Source of the DNA: Alviniconcha marisindica
Taxonomy: Eukaryota; Mollusca; Gastropoda; Provannidae
NCBI GenBank assembly: GCA_018857735.1
Contig: JABMCL010003896.1
Span: 1 to 64,000, forward strand
Length of the DNA stretch: 64,000 nucleotides
Direction: 5' to 3'
Below are positions 1 to 64,000 of this stretch, one piece after another; position 1 is the stretch's first letter; every line of letters starts with the position of its first letter. The translations under genes and the position numbers were made by a program. The notes under the pieces are model-generated. The model was not told the DNA's origin. It made no database searches and worked only from the letters and a program-made list of their open reading frames with translations.

Positions 1-1728
1 TTACGTCTTTCGAGCACTAAAGTTAACTCTCTTGTGTGTTGATTCGACACAAGCGCTCTCATTCTGTTTCAGATTTTTGGTCATCCTTGCATCGACCATC
101 CCCAATGTGGATTTCAGATGTTGCTGAAGGGGGTTCCACACCACATTTGCATACGTACACTGGTCTTTTAGCAATGTGCCTACACAGTGGCTGGGCATCT
201 GTTCAGGTCCCTGCACCTGTAAGTGAAGGATCGAGCTCACCCTGGTCGGCCATTACAGCACCTGTACATTGGATGGGATTGATTGATTTTTGCTGCTTAA
301 CGTCCACTGAGGCGAGAAGGCCTATTAGGGACAGGGACGAGTGGGAAAGGGGAACAAGAATGAAACCTCAAAACAGGCGCCAACCTGGAAGACCGAGGCT
401 GCCGTGGACCGCCGCCAGAACAACAGGATTCTGGGTTCTCCATCAACACTTGTCCCTTTGTTCTGGTAGGCTTTGGTTGTGGAGGGTGAAGTTGGTGGGA
501 TTCTGTTCCTTTTGGCTTAGTGACAATGAGTTGGTGACAGGATTGAATAAATGATAATTTCTAATGGGCATACAAAAACTTCCAGGCAAGGACATGCATG
601 TTCACAACGCAGGGGTTTGGGGAGGGGAAAAAAAGCATGCGCTTTCACACAATGCAAACCGTAACAAGCACAATGAGTTCAGCGCATGCACACACGCACA
701 CACACACACACACGTAGGCATGCATGCACACGTGCACACACACACACGCACACATGTATGCATGCACACATGCATGCAAGCACGCATGCACAATGGTAGA
801 GAGTGAGAGTAAAGACAAGTACAGTGAAAGAAAGATGTCATGAGAGTAGAGCTGACAGAATGAACAATTTCACTGAGTCTCGGAAAGCAGTGTTCTGAAA
901 TCATCTTATTGGCTAGATGAGTAGAGTAGATGTGAGTCCTCATAACTGAGCAGACAATCACAATATGGAAGGACTGCAAAACTGACCGCCACATTCACGA
1001 AGACATAAACATATATATTCTGTCACCACATATAGTCCTGTGATTAAGGCTCCTCTGTCAAATCTTTGACCAGAGAGTGTACTGGTTCCACCTAACACAC
1101 ATAGGAAACCTTCAGCCTTGATCCAAGTCTGATCTTTAAAAGTGATTGACTATTTCCAGAAGAGTGGTGGAAAGTGCCAAAAGCAATCAAGGGAAACTAC
1201 TCTTTGTTTCATCTGATCAGAGTATTTATGGTGGAATTGTTTGATGTAGCAAATGGAAAAATGTTTGAAATAGGAACTCTCAACTTTGGTGGTATGTTGG
1301 CCTCAAAAAAAGAAAAAGAAAAAAAAAGCAACAAAACCAACCCAAAAAGGGAGGCGGTGTGGAAAGTGCAGATGTGAATAGCCTGCACCTTCTCATAGAC
1401 TGCAAAAACTTCATCACATACATTATCTGGCAATTGCTTAAATAATAATTTATTGAATGACACTCAAACAACTTTTAAAAAAATTGACAAAAGTATTAAT
1501 ATTCTCCAGCACAACTATTTATACAGTCAATTAGTCTGTTTGCTGTTGAAGATCACATTTGTCCATTCAAGTTTCCCACAAGCACATCTTTCAATCAATG
1601 GATTTTATTTCAATCAACTGTAAACATCATAAAACCCTAAGTGCCAAAACAAATGTCAAGCAACTCCAACAATTTGTTCAGGAATGTTGGGTGGAAACTC
1701 CTCCTAGTTTTTATTAAATTTCACACTG

Positions 1729-1862
1729 TCACACTGGTTGAAGCAGATTTGGTATCACAGATGTGGACCAGGTACACTTGGTTGAATAAACAGTCACCTT
1801 CCCTTGCCGTGGGTTGACTACTGAATAATGGAATCCATCCTTCAAATCATGGCATGCAGCAC
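1729..1862 (-). CDS. Possible terminal exon of the same unidentified minus-strand gene
   Basis: After a GTGTGCAG acceptor the minus strand reads HDLKDGFHYSVVNPRQGKVT and ends SVIPNLLQPV-stop. It lies 437 bp downstream (minus direction) of the exon proposed at 2299–2411, but the phases of the two do not match as drawn, so the model is incomplete. Family not recognised. Confidence 0.25.
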
Positions 1863-2298
1863 CTGCACACAAACACATCAGGACCAGCATCCAGTGACTG
1901 GTGGAACTTGGAGAACGATTAAAAATAATCACACCTGTAATAACTATTAAAAACAACTATTAAAAAGGAAAAAATGTTCAGCCTTGAGAGCTGAGAGCTG
2001 AGAGCTGTCCTAGTCTTGCTTTTTAAGATCACCAATTAATCATACATTTAAGCAAAATAAACTTTAGCGATAGTGCAGGATATAATGTACACTAATCCAA
2101 ACGGTGTACTGCACTTTATTCAATGTGTGCAAAATTACTTCACCTTGACTGCAATTAGCTATTAAGAAAACACAAGGAACATGAAGAACTAAAATCAACT
2201 GTTGTGCACGATCTGAATGACTCTGTCTTCAGCACTACATGCTCTCAAAGACGTTGGTTTTACACTGGGTTTGGCTGTTCAGTGAAGTAGACCTGTAC

Positions 2299-2411
2299 CT
2301 TTCTGTAGTTCAGCTGGCAGTGCCTGGCTCTCCAGTTTTTCCACATCTGCACAGAGCCATTGGTGAACAGACTCTCCACCTGGAAGCCCATCTCCTTGGC
2401 AAACTGCATTA
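2299..2411 (-). CDS. Possible exon of an unidentified minus-strand gene
   Basis: On the minus strand a CTACAG acceptor is followed by an open segment containing GFQVESLFTNGSVQMWKNW and HCQLNYRK, then AAG|GTACAG as donor. The composition looks protein-like (Trp, Cys, Phe mixed with charged residues). I do not recognise the family. A distorted copy appears on the other arm of the inverted repeat near 2425–2545. It could be a chance ORF. Confidence 0.3.
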
Positions 2412-2418
2412 CTGTAGG

Positions 2419-3715
2419 AATGCAAAATTTGGCCCCAAAGGGAAAGGGGCCCAATGGAACTGAAAGGTTTTGGAGGGGTTTAAAAAAATGGAGGCCCGGC
2501 ACTGGAAAAAGGGGAAATTAAGAAAGGGGAAGGCTATTAGAAACCCAAAAGTTTTTAAAACCCAAAAGTTTTTTAACATTAACCCGAAGAAGAGTATTAG
2601 TTGGGAAAACAATTTAAAATTTTAAAAAACCCTTCCCAAAAGTTCCTTTTGGTTTTTTAAAGGCCCAATTTCAAAATCAAGGGGAAGAAGCAAATTGAAA
2701 AAGGGTTTCGAACAACCTTTGGTTTTTTTTTTCTTTTTCCCGGACAAACCCTAAAAGTTTAATTTTCTTAAAGAGTTAATTGGGGACCTTTAAAAACAAG
2801 CTTAGGGCAGTTAGCTCTCAAAATTAAGGCGAACTTTTTTCCCCTTTTTTGGGGTTGTTTTTAATGTTTTTTACCCCGGTTGAATTTTTTTAATCGTTCT
2901 CCAATTTTACCATCACTGGGTCGGGCCTATTTTGTTTTGGAGGTTTCTCCCCCCCAAAAAAATTTGAAGGAAAAGGGTTCCCCATTTTAGGGGTCAAACC
3001 CCGGGGGAAAGGGGTTGGGTTTTTCAAACCAAGTTTCCTGGTCCAAAAACTTGAAAACCAAACGCCCAAAAAGGGGGTTACAAATGTGTTTAATCTTTGG
3101 AGGATTTCCAACCCCAACTTTCCTTTTTAAAAAATTGGGGGGTTGCCTTACATTTTTTGGCACTTAAGGGTTTTTGGGTTTTTTAAGGAAGGGGAAAAAA
3201 ACCATTGATTGAAAGATTTTTTTTGCTTGTTGGGCTTGAAAGGCTGTATCTTCCGCCCCCCCCCCGATAATTCCCGTTTGTTTTTTGCTAGAATATTTTA
3301 ATACTTTTGTTCCAAATTTTTTAAAAATTTTTTTGTATTTAATTAAAAATTATTTAAAGGGAATTTGGAGGGGGTAAATAATGTATGAATTTTTTTCGTT
3401 TTAAAGGGGCCACCTTTTCACCCTTCCCCTTTCCCACCGCCTCCCCCTTTTTGGGGGGTTTTTTTCCTTTTTTTTTCCCCCTTTTTTTTTTTTTGGGCCA
3501 ACCTTTTTTTACCTTTTAATTCCTACAAACATTTTTTTAAAAGGGGTTCCCTAAACTTTCCCCCAAAAAACTCTGTCAGATTGGGAAAAAAGAGAGGCCC
3601 TTTAGCTTTTAAATTTTTAAAACCCCTCTTCCCGGAAAAGCCCAAAAACCCTTTTTAAAACCAAGCTTTTGGGGCAAGGCTGGGAAAAGGGTTTCCAGTG
3701 TGAAAGGGGGAACCA
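2419..3715. other. Low-quality, homopolymer-distorted sequence
   Basis: Composition changes abruptly to runs such as CCCCCCC, TTTTTTTT and GGGG every few bases. Recognisable words from the reverse complement of the first arm survive, for example AGCCTTG, TTCCNGAAGAG and GGCACTGG, in the right order. It holds no credible gene; ORFs here should be ignored. Confidence 0.75.
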
Positions 3716-4759
3716 GTTCACTCTCTGGTCAAAGATTTGACAGAGGAGCCTTAATCACAGGACTATATGTGGTGACAGAATATATATGTTTATGTCTTCG
3801 TGAATGTGGCGGTCAGTTTTGCAGTCCTTCCATATTGTGATTGTCTGCTCAGTTATGAGGACTCACATCTACTCTACTCATCTAGCCAATAAGATGATTT
3901 CAGAACACTGCTTTCCGAGACTCAGTGAAATTGTTCATTCTGTCAGCTCTACTCTCATGACATCTTTCTTTCACTGTACTTGTCTTTACTCTCACTCTAC
4001 CATTGTGCATGCGTGCTTGCATGCATGTGTGCATGCATACATGTGTGTGTGTGTGTGTGTGCACATGTGTGCATGCATGCCTACGTGTGTGTGTGTGTGT
4101 GTGTGTGTGCGTGTGTGCATGCGCTGAACTCATTGTGCTTCTTACGGTTTGCATTGTGTGAAAGCGCATGCTTTTTTCCCCCTCCCCAAACCCCTGCGTT
4201 GTGAACATGCATGTCCTTGCCTGGAAGTTTTTGTATGCCCATTAGAAATTATCATTTATTCAATCCTGTCACCAACTCATTGTCACTAAGCCAAAAGGAA
4301 CAGAATCCCACCAACTTCACCCTCCACAACCAAAGCCTACCAGAACAAGGTACAAGTGTTGATGGAGAACCCAGAATCCTGTTGTTCTGGCGGCGGTCCA
4401 CGGCAGCCTCGGTCTTCCAGGTTGGCGCCTGTTTTGAGGTTTCATTCTTGTTCCCCTTTCCCACTCATCCCTGTCCCTAATAGGCCTTCTCGCCTCAGTG
4501 GACGTTAAGCAGCAAAAATCAATCAATCCCATCCAATGTACAGGTGCTGTAATGGCCAACCAGGTGAGCTTGATCCTTCACTTACAGTTGCAGGGACCTG
4601 AACAGATGCCCAGCCACTGTTCAGACACATTGCTAGAAAGACCAGTGTACGTATGCAAATGTGGTGTGGAACCCCCTTCAGCAACATCTGAAATCCACAT
4701 TGGGGATGGTCGATGCAAGGATGACCAAAAATCTGAAACAGAATGAGAGCGCTTGTGTC

Positions 4760-4984
4760 GAATCAACACACAAGAGAGTTTAGTGCTCGAAAGACGTAAC
4801 TCAAGTACAACAACAAAGACCTGAGTCGCCTACAGTAACTTGAGGATGTACCTCTGTTGGAGTTTACATACCTTGTATTTACATGCATGCCAGGTGAGAG
4901 CTACTGTAGGCGACTCAGCTCTTTGTTGTCGTACTTGTGTTACGTCTTTGGTGAACACCAGTTAACTCCCTTGTGTGTTGATTC
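4760..4984 (+). mobile_element. Foldback element family A, complete copy
   Basis: Starts GAATCAACACACAAGAGAG and ends with the inverse, CTCCCTTGTGTGTTGATTC; inner arms CAACAAAGACCTGAGTCGCC and GGCGACTCAGCTCTTTGTTG are also inverted. About 225 bp and non-coding. Related copies or parts occur at 1–56, 5136–5285, 35920–36033 and 56361–56501. Confidence 0.65.
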
Positions 4985-5135
4985 TGTAAGGATGATCAGC
5001 TTGCAGCACCCTTGACGAATTCAGCCTCACCTCAAGCGCCTCTGCCTTCCTGGCCCATTTCAAATTCGAAAACTTGCAGCTGAGGAGAATGTCAGACAAT
5101 GTATGCATGACGTCCAAGGTCATAGTGTAATGAAA

Positions 5136-5285
5136 GAATCAACACACAAAGGAGTTAATTACTGCTTGAAAGACGTCACACAAACACAACAAAGACCCGA
5201 GTCGCCTACGGTAACTCTCACCTGCACACGAGTAAATAAGCCTACAAGGTACATAAACTCAACGAGAGGTACATCCTCATAGTGA
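5136..5285 (+). mobile_element. Foldback element family A, partial copy
   Basis: Left arm (GAATCAACACACAAAGGAG, GAAAGACGTCACAC, CCGAGTCGCCTACGGTAACT) and middle (GAGAGGTACATCCTCA) without the right arm. Confidence 0.55.
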
Positions 5286-5589
5286 AAAGGATCTGTCGAT
5301 GTCAGCCATAATGCAGGATTACTCGAGCCCCCAATTGCAGCATCAGGGGGGATTGAGACCATCTGCAAGTCTGCCACCGAAGACCTGACATGGGGGTTAT
5401 CTGCACTTGTCCTTCCCATTGGCAAATAAACCCTGGAGCTCTGTCCACCACAGAGGCTCCATCGGCCGCCACCCCACCTGCCTTCAGATATGTAGCGAAG
5501 AGATGCGGATAAAAGGATACGCATGCATGCACACACATTAATAAAAAAAATTACGGTTTTATACAAAACCGTCACATTAATACATGCGT

Positions 5590-6110
5590 ATGTACACACA
5601 CACACACACACACACATGCACGCACACACGCATGCACATGCACCCCCCCCCCCCCCACACATACATGCACATGCACAAAATCATAGTGACATGCACACAC
5701 GCACACACACACTCATGCACGTGCGTGCGCGCACACACACACACATTCATATGCACAACACACATGCTCTCGCATACAGTGACACATATATACACACACA
5801 CATGCAAGAACGCACATGTAGGCACACACACACACACATACACTCAATCACACTCGCACATGCACGCGGCATGTGCCCCCGCTCCCCTACACACGTACAT
5901 GCACATGCACAAAATGACATGCACACACACACACACACAAACACAAACACACACTTATGCGCATGCGCACACCCACACACATACATACATACACACAAAC
6001 ACATGCTCTCGCATACAGTGACACACTGATACTGACACACACGCAAGAACGCACATGTAGGCGGCACGCGCGTGCACACACATACACTCAGTCGTGCACA
6101 CTCACATGAC
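5590..6110. repeat. (CA)n-rich compound microsatellite
   Basis: Interrupted CA/CATG/CGCA repeats with a C14 run at 5643–5656. Two halves (5755–5830 and 5995–6065) share the order CATGCTCTCGCATACAGTGACAC ... AAGAACGCACATGTAGG, so the tract contains an internal duplication of roughly 240 bp. No gene is seen between 5290 and 6740. Confidence 0.8.
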
Positions 6111-6300
6111 ACACCTAATCAGAATCAGTGATCTTTTAAACTAAGTTTTTAAAGCTTCCTGCAACAGTACAATTTTTATGTAGACCAAAGCAGTGTTTGT
6201 CTGAATTGTTTTTAATTTGCTTCACACGCAACCTTAGTCACTCATGTCAGTCAGTTTCAGTCAGTTTCTCGATGAATGTCAGTCAAGATGAGTCATTGCT

Positions 6301-6325
6301 GGTGTGTGTGTGTGTGTGTGTCAGT

Positions 6326-6358
<33 letters not shown>

Positions 6359-6405
6359 TGCGTGTGCGTGTGTGCGTGCGTGCGTGCGTGTGTGTGTGCG
6401 GTGTG

Positions 6406-6445
<40 letters not shown>
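6301..6445. repeat. (GT)n/(GCGT)n microsatellite
   Basis: Alternating GT with GTGC and GCGT blocks. The remaining sequence up to 6740 is unique and AT-rich. Confidence 0.85.
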
Positions 6446-6449
<4 letters not shown>

Positions 6450-6739
6450 TTCGTGAATGCATAGTGTACATGTTCCCGGTTTACCGATCATTGTTTTTTA
6501 CCTTAAAAACAAAACAAAACAAAAACTGGACAAATTATCTGCTTTTCAGTCTTTTCAAACAATGATACTGACCTGCAACACCTGCCTCAAAACCATCAGA
6601 ATTATGCAATTAAAATCTGACTCTGAATGAAGCAAAAGATGAAAGTATATAATACATCGGAAGGGGTTTCATTCAAGGACTTGCATATACGTATATATTA
6701 TGTTTGTCCCTGTTTTTATTATCGTTATTGTTTATCTGG

Positions 6740-6847
6740 TTTTAAGTAATAAGACATCCCCGCTGCTGTAGGAACTCTTCAATCTCCTGCAAAAAAGATT
6801 TCCGGAACCGCGCCATTTTCATATTGAGAAGCAGACGACTTGGGCAG
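6740..6847 (+). promoter_or_regulatory. Candidate ATR promoter / non-coding first exon
   Basis: A TCCGGAA ETS-type site (6801–6807) sits next to CGCGCCATTTTC (6809–6820), which resembles a YY1 site. Such paired sites are common at housekeeping promoters. A good donor, GGGCAG|GTAACA, follows at 6848, and the next acceptor on the + strand that fits is 8314, just before the proposed start codon. Whether transcription begins here is an inference. Confidence 0.3.
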
Positions 6848-8314
6848 GTAACAGACTCTAGGTAGACTCTCTAAGTTTGATGATTAATGGAGTGTATTTG
6901 TGTGTGTGGATAATGATGCCTCTAGCAAAAGGGAAGGTCTCCCAAAAGTGTCCTTGTTAAGTCAGTAACTGCTTCGGTATTACAGAATAGATTTCCTGCT
7001 GGTTTGGCTCACGGGTAGACCGTAAATCTATGCCGACTGATTCACAGGGACCCTCGTGCAGTACGACAGTACGGAATTGTTTACAACACTTCTGAGCGGA
7101 GGCATCACCAGTGGGCAACCGCGTGGCGCCTTAGTTGAGATAAAGCGTAGCTGATACTTCTTTGTTACTGACCTTACGTGTAAAGTACCACTATCACAGT
7201 ATCAGTACCACTAGTAGTACCAAACACCTGGTTTCACCTCCACTCCCCCTGCAGCTCTGAGTCTTCCTCTTAGTACCTCCAAGTCTTACAAGTTCAGCAG
7301 AGTACACGATCCAGTACCACTACCAGAGCCAAGGAAACGCTGAGTTCACTGCCATTACAGTGTGAGGTTAATAACTTGCACAGAATATTGACGTAAGTTG
7401 TACTTGTAGGGTAGTCCAGCATTAGCACTAGCAGTCTGCATGCTGCACATTCATTTCCTGATTCTGGGCAGCTTAGAACTCTGGGTTTTGCTGGCTGTAT
7501 GTGTTTGTTGACTGTCAAAACTTCAGATTTAGCCATTAAAAATCTTTTTACCAACAGGATTATATCATTATAGAATTAGGCTGTCATGACAGAGATCAGT
7601 GTCACCACCATTCAGCAGAGGAGTTACAAAATGAGTAAATCATGTGAATGACTGTAGTTCAAGTTAAACCCCTGCAAAACTGCATACCTAAACATCCCCT
7701 GACACCATCTCCAAACTGATTTCCCCAGAGTTAAATTTTTCAGTTTTTACTAGTTATACTTATACTAGTTATAGTCTTAATCTTATTTGAGATTTTGACT
7801 TTGAGTGCCCATTCCACTCCCATTCCACTCCCAGTCCCATGTTACTGCAGTAGCAGGTAAAAGTGACTGTAAAACACCCTGGTTATTCTGCCAAAAGTGC
7901 TGGTGGCAGGATACAACACTTACTTACTGTTATATTAACTACTTAATCAAGTTAATGCTACACTACAGCTAAACACTGATAGTTTCATACTCATTTGACT
8001 TCTAAAGAGTGGAATTGGTATGGGCTAGCTGATCTCCATAATTTTTTAAAATGTAGAACTGGAAGGCAGGGCTGAATTGTTAAACCTTGCCCTAAATCCT
8101 TGTATGCGAGGAAAAAGCCACCACCACGAATGGGAGCTAACTCTGTAAGGTTTACAATTTGACTGAAATTTTAAATTATGTTGATTTGTCTTGAGCCATT
8201 GAGTGTGGTAAAATGTTTTGTGCCATGCCATACTCGAGTAACAGGTGTGTAACAGCTTTTCTTAAAATTCAGTTGATTAGGTGTGAGATAAATGATTATT
8301 TTGTGCGTTGACAG
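6848..8314 (+). other. Putative 5' UTR intron, no gene seen
   Basis: AT-rich unique sequence without coding potential. A short fragment resembling the SINE-type tail (GTAAAACACCCTGGTTATTC, then TTACTTACT) lies at 7868–7930. Confidence 0.4.
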
Positions 8315-8328
8315 GTGCTGGCAAGATA

Positions 8329-8360
8329 ATGTCCAAGAGTGTTCAACAAATTGTTCTGCG
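8329..8360 (+). CDS. ATR: ATR exon 1 (start codon exon)
   Basis: Reads MSKSVQQIVL plus two bases of the next codon. A 14-nt 5' UTR precedes the ATG after a TTGACAG acceptor (ends 8314). The donor is GTAAGC. The two-base overhang CG joins the C of exon 2 to give Arg and an open frame. The start is inferred from phase; an upstream coding exon cannot be excluded. Confidence 0.6.
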
Positions 8361-11332
8361 GTAAGCCAAAGCTGAAACAGATTTTTCATTTTTTGATGTA
8401 TGTATATGTGTTATACACAGTATGTGCTGTTTTATGGTATACTTATACTAAAAGAATTGCAGCAAGTTTCTCTCTATATATAATATACTTTTTATAATTG
8501 CATAGAATTAGAATCCTTGACTGTTTGAGTTTGAATTTCAGAACTTTACATTTTTCTTCTTAATCTGTTAGTGTTACAAAAACTAGAGCCAGTAGAGGAT
8601 ATTGTTAACTTTTTTCAACTAAACATCAGTTGATGTTTTATTTTGTTTGTTTAGATTGTTACTATCAGTATCACTGTAGGCAAATCAGGAGTGATTTTTT
8701 TTTGGTTATAATATAACAATACTTTGATAGTAACACTACAGTGTTTAAATGTAATATATAATAATAATAATAAAGAACATTTCTAGAGCACCCATCTACC
8801 ACAGATGGTGGGACACAGGGTTTACAATAACAACATGCACACACACACACGCACACACACACACAAACAGTTTACACACATTTGCACACACACACTCACA
8901 CACACACACACACGCACATGCACACACGCCCACACACACTCACACTCGCATGTCAGATGAGGGGATAGGCACGGATGTGAAAAACAGTTTAGAAATAGTT
9001 ATTGCACAGGAGCGTCTTGAGGGTGGCTTTGAAAGAGGAGGCAGAATCAGTGGCGGAGTGTTTTGAGGCAAGTTTTTAATACATTTCTCAAGTTGACATA
9101 TAAAATAAATATAAATTGATTAATTGTTGTTTGTGTGTGTACCAAGCTTGCAAAAAGATGCTGAGAAAGAACAACAGAGCATCTTTTGGTACCGGTGTGC
9201 CATAGTGGAGCTTGTGGATAACTTCCTGTTAGATCTGGATAATGGTAAGTTGACCTTGTAAATGGATTTGTAATCACTTTACTCACTTTTGACTATCACT
9301 AATTTTAGTGCTGTGTATTGCATTATTTTTTATATATTATTTAAACACACAACATGTATATGATTTACATGTATGTGTGTGTGATATATCTCTGTGTGTG
9401 TATGTGTGTGTGGTGTGGGTGTGCTGCATGTGTATGTGTGTCTGTGTCTGTGTGTATGCATGTGTGTATTTTTAGCTTCCAGAAATTTGGAATCACTGGG
9501 GAGTTCCAGCGAGTGTTACAGCTCCCTGCAGTTGTGTGAGTTCTTTGTTGGGAACAATGCCGACATCTTCCTGCAGTTGTCCAGTCAGGGGGCTGATGCC
9601 GCGCCTCCTCTCACTCAAGTCAAGCCCACCCCAGAGGAAACGTGTTCAGTGGGTAAGCTTTTAGCGCCTTTCAGTTTCACTTTCATTGTGTGTTCGCTGT
9701 TTTTTAAAGTTGATAATCGTCTCTATGACTAGCATGAGTCTGTCTTGATGTACATTAGTCATTGTGCGTGTTATGTTTTTCAGTTCTTTGAGTTGCTGAT
9801 TCAGAGCCTCCGCTAGACTGGCATATGCCGGTTTTTAAATAAAAAATATAGTTGCTGGTATCAAGTACCGGCTGAAACTGAGCATTTTGTGTGACTTGCT
9901 CGAGATCATACTCTGTACCCTGGGTCCTGAAGCAAGTGGAAGCTCTCGCTAAACAAGATCACTTCCTGTGATGTTCAGCAAGCAAAACAGTGAACATGAA
10001 AACTTCGAATGCCACTGACAACAAAACTGAGTTTGATTACAGTCTGTAAAGGGTGAGTCGTCAGTACACGATCGATTGTTTTTCCCACATCAGCATTGAA
10101 GAATGTGCACGTCGTTACTCAGAAACTAGATCTAGATCAAACGTTAGTGGCGCCTACACATGCTGAAAAACATTGATAAAACTAACTTTTTCAACGGAAA
10201 GACTGTACCGGTTGACTGAGGGTTGGCTTACCGGAATATTTCTTTGTTGCCGGTACCGTGTACTGATAGTCTCAACAGTCTAGCGGAGGCTCTGTGGTTA
10301 GGTGCTTTAGAAATTATTGTTATTTAGTATTATTGTACCAACATCTTTAAGCTTTAGTGTTGAAAGGCTGGCACAGTACATTTTGTTCTGTTCACACAGA
10401 GCACATTTTGTTGTTGCCATGGAAACAGATGTAAACCAAATAATGTCTGGTGTCGGACTAGAAGAGAAAGGTTGATTTTGCATAAATGATAAAAGTGGAA
10501 CTGGAGAGGTATTTTAATGTGCTGAATCAGTTACAAACTGCAGCTTCTTCTGCAGGCTGTTGATCATGTCCCTTTATGTCATCCAATAACCTACTACTCT
10601 CATCTCATGAGATTAAATCTCTACTTAAGAAGACTGTATATATAAACAATTGAAAAAAGTAAATCTGTGATACCTTCTTGTTCAAGATATTTAGCAAGTT
10701 ACGTTTAAATTCATGGAACACAAAATATTCACAGAATGTGAGATGCGTTTGTAAAAATATCTTATCTGTTAATGTGTTATAGTGTTAACACATACTGCTT
10801 GAATATCCTACTACTGCAGAGTTATTTCAGAAAAATAGATATGACTTAAATGCTTATAACAAAATAAGAGATATTTTGTATAATACTGATGTTATCACTA
10901 ATATTGTCAAATTGATTGTTCATAGTCCTGTGGGAAAATTAGTATAAATAATAATTATATGTTTTTTTGTGTTTTTTGTGTGTGTGTGTATGTCTAATAT
11001 CACCTCGATGTGAACAGACATAAAATATTGATTGAGTGATCATGTGCAAATGTTTGGTAGTCTCAGCCAGTAACAGTTGTTTGTTGAATCTGTATATTGG
11101 ACATAGAATAGTATTAGTAAGAATGAAAAAACTGAAAAACAATATGGGGTTACAGCCCAAAGCGTCTACATAAACATGAGAAATAATCCTACAAGGTGCA
11201 CAACAGAGGCCACTACACAGCAATTACAGATGAAAAAACTACGTATCATTATGCCAGCATTGTATAGTATTTGTTAAGTGCATGCACACAAACATGTGCA
11301 TATGTATCATACATATGCACCCATGCATGCGT

Positions 11333-11408
<76 letters not shown>

Positions 11409-13783
11409 TCACTCACTCACTCACTCACACACACTTGTACACACTGAAATGATATGCAAGTAGTTTGTATCCCCTATAAAAATCCATTTATGATTGATCC
11501 TTGCAGTAAGAATGCAAATATTATATATATATAAAATTTGATTCTACCTGTTCTTTTCTCTGACAGCCTTTTGCACCTGGCTGATACATCGCTTTCTTCG
11601 CCTGCTGTCCAGTGCAGGATGTAGCGGTCTGCACCCCATCTGCCTCAAAGTGCTGACCCACATTTTGCACACAGCCAAAGTTCGCTCCGTGTACATTTTT
11701 CGCCACCTGATTTCTCAACTGGTTCGGGCTTGTGCAGGTACAGTTTCTTTGGCATTTGGTGCCATCTCAGTCACATGCAGGATTTCCAAGAGCCATCATC
11801 AAACACAGGCTTAGTAGCTTCGTCGTGCCCCTACACCTTAGTTATTTCCAGACTACAAAACCAAGCTTTAGCGAAAGGTCATTAATCTGATCCAGCCTTT
11901 CAAAATGAGTTGGATGGATGCTGGGCCATTTTTTCAATGCAGCTTATTTTCCAACGGGATCTTCCATTATTAGATTTTGTTTTTTTTCTCGTAAAATCAG
12001 ATTGCCCATTATTTTTGCATCAGAAATTAGACTCCGTAATCAGAAATTAGAAATGTTTATAAAAATGTCATTAAAAGGTGTTTTAAACATGCACCTGCAT
12101 GACTGCGTGATGAAAACTTTGTTTGCTGATTTCTCACAGTGAGATGCTGTGGTAGTGGTGACTGCAAATTGATACAATAACAAGTTATGAGAAGTTCCAT
12201 GATTTGTGAAGCGATGACCACCTCAGCTTGTCTTTAACCCTCTGTAGCCAGTCTTTTGTGAGAAGTTCCATGGTTTGCACAGCGATGACCACCTCAGCTT
12301 GTTTCTGTCCACAGACATGGTGATGACCAGCGAGAAACTGCTGACTGCCACACACAGCCAGACCTCCCAGGCTGAGCTCCGGACCCTTCAGGTGGATCTG
12401 GACTTGGTGAAGCAGAGCCTTGCTGACCCCTCCAACACTCTGTCTGTTAGTGGCTTCTTCTTTCTGGTCTTGGCCTAGACTGCAGGAGACATACCTGCAG
12501 CTTACATGTATGCAGGGTTAGGGTTTGTAAAGTCTGCCAAAAAATAAAAATAAAACAGGTGCCTTTTTGCAGGTCTTGGAAATTCCGGAATTTCATGATA
12601 ATAATCAAGATGTAACCTGCAGCAAGGAGATATAGAAAAGAAAACCTGCAAGATCAAATGATAGTTGATGTAGGAAAATACTAAATTTGTTTAGCTTTGA
12701 AGGTGAGTGTTTAATTTGTTTGGGAAATGATAACTAAAGTTTTGGAAAAGTTGGGGAATTTGAAGTAAAAATACTGCGTGGACCCTGCTTGCAGTGTCAT
12801 TTTGTTGTTGTTGTGGAGGTAGAGTTTCCATCCAAGTGATTGGACACGTTTAGTAATTTGTTTTAATGCTGCATGTGTGTTGTGTTGCCGTTCTGAGTCT
12901 GAACAGCTGAATAGCACGTAAGTTTGCTTTTCATTTCAATCAGTCAGTTTACAGTTGAGTGATATTTCTAAGCACCTCACTTTAGGAACTGATGTGCTCA
13001 TTTTGTACAAGTAAAATTTCAGAATAATATGTGTGGTATTTATATGTTGGTGTATCCTAAAAAGTTAACTTTGTGATAAGGCTTTGTTTTTCTTAAACCA
13101 TCTGTTGCTCAGACCTACTGACAATCATAATCAATGACTTTACAGTGAGTGACTGTTTACATGTAAACTTTCATTATTATGTGATTGCTGTGTACATTTA
13201 ACCCCTTCACTGCTGCAGCCTGTAAAATTTCCTGCCTGAAAGATGGACGGACACGCCTACAAACAATATAGTTTCCGGTCCACACATCTACTTTCAGTGC
13301 TATGCATTTTGATGAAAATCTTTTTACATTCCAGCGCTAAAAAGAAAACAAAAAAGCTTAAGGGTTTCAAATTTCGCACTTTTAGTGGTTGTTTTCAAGT
13401 AACATTGCGGCATTGAAGGGGTTAAACCTTCATTATTATGTGGTCTATGTGATGTACTTGTTGGGTGGCTTGTAACGTTACTGAAAGAGTTGGCCTGTGA
13501 GTCGGAAAGGGAACGGTAACAAGTCATGTGTACCTCTTTGTTCAAGGCTTATCTCTTGCTGCTCAGGTACATTTGCTTTCACTTTGACATTCAGCCACAC
13601 ACAGTCCCATCCCTTAAAAAAACAACTGTGTGGCAATATCCACTTTTAGCCCTGTTGGTTCGCTATCCTCAAATGGTTTGAGGATGCATGTGTGCTTGTG
13701 CATAGCACTGGCATAGCATGGAATGAACTGGTATGTGGATATGCCATCGTAGTGCGCACTTCAAGTTATTCCATACACACACA

Positions 13784-13835
<52 letters not shown>

Positions 13836-15261
13836 TTCTCATACCATTTGAGGACTGTGAACCGGCAGGGCTAAAAGTAGAGATTGCCTACTGTACACAA
13901 AGCATTCTTTCAGGTATTCACCGTCAGGTGTTTTTTATGCTCTTTAAAAAATAATAATTTTGTTTTGCACTGGTGCAGCGATATTTAATTGTGTCCGTTT
14001 TTCAGGAGATACAAGGATGTGACAGCGTCAGAGAAGCCAGCTTAGGGTTTGATGATCCTGGTCACTGTGAAGTGCTTCAGAGCAATCTCATGTAAGTGTT
14101 TTTACACCAGTCTGTGTAGTTCTTTGTGTTGTGTATATGATACCCTTACCCCTACCCTTCTACAGTGTTTCTGTGGTACATATGATACCCTTACCCTTGC
14201 CTTCTGCACTGTGTGTGTGTATGGTACATATGATACCCCTACCCCCACCCTTACCTTCTGCACTGTGTGTGGTACATGTGGTACCCTTACCCTTGCCTTC
14301 TGCACTGTTTGTGGGGTACATATGATACCCTTACCCTTGCCTTCTGCACTGTTTGTGTGGTACATATGATACCCCTACCCTTGCCTTCTGCTCTTTGTGT
14401 GGTACATATGATACCCCTACCCACACCCTTGCCTTAACACTGTGGTACATATGATACCCCTACCACCACCCTTGCCTTCTACACTGTTTGTGTGGTACAT
14501 ATACTCATACCCCCACCACTGCCTTCAACACTGTGTAGCACATACAATACCCCTGCCCTCATCCTTGCCTTCTGCACTGTTTGTGTGGTACATATGATAC
14601 CCCTACGCCTACCCTTGCTGTAACACTGTGTGGTAGGTATGATACCCCCACCCCCACCCTTGCCTTCTGCGCTGTTTGTGTGGTACATATGATATCCTAC
14701 CCCCACCCGTACCGTAACACTGTGTGGTACACATACCCCTACCCCCACCCTTGCCTTCTGCACTGTTTGTGTGGTACATATGATATCCCTACCCCCACCT
14801 GTACCGTAACACTGGGTGGTACATATCAGACCCCTACCCCCACCCTTGCCTTCTGCACTGTTTGTGTGGTACATATGATATCCCTACCCCCACTTGTACC
14901 GTAACACTGTGTGGTACATATCAGACCCCTACCCCCACCCTTGCCTTCTGCACTGTTTGTGGGGTACATATGATACCCCTACCCCCACCATACTGTAACA
15001 CTGTATGGTACATATCATACCCCTACCCCCACCCTTGCCTTCTGCACTGTGTGGTACATATGATATCCCTACCCCCACCTGTACCGTAACACTGTGGGGT
15101 ACATATGATACCCCTATGCCTACCCTTGCTGTAACACTCTGTGGTAGGTATGATACCACCACCCCCACCCTTGCCTTCTGCACTGTTTGTGTACACTTTT
15201 AGCCCAGTTGGTTTGTGATCCTCAAATGGTATGAGAGTGCGTGCATGTGTATGTGTGCATG

Positions 15262-15303
<42 letters not shown>

Positions 15304-18300
15304 GTGTGTGTGTGTGTGTGGATGGAATGAACTTGAAGTGTGCACTACGTTGGCATATCCACATCAGTTCATTCTGTACTATGCCAGTGTATACACACAC
15401 AAATGCATTCTCATACCATTTGAGGACTGCGAACTGACTGAACTGACAGTGGATATTGCTGTCTCTCCCCCCCATTCTGACTTGACAGAAACTTTGTGTT
15501 GCATGCACCTTCTTGGGTGGTGACTAAGAATGCTCTTTGAAAGCCTGCTTTGTCACCTTTAGTGAGAATTACATTTATTGATGCTGATTCAGATGAACTT
15601 GACCCTAAGGTCACAGGGTACTTTGAAGAAAAGTAATGAAAGTTGTAATGTATTTTTCCTGTTTTCAGTGTGAGTCATCTGAGTCTTTGCCCTCATTGCT
15701 GTGTTTAATTTGTCTCCTTTTTCTCTCTCTTTATCTGTATTAGTATGCTCGCAGATGTATGATACAGATCAGTGTCATACACATTTGAATTCATTGCGGT
15801 TTGTGTGTGTGTGTATGTGTGTTTGTTTTTCCATATAATACTTTATGTACATTGTTTTTGGTAGGACTGTACTCTACATGTGTATAGAATATTGTAGTTA
15901 GGTTAATATGTATCATGTGAGTGCTCAGGGCATTGATGAGCGCATGATAAATGTACGTTTTTATTTTTAGTATATAACTTAGTTCTGTCTTAGACTGGAG
16001 AATGATGCCAGTCTGTGTTCCATTGCAGGAAGCAGTTCTGTCTTAGACTGGAGAATTATGTCAGTCTGTGTTTCCATTGCAGGAAGCTGTTGCTGACGTT
16101 TGTAGGGGAAATCCATCAGTTTGACATCCTCAGTGCCCACTTGCTGTATGGAACCGTCCTGGTTTACATCGAGCTGGGGGACTTTGAACTGAAAATGGTC
16201 AGTCAGAATGCATGCCCACACAAACCCCAAAGTCTGCCCTTGTAGTAGGAAGCAACGTTCTGTATTCATTTATTCAGCACATGCCGTCCTCGGTGAGCTG
16301 TAAAAATAGCATGACCTTCAAATTTGCATTAAAAGCACACAAGGTGATGGGCCATTGTGTTGACCTTGAGAGAAGGCTTGATCCCTGCTGGTTTTGCAAC
16401 AACAACAACAACAACAACCACAACCAAAGATTTATTGTTTTTGTTTTAACACTTTTCCTACTTGTGCAATATCATACTCTTAGTTTATGAACAGCTTTCT
16501 TGTAAGATGCATTTTTTTTTCTTCTCCAGATCTCTCTGCAGGTGCTGACTCGGCTCCTGAAGGTGCATGGCATAGTCTTCTCCACCAACGTGAAAGAGCG
16601 CCTGATTTCCGTTGTCATAGCGATGGTGGAGTTGCTTGTCTCTGGCTGCAAGGAACTGGAACGAGAGTAAGCTTGAAAATATTACATGTTTGTAGTTTAC
16701 TGTTTACAGTTGTGTGATGAAATTTATGGTTTTTAAGAAGAAACAAATGTAAGGGAAAGACTGGATGTATCTCAAGAGCTTGTTTTCTTTCTTCTTCTGG
16801 TGCACTTTATGTGGGTGAGCTTGATGCTATAACTGGTATAAGTAATGCATCCAGTGGTATAATAAAATTTCAGTCACAGTAAGATCCAAACACATAAAAG
16901 GTTCAAAGAATGCTATTTATTAGGACAAAACACAACTTGCAAATTTTCAGGGTATTTCCCTTTATTAAGCTACAAATTTACACTTTAACAACAGATAAAT
17001 GGAGAATGAGATGTAGAACTAAGACACTTACCTGCTTTTGGAGGAGCTACAACAGGTAAATGGAGAATGAGATGTAGAACTAAGACACTTACCTGCTTTT
17101 GGAGGAGCTACAACAGGTAAATGGAGAATGAGATGTAGAACTAAGACACTTACCTGCTTTTGGAGGAGCTACAACAGGTAAATGAGAATGAGTGTAGAAC
17201 TAAGACACTTACCTGCTTTTGGAGGAGCTACAACAGGTAAATGGAGAATGAGATGTAGAACTAAGACACTTACCTGCTTTTGGAGGAGCTACAACGGGTA
17301 GATGGAGAATGAGATGTAGAACTAAGACACTTACCTGCTTTTGGAGGAGCTACAACAGGTAGATGGAGAATGAGATGTAGAACTAAGACACTTACCTGCT
17401 TTTGGAGGAGCTACAACAGGTAATGGAGAATGAGATGTAGAACTAAGACACTTACCTGCTTTTGGAGGAGCTACAACGGTAATGGAGAATGAGATGTAGA
17501 ACTAAGACACTACCTGCTTTTGGAGGAGCTACAACAGGTAAATGGAGAATGAGCTGTAGAACTAAGACACTTACCTGCTTTTGGAGGAGCTACAACAGGT
17601 AGATGGAGAATGAGCTGTAGAACTAAGACACTTACCTGCTTTTGGAGGAGCTACAACAGGTAAATGGAGAATGAGCTGTAGAACTAAGACACTTACCTGC
17701 TTTTGGAGGAGCTACAACAGGTAAATGGAGAATGAGCTGTAGAACTAAGACACTTACCTGCTTTTGGAGGAGCTACAACAGGTAATGGAGAATGAGCTGT
17801 AGAACTAAGACACTTACCTGCTTTTGGAGGAGCTACAACAGGTAAATGGAGAATGAGCTGTAGAACTAAGACACTTACCTGCTTTTGGAGGAGCTACAAC
17901 AGGTAGATGGAGAATGAGATGTAGAACTAAGACACTTACCTGCTTTTGGAGGAGCTACAACGGGTAGATGGAGAATGAGATGTAGAACTAAGACACTTAC
18001 CTGCTTTTGGAGGAGCTACAACGGGTAGATGGAGAATGAGATGTAGAACTAAGACACTTAATTTGGAGGAGCTACAACGGGTAGATGGAGAATGAGATGT
18101 AGAACTAAGACACATACCTGCATTTGGAGGAGCTACAACAGGTAAATGGAGAATGAGATGTAGAACTAAGACACTTACCTGCTTTTGGAGGAGCTACAAC
18201 AGGTAAATGGAGAATGAGATGTAGAACTAAGACACTTACCTGCTTTTGGAGGAGCTACAACAGGTAAATGGAGAATGAGATGTAGAACTAAGACACTTAC

Positions 18301-19077
18301 CTGCTTTTGGAGGAACTTCGTTGTTTTTATGTCCAGTGTTTGGAAGCAATCTTACTGTTGGTAAGGAATCCTGTGGGCATTTTATTGCTGTTTTTCTGTC
18401 AACGTGTACTAAACATTTTAGATTTTATTCTTCTTTGGGAGAGACATGTGAATGGTGACTTTAATGCCTTTGTGAAACTGAAGAATATGATTCTCAATTT
18501 CTTAGGAGGCTGCGTGTGAACTTGGACGATCACGATTGTTGGTTTCTAGTGATTTTGTGTGTGAAATTGAAGTTCATGATTCTGGATTTCTAGGGAGGCT
18601 GCATGCAAACTTGGACAATCATGATTGTTGGTTTCTAGTGATTGTGAAATTGAAGTTCGTGATTCTGGATTTTTAGGGAGGCTGCATGTGAACTTGGACG
18701 ATCATGATCGTTGATTTCTAGTGATTCTGTGTGTGAAATTTCATGATTCTGGATTTCCAGGGAGGCTGTGCAGCTGGAAGACAATTTGGCCAAACTGATG
18801 GAAGGCATGATAGATGTGGATAAACGAGACCAGGACAGACACATCGTCCTCACAAGATCTGACCTCCAACAGTTGTTCATGTCAATTTCGTTTCACCTGG
18901 CTGCCCATGGGATTGACAAACTGGCGACAGCCACGCTGCGGACATTGGTGTTGAGGCTGCTGTGCTACGCGTTGGACAGGTTGCCGAGGATTGTTTTGCG
19001 CAGTGTGGGAAGAGTGTCCGTGGAACAGCTGGCCTCTTTGCTGCTGGCTTTGTTGGGAGGACAGTGCACCGATTTGC

Positions 19078-19116
<39 letters not shown>

Positions 19117-19385
19117 GTGTGTGTGTGTGTCTACTTGCATGTGGGTGCATGTGTGAGTGCATATGCATGCACGCTTGCAAGTATATATGTATCATTGTAT
19201 CTGCATGCATGTGTGTGTGTGTGTGAGTGTGCATGGGTGTGTACATGTGCACACACGTGGGTGTGTGTGTGGGTGTCTGCTTGCATGTGGGTGCATGTGT
19301 GAGTGCATATGCATGCATGCTTGCAAGTGTATATGTATCATTGTATCTGCATGCATGGGTGTGCATGGGTGTGTACATGTGCACA

Positions 19386-19427
<42 letters not shown>

Positions 19428-21518
19428 TACTTGCATGTGGGTGCATGTGTGAGTGCATATGCATGCATGCTTGCAAGTGTCTATGTATCATTGTATCTGC
19501 ATGCATGTGTGTGGATGTGTGTGCGTGAGTGTGCATGGGTGTGTACATGTGCACACACGTGGGTGCATGTGTGCGTACACACACATGTGCATGTTTGTGA
19601 GTGTGGGTGTAAGCATGTGTGTGCATGAGTGTGTGTACATGTTCAGTTTGGTATGTGGTCAGTTTGGTTTGGTGCATGTTCAATTTGGTATGTGGTCAGT
19701 TTGGTACATGTTCAGTTTAGTATGTGGTCAGTTTGGTATGCATTCAGTTTGGTTCATGTTCAGTATGGTATATATTCATGGTATATGTTCAGTTTGGTGT
19801 GTTCAGTTTGGTATGCATTCAGTTTGGTACGTGTTCAGTTTGCAGCTCCGCTGCTGTCGAGGTTGGTGATGCTGGAGGCAGTGAGCGCCGCATCCAGAGA
19901 CTCACATCCTTTGCCACAAACACAACCACAACCACAACCACAGACACCAAAGCCTGTGACCGCGCACCAGGCCCGAGTGTCACAGTTGCAGCAGACACCG
20001 TCCAGACTGAAGCGCAAGAGGTTTGAATCCTGTGTTTCTTTCTGGTGTGTGCACGATGAAAGCAGAATGGCGTTGCATGTGTGATTACTGCTGCTTTAGT
20101 GTTCTGGACTGACAGGATAGTGATTTTACCTGTGTATATTAATTAGCACTGGGGATCAATTTTTCAAAAGGGGGGGGGGGGGGGGGTCACGGAGCACTTG
20201 AAATGGAATTTGCAACATAATCAGACAGTTGAAATTTGTTCAGTACAACACATTTATCTATACACACTGCAGACGTTCATTGCACATTAGCTATGAATAG
20301 TAAATGACAAAGTCACAGAACTGTTTGGTGTGCATCGACAGTGAAAAAGCCAGTTATTTTTTAAGTTATTTTATGAGATTGAGGTTAATTTTTTAATAAA
20401 AAAAAAACCAAAACATGACAAAATGCTTTTGGGGTGTTTTTTGGGCATGTATTTACAGGAAATAATTCATGTGTTTTAACTCGGCAAAACTCTTCATAGG
20501 GGTGTTATGGTGGTCTGAACTAATCAGCAGCAGTATGTTCTGTGAAACAGGAAGTCTTGTGATCATTTATTGTACAGTCATCTGAGTCTGTAGATTTCTT
20601 TTTACCCTGCCTGTAAAGGCAGCTTGGAGATATGTTGTTGACATAAAGGGTCTACATTAAACACTTTTTATTATGTTTCATTTACAGACCTGAAGTTCCC
20701 AGTCATGTTGAAAGCAAAAAGAAGAGAACACAGCTATTCCAGAGATTGCTTGACAGAGCATACGAGATAATGGCTATGGAAAATGACATGGTAATGTACT
20801 ATAGGTGTTTGAAAATACACACGCCTAGGAACATGCACGTGTGCATGACTATGACTGCCCATATGCTTGCATACAAATTGTATGCTTGTGTGAATCTGCT
20901 GGTGCACCCAAACGCACACCTGCAAAAACATGGACATGCATGCTTGCACACATGCATGCACGCAGACACACACATGCATGCTCGCATATACTCATGCACG
21001 CACGCACACACGCACAAAACACTTTCTGTCTCTCCCCTTCTGTCTTTCCATGTATTCCCCTTCCTCTCTTTTCATCACTTGCTAGACACAACTTTCTTTG
21101 TGAAGCAACTTTGCTCAGGGAAGGAAAATGAGAAGACTGTGTTTCTGATGAAGTGTAAATGAAAAAACAGAGAGTCTGAAACAAGAATGACTGCTAGCAT
21201 TCAGCAACATAGCTCAACCAAAAGCAGATAAATGTTTTAGCTCTATGTCTCATTTTTCACTGTTTAGCTGTTTAGGTGTCATCTTGTAGCTTGATAAAGC
21301 GGATTTTGAAAATTTTGGATGTTGTGTTTTGTCCTACTAAATCGCGTTCTTTTGAACCTTTTATGTGTTTGGATCCTGTGTAAACGAGATTTGACTGTGT
21401 TTCTGTTGCAGACAGCCTGTGTTCCGGCACTGGCAGCAGGGAGTTTGCTGTGTGAAGTTGCTGCTCGCTGTGCCCTCGAGACCAGGGTCATGAATGGGAC
21501 AGGGTATGTGTGTTTGTG

Positions 21519-21556
<38 letters not shown>

Positions 21557-24500
21557 GTGTGTAGTGATGTGTGTGTGTGTGGTCTGTGTGTGTGTAGTGA
21601 TGTGTGTGTGTTGTGATGTGTGTGTGCTGTGATGTGTGTGTGCTGTGATGTGTGTGTGTTGTGCATGTGTGTGTGCATGCATGTGTGAATGCATGTATGT
21701 GTACATGTGTGTATGCATTTGTGTTTGTGGGTGCATTTGTGTCTGTGTCACTGTGCATATATGCATTCTATCATGTATGTGTGTGTGTATGCACATGTGC
21801 ATGTACATTTGTATGTGTCTGAGCACATTTGTGTCCATGTTGTGTGTGTGTATGCGTGTGTGTGTGCACAAATGCATGTGTACATGCATGTATGTCTGTG
21901 TGTGTTTATTCATGTGCATGTGTTTGCATGCTTGTGTGTGTGTCCATGCCAGTGTGTCAAGAGATGAAACTTAATGCTTTTACTTGGACAGTCACGTAAG
22001 TCAACACCTACAGAATGCCGTTAACCTGACCTTGAACTGAGTGAGACTCTTTAGCTTTACTCATCTCATTTCAGGATGTATGATGTAGAGGACTATCTGA
22101 GCCCCGGTATGATTCAGAAGGTGTGCGCCTGCTTCTGTGGCTACCTGACAGGTGAAGTGGTGTCTTCAATGGAGAACGCTACACAGCGCGTAGCTCTTGA
22201 ACACATCATCAGGTCTCTCAGCACGCTTCTCGCTTGTCATGGTATGAGTGAAAACTACTTCCTCTGCTTCATTCTTTTTTTCTTCTTTTTTTCCCCAACA
22301 AGTTTTAATCATTATATTTCGTACATTTGTACGCACATGACAATGGGCATTTTCTCTGTGCACCTTTACAAACACACACACACACACACACACACAAAGG
22401 AAAGAGAGGGACAAAGGAAGAGATGAGGAAGAGACAAAGGTGAAATGAAAGTAACTATTAAGATGGGGAAGGGGAAAACAAGATCCAAATGCACCCCATC
22501 CACAACAGGATAAGTGCAGTATTTTGATTTATCATCATTTGACTGTCGTTTTGTCGCTTTGAGATTTGCACATGTTCTGTAAGGCCGTATTAAATTAGCA
22601 TTCTTTTTAACCGTTTATGTGTTCGGATCTTATTGTTGAAGACTGTGTTTTTTTGTCACCCATCCTTGTTTGAGATGGTCAGGTGAGGAGGGAAGCCACC
22701 TACAGATTCCTCTTTGCATGTTTTTGTCCCAGACTTTGTGTAGATATAAGGGCAGGTGTTTTTTTTTCTCTCGCGGCAATGTGCTTGAGAAGGTCATGAG
22801 CTTAAATACTGACAAGATGAATACTGCGTATTCGGTTATAAGTCTCACTTGTGTCAAGACTAGGATGATTTTTTTCTCTCTTCCTCTTAATGATTGGGGC
22901 TGCCGTTGTATTTATCGTCATCATTTTTAATCCTACGGAATTAAGAATGAAAATGTTTATTTTTCCATTGTGTAACAGTTTTCAGTTATTATTTGCTTTT
23001 GTTGTTGTTGTTGTTGCATTGGTATTTTCTGTCCTTTGGTCTGGTTTTTGTAATCCTTTGTCTATTTGTAGTTTGTTTAAAGCCTGGCTGACTGGTCTAC
23101 TTGGTTGTTCCTTTGACCTGTTTTTGTGTGTGTGTTTTCATACCTGATCAATTTGTAGTTTGTTTAAAGTCTGGCTCACTGACACTGGTATACTTGGTTG
23201 TTCCTCTGACCTGTTTCTGTGTGTGTTTTTTCATACCTGATCAGTTTGTAGTTTGTTTAAAGCCTGACTGGTCTACCTGGTTGACCTGGGTTTTTTCTCT
23301 CTCTGTAATCCCATATCTCTATTTTGTCTAAAGCTTGACTGGTCTAGTTGGTTGTTTCAGATCTGATCACTCTGCCAACCGAACAGCTTCAAGATTTTGC
23401 ATGGATGCTCAGTTTACCATGGCTTCTGGTTTGTGGTTTAGTTTAATATTTATTCATGCATCATACATATTAAAATGAAATGTTGATTGATGGTAGTATA
23501 TATTGAGCTTATTTACTTTATTTCAAGGCCACAGCGGTGCCAAGGAGTTAAAACTTAAAGCTGTAAGTTCGTACTGGATCATGTGCAGTCGGTGATTAAA
23601 TACATGGACTAGGCCATGTGTCTAACGCTGTTTAATACTTTAAAACTTAAGAAAATGCAAGTCGTTGGAGCATTTGCTCTTCTTGTTTTGTGCTTTGTTT
23701 ATCAAAAACACTTCAAGCTTGTTTTCATGTCAAACTACAGACAAAACTAAATAGACCGACTGTAGTTAAGAAGCAACTTTTGAATCACTCTGTTTTTTTT
23801 GGCTGGGGAGCAGATTTTATCTGAAAAGGATGTCACTGTACAGTTTTGTAAAATGAGTTCCTTTTGTTATAAATGTACAGTTTTATAAAATGACTCTCTT
23901 TTGTTATAGAATGATACCAGTTGGCAAGACCTGCAATTGTTATACAGTTTTATAAAATGTCTCCCTTTTGTTATGGAATGATACCAGTTGGCAAGACCTA
24001 CAATCACTATACAGTTTTATAAAATGACTCCCTTTTGTTATAGAATGATACCAGTTAGCAAGACCTGCAAGTACTGTATAGTTTTATAAAAATGACTCCC
24101 TTTTGTTATAGAATGATACCAGTTGGCAAGACCTGCGATTACTGTTTAGTTTCATAAAATGACTCCCTTTTGTTATAGAACGATACCAGTTGGCAAGACC
24201 TGCGATCACTGTACAGTTTTATAAAATTACTCCCTTTTGTTATAGAATGATACCAGTTGGCAAGACCTGCGATGTCGACTGTACTAGTTTTATAAAATGA
24301 GTTCCTTTTGTTATAAAACGATTCCAGTTGGCAAGACTGTACAGTTTTATAAAATGACTCTTTTGTTATAGAACGATACCAGTTGGCAAGACCTGCGATT
24401 ACTGTACAGTTTTATAAAATGACTCCCTTTTGTTATAGAATGATACCAGTTGGCAAGACCTGCGATCACTGTACAGTTTTATAAAATGACCCTCTTTTGT

Positions 24501-27500
24501 TATAGAACGATACCAGTTGGCAAGACCTGCGATTACTGTACAGTTTTATAAAATGACCCTCTTTTGTTATAGAACGATACCAGTTGGCAAGACCTGCGAT
24601 TACTGTACAGTTTTATAAAATGACCCTTTTGTTATAGAATGATACCAGTTGGCAAGACCTACGACCCAGCCAAGCACAGGCAGTTTCTCGTGTTAGCCAG
24701 GTGCTGGCTGATCAGATGGGTAAGGTTATTATTTTTATTTCTGTGACATTTATACTTTGCTGCTGCTGACCTGCAGATGTCAGCCATAATTTGGGAAAAG
24801 AACACCCCCATTATAGCCCTGTACGCTATACTGCTTGCTAGCAGAATTGAAAAACAGACACGCACACAAATGAGTTCATCAACATCAGTGACAAAAAGGA
24901 CAGCCTCAAAACAGCACATGTGAAAAATTAAAAAAGACTGAAAAGAAAGTCTGATCAGAGTGTGATTTGTCATTGGCTGACTGACGCAGTGTTTGCCCTG
25001 TGCAGAGTAAGTTGTGATTTGTCTGATTGACTGACGCTGAGTGTTTGCCTGTGCAAAATTGGGTGTGATTTCTGAACTGACGTTGCCTGTGAAAATTGGG
25101 TGTGATTTGTCATTGGCTGACTGACGCAGTGTTTGCCCTGTTCAGACTGAGTTGTGATTTGTCTGATTGACTGACGCAGTGTTTGCCTGTGATAGAGTGT
25201 GATTTGTCATTGGCTGACTGACGCAGTGTTTGCCTGTGCAAAATTGGGTGTGATTTGTCATTGGCTGACTGACGCAGTGTTTGCCCTGTTCAGACTGAGT
25301 TGTGATTTGTCATTGACTGACTGACGCAGTGTTTGCCCTGTTCAGACTGAGTTGTGATTTGTCATTGGCTGACTGACGCAGTGTTTGCCCTGTTCAGACT
25401 GAGTTGTGATTTGTCTGATTGACTGATGCTGTGTTTGCCTGTGCAAAATTGGGTGTGATTTGTCATTGGCTGACTGACGCAGTGTTTGCCCTGTGCAGAG
25501 AGTTGTGATTTGTCTGATTGACTGACACTGTGTGTTTGCCTGTGCAAAATTGGGTGTGATTTGTCATTGGCTGACTGATGCTGTGTTTGCCCTGTGCAGA
25601 GTAAGTTGTGATTTGTCTGATTGACTGACACTGTGTGTTTGCCTGTGCAAAATTGGGTGTGATTTGTCATTGGCTGACTGACGCTGTGTTTGCCCTGTGC
25701 AGAGTAAGTTGTGATTTGTCTGATTGACTGACACTGTGTGTTTGCCTGTGCAAAATGGGGTGTGATTTGTCATTGGCTGACTGACACTTGTGTTTGCCCT
25801 GTCAGACCTGAGTTGTGATTTGTCTGATTGATGATGTGTGTTTGCCTGTGCAAAATTGGGTGTGATTTGTCATTGGCTGACTGACGCAGTGTTTGCCCTG
25901 TCAGATTGAGTTGTGATTTGTCTGATTGACTGAGCTGTGTTTGCCTGTGCAAAATTGTGTGTGATTTGTCATTGGCTGACTGACCAGTGTTTGCCCTGTT
26001 CAGACTGAGTTGTGATTTGTCTGATTGACTGAGACTGTGTTTGCCTGTGCAAAATTGGGTGTGATTTGTCATTGGCTGACTGACGCAGTGTTTGCCCTGT
26101 GCAGATGAGTTGTGATTTGTCTGATTGACTGACGCTGTGTTTGCCTGTGCAAAATTGGGTGTGATTTGTCATTGGCTGACTGACACAGTGTTTGCCCTGT
26201 GCAGAGTAAGTTGTGATTTGTCTGATTGACTGACACTGTGTGTTTGCCTGTGCAAAATTGGGTGTGATTTGTCATTGGCTGACTGACGCTGTGTTTGCCC
26301 AGTGCAGAGTAAGTTGTGATTTGTCTGATTGACTGACACTGTGTGTTTGCCTGTGCAAAATTGGGTGTGATTTGTCATTGGCTGACTGACACTGTGTGTT
26401 TGCCCTGTGCAGACCAGAGTGTGATTTGTCAGTGTGTGAGAGGTCTTGCCTTGGCCCCCAAAGAGTGCGCACCGTCCTGGAGGGTGCATGTGTTTACACT
26501 CGCATTGGTAAGGCGAAATTCAGCGTTTCTTTTGCATTGTTTGTTTGATTCGTTTGGAACAGATGAACTTGACCAGTTCAATACAGAACCTTGTCTGTTA
26601 GACGTAGTACTTTGTCAGTTTTAATCTCTACAATGATTGTGGTTGTAAATTGTATATTTTACATCAGGGTTAGCATGGATGTCAAGGGTTCCAACACATC
26701 AAATCTATTAACAGTAATTCCAATGGACCTTTCCAGACAGATGCATCAACTGCAAATGCCTGTGTGACAGTGTGGGGTAGGCAGCTAGGGGTGGATGTGG
26801 GTGGATCGGCGGGTGATGCCAAACGGCACTGAAAGTCTGAGGCTTACTATGGCAGTGTGTGCATGGTCGTACACAGCCTTGCCTCCAACTGTTCTACGCA
26901 GCTTCGAATCCTGCAGGAGTAATGACCTTTAGATACTGTCTGTGTTGATAGTTGGTGAGTAGTGTGGATTTGGTGGTCGGGAGTGTGCTGATGTGTGTTT
27001 AGGCTGGATGGTCGTACACAGCCTTGCCTCCAACTATTCTACGCAGCTTTGAATCCTAGCAGGAGTAATGACCTTTAGATACTGTCTGTGTTGATATGCA
27101 TTCAGGTGCTTGTGTGTAGTGTTGGATACTTGGTGTTTGTACAGGGACTTGTGTGTTGATGTGTGTTTAGGTGCTAGTGTGTAGTGTTGGGATTCTTGGT
27201 GTTTGTTCAGGGACTTGTGTGTTTAGGTGCTAGTATGTAGTGTTGGGATACTTGGTGTTTGTACAGGGACTTGTGTGTTGATGTGTTTTTAGGTGCTAGT
27301 GCTTTAGGTTTTTGGGGACTTGTGTGTTATGGTGTTCAGGTCTAGTGCGTAGTGTTGGGATGCTTGGTGTTTGTTCAGGGACTTGTGTGTTTAGGTGCTA
27401 GTATGTAGTGTTGGGATACTTGGTGTTTGTACAGGGACTTGTGTGTTGATGTGTGTTCAGGTGCTAGTGTGTAGTGTTGGGATGCTTGGTGTTTGTTCAG

Positions 27501-30500
27501 GGACTTGTGTTTTTGATGTGTGTTCAGGTGCTAGTGTGTAGCGTTGGGATCCTTGGTGTTTGTTCGGGGACTTGTGTGTTGATGTGTGTTTAGGTGCTAG
27601 TGCGTAGTGTTGGGGTACTTGGTGTTTGTACAGGGACTTGTGTGTTGATGTGTGTTCAGGTACTAGTGTGTAGCGTTGGGATGCGTGGTGTTTGTTCGGG
27701 GACTTGTGTGTTGATGCTCATTCAGGTGCTAGTATGTGGTGCTTGTTCATGTACTTGGTGTTTGTTGGAGGACTTGTGTTGATGTTTGTGCGTGGTTGTT
27801 TGCGTTGCAGTCTGATTCCAGGCAGGAGGTGAAGCAGGCTGCGATCTCAGTGTTCCCCTTGTTCATCTTCAACCTGGGACCCAACTTCATGCATCTCATC
27901 AAGCAGTGTCTGCAGTGTGTAACTCCTTTCACATTTGTTGCTGCTTCTTTTTCTCTCTGCTTTGACCCCTAAATCTCGGGAGAGTCACCTAGTAGAGCTA
28001 GGTGAGAAGTTTGCGTATGCAGCTGTTGTCCTGCTTTGTTGTGCGCGATGCCCCCGGCCGTTCAGTTTAGGCAGCTGTACTTCATCTTCAGAAGTAAACC
28101 ACACCTAGCACCTAGCACAGACTTGTTTGTGGGGAGGTACTGACAAGGACCAAAAATCACAGAACGCGGAAGGAGAGAGAAGGAAAACTGTATGTGACTG
28201 CACTGTTGTCGCCAGAGTAAGTGCATTCAAACAGGCAGCACGTGAGCCACTTTAATGTTTCAATGTTGATGCATCAGAGCATGGGGGGGGGGGGGGGGGG
28301 GGGGGGTTGCAGAGTCATTAAGGAGTATTCACGCACCCTGTTTTTGAAGACAGGTGAGCTGATGCAGATTCAAACGGGATCTGTTTACCAGTTAGGAACC
28401 TTACCTGTATGTCAAACCAGCTTGCATTGATGGCAGTTTGGGAAGAGACTCCGTAGTCAGAGCTAAATGATTTGTGGGTGATCGGGGGAGAGGTGGGTGG
28501 GGGAGGGATACAAACATACATGATCCATTTAGTTGTCTAGCATCCACTCTGTTACATGATGGCACAGGTTTGTTCTGTGGGTGTAATGTCGACACAGTGA
28601 GATGGTTTGCAGGCCGATGACACACGATCCATGCCCCAGGATACAGAATGCTGTCGCCTTGGTCCTTGGGGACCTCGCCTGTGTTGCTGCTCAGACTGTT
28701 CACTTTGACAGGTATGGCAATGTGAACTGTTCAGCTTGACAGGTACAGGTCAGTAAACTGTTAACCTTGACAAGTATGGGACTGTGAACTGATCACTATG
28801 ATAGGTATGACAATGTAAACTGTTCACTTTGACAAGTTTGGGACTGTAAACTGTTCACTTTGACAGGTACGGTACTGTATACTGTTCACTTTGACAGGCA
28901 CAGCAGTGTGAACTGTTCAGTTTGACTGGTATGGGACTGTAAACTGTTCACTTTGACAGGTACAGGTCAGTAAACTGTTCACTTTGACAGGTTTTGGACT
29001 GTAAACTGTTCACTTTGACAGGTATGGGACTGTAAACTGTTCACTTTGACAGGTACTGGTCAGTAAACTGTTCACTTTGACAGGTAGGACTGTAAATGTT
29101 CATTTGACATCGGACTGTAAACTGTTCACTTTGACAGGTACAGGACTGTAAACTGTTCACTTTGACAGGTACAGGTCAGTAAACTGTTCAATTTGACAGG
29201 TTTGGGATGGTAAACTGTTCACTTTGACTCGTACAGGACTGTAAACTGTTCATTTTGACAGGTACAGGTCAGTAAACTGTTCAATTTGACAGGTTTGGGA
29301 CTGTAAACTGTTCACTTTGACAGTTACATTTTGTCTGGTATTGACTGTAAACTGTTCAGTTTGTCAGGTATTGAGAACTGCTTACTTTGACAGGTTAGGC
29401 TTTAATTGCAGTTATTGCAAATTTCATGCTGAATGATTTTATTATAATTTAGTGTTCTGTTCCAAGATCCAAGATTCAGATGATGTGGTGCTCGCTCACT
29501 GTTTTCAGGTCTGGCATCAAAGAGCGGAGTGAGCCGGTCTTTCAGCTGACTTGGTTGGAGTGTTCCAAGTGCTCTGAGAAAGGTAAACACATAATGTGTT
29601 CGTTTACCTGTCTAAATACAATGGATCACATTCATCTCCTAATTAGTGAAACCTTTTCTGGTCTCTTTGTCTGATATCTGAAGTCTTTTGATGCCTGCTT
29701 TGTACTTCACCCTGATATAACCGCACTGGTTGACTGGGTGTGAAACACCAAGTTACTTACTTACTGCCTTGTACTTGAACAAGAGTGATGTTATCTTTGA
29801 GACCAATGCTTGGAGAAGTTTCACTCACTTGTGTTTTCAATGTTTGTTAGTAGCCCTTTTCCATTGATTGGTTGATTTTTGTTTGTGGTTAATTGACCGA
29901 TTTATTTTTGTTTGCGGTTAATTGAGTGAGTGCTTTTAGTTTGTTTGTGGTTAATTGATTTTTGTTTGTGGTTAATAGACTGATTTTTGTTTGTTTGTGA
30001 TTAATTGACTGAGTTTTGTTTGTGCTTAACTGATGGCTGCTTTTGTTCATTTACTATTAAGACTTTGTTAGTCTGTGAAGGAACATAAACTGGTGTCCAT
30101 GGTCAGTACTCGGTAGTTCTGCTGGTGTTTTGCTGCATACGGAGACAGCTTAGGGTGTGAAGTTTAGAAACCAAACACAACCTTGGGGACATGGTGGGAA
30201 CACTGGCCTCACTAGCATAGAAGCAGGACAGTGAAGGCCACGCTGCACACGCCGCAGAAGAACGCACATGCCGCAGAGGAACGCACACGCCGCAGAGGAA
30301 CGCACGTGCCGCAGAGGAACACACACAGTCCAGTCCCCTTGAGACAGGCCTCCCAGCCCCTAAGACAAACTCCAAGCGCCGCAGTTTATGACATCCTTCC
30401 TCCAGCCACTGTCATTACTGCTTATGTCATAGGCCTCCCAAAACTGTCAGCTAATGGGCAGTTATTTGTTGGTGTTCATATGGTGGTAAGTTTGTAACGG

Positions 30501-32297
30501 ACAACTCGTGTCAACTCAAATTATATGAGGCGTTTCTTGTATAAAACCCACGTTGCTTGTATCAAGCATTTCTTTTACAACACCCACGTTGCTTATACCA
30601 GCACAAATGAAACCAAACTTGTTTGAATCCAGATGAAACTCTTTTTTTCTTCTTCTTTTTTAAAATAATTTTTTACCCGGGGCATACGTACCTTGTGTTT
30701 ATGTCCATGCTTGGTTGCGATGTTACTTCCACAGTCTTGTCAGTACCCAAACCTTTTGGAGAGCGCTGACAGCATTGGTGGACAGCTGCATGGATATATA
30801 TATATAAAGAGAAGGGGTTCAGTGGTATAACCAGTTTTGGCAGAGTTTGGAGGAAGGTGCCAGAAAGTTATACTTGGACTGGTGTGCCCCTGAGAAGCAC
30901 TGGTGTGCGGCTTGGTGTGGCCTTGAGGTTGTCTGTGTTCTTGTCCCCCAGGTCATGTGTACCATTGGTTTCAGGTGAAGGTGCGCAGTCCAAGCAGGTT
31001 GACCCCAAGCTGTTTGCGCCGTTCTTGTCACTGCTGAAATCGGAGGATGTGGACGTGAGGAAAAGTGAGTGTTTTTGTTTCTGTTTTAGTGTTGTTGTTT
31101 CTCTCATTCACAACTGCACTGTTATAGATCCAGCTGTGTTGCGTTGCTCCGTCTGTGGAATTTGTGTCTTTAGTGAAAGACTGTATAGAGAGATCATCAG
31201 TTCAGATCAGTCAGATCAAAATACTTTATTTGTTTAAAGGTATTGAAAATTTAAGTTTTGGGGGCACACACACAAAAATGCTGCCAGTAACAAAGTAAGA
31301 CTGATCAACAGCAATGTTTGTATTAAAACCGAGACCCCACAATATGCATGTAAGATATGGACAGATTTTGAGTCAAGGGACAGCTGTAAGTTGCATTTCT
31401 GTGTCAGAAATGCTGCAGGATTTGTATGATTATTTTTGAAAAATTAAAATAAATATATTTTCTGAGACTTTTATCATTATGCTGTCTTTTCCGTTGTCTT
31501 TTTTGTCTTGTTTTTCTATGTGCCATATCAAACTGGTAGCTGGCTTTGCAAAACCTAACCTGTGGTTGATTTCTCTTGTTTTCGCTTTTGCTGTATGGAG
31601 ATTTGATTTCAGTTTGAAGCTTTGGTATCTTGGGACACCACATTCGTATCATTGGCGGGAGCTGCCACAAATATCATTTTTTGTCGCGTCAATCGTGACA
31701 AACGCATGTTTGTCTTTTGTTGTGACAAAAGTATGCTTGTTGCGATAAAACTTTTGTCATGACAAAATTATGTATGTCGTGACAAGCATACTTTTGTCGT
31801 GACAAAACTCATCCTTTGTCGTGACAAAAATGATACTTGAGGCAGCTCCCGCCAATGATACATTCAGGCATAGTTGTACAGGGTACTTCTAAAATGGGAG
31901 TGAAGCGCATCGAAGTAGTCTGAGCCACAATTTGCTCACTGCATGCTATTTTATGTTCTGTTCAGATATGGTGAGAAGGCTCAGGTCCATATTCTGCCAC
32001 ATTCCTGTCCGTCCCCACAATGCAGCCACTGTCAGCATGCTGGACGCTTGCCTGCGTGCTGTGGAGGACAAAGACTTTCACGTCCGCATGCTCTTCTCGT
32101 GAGTTGATCCAGTTCAGCTTAAAGGGGAAACCATGGGAAGAGGCATCGTGCAGCCTTTCTCTTTTCAAAAACCTTAACTTCCGTCCCATTGCCCTGAGAT
32201 ATGAGAGAGAGTGTGTGTGTGTGTGTTCCTGTGTGTGTGTATGTGTGTGTGTGTGTGTGTGTGTGTCCTCTGTGTGTGTGTGTGTGTGTTCCTGTGC

Positions 32298-32344
<47 letters not shown>

Positions 32345-32401
32345 TGTGTGTGTGTTCTTGTGTGTGTGTGTGTGTTCCTCTGTGTGTGTGTGTGTGTATT
32401 C

Positions 32402-32452
<51 letters not shown>

Positions 32453-34669
32453 CCTCTGTGTGTTTGTGTGTTCCTCTGTGTGTGTGTGTTCCTCTGTGTT
32501 TCTGTGTGTTCCTCTGTGTTTCTATGTGTGTGTGTTCCTGTGTGCACGTGCACGTGTGTGTGTGTGTGTTCCTCTGTGTGTGTGTGTGTGTGTTCCTCTG
32601 TGTGTGTGTGTGTTCCTCTGTGTTTCTGTGTGGGTATGTGTGTGTGTTCCTGTGTGCAAGCGCGCGCGTGTGTGTGTGTGTGTGTTGTATGATTTGGATC
32701 TTTAAAATGTGTACATTTAAGAAAGCGTAAGTGCTTAGGGCCAGTTTCACGTTAGGCTCTCTAAGCACCCTTTATTATTATGGGTCCTGTATAATTAGGC
32801 AGAAATGGAATAATAATAAAATATACACTCACATGTGTTTTTTAGTCAGTTTATGATCCAGTTGGTTAAAAACCAACGCGAGTGACAAAAAAGTGTGTCT
32901 ACGAGCACTGCCGTTTTGTGTGTGTGTGTCAGTCTGTATCTGTGATGACATGAATAAGGCTGGCAAGCGAAGTAGTGTGGCTGCACCTGAGGAGCTGGAA
33001 TTTGAAGTAGAACGGCTCTTCTGTTCTATAGATATTGATAGAACAACCATAGGAGCCTGAAAAGAGAAATATTTACACATTTTCTTCCCACCTGTATCCA
33101 CCCCCCACCCCCCACCCCCCAAAAAAAAGAAAGAAAGAAAGAAAAAAAGAAAAGAAAAAACTGCCACTTAGTACCGGCATTCTGAAAAAGATCAAAGCAC
33201 ATATACTTAAGTAATGCTTTTTTTTGATGGGATGGTACAAAACAACACAAGCAAATGATGATAGAACTGAAGTCACTTTGCTTTTGGTTGGGTTCAGTCC
33301 CTTCATCACCCTGATATAACTGCACTGGTTGACTGAGCATAAAAACACCAATTTACTTACTTACTCAGTCCTTTCATCACTTATTTTTAGACAACTGTCT
33401 GCCAGCTGCTTGAAAGTCTACCCGTTCAGTATGCATGTTGCTTAAGTGCATCCTATCCTCTTGTGTTTGGAGTTGCCTCCACAGGTCCGGTGTCTAGCTG
33501 GGCTTAGGGGTCCTGTCTAACTCATTATGAGAGTAGTAGTAGTAGTAACTTGGTGTTTTACACCCAGTCAACCATTGCAGTTATATCAGCGCGAATCATT
33601 ATGAGAGATGATTGAGTCTCATGCTGTCGTGTTAGCACCCGCTCATTTTCCCTGTCATTTTCTTCTGACTGCAGCCGAGTGGTTGTGTGTCTGGTGAGTC
33701 AGCGAGAGGCGTCGTTTGGATCGGACGAAATCTCTTCAGACACAGACAGGCTGATTGTGGACAGGTGCAAGGCAGCTTGCGTGAAGGCGTGCGACACTTC
33801 AGACCACCAGCTTCACGAGACAGTCCTCATCACTGTTGGACAGCTAGCGAGGTATGGTCTTCCTTATTGATCATGTCTAGAAGCTGTAGTAAGACTGAAG
33901 TTATGGCTTCTGGTAGCTGGCGAGGTATGGCGGTCTTGCTTATTGATCGTGTCTAGAAGCCGTAGTAAGACTGAAGTTATGGCTTCTGGTAGCTGGCGAG
34001 GTACGGCGGTCTTGCTTATTGATCATGTCTAGAAGCTGTATTTAGACTGAAGTTATGGCTTCTGGTTTTAGGCTTGTTTGTCATGAATATGATTGTGGGC
34101 TTGCGTGCCCTCTGTCATGATTTGAAGTGGGGCATGATGTTGACTGATGTTGGTAGGTATTTCTAGTCACACTTCCTTTGAAGGACTTGCAATGTGTTCT
34201 GCACTGAGAAGTCAGATGTGCTGCCAATGACAGGGTGACATGTTTCAAACTGTGTGACCAGGTGTGCTGAGGGTGACATTTTTGACAGGGTGACATGTTT
34301 CAAACTGTGTGACCAGATGTGCTGAGGGTGACAGGGTGACATGTTTCAAACTGTGTGACCAGGTGTGCTGAGGGTGACAGGGTGACATGTTTCAAACTGT
34401 GTGACCAGGTGTGCTGAGGGTGATCTGCTGCTGTCGACTGTCATCATGCTGCTGGAGAACCGACTGTCCTTCACCCCAGTTGTGGCTCCCACAGCCTTTG
34501 ATGAGGTGAACTTCATTCACACACCTGGGGACACACACACACGTGGGGATATGCACACACCTGGCGACACACACACACACACACCTGGGGACACACACAT
34601 CTGTTGACACACACCTGGGAACACACACACCTGGGGACTTTCAGACATTCACACATGCATGGGGACACA

Positions 34670-34709
<40 letters not shown>

Positions 34710-34963
34710 ACCTGTGGACATTCATACTTGGGACACATGCACACCTGGGGACACATAAAGTCATTCACACACACATGGTGACACACATGCCTATGGACAC
34801 TCATACCTTCGGACTTGTGCACACCTGGGGACATTCAGACATTCACGCATATGGGGACACACACTTGGGGACACTCATACCTTGGGACACATGCACACCT
34901 GGGGACTTTTACACCCACCTTAGGACACATGCATACCTGGGGACATTCACACACCTGAGAACA

Positions 34964-35011
<48 letters not shown>

Positions 35012-38000
35012 CCTTGGGACATGACACATATACACCTGGGGACACACACACACCTGGGGACATTGACTACCCTGCCAGGCTTTGTCTTTGTAGTCGGGCA
35101 GAGCAGGCTGTCGAGGACACCGATGGTGGCTTGTGTATAGCGGAGCAGGCTTTCATTCACTACTGCAACACCCACCACCTTTAAATGTGGTTTTACTCAC
35201 ATTTAAAGGTGGTGGGTGTTGCAGTAGTGAATGAAGGTGGTTTTTTTTCTTTCTGTCTGTGACTGATGTGCAGAAGATGTGAAACAGTTAGTTTCCATGT
35301 TACAGCTGCAGGCTGTCGCTGCGTACAAACAGGTTGCCCCACAGCTGCTGTTCAGCAGGTTCAAGCCTGCACTTTGCAAGGTGAGTGTCACTATCAGGTT
35401 TGCCACTCAATAACTGTTCTTTGAGTTTTAAAGTATAAAATGTGTGTTATTGTGTGCTGTGATGTGGTTACTGTTCAGCCACGTTTTAATTTCTCTGATG
35501 AGATAATAAAGTAATGTTGAATTTTCAGTTTCTGGTGGAGGCGATGCTGGCAGCCCAGACGACGGCAGGCCACAGCGATGCTGAGAACATCCTGCAGACC
35601 GTGGCCAACACCTTCGGCTTTCCCGATGTCAAAACGTTCCTGCAGGTCAGAGTTTGATTCTGTTTTTCGAGTTTGCTTTCAGAGTTGTCTTACCCTGTCT
35701 TGCAAAATGTCTGACCTTCTGTACAGTATTCAAAAGTCCGATGATGTGGGACTTAATGTCCTCAGATGTTGGACTGACATCATTGCGGACAATTCAAAAG
35801 TCATAATCTCGGAGATATGTTTTACCAACTGATCTGACACTTTTTATTGGTGTTTTGTGAAGCTGTTTCCCTTTCATAGGTACAGTCTGAAACAGAATGA
35901 GGCCCAGAGTACTTGTGCAGAATCAATGCATAAGGGAGTTAATTAGCACTCAGTACAGGGTATATAAACTCCACAGAGATATATATATTGTGACGTCTTT
36001 TGAATGTTAATTAACTCCCTTGCGGGGTGATTCCTTTTAAAGGTAGTTTGTGGTGAATGACTGGACTAAGCTGTTTTTGCCGCAGTGTGTACCTTCCTGT
36101 TACTGTGAAGTCCCTGTGTACCTTCCCGTTGCTGTGAAGTCCCTGTGTACCTTCCTGTTGCTGTGAAGTCTCTGTGTACCTTCCTGTTACTGTGAAGTCT
36201 CTGTGTACCTTCCTGTTGCTGTGAAGTCTCTGTGTACCTTCCTGTTACTGTGAAGTCCCTGTGTACCTGCCTGTTGTTGTGGAGTCCCTGTGTACCTTCC
36301 TGTTACTGTGAAGTCCCTGTGTACCTTCCTGTTCTGTGAAGTCCCTGTGTACCTTCCTTTGTGAACCGGTACCTTCCTGTTGTTGTGAAGTCCCTGTGTA
36401 CCTTCCTGTTACTGTGAAGTCCCTGTGTACCTTCCTGTTTGAAGTTTACTTGTGAAGTCCCTGTGTACCTTCCTGTTTTGTGAAGTCCCTGTGTACCTTC
36501 CTGTTACTGTGAAGTCCCTGTGTACCTTCCTGTTGTTGGAAGTCCCTGTGTACCTTCCTGTTACTGTGAAGTCCCTGTGTACCTCCTGTTGTTGTGAAGT
36601 CCCTGTGTACCTTCCTGTTACTGTGAAGTCCCTGTGTACCTTCCTGTTGTTGTGAAGTCCCTGTGTACCTTCCTGTTGTTGTGAAGTCCCTGTGTACCTT
36701 CCTGTTGTTGTGAAGTCCCTGTGTACCTTCCTGTTACTGTGAAGTCCCTGTGTATCTTCCTGTTGTTGTGAAGTCCCTGTGTATCTTCCTGTTACTGTGA
36801 AGTCCCTGTGTACCTGCCTGTTGTTGTGAAGTCCCTGTGTACCTTCCGTTACTGTGAAGTCCCTGTGTACCTTCCTTGTTGTAATGTCCCTTTTTAAGTC
36901 CCTGTGTACCTTCCTGTTACTGTGAAGTCCCTGTGTACCTTCCTGTCTGTGAAGTCCCTGTGTACCTTCCTGTTACTGTGAAGTCCCTGTGTACCTTCCT
37001 GTTCTGTGAAGTCCCTGTGTACCTTCCTGTTGTTGTGAAGTCCCTGTGTACCTTCCTGTTGTTGTGAAGTCCCTGTGTACCTTCCTGTTACTGTGAAGTC
37101 CCTGTGTACCTTCCTGTTTTGTGAAGTCCCTGTGTACCTTCCTGTTACTGTGAAGTCCCTGTGTACCTGCCTGTTACTGTGAAGTCCCTGTGTACCTTCC
37201 TGTTGCTGTGAAGTCCCTGTGTACCTTCCTGTTACTGTGAAGTCCCTGTGTACCTTCCTGTTTTTGTGAAGTCCCTGTGTACCTTCCTGTTACTGTGAAG
37301 TCCCTGTGTACCTTCCTGTTGTTGTGAAGTCCCTGTGTACCTTCCTGTTGTTGTGAAGTCCCTGTGTACCTTCCTGTTTTTGTGAAGTCCCTGTGTACCT
37401 TCCTGTTGTTGTGAAGTCCCTGTGTACCTTCCTGTTTTTGTGAAGTCCCTGTGTACCTGCGTGTTACTGTGAAGTCCCTGTGTACCTTCCTGTTACTGTG
37501 AAGTCCCTGTGTACCTGCCTGTTACTGTGAAGTCCCTGTGTACCTTCCTGTTTGTGTGGAGTCCCTGTGTACCTGCCTGTTGTTGTGGAGTCCCTGTGTA
37601 CCTTCCTGTTGCTGTGAAGTCCCTGTGTACCTGCCTGTTGTTGTGAAGTCCCTGTGTACCGTCCTGTTGTTGTGAAGTCCCTGTGTACCTGCCTGTTGTT
37701 GTGAAGTCCCTGTGTACCTTCCTGTTTGTGAAGTCCCTGTGTACTCTTCCTGTTGTTGTGAAGTCCCTGTGTACCTTCCTGTTACTGTGAAGTCCCTGTC
37801 AGGAGACTGCCCTCATGATAGACGACCCCTATTTTAAGACTGGGTTTACTTAAGTAGGAATTTACATTAAAAAGTAGACATTTAAGTTTATCCATCTCCA
37901 TGTTTCAGGGGTGTGAGAAGCACTTGCTGCCTTCCCTGGTCCACAGGGCGTCGGCTGAAGCGTCCAGTCTGATCCGACTTCTCTCCAACCTCCTGTCCGT

Positions 38001-41000
38001 GCCGGTTAGTGTGTCAGCTGTCTGATTGCAGTGTGATGTTACAAGTGACCATGACGAGGGGACGTCCATTCTCAGGGCCTGTCACTCAGATTCCATAAAA
38101 AAATATCCGAGTTCGTAAAATTGAAATATTTCAGGACAGCTAAATTTAAACAAATTGTCTTGTAGTATTGAGCGGTTCTGTATTTTCTGTGATCTTCACT
38201 AACACCTTTTGGCCTTCCATTGATTAAATGCCTCGCTACACTTCAGAAAACAGAGTCGCTGCTCTTGGCAAACAGGCAGGATTGGTCCAGTCGTGAGTGT
38301 TGCCTGCTCAAAACCGATGTTGTCTTCGTCATGCCATGAAGTTTCCAACTTACTTTGTCACAGTTTTATCATTGGTAATGTGCTGCAGGTACTTCTGCCA
38401 GTCTCAGTGTCTGAGAATGCCAGTGTCTTTATGTCCTGGCATGTTTGGCATTTGGACCCTTTGTAATGAGTGAACATGAAACTTGTCTCATACTGGAAAT
38501 AGGGTTATTCCTTGATATATTCTAGATTTCAAAGAGATAAATCCTCTCTTCTTGTTGCTTGTGGAAATACTGTTGTGCTGTTCTCCCTTTTCTGTAAAAT
38601 TGTGTTTTTCTTAAACTGAAGCTGTACCAGTTTTTAACATGTATATATTTTTTTAGCATTTATTTTGTTCTGATGAAACGTGTTATAACTGTCCTGTTTG
38701 ACCGGGCTTAAAAAAAACAAGTTACTTACTTACTTACTTTTCTTTTAAATATAAGTTTATGAACGTTTTGTATCTGTTATGAAAATGTTTCTGTCTCTTT
38801 ATTTAAAAAAAAAAATTATGTGAGATTTCCTCTGTTTGAGGTCTTCCCAATCTAAATATAACACATCAGCAATTAACTACTTGCTTGTTTTTTCTACACT
38901 TCAACCTAAAATTAATGTTTCGTATGTGTTGATGTTTCAGAACCGTCGCAAGCTGATCACGAACAACATCAAAGACATTTTCTCCTTTCTGGTGTGCCAC
39001 TGTCAGAAGACGGAACTGGAAACAGCTCTTGACTACTTGCAGGTAAGACATTCTTTCAGTTCTGGAACTTTTGCTCTTCATTGTTTCTGTGTGCGTGATG
39101 AGCAGTGAAGCTGAAGATTGAGTCAGACTGCCCGTTCAACAGAAACTGATAGTATGCAAAATGCCGTAATTTCAAGTTTGACTTTGTGTGAATCTTTGGT
39201 GTGTCAGGCACTTGTCTTACTAAGTATTTTAAACTCAGATTAGCTGTGACTTAATTGTAGAAAAAGTCAAAACCTTTCGACAAAAAGTGGCTAGGACCAT
39301 CATAATCACTTCCTGGCAAAAAACTGTAACAAGAGCAAGCCAATGAGGAGGGGAGTTGGGAAGGGGGGGTGGGGGGGGGGGGGGGGGGGGGGAAGAAAGG
39401 ATGGAGTAGATATATATTTCAACCAGTTTGCCAGCAGAATTTCATCCTAAAAAAAGTTTGTCCTAAGAAGGTTTATTATTATTTTGAAATTGTTAAAAAC
39501 ATACAAAAAACCCAATTAAGTTGGCTGCATTGTTAAAATATGCATTGCATCATTGGCTCCTGTTGCATATATCAGTGCAGTGGATGCCAGTTTTTAAGAC
39601 CATCTTAAAAATCAAGCAAAAGTGTTTTTAAATTCATTTGTATACCTTCATTTATATATATGTGAAAATACAGCAGCAAAGGCTTTGAGAAAAGGTAGTC
39701 TTTAATCTTTGGAAAGGATGGCGCTTGACCAGGGGGTTATGTACATGGAAATATGAAGGGAACAGTTAAAAAAAATTGGTCTTAAAAAAGGGTAGGTCTG
39801 TCATCAGGGTGGTCTTTTATTGGGGTACCACTGTGAACACCTGAAAATCGTCAGACACAAAGTGTTCAGTGCTGTATCACGTAAAATGAAGTAGAATGGA
39901 AAGCACAGATATGGTTAAAACATTTATGCTGTGTATGTGTGTGTTTGCTTTGTGTTTGTGTGTGTGTGTGCGTGTGCGTGTGCGTGCGTGTGTGTTGATT
40001 TTTGCAGAAAGAAACAGACTTCACTCTTGGCAGTTTGTTGAGGATGGACTTCCAGCGAGTGCACAATGAGCTGCTCCTTCGTCTTAGCACCTGTGAAAAC
40101 CAGGTCTGAAACAGTTTTTCAGTCATACCTGGGACTTATTAGACAGGAGACTCTTTCTGTAACACTGAACTGATACCTGAAGGCATTCAGGTGTTCTTTG
40201 TAGGGTGAACTCTAATGCACCATGAGCTGCTGCTTCGTCTGAGCACCTGTGAAAACCAGATCTGAAACAGTTTTACAGTCTACCCAGGACTTGTTGGACA
40301 GTAGATTTTCTCTATCACTGAACTGATACCTGAAGGCATTCAGGTGATCTTTGTGCTTCATCTGAGCACCTGTAAAAAGCAGATCTGAAACAGTTTTACA
40401 GTCTACCTGGGACTTGTTGGACAGTAGACTCTTTCTCTATCACTGAACTGATACCTGAAGGCATTCAGGTGATCTTTGTGCTTCATCTGAGCACCTGTGA
40501 AAACCAGGTCTGAAACAATTTTATGGTCTACCTGGGACTTATTGGATGGTAGAAACTTTCTCGACCGCTGAACTGATACCTGAAGGTGTTCTGGTGATCT
40601 TTGTTTGGTATGGACTAAGGGAACAGATGCGTAATTGGCTTCAAGCATTGGGTTGACTGGGATCCGATGAGTTTGCTACAAATGTGCTAAGGTGGCATGG
40701 GGCCATTAGGTAATATAATTTTGATTTATAGAGGGTGCAAAACATCCACATTCACAGAACCTGCTCAGAGCACTTCAAAAAGAGAAGCAGATGTATAAAC
40801 AAAGATAGAATGTTAAGCAACATGACCTGCTTTAAGACCTTAATGGAAAAAGAAAAGGAGAAGAAAAAAAAAGCAAGAAAAAAAAAAAGCACTGATCCTG
40901 ATCAACCTTATGGTTTAGACCAACTGCTTATCAGTGTCTGCCTCATGCTATTTGACAGGATGCAACTGCAACATGCTGTGCAAGTATTGCACCAACAGTT

Positions 41001-41794
41001 TTGTTAGTTGTAACATACTGTCTTGCAAGTAATGCACCAATGTTTGTTGTTTTGTTTGTTAGTTGCAACACACTGTCATGCAAGTATTGCACAGGGTTTT
41101 TATTTTTTTTGCTGTCAGTAGCAGTACATGATCTGGTAGTTTGAAGATATAGGTCTGTTCAGTTTGGGAAAAAATGGCATTTATCAAGAAAACGGTGACA
41201 ACAACAACAACAAAAGACTGTGATTCATTGTTTTGATGATTTTGATTTGACAGAGTGATTGACCTAAATGATCATTTGTTCTAGGTGTTCAGTGGTCTCC
41301 AGATGCTTTCCATGAATGACGAACAGTACAAAGGTCCCACCATTCAGAGCAAAGAGCAAATGGTACATCGTTATTATTATCACCACTGTAGCGTAATGAA
41401 AGAGAAATGAGTGAAATCTCAGTTCACATGGACCAATATTCTCATCTTTACGTTTCCATTGATGTGAGATTTCATGTATTCATGCAAGTGTTAGTTATTC
41501 ATGCACTTATTTATGCATTTATTGATTATTTATGTAGTGCTCACGCCTCACCCCCCCCCACCCCCTCACCCCCCACCATTCCCTTTTATGGTTGATTTAT
41601 TTAACATCTTTTTGTATGAATTGATAATGATGATGGATAAAGGGGATTTATAGACCGACTAACAGATCTACAAGCACCCATCTATACCACAGCAACACTC
41701 CAGCACAGCACACACAGGCGCGACACACACACACACATCACACCACACACACACACACACCACACACACACCACCACACACCACACACACCACA

Positions 41795-41832
<38 letters not shown>

Positions 41833-41980
41833 CACACCACACACACCACACACAACACACACACACACCACACACACACCACACACACACCACACCACCA
41901 CACCACACACACACACACACACACACCACACACACACAACACCACACACCACAACACAACACACACACACACACACCACA

Positions 41981-42022
<42 letters not shown>

Positions 42023-42074
42023 CACAACACACACACACACACACCACACACACACACACACACCACAACACACA

Positions 42075-42169
<95 letters not shown>

Positions 42170-42196
42170 ACACACACACCACACACACACACACAC

Positions 42197-42250
<54 letters not shown>

Positions 42251-45200
42251 ACACACACACACACACAAAAAATGGCACAAGAATTGCAAGCTGTGAGCTC
42301 ACAATTCTTTATGGGGCGTAGTGCTATATATATAAGAGTTATTATTATTAATTGTCTGAAATGTATTTCTTGAGAAATAGGAATTGTCTTCACACTATCT
42401 GTTGACATGGGCCGTCATTTTGTAGCTGACATTCCAGGTGTGTTTTTTACTAAGCATTTTGAAGCCATTGTTTGACGACTGTGTGTCAGGCGGCGTACCT
42501 TGAGCCGCGGCTGCTGGGCGTGCTGGCTTTCTTTGACGCTCAGCTGGTGAACTCCAACATCGCCATGGCTGACAAAAAACTGGCGAGTAGCTTAACCTTT
42601 ACTGGTCTACTGGAACGTTGCCATGGGTGACAGGAAAGTGGCAGATGCATTGTTGCTATTAACCCTTTGATGCCTAGCTGATCTGCTGGAAAGTTTTTCA
42701 TGGGTGACAGGAAAGTGGCAAATGGTTTGTTGCTATTAACCCTTTGCTTCCCAGCTGATCTACTGGATCTTGTAAACCATACAAAGTGCTATTCCAAAAA
42801 AGGGACAAAACCTAGAAGATGTCACAAGGACTGTGCATGACATTGAAATTGGCAACAGGAAGTGGTACTGCTCAAGTTTGGAAAATGGAGTATTAAAGCT
42901 TTTGTAAGACCTATATGACTTCATGCTTACGCAATATTGCTAAATTTGAAATCACATCTTTTGTCAAATTTAATGTTGTACTTGAATTAGAGTTGGAAAA
43001 AAGCTGCTGTTGTCTTCCAGGCAAATTCTGTATAACGGAACTGAAACTGATGAAGAAGAAGTGAAGAAGACTGATGATGAAGCTGATGATGATGATGATG
43101 ATGATGATGTCCACTTTTATAGCACATGATTCCATTAACTTGAATGCTCAGTGTGCTGAAGGGTGGAGGTGGGTTTTGAGGGGAACAGAACGAAAGTCAT
43201 AATAATTGCAATAAAGACGAAGTAAAGACGGCTGTGGTCATCTAGCCGTGCATTGTTTGTTGCGCAGGCACTGGAGAGTCTAATCTCTATCGTGCTGCTG
43301 ATGGGGTCAAAGCACATCAGCTCCATACGTCACAAAGTTGTCAACACTCTCAGGTAGGTCGCCTCGTGAAGTTGTAATAACGATGGTCATCTTATGATAA
43401 TGATGGTCTCATAGTAATACTGATGATCTCCTGTCAGCTCCATATCTCACAAAGTTGTCAACACTCTCAGGTAGGTCACCTCATGAAGTTGTAATTACGA
43501 TGGTCATCTTATGATAATGATGGTCTGATAGTAATACTGATGATCTCCTGTCGGCTCCGTGTCACAAAGTTGTCAACACTCTCAGGTAGGTTGAAACAGC
43601 AATGGTCATCTTATGATAATGATGGTCTGATAGTAATACTGATGATCTTGCAATGACATTGGCAATGATGATGCAGGCAACACAGTGGCAATAGTGATGA
43701 AGGCAACTGCATTTTTTTTTTACTATGACTAAGATATAGTTGTATAAGATATGGTGTTTTTGTTTGTTTGTTGGTATATATGCTCTGCCTAAAAAAAGAA
43801 GAAGAAATGGTTTCTAGGTTTGGTTGGTTCTGTTTTTGTTTTGTTTTGTTTTTTGGAATTCATTTTTCTTTGCATTATTTTCTTCTTTTTCTTTTTTGTT
43901 GTTGTTGTTGCTGCTCATTTACACTTGAATATGCTTGTTTTCTCTCTCTTTTTATTCTGTTGTTTTTGCGGTCTTTATTTTCTCCTCCGAAAAGGTGCTG
44001 TGAAAGATTAATATTACAGCTGCTGTTTTAAATTTTCGCCTTGTTGCCAATGATCACTGTGTACTGTGCCTGTGTGTGTGTATAAAACCATACTGATTCT
44101 GAACGGAATGCTTGTTTCAGGCTGGGACTCCAGTTCAGAGACAAGTCGGTGATGGACTGTGCCTGTGTATGTGTATAAAACTACTGAATGCAATGCTTGT
44201 TTCAAGCTGGGACTCCAGTTCAAAGACAAGTCTGTGATGGACCGTGCCTGTGTATGTGTATAAAACTACTGAACGCAGTGATTGTTTCAGGCTGGGACTC
44301 CAGTTCAAAGACAAGTCGGTGATGGACTGTGCCTGTGTATGTGTATAAAACTGAACGCAGTGATTGTTTCAGGCTGGGACTCCAGTTCAAAGACAAGTCT
44401 GTGATGGACTGTGCCTGTGTATGTGTATAAAACTGAACGCAGTGATTGTTTCAAGCTGGGACTCCAGTTCAAAGTCAAGTCTGTGATGGACTGTGCCTGT
44501 GTATGTGTATAAAACTGAACGCATGTTGTTTCAAGCTGGGACTCCAGTTCAAAGTCAAGTCTGTGATGGACTGTGCCTGTGTATGTGTATAAAACTGTAC
44601 TTAATGCAATGCTTGTTTCAGGCTGGGACTCCAGTTCAAAGACAAGTCGGTGATGGAGGTATCCTGCCGTGCCTGGAACTGCTTTGTGCGCAGGTTACGC
44701 GTGTTTCTTTTTTTCTCCTTCTCCTTCTCCACCTTTGGTGGCCATATCTGTGGTGTGTTCACTGGAATGAGAATGACTATAATTCCCAAGACTAGAAATA
44801 TTTAGTTACAAGGTTTTAATTGGTCACCAACAATATATACTGTACACTTTCACACACACTGGGGGAGGGTGTTAGTTTAAGCTTGTTGTTGGTTGTTTCA
44901 GTCTGTTGGTGGCTAGCTTAAGGTTGTTGTTGGTTGTTTCAGTCTGTTGATGGTTAGCTTAAGGTTGTTGTTGGTTCTTGTTTCAGTCTGTTGGTGGTTA
45001 GCTTAACGTTATTGTACTTGTTTCAGTCTGTTGGTAATTAGCTTGAGGTTGTTGTTGATAGTTTCAGTCTGTTGGTGGCTAGCTTAAGGTTGTTGTTGGT
45101 TTTTGTTTCAGTCTGTTGGTAATTAGCTTAAGGTTGTTGTTGGTTTTTGTTTCAGTCTGTTGGTAGTTAGCTTAAGGTTGTTGTTGATAGTTTCAGTCTG

Positions 45201-47699
45201 TTGGTAGCTAGCTTAATGTTGTTGTTGGATCTTGTTTCAGTCTGTTGGTAGCTAGCTTAATGTTGTTGTTGGATCTTGTTTCAGTCTGTTGGTGGTTAGC
45301 TTAATGTTGTTGTACTTGTTTCAGTCTGTTGGTAATTAGCTTAAGGTTGTTGTTGGTACTTGTTTCAGTCTGTTGGTAATTAGCTTAAGGTTGTTGTTGG
45401 TACTTGTTTCAGTCTGTTGGTGGTTAGCTGTTGGTGGTTAGCTTAACGTTATTGTACTTGTTTCAGTCTGTTGGTAATTAGCTTAAGGTTGTTGTTGATA
45501 GTTTCAGTCTGTTGATGGCTAGCTTAAGGTTGTTGTTGGTTCTTGTTTCAGTCTGTTGGTGGCTAGCTTAAGGTTGTTGGCGGTTCTTGTTTCAGTCTGT
45601 TGGTGGCTAGCTTAAGGTTGTTGGTGGTTCTTGTTTCAGTCTGTTGGTAGTTAGCTTAAGGTTGTTGGTGGTTCTTGTTTCAGTCTGTTGGTAGTTAGCT
45701 TAAGGTTGTTGTTGGTATCTTTTGTTTAGTCTGTTGGTGTGGTTAGCTTAAGTTGTTGTTGGTACTTGTTTCAGTCTGTTGGTAAGTTAGCTTAAGGTTG
45801 TTGTTGGTACTTGTTTCAGTCTGTTGGTAGTTAGCTTAAGGTTGTTGTTGGTCTTGTTTCAGTCTGTTGGTGGTTAGCTGTAAGGTGGTTGGTTCACGGT
45901 ATTGCGTTTGTGGTTTTTTCAGTCTGTTGGTAAGTTAGCTTAAGGTTGTTGGTGGTTTGTTTCAGTCTGTTGAGTGGCTAGCTTAAGGGTGGTTGTTGGT
46001 TCTTGTTTGTTGTTGTGAGGTGTTAGCTTAAGGTTGTTGGTGGTTTTGTTTCAGTCGGATGAGGTTGGTGGTTAGCTGGAAGGTTGTTGTGGTGGTTTTG
46101 TTTCAGTCTGGAGAGGGGTGTTAGCTGAAGATTGTTGGTGGTGGTTGTTTCAGTCAGGAGAGGGGTGTTAGCTGAAGATTGTTGTGGTGGTTGTTTCAGT
46201 CTGGAGAGGGGTGTTAGCTGAAGATTGTTGGTGGTGGTTGTTTCAGTCTGGAGAGGGGTGTTAGCTGAAGATTGTTGGTGGTGGTTGTTTCAGTCTGGAG
46301 AGGGGTGTTAGCTGAAGATTGTTGGTGGTGGTTGTTTCAGTCTGGAGAGGGGTGTTAGCTGAAGATTGTTGGTGGTGGTTGTTTCAGTCGGAGAGGGGTG
46401 TTAGCTGAAGATTGTTGGTGGTGGTTGTTTCAGTCTGAGAGGGGTGTTAGCTGAAGTTGTTGGTGGTGTTGTTTCAGTCTGGAGAGGGGTGTTAGCTGAA
46501 GATTGTTGGTGGTTGTTGTTTCAGTCTGGAGAGGGGTGCTAGCTGAAGATTGTGGTGGTGGTTGTTTCAGTCTGGAGAGGGGTGTTAGCTGAAGATTGTG
46601 GTGGTGGTTGTTTCAGTCTGGAGAGGGGTGTTAGCTGAAGATTGTTGGTGGTGGTTGTTTCAGTCGGAGAGGGGTGTTAGCTGAAGATTGCTGGTGGTGG
46701 TTGTTTCAGTCTGGAGAGGGGTGTTAGCTGAAGATTGTTGGTGGTGGTTGTTTCAGTCAGGAGAGGGGTGTTAGCTGAAGATTGTTGGTGGTGGTTGTTT
46801 CAGTCTGGAGAGGGGTGTTAGCTGAAGATTGTTGGTGGTGGTTGTTTCAGTCTGGAGAGGGGTGTTAGCTGAAGATTGTTGGTGGTGGTTGTTTCAGTCG
46901 AGAGGGTTTGCTGAAGATGTGTGAGTGGAGTGGTGTAGCTGAAGATTGTTGGTGGTGGTTGTTTCAGTCAGGAGAGGGGTGTTAGCTGAAGATTGTTGGT
47001 GGTGGTTGTTTCAGTCATGGAGAGGGGTGTTAGCTGAAGATTGTTGGTGGTGGTTGTTTCAGTCAGGAGAGGGGTGTTAGCTGAAGATTGTTGGTGGTGG
47101 TTGTTTCAGTCAGGAGAGGGGTGTTAGCTGAAGATTGTTGGTGGTGGTTGTTTCAGTCTGGAGAGGGGTGTTAGCTGAAGATTGCTGGTGGTGGTTGTTT
47201 CAGTCTGGAGAGGGGTGTTAGCTGAAGATTGCTGGTGGTGGTTGTTTCAGTCTGGAGAGGGGTGTTAGCTGAAGATTGCTGGTGGTGGTTGTTTCAGTCT
47301 GGAGAGGGGTGTTAGCTGAAGATTGCTGGTGGTTGTTGTTTCAGTCAGGAGAGGGGTGTTAGCTGAAGATTGTTGGTGGTGGTTGTTTCAGTCAGGAGAG
47401 GGGTGTTAGCTGAAGATTGTTGGTGGTGGTTGTTTCAGTCTGGAGCTGCCGCTGCTGGGCCAGATGCTGTTCCAGATTGTGGCCACCTTGCTGCCGCTGC
47501 TGCTGCAGATGCCCAGGCAGGTGTCGGACATCATCAACTACATGGTGGTGGACAACAGGTAAACAGGTGTTGCTTTCGCACATGCTTGCACACACATGCG
47601 CTTGCATGCATAAATGCACATATTTGCACACACATGCATGAATGCACATAGGTGCACATGTGCATGTACACATATGTGCACTCACACACACACACACAC

Positions 47700-47773
<74 letters not shown>

Positions 47774-49545
47774 ATTCATACATGCAAATGCATGCACACA
47801 TACTCTCACACATACATGCATGTGTGCACACTGATGCAGATGCATGCACACACACAGACACACACATGTGCTTGCACAAATACATATAAACACATACACA
47901 CATGTGCATGCACATAGAGACTCACACATGCATGTGCTGACCTGGCATGCATGCATGCACACACACATGCATGCACATGAACATAGAATTTTCTATCTCT
48001 CTCACACACACACACACACATGCACATGCATATTTGATCATGTCATGGCTGACTTCATGGAAAATTGAAATCTGTTAGAAAATCATCATTTATGACAGTA
48101 AAGTATGCACTCACACAAGAAATTTCCTCATTCAAACTGAGAGCGTCTCCTTTCTGTTGGAGAGAATTGCCCATTTTATATCCATTACAGGTCCGAGTTG
48201 CAGAAGTACTTTCATGAGATCTACTTCCTTCCTGACTTGCCCGAGTTGGCGGACGCCACTGCTGTTCTCAAACACTACACTGATGACCCGTCCAGGTGTG
48301 TGCAGCTTGTTGCACTAGGCCTCCTGCTGCTGCCCTGTGCTAGTTGCCACTTAGTGGCGTTGGGCAGTTTAACCCTTTCACTGCCGTGATGTCGCTTAGA
48401 AATGGCCAATAAAAGTGTGAAATTTGAAATTCTTAAGTTTTTTGGTTTGCCATTTTGCGTTAGCATAAAAGAATTTCCATCAAAACACACAGCATAGAAA
48501 GTAAATTTGTGATAGGACTGGAAGGTGTACTGTTTTGCAGGCTTGTATGGCACTTTTCAGCCTGGAAATTGTACAGGCTGGGGCAATGAAGGGGTTAATA
48601 CAGGTAGAGAAACATACTTTCAGGTAGGGGAAAGTGTGCAGGAAGAAAGAGCCAATATTAAATATGCCTATTTTTCCTTGTTATTATTATTGTATCAAGA
48701 TTGTTTTCCTTAATCAAGTTAGAAGTAAGAAGAGAGAAAAAAAATGATCCAAAAATGTTCAGACAGTTATTGCTACGGTCATGAGTATCTTGCGTTCAGA
48801 ACCCATTCAAGCTTGGAAACTTCAGCTGGATGTTGTCAATACCTTGTGAGAAGAAGAAAAAAATCATAACTAGCACAATAAGTTTGTGGATGTCTGAACT
48901 GTTTTTTCCCCCATGTTGTTGCGAATCAGCAGTGCGTGAATGATGCGAGTGCTTGTTGTTCAGCCAAGCGGATCTGCAGACCCAGCTGGTTTACTGCATC
49001 AAAGGGGCCAGTCATGAGAGCCTGGACGTTCGCTGTCACGCCTTGTCCAGACTCCGCAAACTGCTCAGGGAGAAGCGAGTAAGATGCATGTCTGTCTGTC
49101 AGCCTGTCTGTCTCTTGGCCTGTGTGTGCTAGTCTGTCTGTCTGTGCTCGTCTGTCTGTGTTTGTCTGCTTGTCTGTCTGTGCTTTGTGTTTGTGCTAGT
49201 CTGTGTTTGTCTGTCTGTCTGTGCTAGTCTGTCTGTGTTTGTCTGTCTGTCTGCGTTAGTCTGTTGGCCTCCTTTGCTTGACTGTTATGGTGTTACTGCC
49301 CTTTAATGGTCCAGTGAAACTGTGAGTTCACTGATGGAGGCATGTGTATTGACATGAATCTGCAAATATGTTTGTATTGTGCAAGGAAGAACATTTCAAC
49401 CATTTTGTCTTCACCTTCATTCATTAGGTGGCCACAGTAAAGCCGTTTAAAACACATGTTGATTACACTGCCACTTTGAGGGGTCTCACACACCCACACA
49501 CCACAGCACACCACAGCACAGCACACCACACCGCACCACACCGCA

Positions 49546-49605
<60 letters not shown>

Positions 49606-51881
49606 TAATTGCAATGCATTCTATGATTTTAAAATCCCAAATGGTGTTTTCAGGTCTCTGTCTAGTTCCCCCTGATTCTGAGGTTTTGCTACTCTTTCTA
49701 ACCTTATTCTGACACAGTTTATGGCAAAGGTGCTCTGACAAAGATTGGAGCACAGTAAGCTGTAGCCATTTTGACTGGCTATGTTGCACCAGTTAAGAAA
49801 ACTGTTTGAGAGCCAGAGGTTTCTGATAAAAGCAACTGACAGTTAAAAACCTGAATATGTTTGAGATTTTCCTCTTGAGGTTTTAAACGTTTTGATCCCC
49901 ACACTCATCCAAGATATGGTACTAGGTGTTTGAGATTTCCCTCCTGACTTTTTGAGCTGTGAAGCTCTTTGATCCTTGCGCTTATCCAAAATATAGCAGT
50001 AGGTGGACTTTCGACCGTATTGTTGATTGTTTCAGGATTCCATCTATGAGTGGATTCTGGGCAGTGAGTCGACGGAACCGGTGGTGTCCCAGCTGGTGTC
50101 TGTGGTGAGTCCTCCTGTGACTGTTACACCGGTGAACTGTTGTTCATTGAAGTCTGGACTACTTTACTCTTTGTGGGGTGGCAGTGAAGAATGGGGGTGT
50201 GGGGGCAGGGGTCTAATTACGTACTTTTTTAAATTCTTCCTTGAGCATTCTGACTTGCATGAAAGAAGTATAAGTATGTCATGATTAGTCTAACTAAGCA
50301 AATGTTTGTTAGAATTTTTTGTAATGGGTTTGTCTGACTAAGCAAATAAATCAGAAGGATTCCGATGGGTTCAAGTAACTCAAAGTGACTCAACTAAATC
50401 AGAAGGATTCAGGCAATTCAGAGGGATGCAGGCAACTCAAAGGGATTCAGGTAACTGATGGTTTCAGGTAACTCAGAGGGATTCAGGTAACTGATGGTTT
50501 CAGGTAACTCAGAGGGATGCAGGTAACTCAGAGGGATTCAGGTAACTGATGGATTCAGGTAAGTCAGAGGGATTCAGGTAACTGATGGATTCAGGTAACT
50601 CAGAGGGATTCAGGTAACTGATGGTTTTAGGTAGCTCAGAGGGATTCAGGTAACTCAGGGATTCAGGTGACTCAGAGGGATTCAGGTAACTGGTTTCAGA
50701 TAACTCAGAGGGATTCAGGTAACTCAGAGGGATTCAGGTAACTCAGAGGGATTTAGGTAACTGATGGATTCAGGTAACTCAGAGGGATTCAGGTAACTCA
50801 GATGGTTTTAGGTAACTCAGAGGGATTCAGGTAACCCGGAGGGATTCAGGTAACCTGGAGGGATTCAGGTAACTCAGATGGTTTTAGGCAGCTCATAGGG
50901 ATTCAGTTACTCAGACGGATTCAAGTAACTCCAGTGGTTTCAGGTAAGAGGGATTCATGTAACTCAGACTACAGAGCGATTTATGTAACTCAGAGGCATT
51001 CAGGTAACTCAGTGGGATGCAGGTACTCACAGGGATTCAGGTAGGATTCAGGTAGCTCAGTGGGATGCAGGTAACTCAGAGGGAATCAGGTGGGATTCAG
51101 GTAGCTCAGAGGGAGTCAGGTGGAATTCTGGTAGCTCTGAGGGATTCAGGTAGCTCAGAGGGATTCAGGTAGTTCTGAAGGATTCAGGAATTCAGAGCAA
51201 TTTAGGTAACTCCGAAGCATTCAGGTAACTTAGTGGGGTTCAGGTAACTCAGAGGGATTCAGGTAGCTTGGAGGGATTCAGGTAACTCAGAGGTATTGTT
51301 GCCAGCAAGCAGTGTGTTTGCTGTGTGCAGCTTCTGCATGGGTGCCAGGAGTCGGACAGCAAGATGCAGTGTTTGTACGGACAGTGTCTGGGGGAGCTGG
51401 GAGCTTTGGACCCAGGCAGGTGGGTTATCTCCCCTCCACAGGGTGTCGCACGTTGACCAAAAGTAAAATGGCAAGGACAGTGATGTCAGTTTATGTTTTA
51501 TGCAGTTTATGTTTTATGCACACTCTTATTGCGCATTTTTGCATGTATTTGGATGATAGAAGGAGAAGAGAAAAAAACAACGAAGACAGTGAAGATTGTG
51601 TTGAGAAATAAAAGGAAGACATTGCTTTGTTTGTTGATGAAAATGAATTATGTATTTTCCTCGATGTAAGAGCGAGAATGAGGGGTTCATTGTGGTACTC
51701 AGCACAAGAAGGGTTGTTTGTTAACTAAAAGCATGCACACTGATACATTCACCCATGTTTGTGCACACACATTACACTACACCACATTGCACCACATGCA
51801 TGCTTGCACACACGCAAGCATGCATCTGTGCACACACACGCACTCATATGCACACATACACACACACACACACATGCATGT

Positions 51882-51912
<31 letters not shown>

Positions 51913-51977
51913 TGCATGTATACACGCACACACACACGCACGCATGTATACACACGCACGCATGTATACACACACAT

Positions 51978-52054
<77 letters not shown>

Positions 52055-52108
52055 CATGTATACACAAACATGCACACACAAACACACACACACACACACA
52101 CATGCATG

Positions 52109-52144
<36 letters not shown>

Positions 52145-55100
52145 TGTATACACACATGCACTCACACGCGCGCACACATGCACGCACGCACGCACGCACA
52201 CACACACTCACTCGCTCACTCACTTGTGCTAATGTTGCTCTTCCAGGCTTCAGCTGATAAGCAATGACCCAAGAGAGCAGCATGCCAGGTTCCAGGCAAC
52301 GGTGGAAGATGACAACTTTGTCGTTGGGCTCATCAATGAGGTCGTCAAGGCGTTTCTGGCTGCCACGGAACCCAGAGTTCAGGTGAGTTAATACGCCAGA
52401 CTGAAGGACACTTCAGATGAGTTACAGGTGAGTTAAGCTAGCTGAAGTGCAGTGTTCAGGTGAGTTATGCAGACTGAAGTGTGGTGTCCAGGTGAGTTAT
52501 GCAGACTGAAGTGCAGTGTCCAGGTGAGTTATAAATGCCAGACTGAAGTGCAGTGTTCAGGTGAGTTATGCCGGACTGAATGAAATGCAGTGTTCAGGTG
52601 AGTTATGCCAGACTGAAATACAATGTTCAGGTGAGTTATGCCAGACTGAAGTGCTGTGTCCAGGTGAGTTATGCAGACTGAAGTGCAGTGTCGAGGTGAG
52701 TTATAAATGCCAGACTGAAGTGTAGTTTTGAGGTGAGCTATGTCGGATCAAAGTGTAGTGTTGAGGTGAGTTATGTCAGACTGAAGTGCAGTGTTGAGGT
52801 GAGTTATGTCAGACCGCAGTGTAGTGTTGAGGTAAGTTTTGTCAGGCTGAAGTATGATTCAGACTAACTTATCCAACCAAGAGGACGAAGACTAGCCTGA
52901 TCCTGCTGTTTTCTCTAAGTCCATGTTGAAAGGAAGACAATGAGCATGGTGGAATTTCACAATAATACGGCATAGACATGCACCACGTTTTCAAACAATT
53001 GCCTTAAAAGAAGACCCGCAGGCCTCTAAGACTGGGACATACTGCAGTTAACCCATTAAGCCAAGTTGACAAGGATTCTGGCCTGATTCTAATGTATGTG
53101 GCTCCCCACACCTCCAACCTACACCCCACACCCCCTGAGAATCTGGCGATAATCTGAATTGAACTTGTTGCAGGACTGCTCAGCGTTTGCCTTGCAAGAG
53201 CTGCTGCAGATCTACAAGATTGAGGTACACAGCAAGGAAGGGGCAGAGACGCGGGGCAACAAGCTGTGGCGAAGGTTCCCGGAACACTTCCAGGAAATTC
53301 TGGCCCCGCTGCTGAACACAAAGTGAATGAATGTGTTCTTGTTGTTTGTGTGTAGCTAGCTGATTGTTAGTTGGTTTTTGTTGTTGTTGGTTTAATAGAT
53401 ACTGTGGTCCTTTTTTGAGAGGGTTACTAAGAGCAAATGAGAGAGAAGCAGAGGGACACAGGGAGACTGACAGACAGACTGATGGATGGAGAGAGTCCGG
53501 GACAGAGGGACTGACAGATGGACAGAGAGAGTTGGGGACAGTGAGAGAGATAGGTAGACAGATGGACAGAGAGTTGGGAACAGAGACAGACAGACAGACA
53601 GATGGACAGAGAGAGTTGGGGACAGTGAGAGATATAGGTAGACAGATGGACAGAGAGAGTTGGGAACAAAGACAGGTAGACAGATGGACAGAGAGAGTTT
53701 GGAACAAAGACAGGTAGACAGATGGACAGAGAGAGTTGGGAACAAAGACGGGTAGACAGATGGACAGAGAGAGTTGGGAACAAAGACAGGTAGACAGATG
53801 GGCAGAGAGAGTTGGGGACACAGAGAGACAGGAGACGATGGACAGAGAGAGTTGGGAACAGGCAGGAGACAGATGGCAGAGAGATTGGACAAAGGCAGGA
53901 GACAGATGCGAGGAGTGGAAAAAGACGGCAGACAGATGGACAGAGAGAGTTGGGAGACACAGAGACAGAGACAGATGCAGAGAGAGTTGGGACAAAGAGA
54001 GGAGGAGCAGACGGAGAGAGAGAAGTGGGGACAGAGACAGACTGATGGACAAAGAGAGTTGAGGACATAGAGAGAGGCAGACAGACAGATGGACAGAGAG
54101 AGTTTGGAACAGAGACAGGCAGACAGACGGACAGAGAGAGAGACAGATGGACAAAGAGAGTTGGGGACAGAGAGAGAGACATGCAGACCGATGGACAGAG
54201 AAAACTGGGGACAGAGAGACAGACAGACAGATGGACAGAGAGAGTTGGGGACAAGAGAGAGACAGGCAGACAGACACACAGAGAAAGACTGGGACAGAGA
54301 GAGAGAGAGAGGCAGACACAGCGATAGAGAAGCAAAGAAAGAGAGGACAGAGAGAGACTGATGGACAGAGACAGAGAGAGCAATAGAATCCACTCCATAA
54401 GTGCATTTCCATAAGTAATATATACTGTATTTAAATAATACTTGTGGTTTTAGCCTTGCCTGTATGCTACGACGCACTCTGAAAATGTGAATCTTTTACA
54501 CATGTACATAATTGTTCTCTGTTTGTGATTCACGTGTGGCACTCACATTCTCCTTTGAATAGAATAAAGAAGTACTTGACAGCTGTTTGTCTGTTACCGA
54601 GAAGTCCCTTGTATGCATTTCTCGTGCTCTGTGACTTCTTCTCCAAGTTGTCTGTAAAAGTGTAACAAAGATTGATTATAATTATCTGTTGCTTGGAACC
54701 ACTGTAGCTCCCATTCGTCCTCAGGTGGCCCTTGGACCCTAAGGTGTATTAAAATCCCCGAACTTGGCGATTTTGCTCTCTCGTTACAGGTACAAGCTGA
54801 CTGCAGACAAGGGGTCCAGCCTCCCCAAGCCCATCTATGGCAGTCGCAAGGGCAGCAACCTGTTGGATTGGGTCAGCAACTGGACCACTTACCTTGTGTC
54901 AAAGGTAAGACAGCTGGTCAGCAACTGGACCACTTACCTTGTGTCAAAGGTAAGACAGCTGGTCAGCAACTGGACCACTTACCTTGTGTCAAAGGTAAGA
55001 CAGCTGGTCAGCAACTGGACCACTTACCTTGTGTCAAGAGGTAAGACAGCTGGTCAGCAACTGGACCCCCTTACCTTGTGTAAAGAGGTAAGACAGCTGG

Positions 55101-55861
55101 TCAGCAACTGGACCACTTACCTTGTGTCAAAGGTAAGACAGCTGGTCAGCAACTGGACCACTTACCTTGTGTCAAAGGTAAGACAGCTGGTCAGCAACTG
55201 GACCACTTACCTTGTGTCAAAGGTAAGACAGCTGGTCAGCAACTGGACCACTTACCTTGTGTCAAGGTAAACAGCTGGTCAGCAACTGGACCACCTACCT
55301 TGTGTCACAGGTAAGACAGCTGGTCAGCAACTGCCCCCACTACCTTGTGTCAAAGGTAAGACAGCTGGTCAGCAACTGGACCACTTACCTTGTGTCAAAG
55401 GTAAGACAGCTGGTCAGCAACTGGACCACTTACCTTGTGTCAAAGGTAAGACAGCTGGTCAGCAACTGGACCACTTACCTTGTGCCAAAGGTAAGACAGC
55501 TGGTCAGCAACTGGACCACTTACCTTGTGATAAAAAGGTAAGAGCTGGTCAGCAACTGGACCACCTACCTTGTGTCAAAGGTAAGACAGCTGGTCAGCAA
55601 CTGGACCACTTACCTTGTGTCAAAGGTAGACTTTTCACCACCTCTGTCTCACCTTCTTTCTTCACCCCCCACAATACCCCCTTGAAACACACACAGTGTG
55701 ACTACTTGTCTCCCCATGCCCCCCCCCTCCCCCCCCCCCCCCGCACCCCTGTTCCCCCGGGCTCACCACCACAGTTTCCCCACAACACAAACATATTAGT
55801 GCATGCGTACACACACACAGATGTGCATTCTCACTGAGCACATGTTTATGCACATTCACAG

Positions 55862-55897
<36 letters not shown>

Positions 55898-58443
55898 ACC
55901 TCCCCCCCCCCCCCCCACACACACACACTCTTTCTCTCTCTCTTGACTGCTTTGTGTAACAGCAAAGAGAAGTGACAGTTGTGACAGAAGTACATGTATA
56001 TCAATATTCAGGTGCTTCGGGGAGAATCTTCTGTTTCTGCTTGAGTTGAATGCTGTTTCTGTCATCCTGCAGGTGAAACACGGAGTAGCCTCCCAGGTGT
56101 TCCAGGCTTGCACTGCAACCAAGCGACACAACCTGCAGGTGGCACTGTACCTGTTGCCTCACGTCATGGTCCAGGCGTTGCTGGATGGCTCCGAGAAAGA
56201 TCACCTGGAGGTCAGATAGTCTTAGTGACACTTGTGTGCAAGATGATGTGCATGGTAGGTTATGACTGTTGGTGATTAGTGGAGGGATATGATGGAGATC
56301 TGCTCCTTCGTATTTCCCCCCCTTTCTGTATATATATCTATTTATTTTAATTAAAAAATATTGAGGATGTACCTCTGGTGGAGTTAATGTACCTGTATTT
56401 ACACGCATGCCAGGTGAGAGTTACCATAGGTGACTCAGTCTTTGCTGTTGTATTTGTGTTACGTATATCGAGCACTAATTAACTCCCTTGTGTGTTGAGT
56501 CTGTATATATTCTACTTAATTACGCTTGTGGCGTTAACCCTGCCTATGCATTGTTGCACACTCTTAGACTGCGAATCTGTTATACCTGTAGGTTTTGTTT
56601 GTTTGTTGTTCATGTGTGGCACCTACGCTTTCCTTTGAATGGAATAAAGAAGCTCTTAACTTGACTGACTCAGAATTTAGCTGCTGGTGGGTTTCAGATG
56701 ATTGGCCTTCTGTGCATGGGCCTCTCTCTCTCTCTCTCTCTCCCTCCCTCCACCCCCTCCCCCTCCCACTCCCCCTCCCATCCACCTTCTTCCTGCACAT
56801 ACAAACACAGCTGGGGGGGGGGGGGGGCACTGTATTTGTCAATGGCCCATTTGCAGGTGTACAATGAGGTGATGGAGGTGGTCAATCAGGTGAAGAAGGC
56901 AGACACCTGACGGAGCAGCACGCCTCGGGCACACACCTTGATGTGTAGGATTTGGTTGCAGGTGTACAATGAGGTGATGGAGGTGGTCAATCAGGCGAAG
57001 AAGGCAGACACCTGACGGAGCAGCACACCTCAGGCACACACCTTGATGTGTAGGATTTGGTTGCAGGTGTACAATGAGGTGATGGAGGTGGTCAATCAGG
57101 CGAAGTAGGCAGACACCTGACGGAGCAGCACGCCTCGGGCACACACCTTGATGTGTAGGATTTGGTTGCAGGTGTACAATGAGGTGATGGAGGTGGTCAA
57201 TCAGGCGAAGAAGGCGGACACCTGACGGAGCAGCACGCCTCAGGCACACACCTTGATGTGTAGGATTTGGTTGCAGGTGTACAATGAGGTGATGGAGGTG
57301 GTCAATCAGGCGAAGTAGGCAGACACCTGACGGAGCAGCACGCCTCGGGCACACACCTTGATGTGTAGGATTTGGTTGCAGGTGTACAATGAGGTGATGG
57401 AGGTGGTCAATCAGGCAAAGAAGGCAGACACCTGACGGAGCAGCACGCCTCGGGCACACACCTTGATGTGTAGGATTTGGTTGCAGGTGTACAATGAGGT
57501 GATGAAGGTGGTCAATCAGGTGAAGAAGGCAGACACCTGATGGAGCAGCACACCTCAGGCACACACCTTGATGTGTAGGATTTGGTTGCAGGTGTACAAT
57601 GAGGTGATGGAGGTGGTCAGTCAGGCGAAGAAGGCAGACACCTGATGGAACAGCACGCCTCGGGCACACACCTTGATGTGTAGGATTTGGTTGCAGGTGT
57701 ACAATGAGGTGATGGAGGGGGTCAATCAGGCGAAGAAGGCGGACACCTGACGGAGTAGCACGCCTCAGGCACACACCTTGATGTGTAGGATTTGGTTGCA
57801 GGTGTACAATGAGGTGATGGAGGTGGTCAATCAGGCGAAGAAGGCGGACACCCGTCAGAGCAGCACCTCTGACCTGCGACACATGAGCGCCCAGACCATC
57901 TTCTCTGTGCTCGACTACCTCACCAAGTGGAGAACTCACCGCATTCTGATGCTCACCGCTGGGGTCCCTATGGGTAGAGGTGAGCAGGGAGTTTGTGAGT
58001 GTTTGGATGGTGGCTTTCAGAATTTCTGTGCGTTGTTTGCTCAGATAAGGATGGCAGACTCACACATAATTTTATGATTGGTAGAATGAAAGGCTCTGAC
58101 TGTGGGGCTGAATTTTGTTTTTGGAGGTGGGGAGTTGGGGGGGGGTAGTTCTTGGATTTTGATGTTCTGCCAACCACACAGGGTCACCTCAGGATTAAGA
58201 AACTCTATTGTAATGGGGTGGGAGACGGGGAGAGGGAGAGAGAGAGAGATCTGAGCATAGTATCATGCTGGATTTATGTTAAACTGGATTTATTGCTGAA
58301 ATAAATCAACAAAAATTATGCACTAAAGATTTTGTGAAGAAGCAAATGCACTCTTCTTGTAACATTGTGGTGGAGTGACAAGTTTTCACTTCCCTCATGT
58401 ACACACTCACATGCATACACACACACGCACGCACACACACAAC

Positions 58444-58474
<31 letters not shown>

Positions 58475-61400
58475 ACACATACACACACACACACACCGTG
58501 TGTATATCTTCTCATTGCCCAAAATGCTCTTTGTCAGTCTGTGCCTGTGATCTCTCTGGGCTTAATCTTTCATCTATCCTCACCCAGGTTTGTGGTTGTA
58601 TGATTGAGACTGAAGACTGCTGGTTGAAATAAGATGTTTATTAGATGAACATAGTTTGCCCTTTTTTTCTCCGGCCTGTCCCAGCACCAGCGTATGTCAG
58701 CGATCCACAGTACAAGGCTGTGAACGGGTTTGCGTCGCGCATCCCCCAGGACATTCTAGCCCAGGCCAGCTTTAACTGCAAGGCCTACACACGCGCCCTC
58801 ATGCACTTTGAACAGTTCATCTCCATCACCAAGCAGGATCTCCACGAACATCTGGATTTCCTGCAGGTATGCCGGCAGTGGGGCTGTTAGTGTTAAGCCA
58901 GCCATGCTTGAACATGAACTTTTTCTCAGAGACGGCACAAGGGGAAGTGATCGTGTGTTGGACACGGTCACCACCTGTTTAAAGGTGTTGGGCTGAATTG
59001 AACTGCCTCTGTTCCCCTGTGGGTTGGTTTTGTTCCCATGGGGATGTTTTTCTCCCCATGTCGATGGTTTGGTTTGGTTCCGATGGGGATGGTTTTGTTC
59101 CCATGGGGATGGTTTTGTTCCCATGCAGTTGGTTTCGTTCCCATGCAGTTGGTTGGTGTTGTTCCCATGGTGATGGTTGGTTTTGTTCCGATGGGGATGG
59201 TTTTGTTCCCATGGGGTTGGTTTTATTCCCATGCAGTTGGTTTTGTTCCCATGCAGTTGGTTGGTGTTGTTCCCATGGTGATGGTTGGTTTTGTTCCCAT
59301 GGGGGTGGTTTTGTTCCCATGTGGATGGTTTTATTCCCATGCAGTTGGTTTTGTTCCCATGGGGATGGTTGGTTTTGTTCCCATGGGGTTGGTATTGTTC
59401 CCCTGGGGACGGTTTTGTTCCCATGCAGATGGTTTTGTTCCCATGGGGATGGTTTGATTCCCATACAGTTGGTTTTGTTCCCGTAGAGTTGGTTTTGTTC
59501 CCATGGGGATGGTTTTCAGGCAGTGAGCCCCAGTCTCTGATATTTTGTAATGTAATGTAAAAGAGTATTTGTAAGGTGCTTGCACCTAATGTGAGCCTAA
59601 AGCGCACAGTACGAAAACAATAGGGTTGACAGAATCTTTACAGCACCAAGAGCACAGTGAAATCCTACTAGTTACATGAACAAACACACTACAACTTTTC
59701 AGTCAGCATCTCTCTTATTACTGCCATCTCTCTCATTACATGCACGCACGCACGCATGCACACATGCATGCACAGATCTTGTTTTAGAACGCTAGCAGTC
59801 ATTCTTGTTTCAGATTTTTTATTTGAAATGAGTGCTTGCTGTTTGTTATTCTGTTTGTTGTTGTTGTTTGGCTGTATGTTATTCTGTTTGTTGTTGTTTA
59901 GTTGTATGTTATTATGTTGATGTTTGGCTGTATGTTTGTTGTTTTCGTTTGGCTGTATGTTATTGTGTTTGTTCTTGTTTGGCAGTATGCTATTCTGTTT
60001 GTTGTTGTTATTTGGCTGTATGTTATTCTGTTTGTTGTTGTTTGGCTGTATGTTCTTCTGTTTGTTGTTGTGTGGCTGTTATTCTGTTTGTTGTTGTTGT
60101 TTGGCTGTATGCTATTATGTTTGTTGTTGTTGTTTGGCTGTATTTTATTCTGTTTGTTGTTGTTTGGCTGTATGTTATTCTGTTGTTGTTTGGCTGCATG
60201 TTATTCTGTTTGTTCTTGTTGTGTGGCTGTATGCTATTCTGTTTGTTCTTGTTTGGCTGTTATTCTGTTTTTTGTTGTTGTTTGGCTGTATGTTATTCTC
60301 TTTGTTGTTGTTTGTGACTGTATGTTATTCTGTTTGTTGTGTGGCTGTATGTTATTCTGTCTGTTGTTTTTTGGTTGTATGTTTGTTGTTGTTGTTTGGC
60401 TGTATGTTATTCTGTTTGTTGTTGTGTGCTGTATGTTATTCTGTTTGTTGTTGTTTGGCTGTGTGTTATTCTGTTTGTAGTTTTTTGGTTGTATATGTGT
60501 TGTTGTTTGGCTGTATGTCATTCTGTTTGTTGTTGTTTGGCTGTATGTTATTCTGTTTGTTGCTGTGTGGCTGTATGTTATTCTGTTTGTTGTTGTTTGG
60601 CTGTATGTTATTCTGTTTGTTGTTGGGGCTGTATGTTTGTTGTTTTTGTGTGGCAGTATGTTATTCTGTTTGTTGTTTTTGGCTGTATGTTTGTTGTTTG
60701 TTGTTTGGCTGTATGTTATTCTGTTTTTTTGTTGTTTGGCTGATATGTTATTCTGTTTGTTTTTTGCTGTATGTTTGTTGTTGGGCTGTATGTTATTCTG
60801 TTGTTTTTGCTGTATGTTTTTGTTTGGGTGGCGTATGTTATTCTGTTGTTTTTTGCTGTTTTGTTTGTTGCTGGTTGGCTGTATTTATTCTGTTGTTGTT
60901 TTGGCTGTATGTTTTCTGTTTGTTGTTGTGTGGCTGTATGTTATTCTGTTTGTTGTTGTGTGGCTGTATGTTATTCAGTTGTTTTTTGGCTGTATGTTTG
61001 TTGTTTTTGTCTGGCAGTATGTTATTCTGTTGTTTTTTGACTGTGTTTGTTGTTGGGTGGCTGTATGTTATTCTGTTGTTTTTTGACTGTATGTTTGTTG
61101 TTGGGTGGCTGTATGTTATTCTGTTGTTTTTTGACTGTATGTTTGTTGTTGGGTGGCTGTATGTTATTCTGTTGTTTTTTGACTGTATGTTTGTTGTTGG
61201 GTGGCTGTATGTTATTCTGTTGTTTTTTGACTGTATGTTTGTTGTTGGTGGCTGTATGTTATTCTGTTGTTTTTTGGCTGTATGTTTGTTGTTGTCGTTT
61301 GGCGTAGCGCCTGTACGACTGTCTGAATGAGCCAGACGGAGTGCTGGGAGTGGCGGCTGTGAGACAGACCCAGTCCACAATGATGGAGGAGATTCTTGTG

Positions 61401-62010
61401 CATGAAAGTCTGGGTATGATCTCTCTGTTCTGTTTGCCTACTGTGTGAGAGTTAAAAAAATAATAATATTAGGTCGAAGTGTAGAAAAAAACAAGCCAAT
61501 ATTTAACTGTTGAGGCATTATATTTAGATCTGGAAGACCTTAAACACAGTAAAGCTGATGGACGTGTGAGAGTTGTAAGAAAGAGCAAATGGTCTCTCTT
61601 GTCGGTTTCTTCTTTTGTTTTCTATGTTCTAAAAGTTCCACAGAAATGCAGTTCACTGAAAAGATTTATGAACTTGCCGACTCTGGTGTGACTGAAATAC
61701 AACACCTGCTACGTGGTGTAACAATAACGCGTCATATTTCTTACATTGTGCTCCATTCATATACACATTTTTTTTAACCATGCGTGTGTTTGGTCCATTG
61801 CTGAATGGATTGTCATTTGCTGTGACACGCATCACTGCGTGCGTGAAACTGGAACAGGTCACCAGCAGGACGCCCAGGCGTGCTACGAGCGAGCTCTTCA
61901 GGTGTCGCCCAGTGAGCTGTTTGGCCGCACCAGGGCTTCGTCCGCAGTCTGATGGAGATGGGCCAGCTGAACATGGCCTTGCTGCACACCACTGGCATCC
62001 TGGCCGACAA
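8329..62010 (+). CDS. ATR: ATR serine/threonine-protein kinase, N-terminal two thirds, 44 exons, 3' end beyond window
   Basis: ATR is the PI3K-like kinase that senses RPA-coated single-stranded DNA with its partner ATRIP and phosphorylates CHK1 in the nucleus during replication stress. Joining 44 exons gives about 1,744 codons that align collinearly with vertebrate ATR as I recall it. Landmarks include MLSLPW (exon 14), NELLLRLS (exon 27), PRLLGVLAFFDAQL (exon 29), FKDKS..CRAWNCFVR (exon 31), FHEIYFLPDLPEL (exon 33), EPVVSQLVSV (exon 35), CLGELGALDPGR (exon 36), LWRRFPEHFQEIL (exon 38), VALYLLPHVMVQALL (exon 40) and CKAYTRALMHFEQFI (exon 42). These cover the HEAT solenoid, the UME region (exons 28–31) and the start of FAT. 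Kinase and FATC domains are not in the window. Exon phases agree at all junctions except 22/23; exon 44 has an internal one-base frameshift. The start ATG is the first in-frame Met that fits exon 2 phase. Other PIKK members fit worse. Confidence 0.95.
8761..8952. repeat. SINE-like fragment followed by (CA)n, intron 1
   Basis: TAATAATAATAAAGAACATT then AGAGCACCCATCTACCACAG, a motif that recurs near 41640–41700 before another CA tract, then interrupted (CA)n from 8836. The shared order in two introns suggests an interspersed repeat with an adjoining CA tail. Confidence 0.45.
9147..9244 (+). CDS. ATR: ATR exon 2
   Basis: Residues about 11–44, including AIVELVDNFLLDLDN, which matches the ATR N-terminal region where vertebrates have CQFIDRILTDVN. 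Acceptor ACCAAG is weak and GT-rich upstream; donor GTAAGT is strong. Leaves phase 1 (G). Confidence 0.8.
9476..9652 (+). CDS. ATR: ATR exon 3
   Basis: Residues about 44–103. SSLQLCEFFVGNNADIFLQ matches the vertebrate LLDFIQHIMKSSPLMFV stretch. Acceptor TTTTTAG follows a GT-rich tract, donor GTAAGC. Phase 1 in and 1 out. The C-terminal third is low-complexity and Pro-rich, probably a loop. Confidence 0.85.
9802..10294. mobile_element. hAT-like MITE, intron 3
   Basis: Perfect 19-bp terminal inverted repeats, CAGAGCCTCCGCTAGACTG at 9802–9820 and its inverse ending 10294. Inner parts also contain inverted CCGGTACC-type words. No coding capacity. Ends beginning CAGAG are typical of hAT elements, but no clear 8-bp target duplication is visible. 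Confidence 0.65.
11325..11435. repeat. (CA)n then (CACT)n microsatellite, intron 3
   Basis: About 35 uninterrupted CA units followed by five to six CACT units. The rest of intron 3 outside the MITE is AT-rich unique sequence. Confidence 0.9.
11567..11737 (+). CDS. ATR: ATR exon 4
   Basis: Residues about 103–160. FCTWLIHRFLRLLSSAGCSG aligns with vertebrate FSNWIITRLLRIAATPSC. It forms part of the N-terminal HEAT repeats that bind ATRIP. Acceptor CTGACAG, donor GTACAG; phase 1 on both sides. Confidence 0.92.
12183..12314 (+). repeat. Duplicated acceptor-proximal segment before exon 5
   Basis: GAGAAGTTCCATGATTTGTG...GACCACCTCAGCTTGTCT at 12189–12234 is repeated at 12259–12304 directly before the exon 5 acceptor. 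Two copies, about 70 bp apart; the upstream copy ends in CTCTGTAG, a decoy acceptor. Confidence 0.75.
12315..12445 (+). CDS. ATR: ATR exon 5
   Basis: Residues about 160–203, DMVMTSEKLLTATHSQ onward, helical and amphipathic, collinear with the vertebrate VVMSRFLSQLDEHMG segment. Acceptor TCCACAG, donor GTTAGT (non-consensus +3). A 60-bp stretch just upstream of the acceptor is present twice (see repeat at 12183–12314). Confidence 0.8.
13198..13425. mobile_element. Foldback element family B (TTAACCCC ends), intron 5
   Basis: Left end TTAACCCCTTCACTGCTGCA, right end GGCATTGAAGGGGTTAA. A related element lies at 48369–48598 in the opposite orientation (shared words such as AATTTC.AA and the TGCTATGC/GCATAG block). 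Flanks on both sides carry CATTATTATGTG, possibly a duplicated target. Confidence 0.55.
13632..13888. mobile_element. Foldback element family E with CA core, copy 1 (intron 5)
   Basis: About 51-bp imperfect terminal inverted repeats (left includes CTTTTAGCCCTGTTGGTT, right AGGGCTAAAAG) around a hairpin segment and a (CA)n tract at 13783–13835. A second copy lies in the opposite orientation at 15190–15460. Confidence 0.7.
14006..14091 (+). CDS. ATR: ATR exon 6
   Basis: Residues about 204–232: EIQGCDSVREASLGFDDPGH and on. Phase 0 in, leaves AT (phase 2), donor GTAAGT. Similarity to vertebrate ATR is weak here; the call rests on a good acceptor (TTTTTCAG), donor, phase and position. The exon lies between two inverted copies of a foldback element. 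Confidence 0.7.
14110..15190 (+). repeat. ~50-bp minisatellite, intron 6
   Basis: Around 20 copies of a unit reading roughly TGGTACATATGATACCCCTA then CCCCCACCCTTGCCTTCTGC and ACTGTTTGTG, beginning just after the exon 6 donor. The ORFs on both strands here are by-products of the repeat. Confidence 0.9.
15190..15460. mobile_element. Foldback element family E with GT core, copy 2 (intron 6)
   Basis: Same terminal inverted repeats as copy 1 (left CTTTTAGCCCAGTTGGTT, right ending GTGGATATTGC) with the microsatellite on the left as (GT)n, so it is inverted relative to copy 1. Exon 6 lies between the two. Confidence 0.7.
15978..16090 (+). repeat. Two-copy duplication of the exon 7 acceptor
   Basis: TTCTGTCTTAGACTGGAGAA...CCATTGCAG|GAAGC occurs twice, 54 bp apart (acceptors at 16029 and 16082). 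Only the second continues into exon 7. Confidence 0.9.
16083..16197 (+). CDS. ATR: ATR exon 7
   Basis: Residues about 232–270. LLYGTVLVYIELGDFELKM aligns with vertebrate IGCVLLEYGSPKIKSL. Acceptor CATTGCAG, donor GTCAGT. The acceptor and first exon bases are duplicated 54 bp upstream as a decoy. Confidence 0.9.
16530..16666 (+). CDS. ATR: ATR exon 8
   Basis: Residues about 271–316. ISLQVLTRLLKVHGIVF and LISVVIAMVELLVSG are HEAT-type helices matching vertebrate AISFLTELFQLGG and following. Acceptor TTCTCCAG with a T-rich tract, donor GTAAGC; leaves GA (phase 2). Confidence 0.92.
16985..18310 (+). repeat. ~60-bp minisatellite, intron 8
   Basis: About 22 copies of a unit containing GACACTTACCTGCTTTTGGA, GGAGCTACAACAGGTAAATG and GAGAATGAGATGTAGAACTA with few differences. 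Each unit carries AGGTAAGT, a consensus 5' splice site, on the minus strand, and CAGGTAAAT on the plus strand. It is not joined to an exon. Confidence 0.95.
18495..18775 (+). repeat. Four-copy repeat of the exon 9 acceptor
   Basis: Units of about 85 bp: ATTCTGGATTTCTAGGGAGG-type acceptors at roughly 18504, 18592, 18676 and 18760, each followed by GGAGGCTG. Only the last leads into exon 9; the others continue into intronic GACGATCATGATTGTTGG. Confidence 0.85.
18761..19079 (+). CDS. ATR: ATR exon 9
   Basis: Residues about 316–422, the longest exon in the window (319 nt). LATATLRTLVLRLLCYALDR and IVLRSVGRVSVEQLASLLLA are HEAT helices matching the vertebrate LLKAALCHLLQYFLKFVP region. Acceptor TTTCCAG. 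The donor is the first GT of a (GT)n microsatellite. Three degenerate copies of the acceptor lie upstream. Confidence 0.92.
19080..19640. repeat. GT microsatellite plus ~150-bp higher-order repeat, intron 9
   Basis: (GT)n begins at the exon 9 donor itself. A longer unit (CTTGCATGTGGGTGCATGTG ... CATTGTATCTGCATGCATG ... GTACATGTGCACACACGTG) is present three times. Confidence 0.85.
19640..19850 (+). repeat. ~20-bp repeat running into exon 10 acceptor
   Basis: About ten copies of TGTTCAGTTTGGTATG-like units; the final one, GTGTTCAG|TTTGCAG, provides the exon 10 acceptor and first exon bases. Confidence 0.75.
19839..20020 (+). CDS. ATR: ATR exon 10
   Basis: Residues about 423–483. Starts FAAPLLSRLVMLEAVSAA (cf. 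vertebrate LLGPLYAALKMES), then a Pro/Gln/Thr-rich disordered linker ending SRLKRKR, like the basic linker of vertebrate ATR. Acceptor GTTCAG; the nearby TTTGCAG would put a stop in frame. Donor GTTTGA is poor but required for phase with exon 11. Confidence 0.8.
20169..20188. repeat. Poly-G tract, intron 10
   Basis: Uninterrupted G run of about 18. Similar long G runs occur at 28283–28308, 39361–39392 and 56812–56827, and C runs at 55716–55742 and 58442–58460. The rest of intron 10 is unique AT-rich sequence. Confidence 0.9.
20688..20790 (+). CDS. ATR: ATR exon 11
   Basis: Residues about 483–517. ESKKKRTQLFQRLLDRAYEI matches the vertebrate QKSILWSALKQKAESLQI segment. Acceptor TTTACAG, donor GTAATG; leaves phase 0. 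Confidence 0.88.
20820..21020. repeat. CATG/CA-rich tract, intron 11
   Basis: Degenerate CA and CATGCA repeats; no coding signal despite open frames on both strands. Confidence 0.6.
21412..21503 (+). CDS. ATR: ATR exon 12
   Basis: Residues about 518–548: TACVPALAAGSLLCEVAARC, matching vertebrate PVIEMLEGIAVVLQLTALC. Acceptor GTTGCAG, donor GTATGT running into a GT microsatellite. Leaves GG (phase 2). Confidence 0.85.
21505..21965. repeat. GT/GTAT-rich compound microsatellite, intron 12
   Basis: Starts at the exon 12 donor and includes a ~16-bp GTGTGTGTTGTGATGT repeat at 21560–21665. Confidence 0.85.
22075..22241 (+). CDS. ATR: ATR exon 13
   Basis: Residues about 548–603: VEDYLSPGMIQKVCACFCGY and VALEHIIRSLSTLLACHG, matching the vertebrate LDFYTKVLKSCRSLLESVQ region. 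Acceptor ATTTCAG, donor GTATGA; leaves phase 1. Confidence 0.9.
23040..23375 (+). repeat. ~95-bp repeat running into exon 14 acceptor
   Basis: Units with TTTGTAGTTTGTTTAAAGCC, ACTTGGTTGTTCC and CATACCTGATCA; the last, GGTTGTTTCAG|ATCTGATCAC, appears to be a diverged member carrying the real exon 14 acceptor. Three to four degenerate copies. Confidence 0.6.
23361..23428 (+). CDS. ATR: ATR exon 14
   Basis: Residues about 604–626. LQDFAWMLSLPWLL matches the conserved vertebrate LEDLCGMLSLPWIY. Acceptor TTTCAG, donor GTTTGT (weak). Phase 1 in, 0 out. Confidence 0.88.
23865..24670 (+). repeat. 77-bp array spanning the exon 15 acceptor
   Basis: About 11 copies of TACAGTTTTATAAAATGACT, CCCTTTTGTTATAG| then AATGATACCAGTTGGCAAGA and CCTGCGA. 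Each has the acceptor plus some 30 bases of exon 15; the last copy is the true exon. Confidence 0.95.
24638..24719 (+). CDS. ATR: ATR exon 15
   Basis: Residues about 627–653: NDTSWQDLRPSQAQAVSRVS and VLADQM. It is the 3'-most member of a 77-bp array that repeats its acceptor and first ~30 bases. Acceptor GTTATAG, donor GTAAGG; phase 0 in, 1 out. Upstream copies read into a stop after about 16 codons. Confidence 0.82.
24955..26430 (+). repeat. ~103-bp dimeric array spanning the exon 16 acceptor
   Basis: About 14 dimers with halves GTGATTTGTCATTGGCTGAC ... TTTGCCCTGTGCAGAG and TTGTGATTTGTCTGATTGAC ... TTTGCCTGTGCAAAATTGGG. The acceptor TTTGCCCTGTGCAG and exon word GTGATTTGTC recur; the last copy enters exon 16. 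Confidence 0.95.
26413..26507 (+). CDS. ATR: ATR exon 16
   Basis: Residues about 654–685. VICQCVRGLALAPKECAPSW then RVHVFTLAL matches vertebrate CVFLLTLFPRRIFLEWRTAVYNWAL. Acceptor CTGTGCAG is the last copy in a 1.4-kb array; donor GTAAGG. Confidence 0.9.
26860..27100 (+). repeat. Direct duplication, intron 16
   Basis: TGGTCGTACACAGCCTTGCC...ATACTGTCTGTGTTGATA occurs at about 26863–26952 and 27008–27097. Confidence 0.85.
27100..27790 (+). repeat. ~65-bp minisatellite, intron 16
   Basis: About ten copies of AGGTGCTAGTGTGTAGTGTT, GGGATGCTTGGTGTTTGTTC, AGGGACTTGTGTGTTGATGT. It ends 20 bp before the exon 17 acceptor without clearly including it. Confidence 0.9.
27811..27914 (+). CDS. ATR: ATR exon 17
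   Basis: Residues about 686–720: SDSRQEVKQAAISVFPLFIF, a HEAT helix pair matching vertebrate SSHEVIRASCVSGFFILL. Acceptor GTTGCAG. Donor GTGTGT at 27915 is required; the nearby GTAACT would frame-shift into a stop in exon 18. Confidence 0.9.
28690..29395 (+). repeat. ~31-bp minisatellite, intron 17
   Basis: About 22 copies of GACTGTAAACTGTTCACTTT then GACAGGTATGG. The 27915–28690 part of the intron has a poly-G tract (28283–28308) and otherwise unique sequence. Confidence 0.9.
29509..29582 (+). CDS. ATR: ATR exon 18
   Basis: Residues about 720–744: SGIKERSEPVFQLTWLECSK. Acceptor TTTTCAG, donor GTAAAC; phase 2 in, 1 out. Compared with the vertebrate KKEFASILGQLVCTL region the match is modest. 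Confidence 0.8.
29705..29765 (+). mobile_element. SINE-like tail
   Basis: CCCTGATATAACCGCACTGG, TTGACTGGGTGTGAAACACC, then TTACTTACTTACT. The same block occurs at 33305–33366 (+), 33540–33590 (inverted) and partly at 38690–38740. The rest of intron 18 has a TTTGTTTGTGGTTAATTGA repeat at 29860–30030. Confidence 0.6.
30238..30325 (+). repeat. 21-bp minisatellite, intron 18
   Basis: Four to five copies of CGCACACGCCGCAGAGGAA. Confidence 0.85.
30975..31064 (+). CDS. ATR: ATR exon 19
   Basis: Residues about 745–774. PKLFAPFLSLLKSEDVDVRK matches vertebrate KPFLFLLKKKIPSPVKLA. Acceptor TTTCAG at 30974; the CCCCCAG at 30951 would break frame. The vertebrate stretch between exons 18 and 19 is about 40 residues longer, so a small exon in 29583–30974 may be missed. 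Confidence 0.88.
31641..31865. mobile_element. MITE with 20-bp inverted ends and palindromic core, intron 19
   Basis: Ends GTATCATTGGCGGGAGCTGC (31646) and GCAGCTCCCGCCAATGATA (to 31860) flanked by CATTC on both sides, a likely 5-bp target duplication. The core repeats TTTTGTCGTGACAAAA-like palindromes about seven times. No ORF. Confidence 0.8.
31966..32098 (+). CDS. ATR: ATR exon 20
   Basis: Residues about 775–819. MVRRLRSIFCHIP and LDACLRAVEDKDFHVRMLFS match vertebrate LLNLMEDPDKDVRVAFSG. Acceptor GTTCAG, donor GTGAGT; leaves TC (phase 2). Confidence 0.93.
32205..32692. repeat. (GT)n with GTTCCTCT interruptions, intron 20
   Basis: Long GT tract regularly broken by TTCCTCTGTG. Long ORFs on both strands are by-products. 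The rest of intron 20 has SINE-like tails and a purine-rich stretch at 33118–33162. Confidence 0.9.
33300..33366 (+). mobile_element. SINE-like tail, intron 20
   Basis: CACCCTGATATAACTGCACT, GGTTGACTGAGC, then AATTTACTTACTTACT, matching the copy at 29705. An inverted copy follows at 33540–33590 (ACTTGGTGTTTTACACCCAG). Confidence 0.6.
33675..33851 (+). CDS. ATR: ATR exon 21
   Basis: Residues about 819–878, ending LHETVLITVGQLAR, the counterpart of vertebrate LKDTLILTTGDIGRAA. Acceptor ACTGCAG, donor GTATGG. The donor end is repeated twice more in intron 21. Confidence 0.93.
33840..34065 (+). repeat. Three-copy repeat of the exon 21 donor
   Basis: AGCTAGCGAG|GTATGG...GACTGAAGTTATGGCTTCTG in units of about 78 bp: true donor at 33852, copies near 33931 and 34008. 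Confidence 0.9.
34210..34425 (+). repeat. Four-copy repeat of the exon 22 acceptor
   Basis: Units of about 46–56 bp: GGGTGACATGTTTCAAACTG, TGTGACCAG|GTGTGCTGAG, GGTGAC. The last copy enters exon 22. Confidence 0.95.
34409..34505 (+). CDS. ATR: ATR exon 22
   Basis: Residues about 878–910. CAEGDLLLSTVIMLLENRLS matches vertebrate AAKGDLVPFALLHLLHCLLS. Acceptor GACCAG is the last of four tandem copies; donor GTGAAC leaves phase 0, which conflicts by one base with exon 23. Confidence 0.93.
34510..35070. repeat. CA tracts and CACCTGGGGACA minisatellite, intron 22
   Basis: CACACCTGGGGACACACACA-type units mixed with pure (CA)n at 34672–34710 and 34962–35010, with TTCATTCACACACC recurring from the exon 22 donor side. 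Confidence 0.8.
35152..35235. repeat. Perfect 38-bp inverted repeat, 8-nt loop, before exon 23
   Basis: Left arm 35152–35189 (starts TTCATTCACTACTGC) and right arm 35198–35235 are exact reverse complements; loop GTTTTACT. It sits 38 bp before the exon 23 acceptor. Confidence 0.97.
35274..35380 (+). CDS. ATR: ATR exon 23
   Basis: Residues about 911–946. VKQLVSMLQLQAVAAYKQVA matches vertebrate IRALVAAKSVKLQSFFSQYK. Acceptor ATGTGCAG, donor GTGAGT. The coding frame needs phase 1 in but exon 22 gives phase 0, so one base appears missing here or a microexon is unseen. Confidence 0.85.
35529..35645 (+). CDS. ATR: ATR exon 24
   Basis: Residues about 947–985: FLVEAMLAAQ, then VANTFGFPDVKTFLQ, matching vertebrate FLVESLHSSQ and IANVFDFPDLNRFL. 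Acceptor TTTTCAG, donor GTCAGA; phase 0 both sides. Confidence 0.95.
35920..36033. mobile_element. Foldback element family A, short copy, intron 24
   Basis: GAATCAATGCATAAGGGAGT TAATTAG at left, TTAATTAACTCCCTTGCGGG GTGATTC at right. The left flank CTGAAACAGAATGAG matches the flank of the 4760 copy, so the family is longer than the inverted core. Confidence 0.6.
36080..37800 (+). repeat. 28–29-bp minisatellite, intron 24
   Basis: About 60 copies of GTGAAGTCCCTGTGTACCTT then CCTGTTACT/GTT. Copy differences are mostly one- or two-base gaps in the CTGTTNNTGTG part. Not joined to an exon. Confidence 0.95.
37909..38004 (+). CDS. ATR: ATR exon 25
   Basis: Residues about 986–1017. KHLLPSLVHRASAEASSLIR matches vertebrate QVLLPDLAAKASPAASALIR. 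Acceptor GTTTCAG, donor GTTAGT; phase 0 both sides. Confidence 0.95.
38005..38940 (+). other. Intron 25, little seen
   Basis: AT-rich unique sequence with a partial SINE-like tail (CTGTCCTGTTTGACCGGGCT ... GTTACTTACTTAC, 38690–38740). Confidence 0.5.
38941..39042 (+). CDS. ATR: ATR exon 26
   Basis: Residues about 1018–1051. NRRKLITNNIKDIFSFLVCH and ELETALDYLQ match vertebrate NRREILINNFKYIFSHLVC and ELERALHYL. Acceptor GTTTCAG, donor GTAAGA. Confidence 0.96.
39361..39392. repeat. Long G tract, intron 26
   Basis: About 30 bases, almost all G. The rest of intron 26 is AT-rich with a GT microsatellite at 39934–39995 just before exon 27. Confidence 0.9.
40008..40103 (+). CDS. ATR: ATR exon 27
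   Basis: Residues about 1052–1083. KETDFTLGSLLRMDFQRVHN then ELLLRLS matches vertebrate ETEIELGSLLRQDFQGLHNELLLRI. Acceptor TTTGCAG, donor GTCTGA. The donor end recurs three more times downstream. Confidence 0.96.
40060..40530 (+). repeat. Four-copy repeat of the exon 27 3' end and donor
   Basis: CTTCGTCTTAGCACCTGTGA AAACCAG|GTCTGAAACAG at 40077, then related blocks near 40230, 40356 and 40477, each followed by TACCTGGGACTTNTTGGACA and ACTGAACTGATACCTGAAGG. Units are about 120–155 bp. Confidence 0.9.
41285..41362 (+). CDS. ATR: ATR exon 28 (start of UME region)
   Basis: Residues about 1084–1109. VFSGLQMLSMNDEQYKGPTI matches vertebrate VFNGLSILASFASSDDPYQGP. Acceptor TTCTAG, donor GTACAT; phase 0 both sides. 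Confidence 0.94.
41640..42270. repeat. Very long (CA)n/(ACC) tract, intron 28
   Basis: About 560 bp of CA broken by CCA and AACA. The preceding ATAGACCGACTAACAGATCT and CAAGCACCCATCTATACCAC resemble the SINE-like fragment in intron 1. ORFs of up to 246 codons here are spurious. Confidence 0.9.
42490..42582 (+). CDS. ATR: ATR exon 29 (UME region)
   Basis: Residues about 1110–1140. AAYLEPRLLGVLAFFDAQLV matches vertebrate ADYLQPKLLGILAFFNMQLL. The exon ends CTG followed by GCGAGT; to keep Lys-Leu-Ala-Leu-Glu with exon 30 the intron must be GC–AG. Confidence 0.95.
42560..42770 (+). repeat. Degenerate repeat of the exon 29 donor end
   Basis: GCCATGGCTGACAAAAAACT|GGCGAG is followed by GCCATGGGTGACAGGAAAGT|GGCAGA (42619) and TCATGGGTGACAGGAAAGTG|GCAAAT (42697), each with GCTATTAACCCTTTG after it. 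Units about 80 bp. Confidence 0.75.
43268..43353 (+). CDS. ATR: ATR exon 30 (UME region)
   Basis: Residues about 1141–1168. ALESLISIVLLMGSKHISSI matches vertebrate ALNSLMSLMKLMGPKHVSSV. Acceptor GCGCAG, donor GTAGGT; leaves AG (phase 2). Donor end repeated twice downstream. Confidence 0.95.
43315..43605 (+). repeat. Three-copy repeat of the exon 30 3' end and donor
   Basis: GTCACAAAGTTGTCAACACT CTCAG|GTAGGT at 43330, 43449 and 43562, separated by GATGGTCATCTTATGATAAT. Unit about 115–120 bp. Confidence 0.95.
44105..44660 (+). repeat. Seven-copy repeat of exon 31 5' half
   Basis: GTTTCAG|GCTGGGACTCCAGTTC AAAGACAAGTCGGTGATGGA then CTGTGCCTGTGTATGTGTAT in units of about 80–89 bp; exon starts at 44121, 44206, 44291, 44373, 44456, 44536 and 44622. 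Three internal copies have TTCAAG for TTCAGG, which still leaves an AG. Confidence 0.95.
44622..44693 (+). CDS. ATR: ATR exon 31 (end of UME region)
   Basis: Residues about 1169–1192. LGLQFKDKSVMEVSCRAWNC then FVR matches vertebrate GLRFKDDFPELCCRAWDCFVR. It is the last of seven tandem copies of its own 5' half. Donor GTTACG is weak. Confidence 0.95.
44875..47445 (+). repeat. 2.5-kb array of the exon 32 acceptor (44–48-bp units)
   Basis: Left half: CTTGTTTCAGTCTGTTGGTG GTTAGCTTAAGGTTGTTG. Right half from about 46080: GGTTGTTTCAGTCTGGAGAG GGGTGTTAGCTGAAGATTG. About 54 units in all. The last TTTCAG|TCTGGAG enters exon 32. Confidence 0.96.
47439..47558 (+). CDS. ATR: ATR exon 32
   Basis: Residues about 1192–1232. 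Leu-rich helices LGQMLFQIVATLLPLLLQMP and IINYMVVDNR, the counterpart of vertebrate LLSHVIVALLPLIHIQP and IFHYLIIENR. Acceptor GTTTCAG is the final copy of a 2.5-kb array; donor GTAAAC. Confidence 0.95.
47575..48030. repeat. (CA)n and CATGCA tract, intron 32
   Basis: Compound microsatellite with a pure CA run at about 47703–47772; ORFs on both strands are spurious. Confidence 0.9.
48191..48295 (+). CDS. ATR: ATR exon 33
   Basis: Residues about 1232–1267. LQKYFHEIYFLPDLPELADA matches vertebrate VQDFLHEIYFLPDHPELKKI. Acceptor ATTACAG, donor GTGTGT; phase 2 both sides. Confidence 0.96.
48369..48598. mobile_element. Foldback element family B, intron 33
   Basis: Ends TTAACCCTTTCACTGCCGTG and GGGGCAATGAAGGGGTTAA; inner AAGTTTTTTGGTTTGC and CATAGAAAGTAAATTTGTG correspond in reverse to the 13198 copy. 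Confidence 0.6.
48964..49078 (+). CDS. ATR: ATR exon 34
   Basis: Residues about 1267–1306. DLQTQLVYCIKGASHESLDV then RCHALSRL matches vertebrate DLQTTLQLSMKAIQHENVDVRIHALTSL. Acceptor GTTCAG, donor GTAAGA. Confidence 0.96.
49085..49265 (+). repeat. TGTCTGTC/GTGCTAGTCTG repeat, intron 34
   Basis: Simple repeat starting at the exon 34 donor. A pure (CA)n run follows at 49550–49604; the rest of the intron is unique. Confidence 0.85.
50036..50104 (+). CDS. ATR: ATR exon 35
   Basis: Residues about 1307–1329. ESTEPVVSQLVSV matches vertebrate SETVEPIISQLVTV. Acceptor GTTTCAG, donor GTGAGT; phase 0 both sides. Confidence 0.95.
50335..51300 (+). repeat. ~19-bp minisatellite, intron 35
   Basis: About 45 copies of AGGTAACTCAGAGGGATTC. 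Every unit contains CAGGTAACT, a near-consensus donor on the plus strand. Confidence 0.95.
51331..51419 (+). CDS. ATR: ATR exon 36
   Basis: Residues about 1330–1358. LLHGCQESDSKMQCLYGQCL then GELGALDPGR matches vertebrate LLKGCQDANSQARLLCGECLGELGAIDPGR. Acceptor TGTGCAG, donor GTGGGT. Confidence 0.97.
51770..52225. repeat. (CA)n/CATGCATGTA tract, intron 36
   Basis: Pure CA runs joined by CATGCATGTATACAC; ends 20 bp before the exon 37 acceptor. Confidence 0.9.
52247..52382 (+). CDS. ATR: ATR exon 37
   Basis: Residues about 1359–1404. TVEDDNFVVGLINEVVKAFL matches vertebrate GVEDSSFAYGLLMELTRAYL. Acceptor TTCCAG, donor GTGAGT, followed by tandem copies of the donor end. Confidence 0.95.
52370..52850 (+). 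repeat. ~36-bp array spanning the exon 37 donor
   Basis: About 13 units of GTTCAG|GTGAGTTATGC AGACTGAAGTGCAGT; the first, AGAGTTCAG|GTGAGTTA, is the true donor. Confidence 0.95.
53174..53322 (+). CDS. ATR: ATR exon 38
   Basis: Residues about 1405–1453. CSAFALQELLQIYKIE and KLWRRFPEHFQEILAPLLNT match vertebrate DSAAYAIQELLSIYDC and QLWRRFPEHVREILEPHLNT. Acceptor GTTGCAG, donor GTGAAT. Confidence 0.97.
53430..54385. repeat. Purine-rich GACAGATGGACAGAGAGAG minisatellite, intron 38
   Basis: About 950 bp with the + strand nearly all purine, built from GACAGATGGACAGAGAGAGT TGGGAACAAAGACAGGTA. ORFs on both strands (up to 410 codons) result from the skewed composition. Confidence 0.95.
54405..54590 (+). 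mobile_element. Interspersed repeat family C, copy 1
   Basis: ACTTGTGGTTTTAGCCTTGC ... GTGTGGCACTCACATTCTCC, TTTGAATAGAATAAAGAAGT. A second copy follows family A at 56505–56670. Function unknown. Confidence 0.55.
54790..54904 (+). CDS. ATR: ATR exon 39
   Basis: Residues about 1454–1492. PKPIYGSRKGSNLLDWVSNW then TTYLVSK matches vertebrate KKPIYLSKLGSNFAEWSASWAGYLITK. Acceptor GTTACAG, donor GTAAGA. Its 3' end and donor begin a 45-bp array that stays in frame. Confidence 0.96.
54868..55630 (+). repeat. 45-bp array spanning the exon 39 donor, in frame
   Basis: About 17 units of GTCAGCAACTGGACCACTTA CCTTGTGTCAAAG|GTAAGACAGCTG. The first donor (54905) is the true one. Because 45 is divisible by 3, reading through adds VRQLVSNWTTYLVSK repeats with no stop until about 55270. 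Confidence 0.97.
55630..55945. repeat. C-rich and (CA)n tracts, intron 39
   Basis: Poly-C around 55716–55742 and 55902–55916, (CA)n at 55862–55894. Minus-strand ORFs are spurious. Confidence 0.8.
56073..56210 (+). CDS. ATR: ATR exon 40 (start of FAT domain)
   Basis: Residues about 1493–1538. VKHGVASQVFQACTATKRHN then LQVALYLLPHVMVQALLDG matches vertebrate VRHDLASKIFTCCSIMMKHDFKVTIYLLPHILVYVLLG. Acceptor CCTGCAG, donor GTCAGA. Confidence 0.97.
56361..56501 (+). mobile_element. Foldback element family A, right half, intron 40
   Basis: TTGAGGATGTACCTCTGGTG ... CATGCCAGGTGAGAGTTACC ... GAGCACTAATTAACTCCCTT GTGTGTTGA. Followed directly by a family C copy at 56505–56670 (CTTTGAATGGAATAAAGAAG). 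Confidence 0.6.
56851..57855 (+). repeat. 105-bp ten-copy array spanning the exon 41 acceptor
   Basis: Copies start exactly every 105 bp at 56857, 56962, 57067, 57172, 57277, 57382, 57487, 57592, 57697 and 57802. Each has GGTTGCAG|GTGTACAATGAGGTGATGG and about 55 bases of exon. Copies 1–9 read ACC TGA where exon 41 reads ACC CGT. The minus strand is open for 366 codons as a by-product. Confidence 0.98.
57802..57979 (+). CDS. ATR: ATR exon 41 (FAT domain)
   Basis: Residues about 1539–1597. VYNEVMEVVNQAKKAD, then MSAQTIFSVLDYLTKWRTH, matching vertebrate VYAEIMAVLKHDD and LSTQTVFSMLDHLTQWARH. The exon is the tenth copy of a 105-bp array; only this copy lacks the TGA. Donor GTGAGC (57980) is preferred over GTAGAG at 57973; both keep phase. 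Confidence 0.95.
57980..58684 (+). other. Intron 41: C/CA tract, otherwise unique
   Basis: CA–poly-C–CA block at 58405–58498 and a GAGAGAGG stretch near 58225–58250. No other feature seen. Confidence 0.5.
58685..58866 (+). CDS. ATR: ATR exon 42 (FAT domain)
   Basis: Residues about 1597–1658. RIPQDILAQASFNCKAYTRA, LMHFEQFI and LHEHLDFLQ match vertebrate LIPQDTLAVASFRSKAYTRAVMHFESFI and IQEHLGFLQ. Acceptor GTCCCAG, donor GTATGC. Confidence 0.98.
59000..59515 (+). repeat. ~20-bp minisatellite, intron 42
   Basis: About 25 copies of GGTTTTGTTCCCATGGGGAT with GCAGTTGG variants. ORFs on both strands are by-products. Confidence 0.95.
59835..61300 (+). repeat. ~30-bp minisatellite, intron 42
   Basis: About 48 copies of TTTGTTGTTGTTTGGCTGTA TGTTATTCTG. 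It ends within 10 bases of the exon 43 acceptor (TCGTTTGGCGTAG), whose GTTTGGC may derive from the unit. A 468-codon plus-strand ORF here is spurious. Confidence 0.95.
61308..61413 (+). CDS. ATR: ATR exon 43 (FAT domain)
   Basis: Residues about 1659–1693. RLYDCLNEPDGVLGVAAVRQ and EEILVHESLG match vertebrate KLYAAMHEPDGVAGVSAIRK and EQILEHESLG. Acceptor GGCGTAG lies at the end of a long TG/TTG repeat; donor GTATGA. Confidence 0.97.
61858..62010 (+). CDS. ATR: ATR exon 44 (FAT domain), one-base frameshift
   Basis: Residues about 1693–1744. HQQDAQACYERALQVSP then, one frame over, GFVRSLMEMGQLNMALLHTT, matching vertebrate RDATACYDRAIQLEP and GVVKSMLGLGQL. A one-base deletion lies between about 61907 and 61932; unshifted reading stops at 61950. 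Length 153 where 154 is expected. The weak acceptor GGAACAG lacks a pyrimidine tract. Donor GTATGT starts the terminal 83-bp array. The gene continues past base 64000. Confidence 0.9.
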
Positions 62011-64000
62011 GTATGTGTGGGATGGTGGGAGAGTGTTGGAGGTTATGGGGTTAACATGGCCTTGCTGCACACCACTGGCATCCTGGCCGACAAGTATGTG
62101 TGGGATGGTGGGAGAGTGTTGGAGGTTATGGGGTTAACATGGCCTTGCTGCACACCACTGGCATCCTGGCCGACAAGTATGTGTGTGGTGGTGGGAGAGT
62201 GTTGGAGGTTATGGGGTTAACATGGCCTTGCTGCACACCACTGGCATCCTGGCCGACAAGTATGTGTGTGATGGTGGGAGAGTGTTGGAGGTTATGGGGT
62301 TAACATGGCCTTGCTGCACACCACTGGCATCCTGGCCGACAAGTATGTGTGTGGTGGTGGGAGAGTGTTGGAGGTTATGGGGTTAACATGGCCTTGCTGC
62401 ACACCACTGGCATCCTGGCTGAGAAGTATGTGTGTGATGGTGGGAGAGTGTTGGAGGTTATGGGGTTAACATGGCCTTGCTGCATCACCACTGGCATCCT
62501 GGCCGACAAGTATGTGTGTGGATGGTGGGAGAGTGTTGGAGGTTATGGGGTTAACATGGCCTTGCTGCACACCACTGGCATCCTGGCTGACAAGTATGTG
62601 TGTGATGGTGGGAGAGTGTTGGAGGTTATGGGGTTAACATGGCCTTGCTGCATACCACTGGCATCCTGGCCGACAAGTATGTGTGTGGATGGTGGGAGAG
62701 TGTTGGAGGTTATGGGGTTAACATGGCCTTGCTGCACACCACTGGCATCCTGGCCGACAAGTATGTGTGTGATGGTGGGAGAGTGTTGGAGGTTATGGGG
62801 TTAACATGGCCTTGCTGCATACCACTGGCATCCTGGCCGACAAGTATGTGTGTGATGGTGGGAGAGTGTTGGAGGTTATGGGGTTAACATGGCCTTGCTG
62901 CATACCACTGGCATCCTGGCCGACAAGTATGTGTGGATGGTGGGAGAGTGTTGGAGGTTATGGGGTTAAAATGGCCTTGCTGACACCACGCATCCTGGCC
63001 GACAAGTATGTGTGTGATGGTGGGAGAGTGTTGGAGGTTATGGGGTTAACATGGCCTTGCTGCACACCACTGGCATCCTGGCCGACAAGTATGTGTGTGA
63101 TGGTGGGAGAGTGTTGGAGGTTATAGGGTTAACATGGCCTTGCTGCACACCACTGGCATCCTGGCCGACAAGTATGTGTGTGATGGTGGGAGAGTGTTGG
63201 AGGTTATGTGGGGTTAACATAGCCTTGCTGCACACCACTGGCATCCTGGCCTGAAAGTATGTGTGTGATGGTGGGAGAGTGTTGGAGGTTATGGGGTTAA
63301 CATGGCCTTGCTGCACACCACTGGCATCCTGGCTGATAGTAGTATGTGTGTGATGGTGGGAGAGTGTTGGAGGTTATGGGGTTAACATGGCCTTGCTGCA
63401 TACCACTGGCATCCTGGCCGACAAGTATGGTGTGGATGGTGGGAGAGTGTTGGAGGTTATGGGGTTAACATGGCCTTGCTGCACACCACTGGCATCCTGG
63501 CCGACAAGTATGTGTGGGTGGTGGGAGAGTGTTGGAGGTTATGGGGTTAACATGGCCTTGCTGCATACCACTGGCATCCTGGCCGACAAGTATGTGTGGG
63601 TGGTGGGAGAGTGTTGGAGGTTATGGGGTTAACATGGCCTTGCTGCACACCACTGGCATCCTGGCCGACAAGTATGTGTGTGATGGTGGGAGAGTGTTGG
63701 AGGTTATGGGGTTAACATGGCCTTGCTGCATACCACTGGCATCCTGGCCGACAAGTATGTGTGTGATGGTGGGAGAGTGTTGGAGGTTATGGGGTTAACA
63801 TGGCCTTGCTGCACACCACTGGCATCCTGGCTGACAAGTATGTGTGTGATGGTGGGAGAGTGTTGGAGGTTATGGGGTTAACATGGCTTTGCTGCATACC
63901 ACTGGCATCCTGGCTGAGAAGTATGTGTGTGATGGTGGGAGAGTGTTGGAGGTTATGGGGTTAACATGGCTTTGCTGCATACCACTGGCATCCTGGCTGA
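61960..64000 (+). repeat. 83-bp array spanning the exon 44 donor, to window end
   Basis: About 24 copies of AACATGGCCTTGCTGCACAC, CACTGGCATCCTGGCCGACA A|GTATGTGTGTGATGG, TGGGAGAGTGTTGGAGGTTA TGGGGTT. The first 50 bases are exon 44 sequence and the remaining 33 intron. The true donor is the first, 62011. The array continues past the window. Confidence 0.97.

Follow-up and report, generated by a model that had tools for sequence, protein, structure and literature searches.

Tandem arrays that span splice junctions of a predicted ATR gene in the gastropod Alviniconcha marisindica

The window, meaning the whole 64,000-nucleotide stretch of DNA analysed here, carries on its + strand from position 8329 a gene that its sequence identifies as ATR, with 45 coding exons counted from the start codon (8329..62010) and a continuation beyond the window end. 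Exons E1 to E44 (9147-62010) were placed with a splice-aware model and curated by eye, and the start-codon exon (8329-8360) was located with the Babylonia protein. A human ATR sequence served as query and reference; it gave a collinear series of matches, and its residues 97-1733 aligned in one piece with residues 91-1725 of the model protein at 33% identity. PDB chains named ATR matched one translated frame of 50001-64000. Among the database matches listed, where scoring was limited to the candidates with the most shared words, the closest protein was Babylonia areolata ATR, the best of six, at 68% identity across the whole 1725-residue query, a match that by itself would make a gastropod the probable source. 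The reading frame is open as far as E44, the exon that contains both of the model's stop codons; E44 also carries a one-base frameshift when compared with Babylonia, which may be an error of sequencing. The gene has a single GC-AG intron, in which the E29 donor is GC.

An earlier note on this DNA had described splice junctions of the ATR gene as repeated in the adjoining introns. Junction windows of 30 exon and 25 intron bases, with simple repeats masked, were aligned to the remainder of their own intron, and only alignments extending 5 or more bases past the junction in both directions were counted. Of the 89 junctions, 87 were tested, the start exon having been found later, and every junction window was also compared with all other introns of the gene as a control (n=3741 comparisons). 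Junction-crossing copies were found in the intron adjoining 16/87 junctions at scores of 40-110, namely nine acceptors (E6, E8, E9, E14, E15, E22, E31, E32 and E41) and seven donors (E17, E21, E27, E30, E37, E39 and E44), so that donors and acceptors are affected about equally. None of the 3741 other-intron controls reached a score of 34 (best control 31); the repeats thus derive from the adjoining junction, and the main claim of the earlier note is confirmed. Two further junctions scored 30-31, no better than the top controls (31 and 30). In an unmasked first version of the test, 15 of the 16 junctions stood out, E9 being absent, and one control scored 55 (E8 donor, a TG run).

The 16 junction arrays occupy 14 introns (13 whole introns and the cut intron after E44), have units of 16-125 bp and all lie on the + strand; each is given here with the position of its junction followed by its extent. 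Among the acceptors, the E6 array (16083; 15981..16091) has a 53-bp unit in 2.1 copies with 9 exon bases, the E8 array (18761; 18470..18768) an 83-89-bp unit in 3.5 copies with 8 exon bases by TRF, and the E9 array (19839; 19640..19842) a 16-bp unit with 12 copies aligned and 4 exon bases by TRF. The E14 array (24638; 23837..24664) consists of 12 copies of a 67-bp unit with 27 exon bases, and the E15 array (26413; 24961..26431) of a 52-bp unit arranged in 103-bp pairs, with 28 copies aligned and 19 exon bases. The E22 array (34409; 34283..34423) has 3.1 copies of a 46-bp unit with 15 exon bases, the E31 array (44622; 44099..44657) 6.7 copies of an 82-bp unit with 36, the E32 array (47439; 44871..47445) 51 aligned copies of a 44-47-bp unit with 7, and the E41 array (57802; 56851..57866) 9.7 copies of a 105-bp unit with 65. 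At the donors, the E17 array (28711; 28695..29323) has a 31-bp unit in 20.5 copies with 17 exon bases, the E21 array (33851; 33842..34066) a 76-bp unit in 3 copies with 10, the E27 array (40103; 40060..40604) a 125-bp unit with 4 copies aligned and 44, and the E30 array (43353; 43317..43591) a 117-bp unit in 2.4 copies with 37. The E37 array (52382; 52373..52853) is built of a 33-bp unit with 11 copies aligned and 10 exon bases, the E39 array (54904; 54871..55628) of 17 copies of a 45-bp unit with 34, and the E44 array (62010; 61970..63997), which extends to the window end, of 24 copies of an 83-bp unit with 41. Introns 21 and 30 carry arrays at both ends (E21 donor with E22 acceptor, E30 donor with E31 acceptor), and the units differ between the ends. 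A seventeenth, diverged case lies at the GC donor of E29 (42582; 42562..42767), where a gapped alignment gives a 77-bp unit in about 3 copies including the exon end, with 21 exon bases; it falls below the threshold of the main test.

All 15 junctions that the earlier note had listed as clear cases hold on an inferred mapping of its exons, in which E6, E8, E9, E14 and E15 seem to be its exons 7, 9, 10, 15 and 16, with the start exon counted; the numbers agree from E21 on, as if E17 had been missed in that count, and the E17 donor array is absent from that list. Its three weaker cases fared unevenly: exon 29 was recovered as the diverged E29 donor array, and at exons 5 and 14 (the E4 and E13 acceptors) the repeats end before the splice site, for which reason both were rejected as junction arrays. 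An array at E43 ends at the acceptor and includes no exon bases. The repeat units do take in exon sequence, as had been stated, over a somewhat wider range than the 5-55 bases then given: 4-65 bases for 14 arrays by TRF coordinates, and 10 and 44 bases for the two arrays whose first copy TRF omitted.

Whether junctions are favoured or avoided depends on what is counted. At the base level, 430 random windows drawn from the introns in proportion to junctions and scored in the same way were repeated in 156 cases (36%), vs 16/87 junctions (18%; Fisher P 0.001); with introns weighted by length, 44% of 434 random windows were repeated (6/870 draws, in introns of <200 bases, were left out). Fully exonic windows were repeated in 11/282 cases, each in an exon carrying a junction array. 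Repeats are therefore about twofold depleted at junctions, and far more strongly inside exons, and the earlier picture of arrays that do not shun exon edges has to be qualified, intron interiors being repeated about twice as often as junctions. At the level of arrays the result is the opposite. TRF (period at least 12, score at least 80, dinucleotide-rich arrays omitted) gave 35 arrays covering 21,879 of 49,587 intron bases; the introns are thus repeat-dense in any case, as local neutral duplication would lead one to expect. By TRF coordinates 14/35 arrays span a junction, and 16/35 when the two with an omitted first copy are added, the diverged E29 array being classed as non-spanning. A uniform-origin model, in which one unit per array is placed uniformly in the array-collapsed gene, expects 4.5-5.8 (P 8e-7 to 6e-4). 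With small units the excess is present in 36/36 settings (P 2.4e-5 to 2.1e-3); with large units P ranges from 0.008 to 0.11 and exceeds 0.05 in 9/36 settings. The 18 non-spanning arrays also lie nearer to exon edges than uniform placement would put them (P 0.004). Together, the excess and this crowding indicate a moderate clustering of arrays at exon edges, the extent of which depends on model and unit definition; neither is what neutrality with a uniform origin predicts. The 9.1 kb upstream contain no comparable arrays. On the sense strand the arrays are G- and T-rich (26/35 for each skew, P 0.006), whereas the non-array intron is near zero (GC skew 0.04, AT skew -0.08), a lean that hints at, without proving, a transcription-linked step.

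The additional copies of each splice site, referred to here as decoys, retain GT or AG in 173/196 cases over the 15 arrays with at least 2 decoys (E6 has one), or in 167/191 by wrap-around alignment. Against an expectation taken from random neighbouring columns, summed conservation of the GT/AG columns over these 15 arrays was 14.16 vs 14.06 (one-sided P 0.44), so the decoy dinucleotides match the bases beside them in conservation; E15 retains 14/27 and E31 3/6, a loss of about half. Within the decoy units, conservation is slightly higher in the exonic than in the intronic portion (P 0.04 by rotation). This weak signal speaks against strict neutrality and would be compatible with occasional conversion from the exon copy, which is under constraint. 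With a site model built from the 36 donors and 34 acceptors that lack arrays, 105 of the 179 decoys in which a site could be located equal or exceed the score of the true site. The true site has a mean rank of 0.70 among its own decoys (16 arrays; the rank counts the weaker decoys and one half of the ties). Site strength may thus be under some selection, which strict neutrality of the arrays does not foresee. Among 10 arrays with at least 7 copies, the distal copy is less consensus-like than the inner copies in 4 (E9, E17, E32 and E44).

Use of a decoy is predicted to shift the frame or meet a stop in 169/179 cases. The earlier statement that the frame always needs the exon-attached copy accordingly holds with the exception of 10 decoys, in E6 (1), E9 (3) and E39 (6 of 16), which would stay in frame and open if used. 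Only 4/16 unit lengths are divisible by three, and copy number thus shows no trace of selection for frame. Residues at exon edges (12 per edge, with the E1 acceptor and both E44 edges excluded) are identical to Babylonia in 138/180 positions at array junctions vs 568/840 at other junctions. Reading frame and homology indicate that the exon-attached copy would be the one used in vivo, and the intact frame together with the Babylonia protein implies that the mRNA may be spliced regularly despite the decoys, which look like tolerated, unused copies.

Arrays cross splice sites, their copies are local to their own intron, and the coding edges beside them are intact. Our preferred reading, which we regard as probable though well short of secure, is that each of the 16 junctions is the exon-side end copy of a local array that arose by neutral duplication and has persisted because the exon-attached copy suffices. 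Short stretches would have been duplicated locally in tandem, the junction being included by chance; the first duplication may have arisen by slippage, by repair or end-joining, or by unequal exchange, and copy number could later have changed by the same routes. Selection would purge changes that harm the exon-attached copy and ignore the others. The spliceosome would pick that copy by context, such as exon-side signals and the partner site across the exon, and not by site strength. Neutral spread is likely in such a setting since the exon-joined copy alone would suffice for correct splicing. The earlier note had offered two further possibilities, selection that tolerates the arrays or selection that uses them; the former agrees with the intact coding edges and neutral-looking decoys, and the latter finds no counterpart in GT/AG conservation or in unit length.

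The most serious alternative, possible in our view if on balance unlikely, is that exon edges are mutational hotspots at which a transcription-linked event (polymerase pausing, an R-loop, or a nick followed by microhomology repair) preferentially founds tandem duplications. This would account for the surplus of junction-spanning arrays, consistent across all small-unit settings, for the edge-crowding of the other arrays, for the sense-strand G/T lean confined to arrays, and for the lack of such arrays in the 9.1 kb upstream. The large-unit settings weaken it, as does the base-level finding that repetition is half as frequent at junctions as at points within introns; moreover, longer survival of edge arrays, in which deletions reaching into the exon are purged, would produce an equal excess, and within one gene, on which the proposal rests, formation and survival are inseparable. 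The systematic junction-duplicating process suggested in the earlier note agrees with the array-level excess over uniform origin, subject to unit definition, and disagrees with base-level coverage.

That the splice-site arrays are used, for splicing robustness, for slowing or regulating ATR splicing or as a source of alternative exons, appears improbable. The many decoys that equal or outscore the true site and the six in-frame, open decoys of E39 would suit such a role, and a human ABCA7 VNTR containing a donor alters splicing, one unit being retained in some transcripts (excerpts of PMC5954066); yet the decoy dinucleotides are conserved no better than background, about half are gone in E15 and E31, and most decoys would break the message. 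We consider it very improbable that an assembler wrongly added or collapsed copies. Long arrays are difficult to assemble, and the E44 frameshift means that residual sequence errors may exist, but the copies within an array differ from each other (TRF matches of 80-98% for the 14 arrays that span a junction in TRF coordinates), and all 16 arrays, with their different units, would have to be false; copy numbers may be wrong even where an array is real. Disfavoured further still, to the point of being scarcely credible, is the reading in which the introns were born by tandem duplication of exon stretches containing AG|GT (the Rogers model), leaving the arrays as remnants: amphioxus mirages have been proposed as intron sources (PMC3087553), and tandem repeats at human exon-intron boundaries are described as possibly giving rise to introns (PMC2812944, excerpts), but in TRF coordinates none of the arrays reaches both ends of its intron, 14/14 TRF junction arrays overlap one junction only, and where introns 21 and 30 carry arrays at both ends the units are different. 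A mobile-element or introner origin was rejected within this gene because junction windows match their own intron and, at threshold, no other intron of the gene (0/3741).

The arrays were also set beside known systems. The ATR junction arrays are what work on amphioxus calls mirages, a term reportedly introduced by Canestro 2002. They share with mirages a unit that spans the boundary and an authentic copy that is attached to the exon; both 5' and 3' boundaries are affected (here 7 donors and 9 acceptors), and unit size is comparable (10 to 160 bp in mirages, 16-125 bp here). The unit sequence of a mirage is peculiar to its locus, and the junction windows here match no other intron of the gene at threshold. 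Many but not all mirage units carry AG/GT, much as most decoys do here. Listed mirage features also include inner homogenisation from which end copies are excluded, and length instability, somatic or between haplotypes, the window being a single haplotype. Mirages are described as minisatellite-like tandem copies of an exon-intron boundary in Adh3 and the globin genes BflGb6 and BflGb9, and RT-PCR suggests that they leave splicing undisturbed (PMC3087553); PGBD5 and, as cited there, TnC also carry them (PMC3902484). Unlike in amphioxus, the host here is a gastropod, 16/87 junctions of a single gene are involved, and an array reaches up to 51 copies.

In humans, the 25-bp unit of the ABCA7 intron 18 VNTR has the exon 18 splice donor as its first bases, so that the unit would hold no exon bases, and transcripts that retain one unit are out of frame (PMC5954066, excerpts); it differs from the ATR arrays in being a single locus, variable in length between people and linked to disease. 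The FAM20C VNTR and genes in segmental duplications have boundary tandem repeats that may form introns, again unlike ATR as single cases per gene (PMC2812944, excerpts). Tandem duplication that carries splice sites is common to intron gain and to the ATR arrays, but intron gain creates a new intron whereas these arrays occupy one end of existing ones. Such gain is said to have been put forward by Rogers 1989 and Zhuo 2007. Drosophila cases appear in excerpts of PMC2891723. The available parts of PMC3862624, PMC12783039, PMC7931591, PMC2206037 and PMC2632668 contained nothing on point about junction-spanning arrays; PMC2632668 does mention, as data not shown, whole exons or pieces of exons that lie within amphioxus introns beside similar coding exons and in some cases include splice sites. 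Further, no mollusc report of them appeared in the titles and abstract openings among the matches listed from the open-access literature. With amphioxus mirages and the ABCA7 VNTR as precedents, the earlier view that no system of this kind had been described fails; what is new, as far as the literature covered shows, is the mollusc host and the density of 16/87 junctions in one gene.

A little-known lancelet curiosity is thereby extended to a mollusc, at high density in one checkpoint gene. For genome annotation the locus is a warning, as spurious exons and isoforms would readily be called where arrays of valid splice sites adjoin real exons. In E39, 16 decoy donors follow the true one, and in E32 some 50 decoy acceptors precede the true one and about 79% of them outrank it; site strength alone is thus unlikely to explain the choice, and the ATR locus offers ready-made substrates for testing the roles of exon context and position. 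We would put forward, tentatively and with considerable doubt, that in this snail lineage, as in amphioxus, a genome-wide, transcription-linked duplication process favours exon edges and turns junctions into arrays of dozens of near-identical sites. If this were true, the spliceosome would have to choose the exon-attached site by position and context alone, and genes of this kind would serve as naturally occurring tests of how splice sites are chosen and would continually supply new exon edges.

Tandem arrays detected by TRF were counted as minisatellites at a period of at least 12 and a score of at least 80, with dinucleotide-rich arrays excluded, and the same criteria were applied to positions 1-9146 and to the rest of the window. 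The 9.1 kb before E1, the first numbered exon of the ATR gene model, contained zero minisatellites of the gene's kind, versus 35 in the following 54.9 kb.

Besides the arrays whose repeat unit crosses an ATR exon-intron border, other arrays were located within introns. Intron 35 carries a 19-bp unit repeated about 50 times (50370-51297), the core of which (CAG|GTAACT) resembles a donor site; this array ends 34 bases short of E36, and its unit, judged by eye, bears no likeness to either flanking junction. The intron 7 array (16988-18314) consists of 22 copies of a 61-bp unit carrying donor-like motifs on both strands, and, on inspection by eye, this unit does not come from an adjacent junction. 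In intron 24 (36086-37799), a 29-bp unit is repeated about 60 times, with an alternative fit as 58-bp pairs; this array does not lie at a junction. The intron directly 5' of E23 contains an inverted repeat (35152-35235) whose 38-nt arms match perfectly and enclose an 8-nt loop.

Two irregularities were noted in the exon model. In the frame-keeping reading, the E29 donor at 42582 is GC, producing a GC-AG intron. E44 (61858-62010) carries a one-base frameshift relative to the ATR of Babylonia areolata, the closest protein found, which is perhaps an assembly error.

Upstream (5') of ATR, inverted arms of ~1.1 kb each (25-1100 and 3698-4780), 92-100% complementary across successive stretches, flank a 2.6-kb spacer; the structure may be an inverted duplication or a mobile element whose inverted ends are long.
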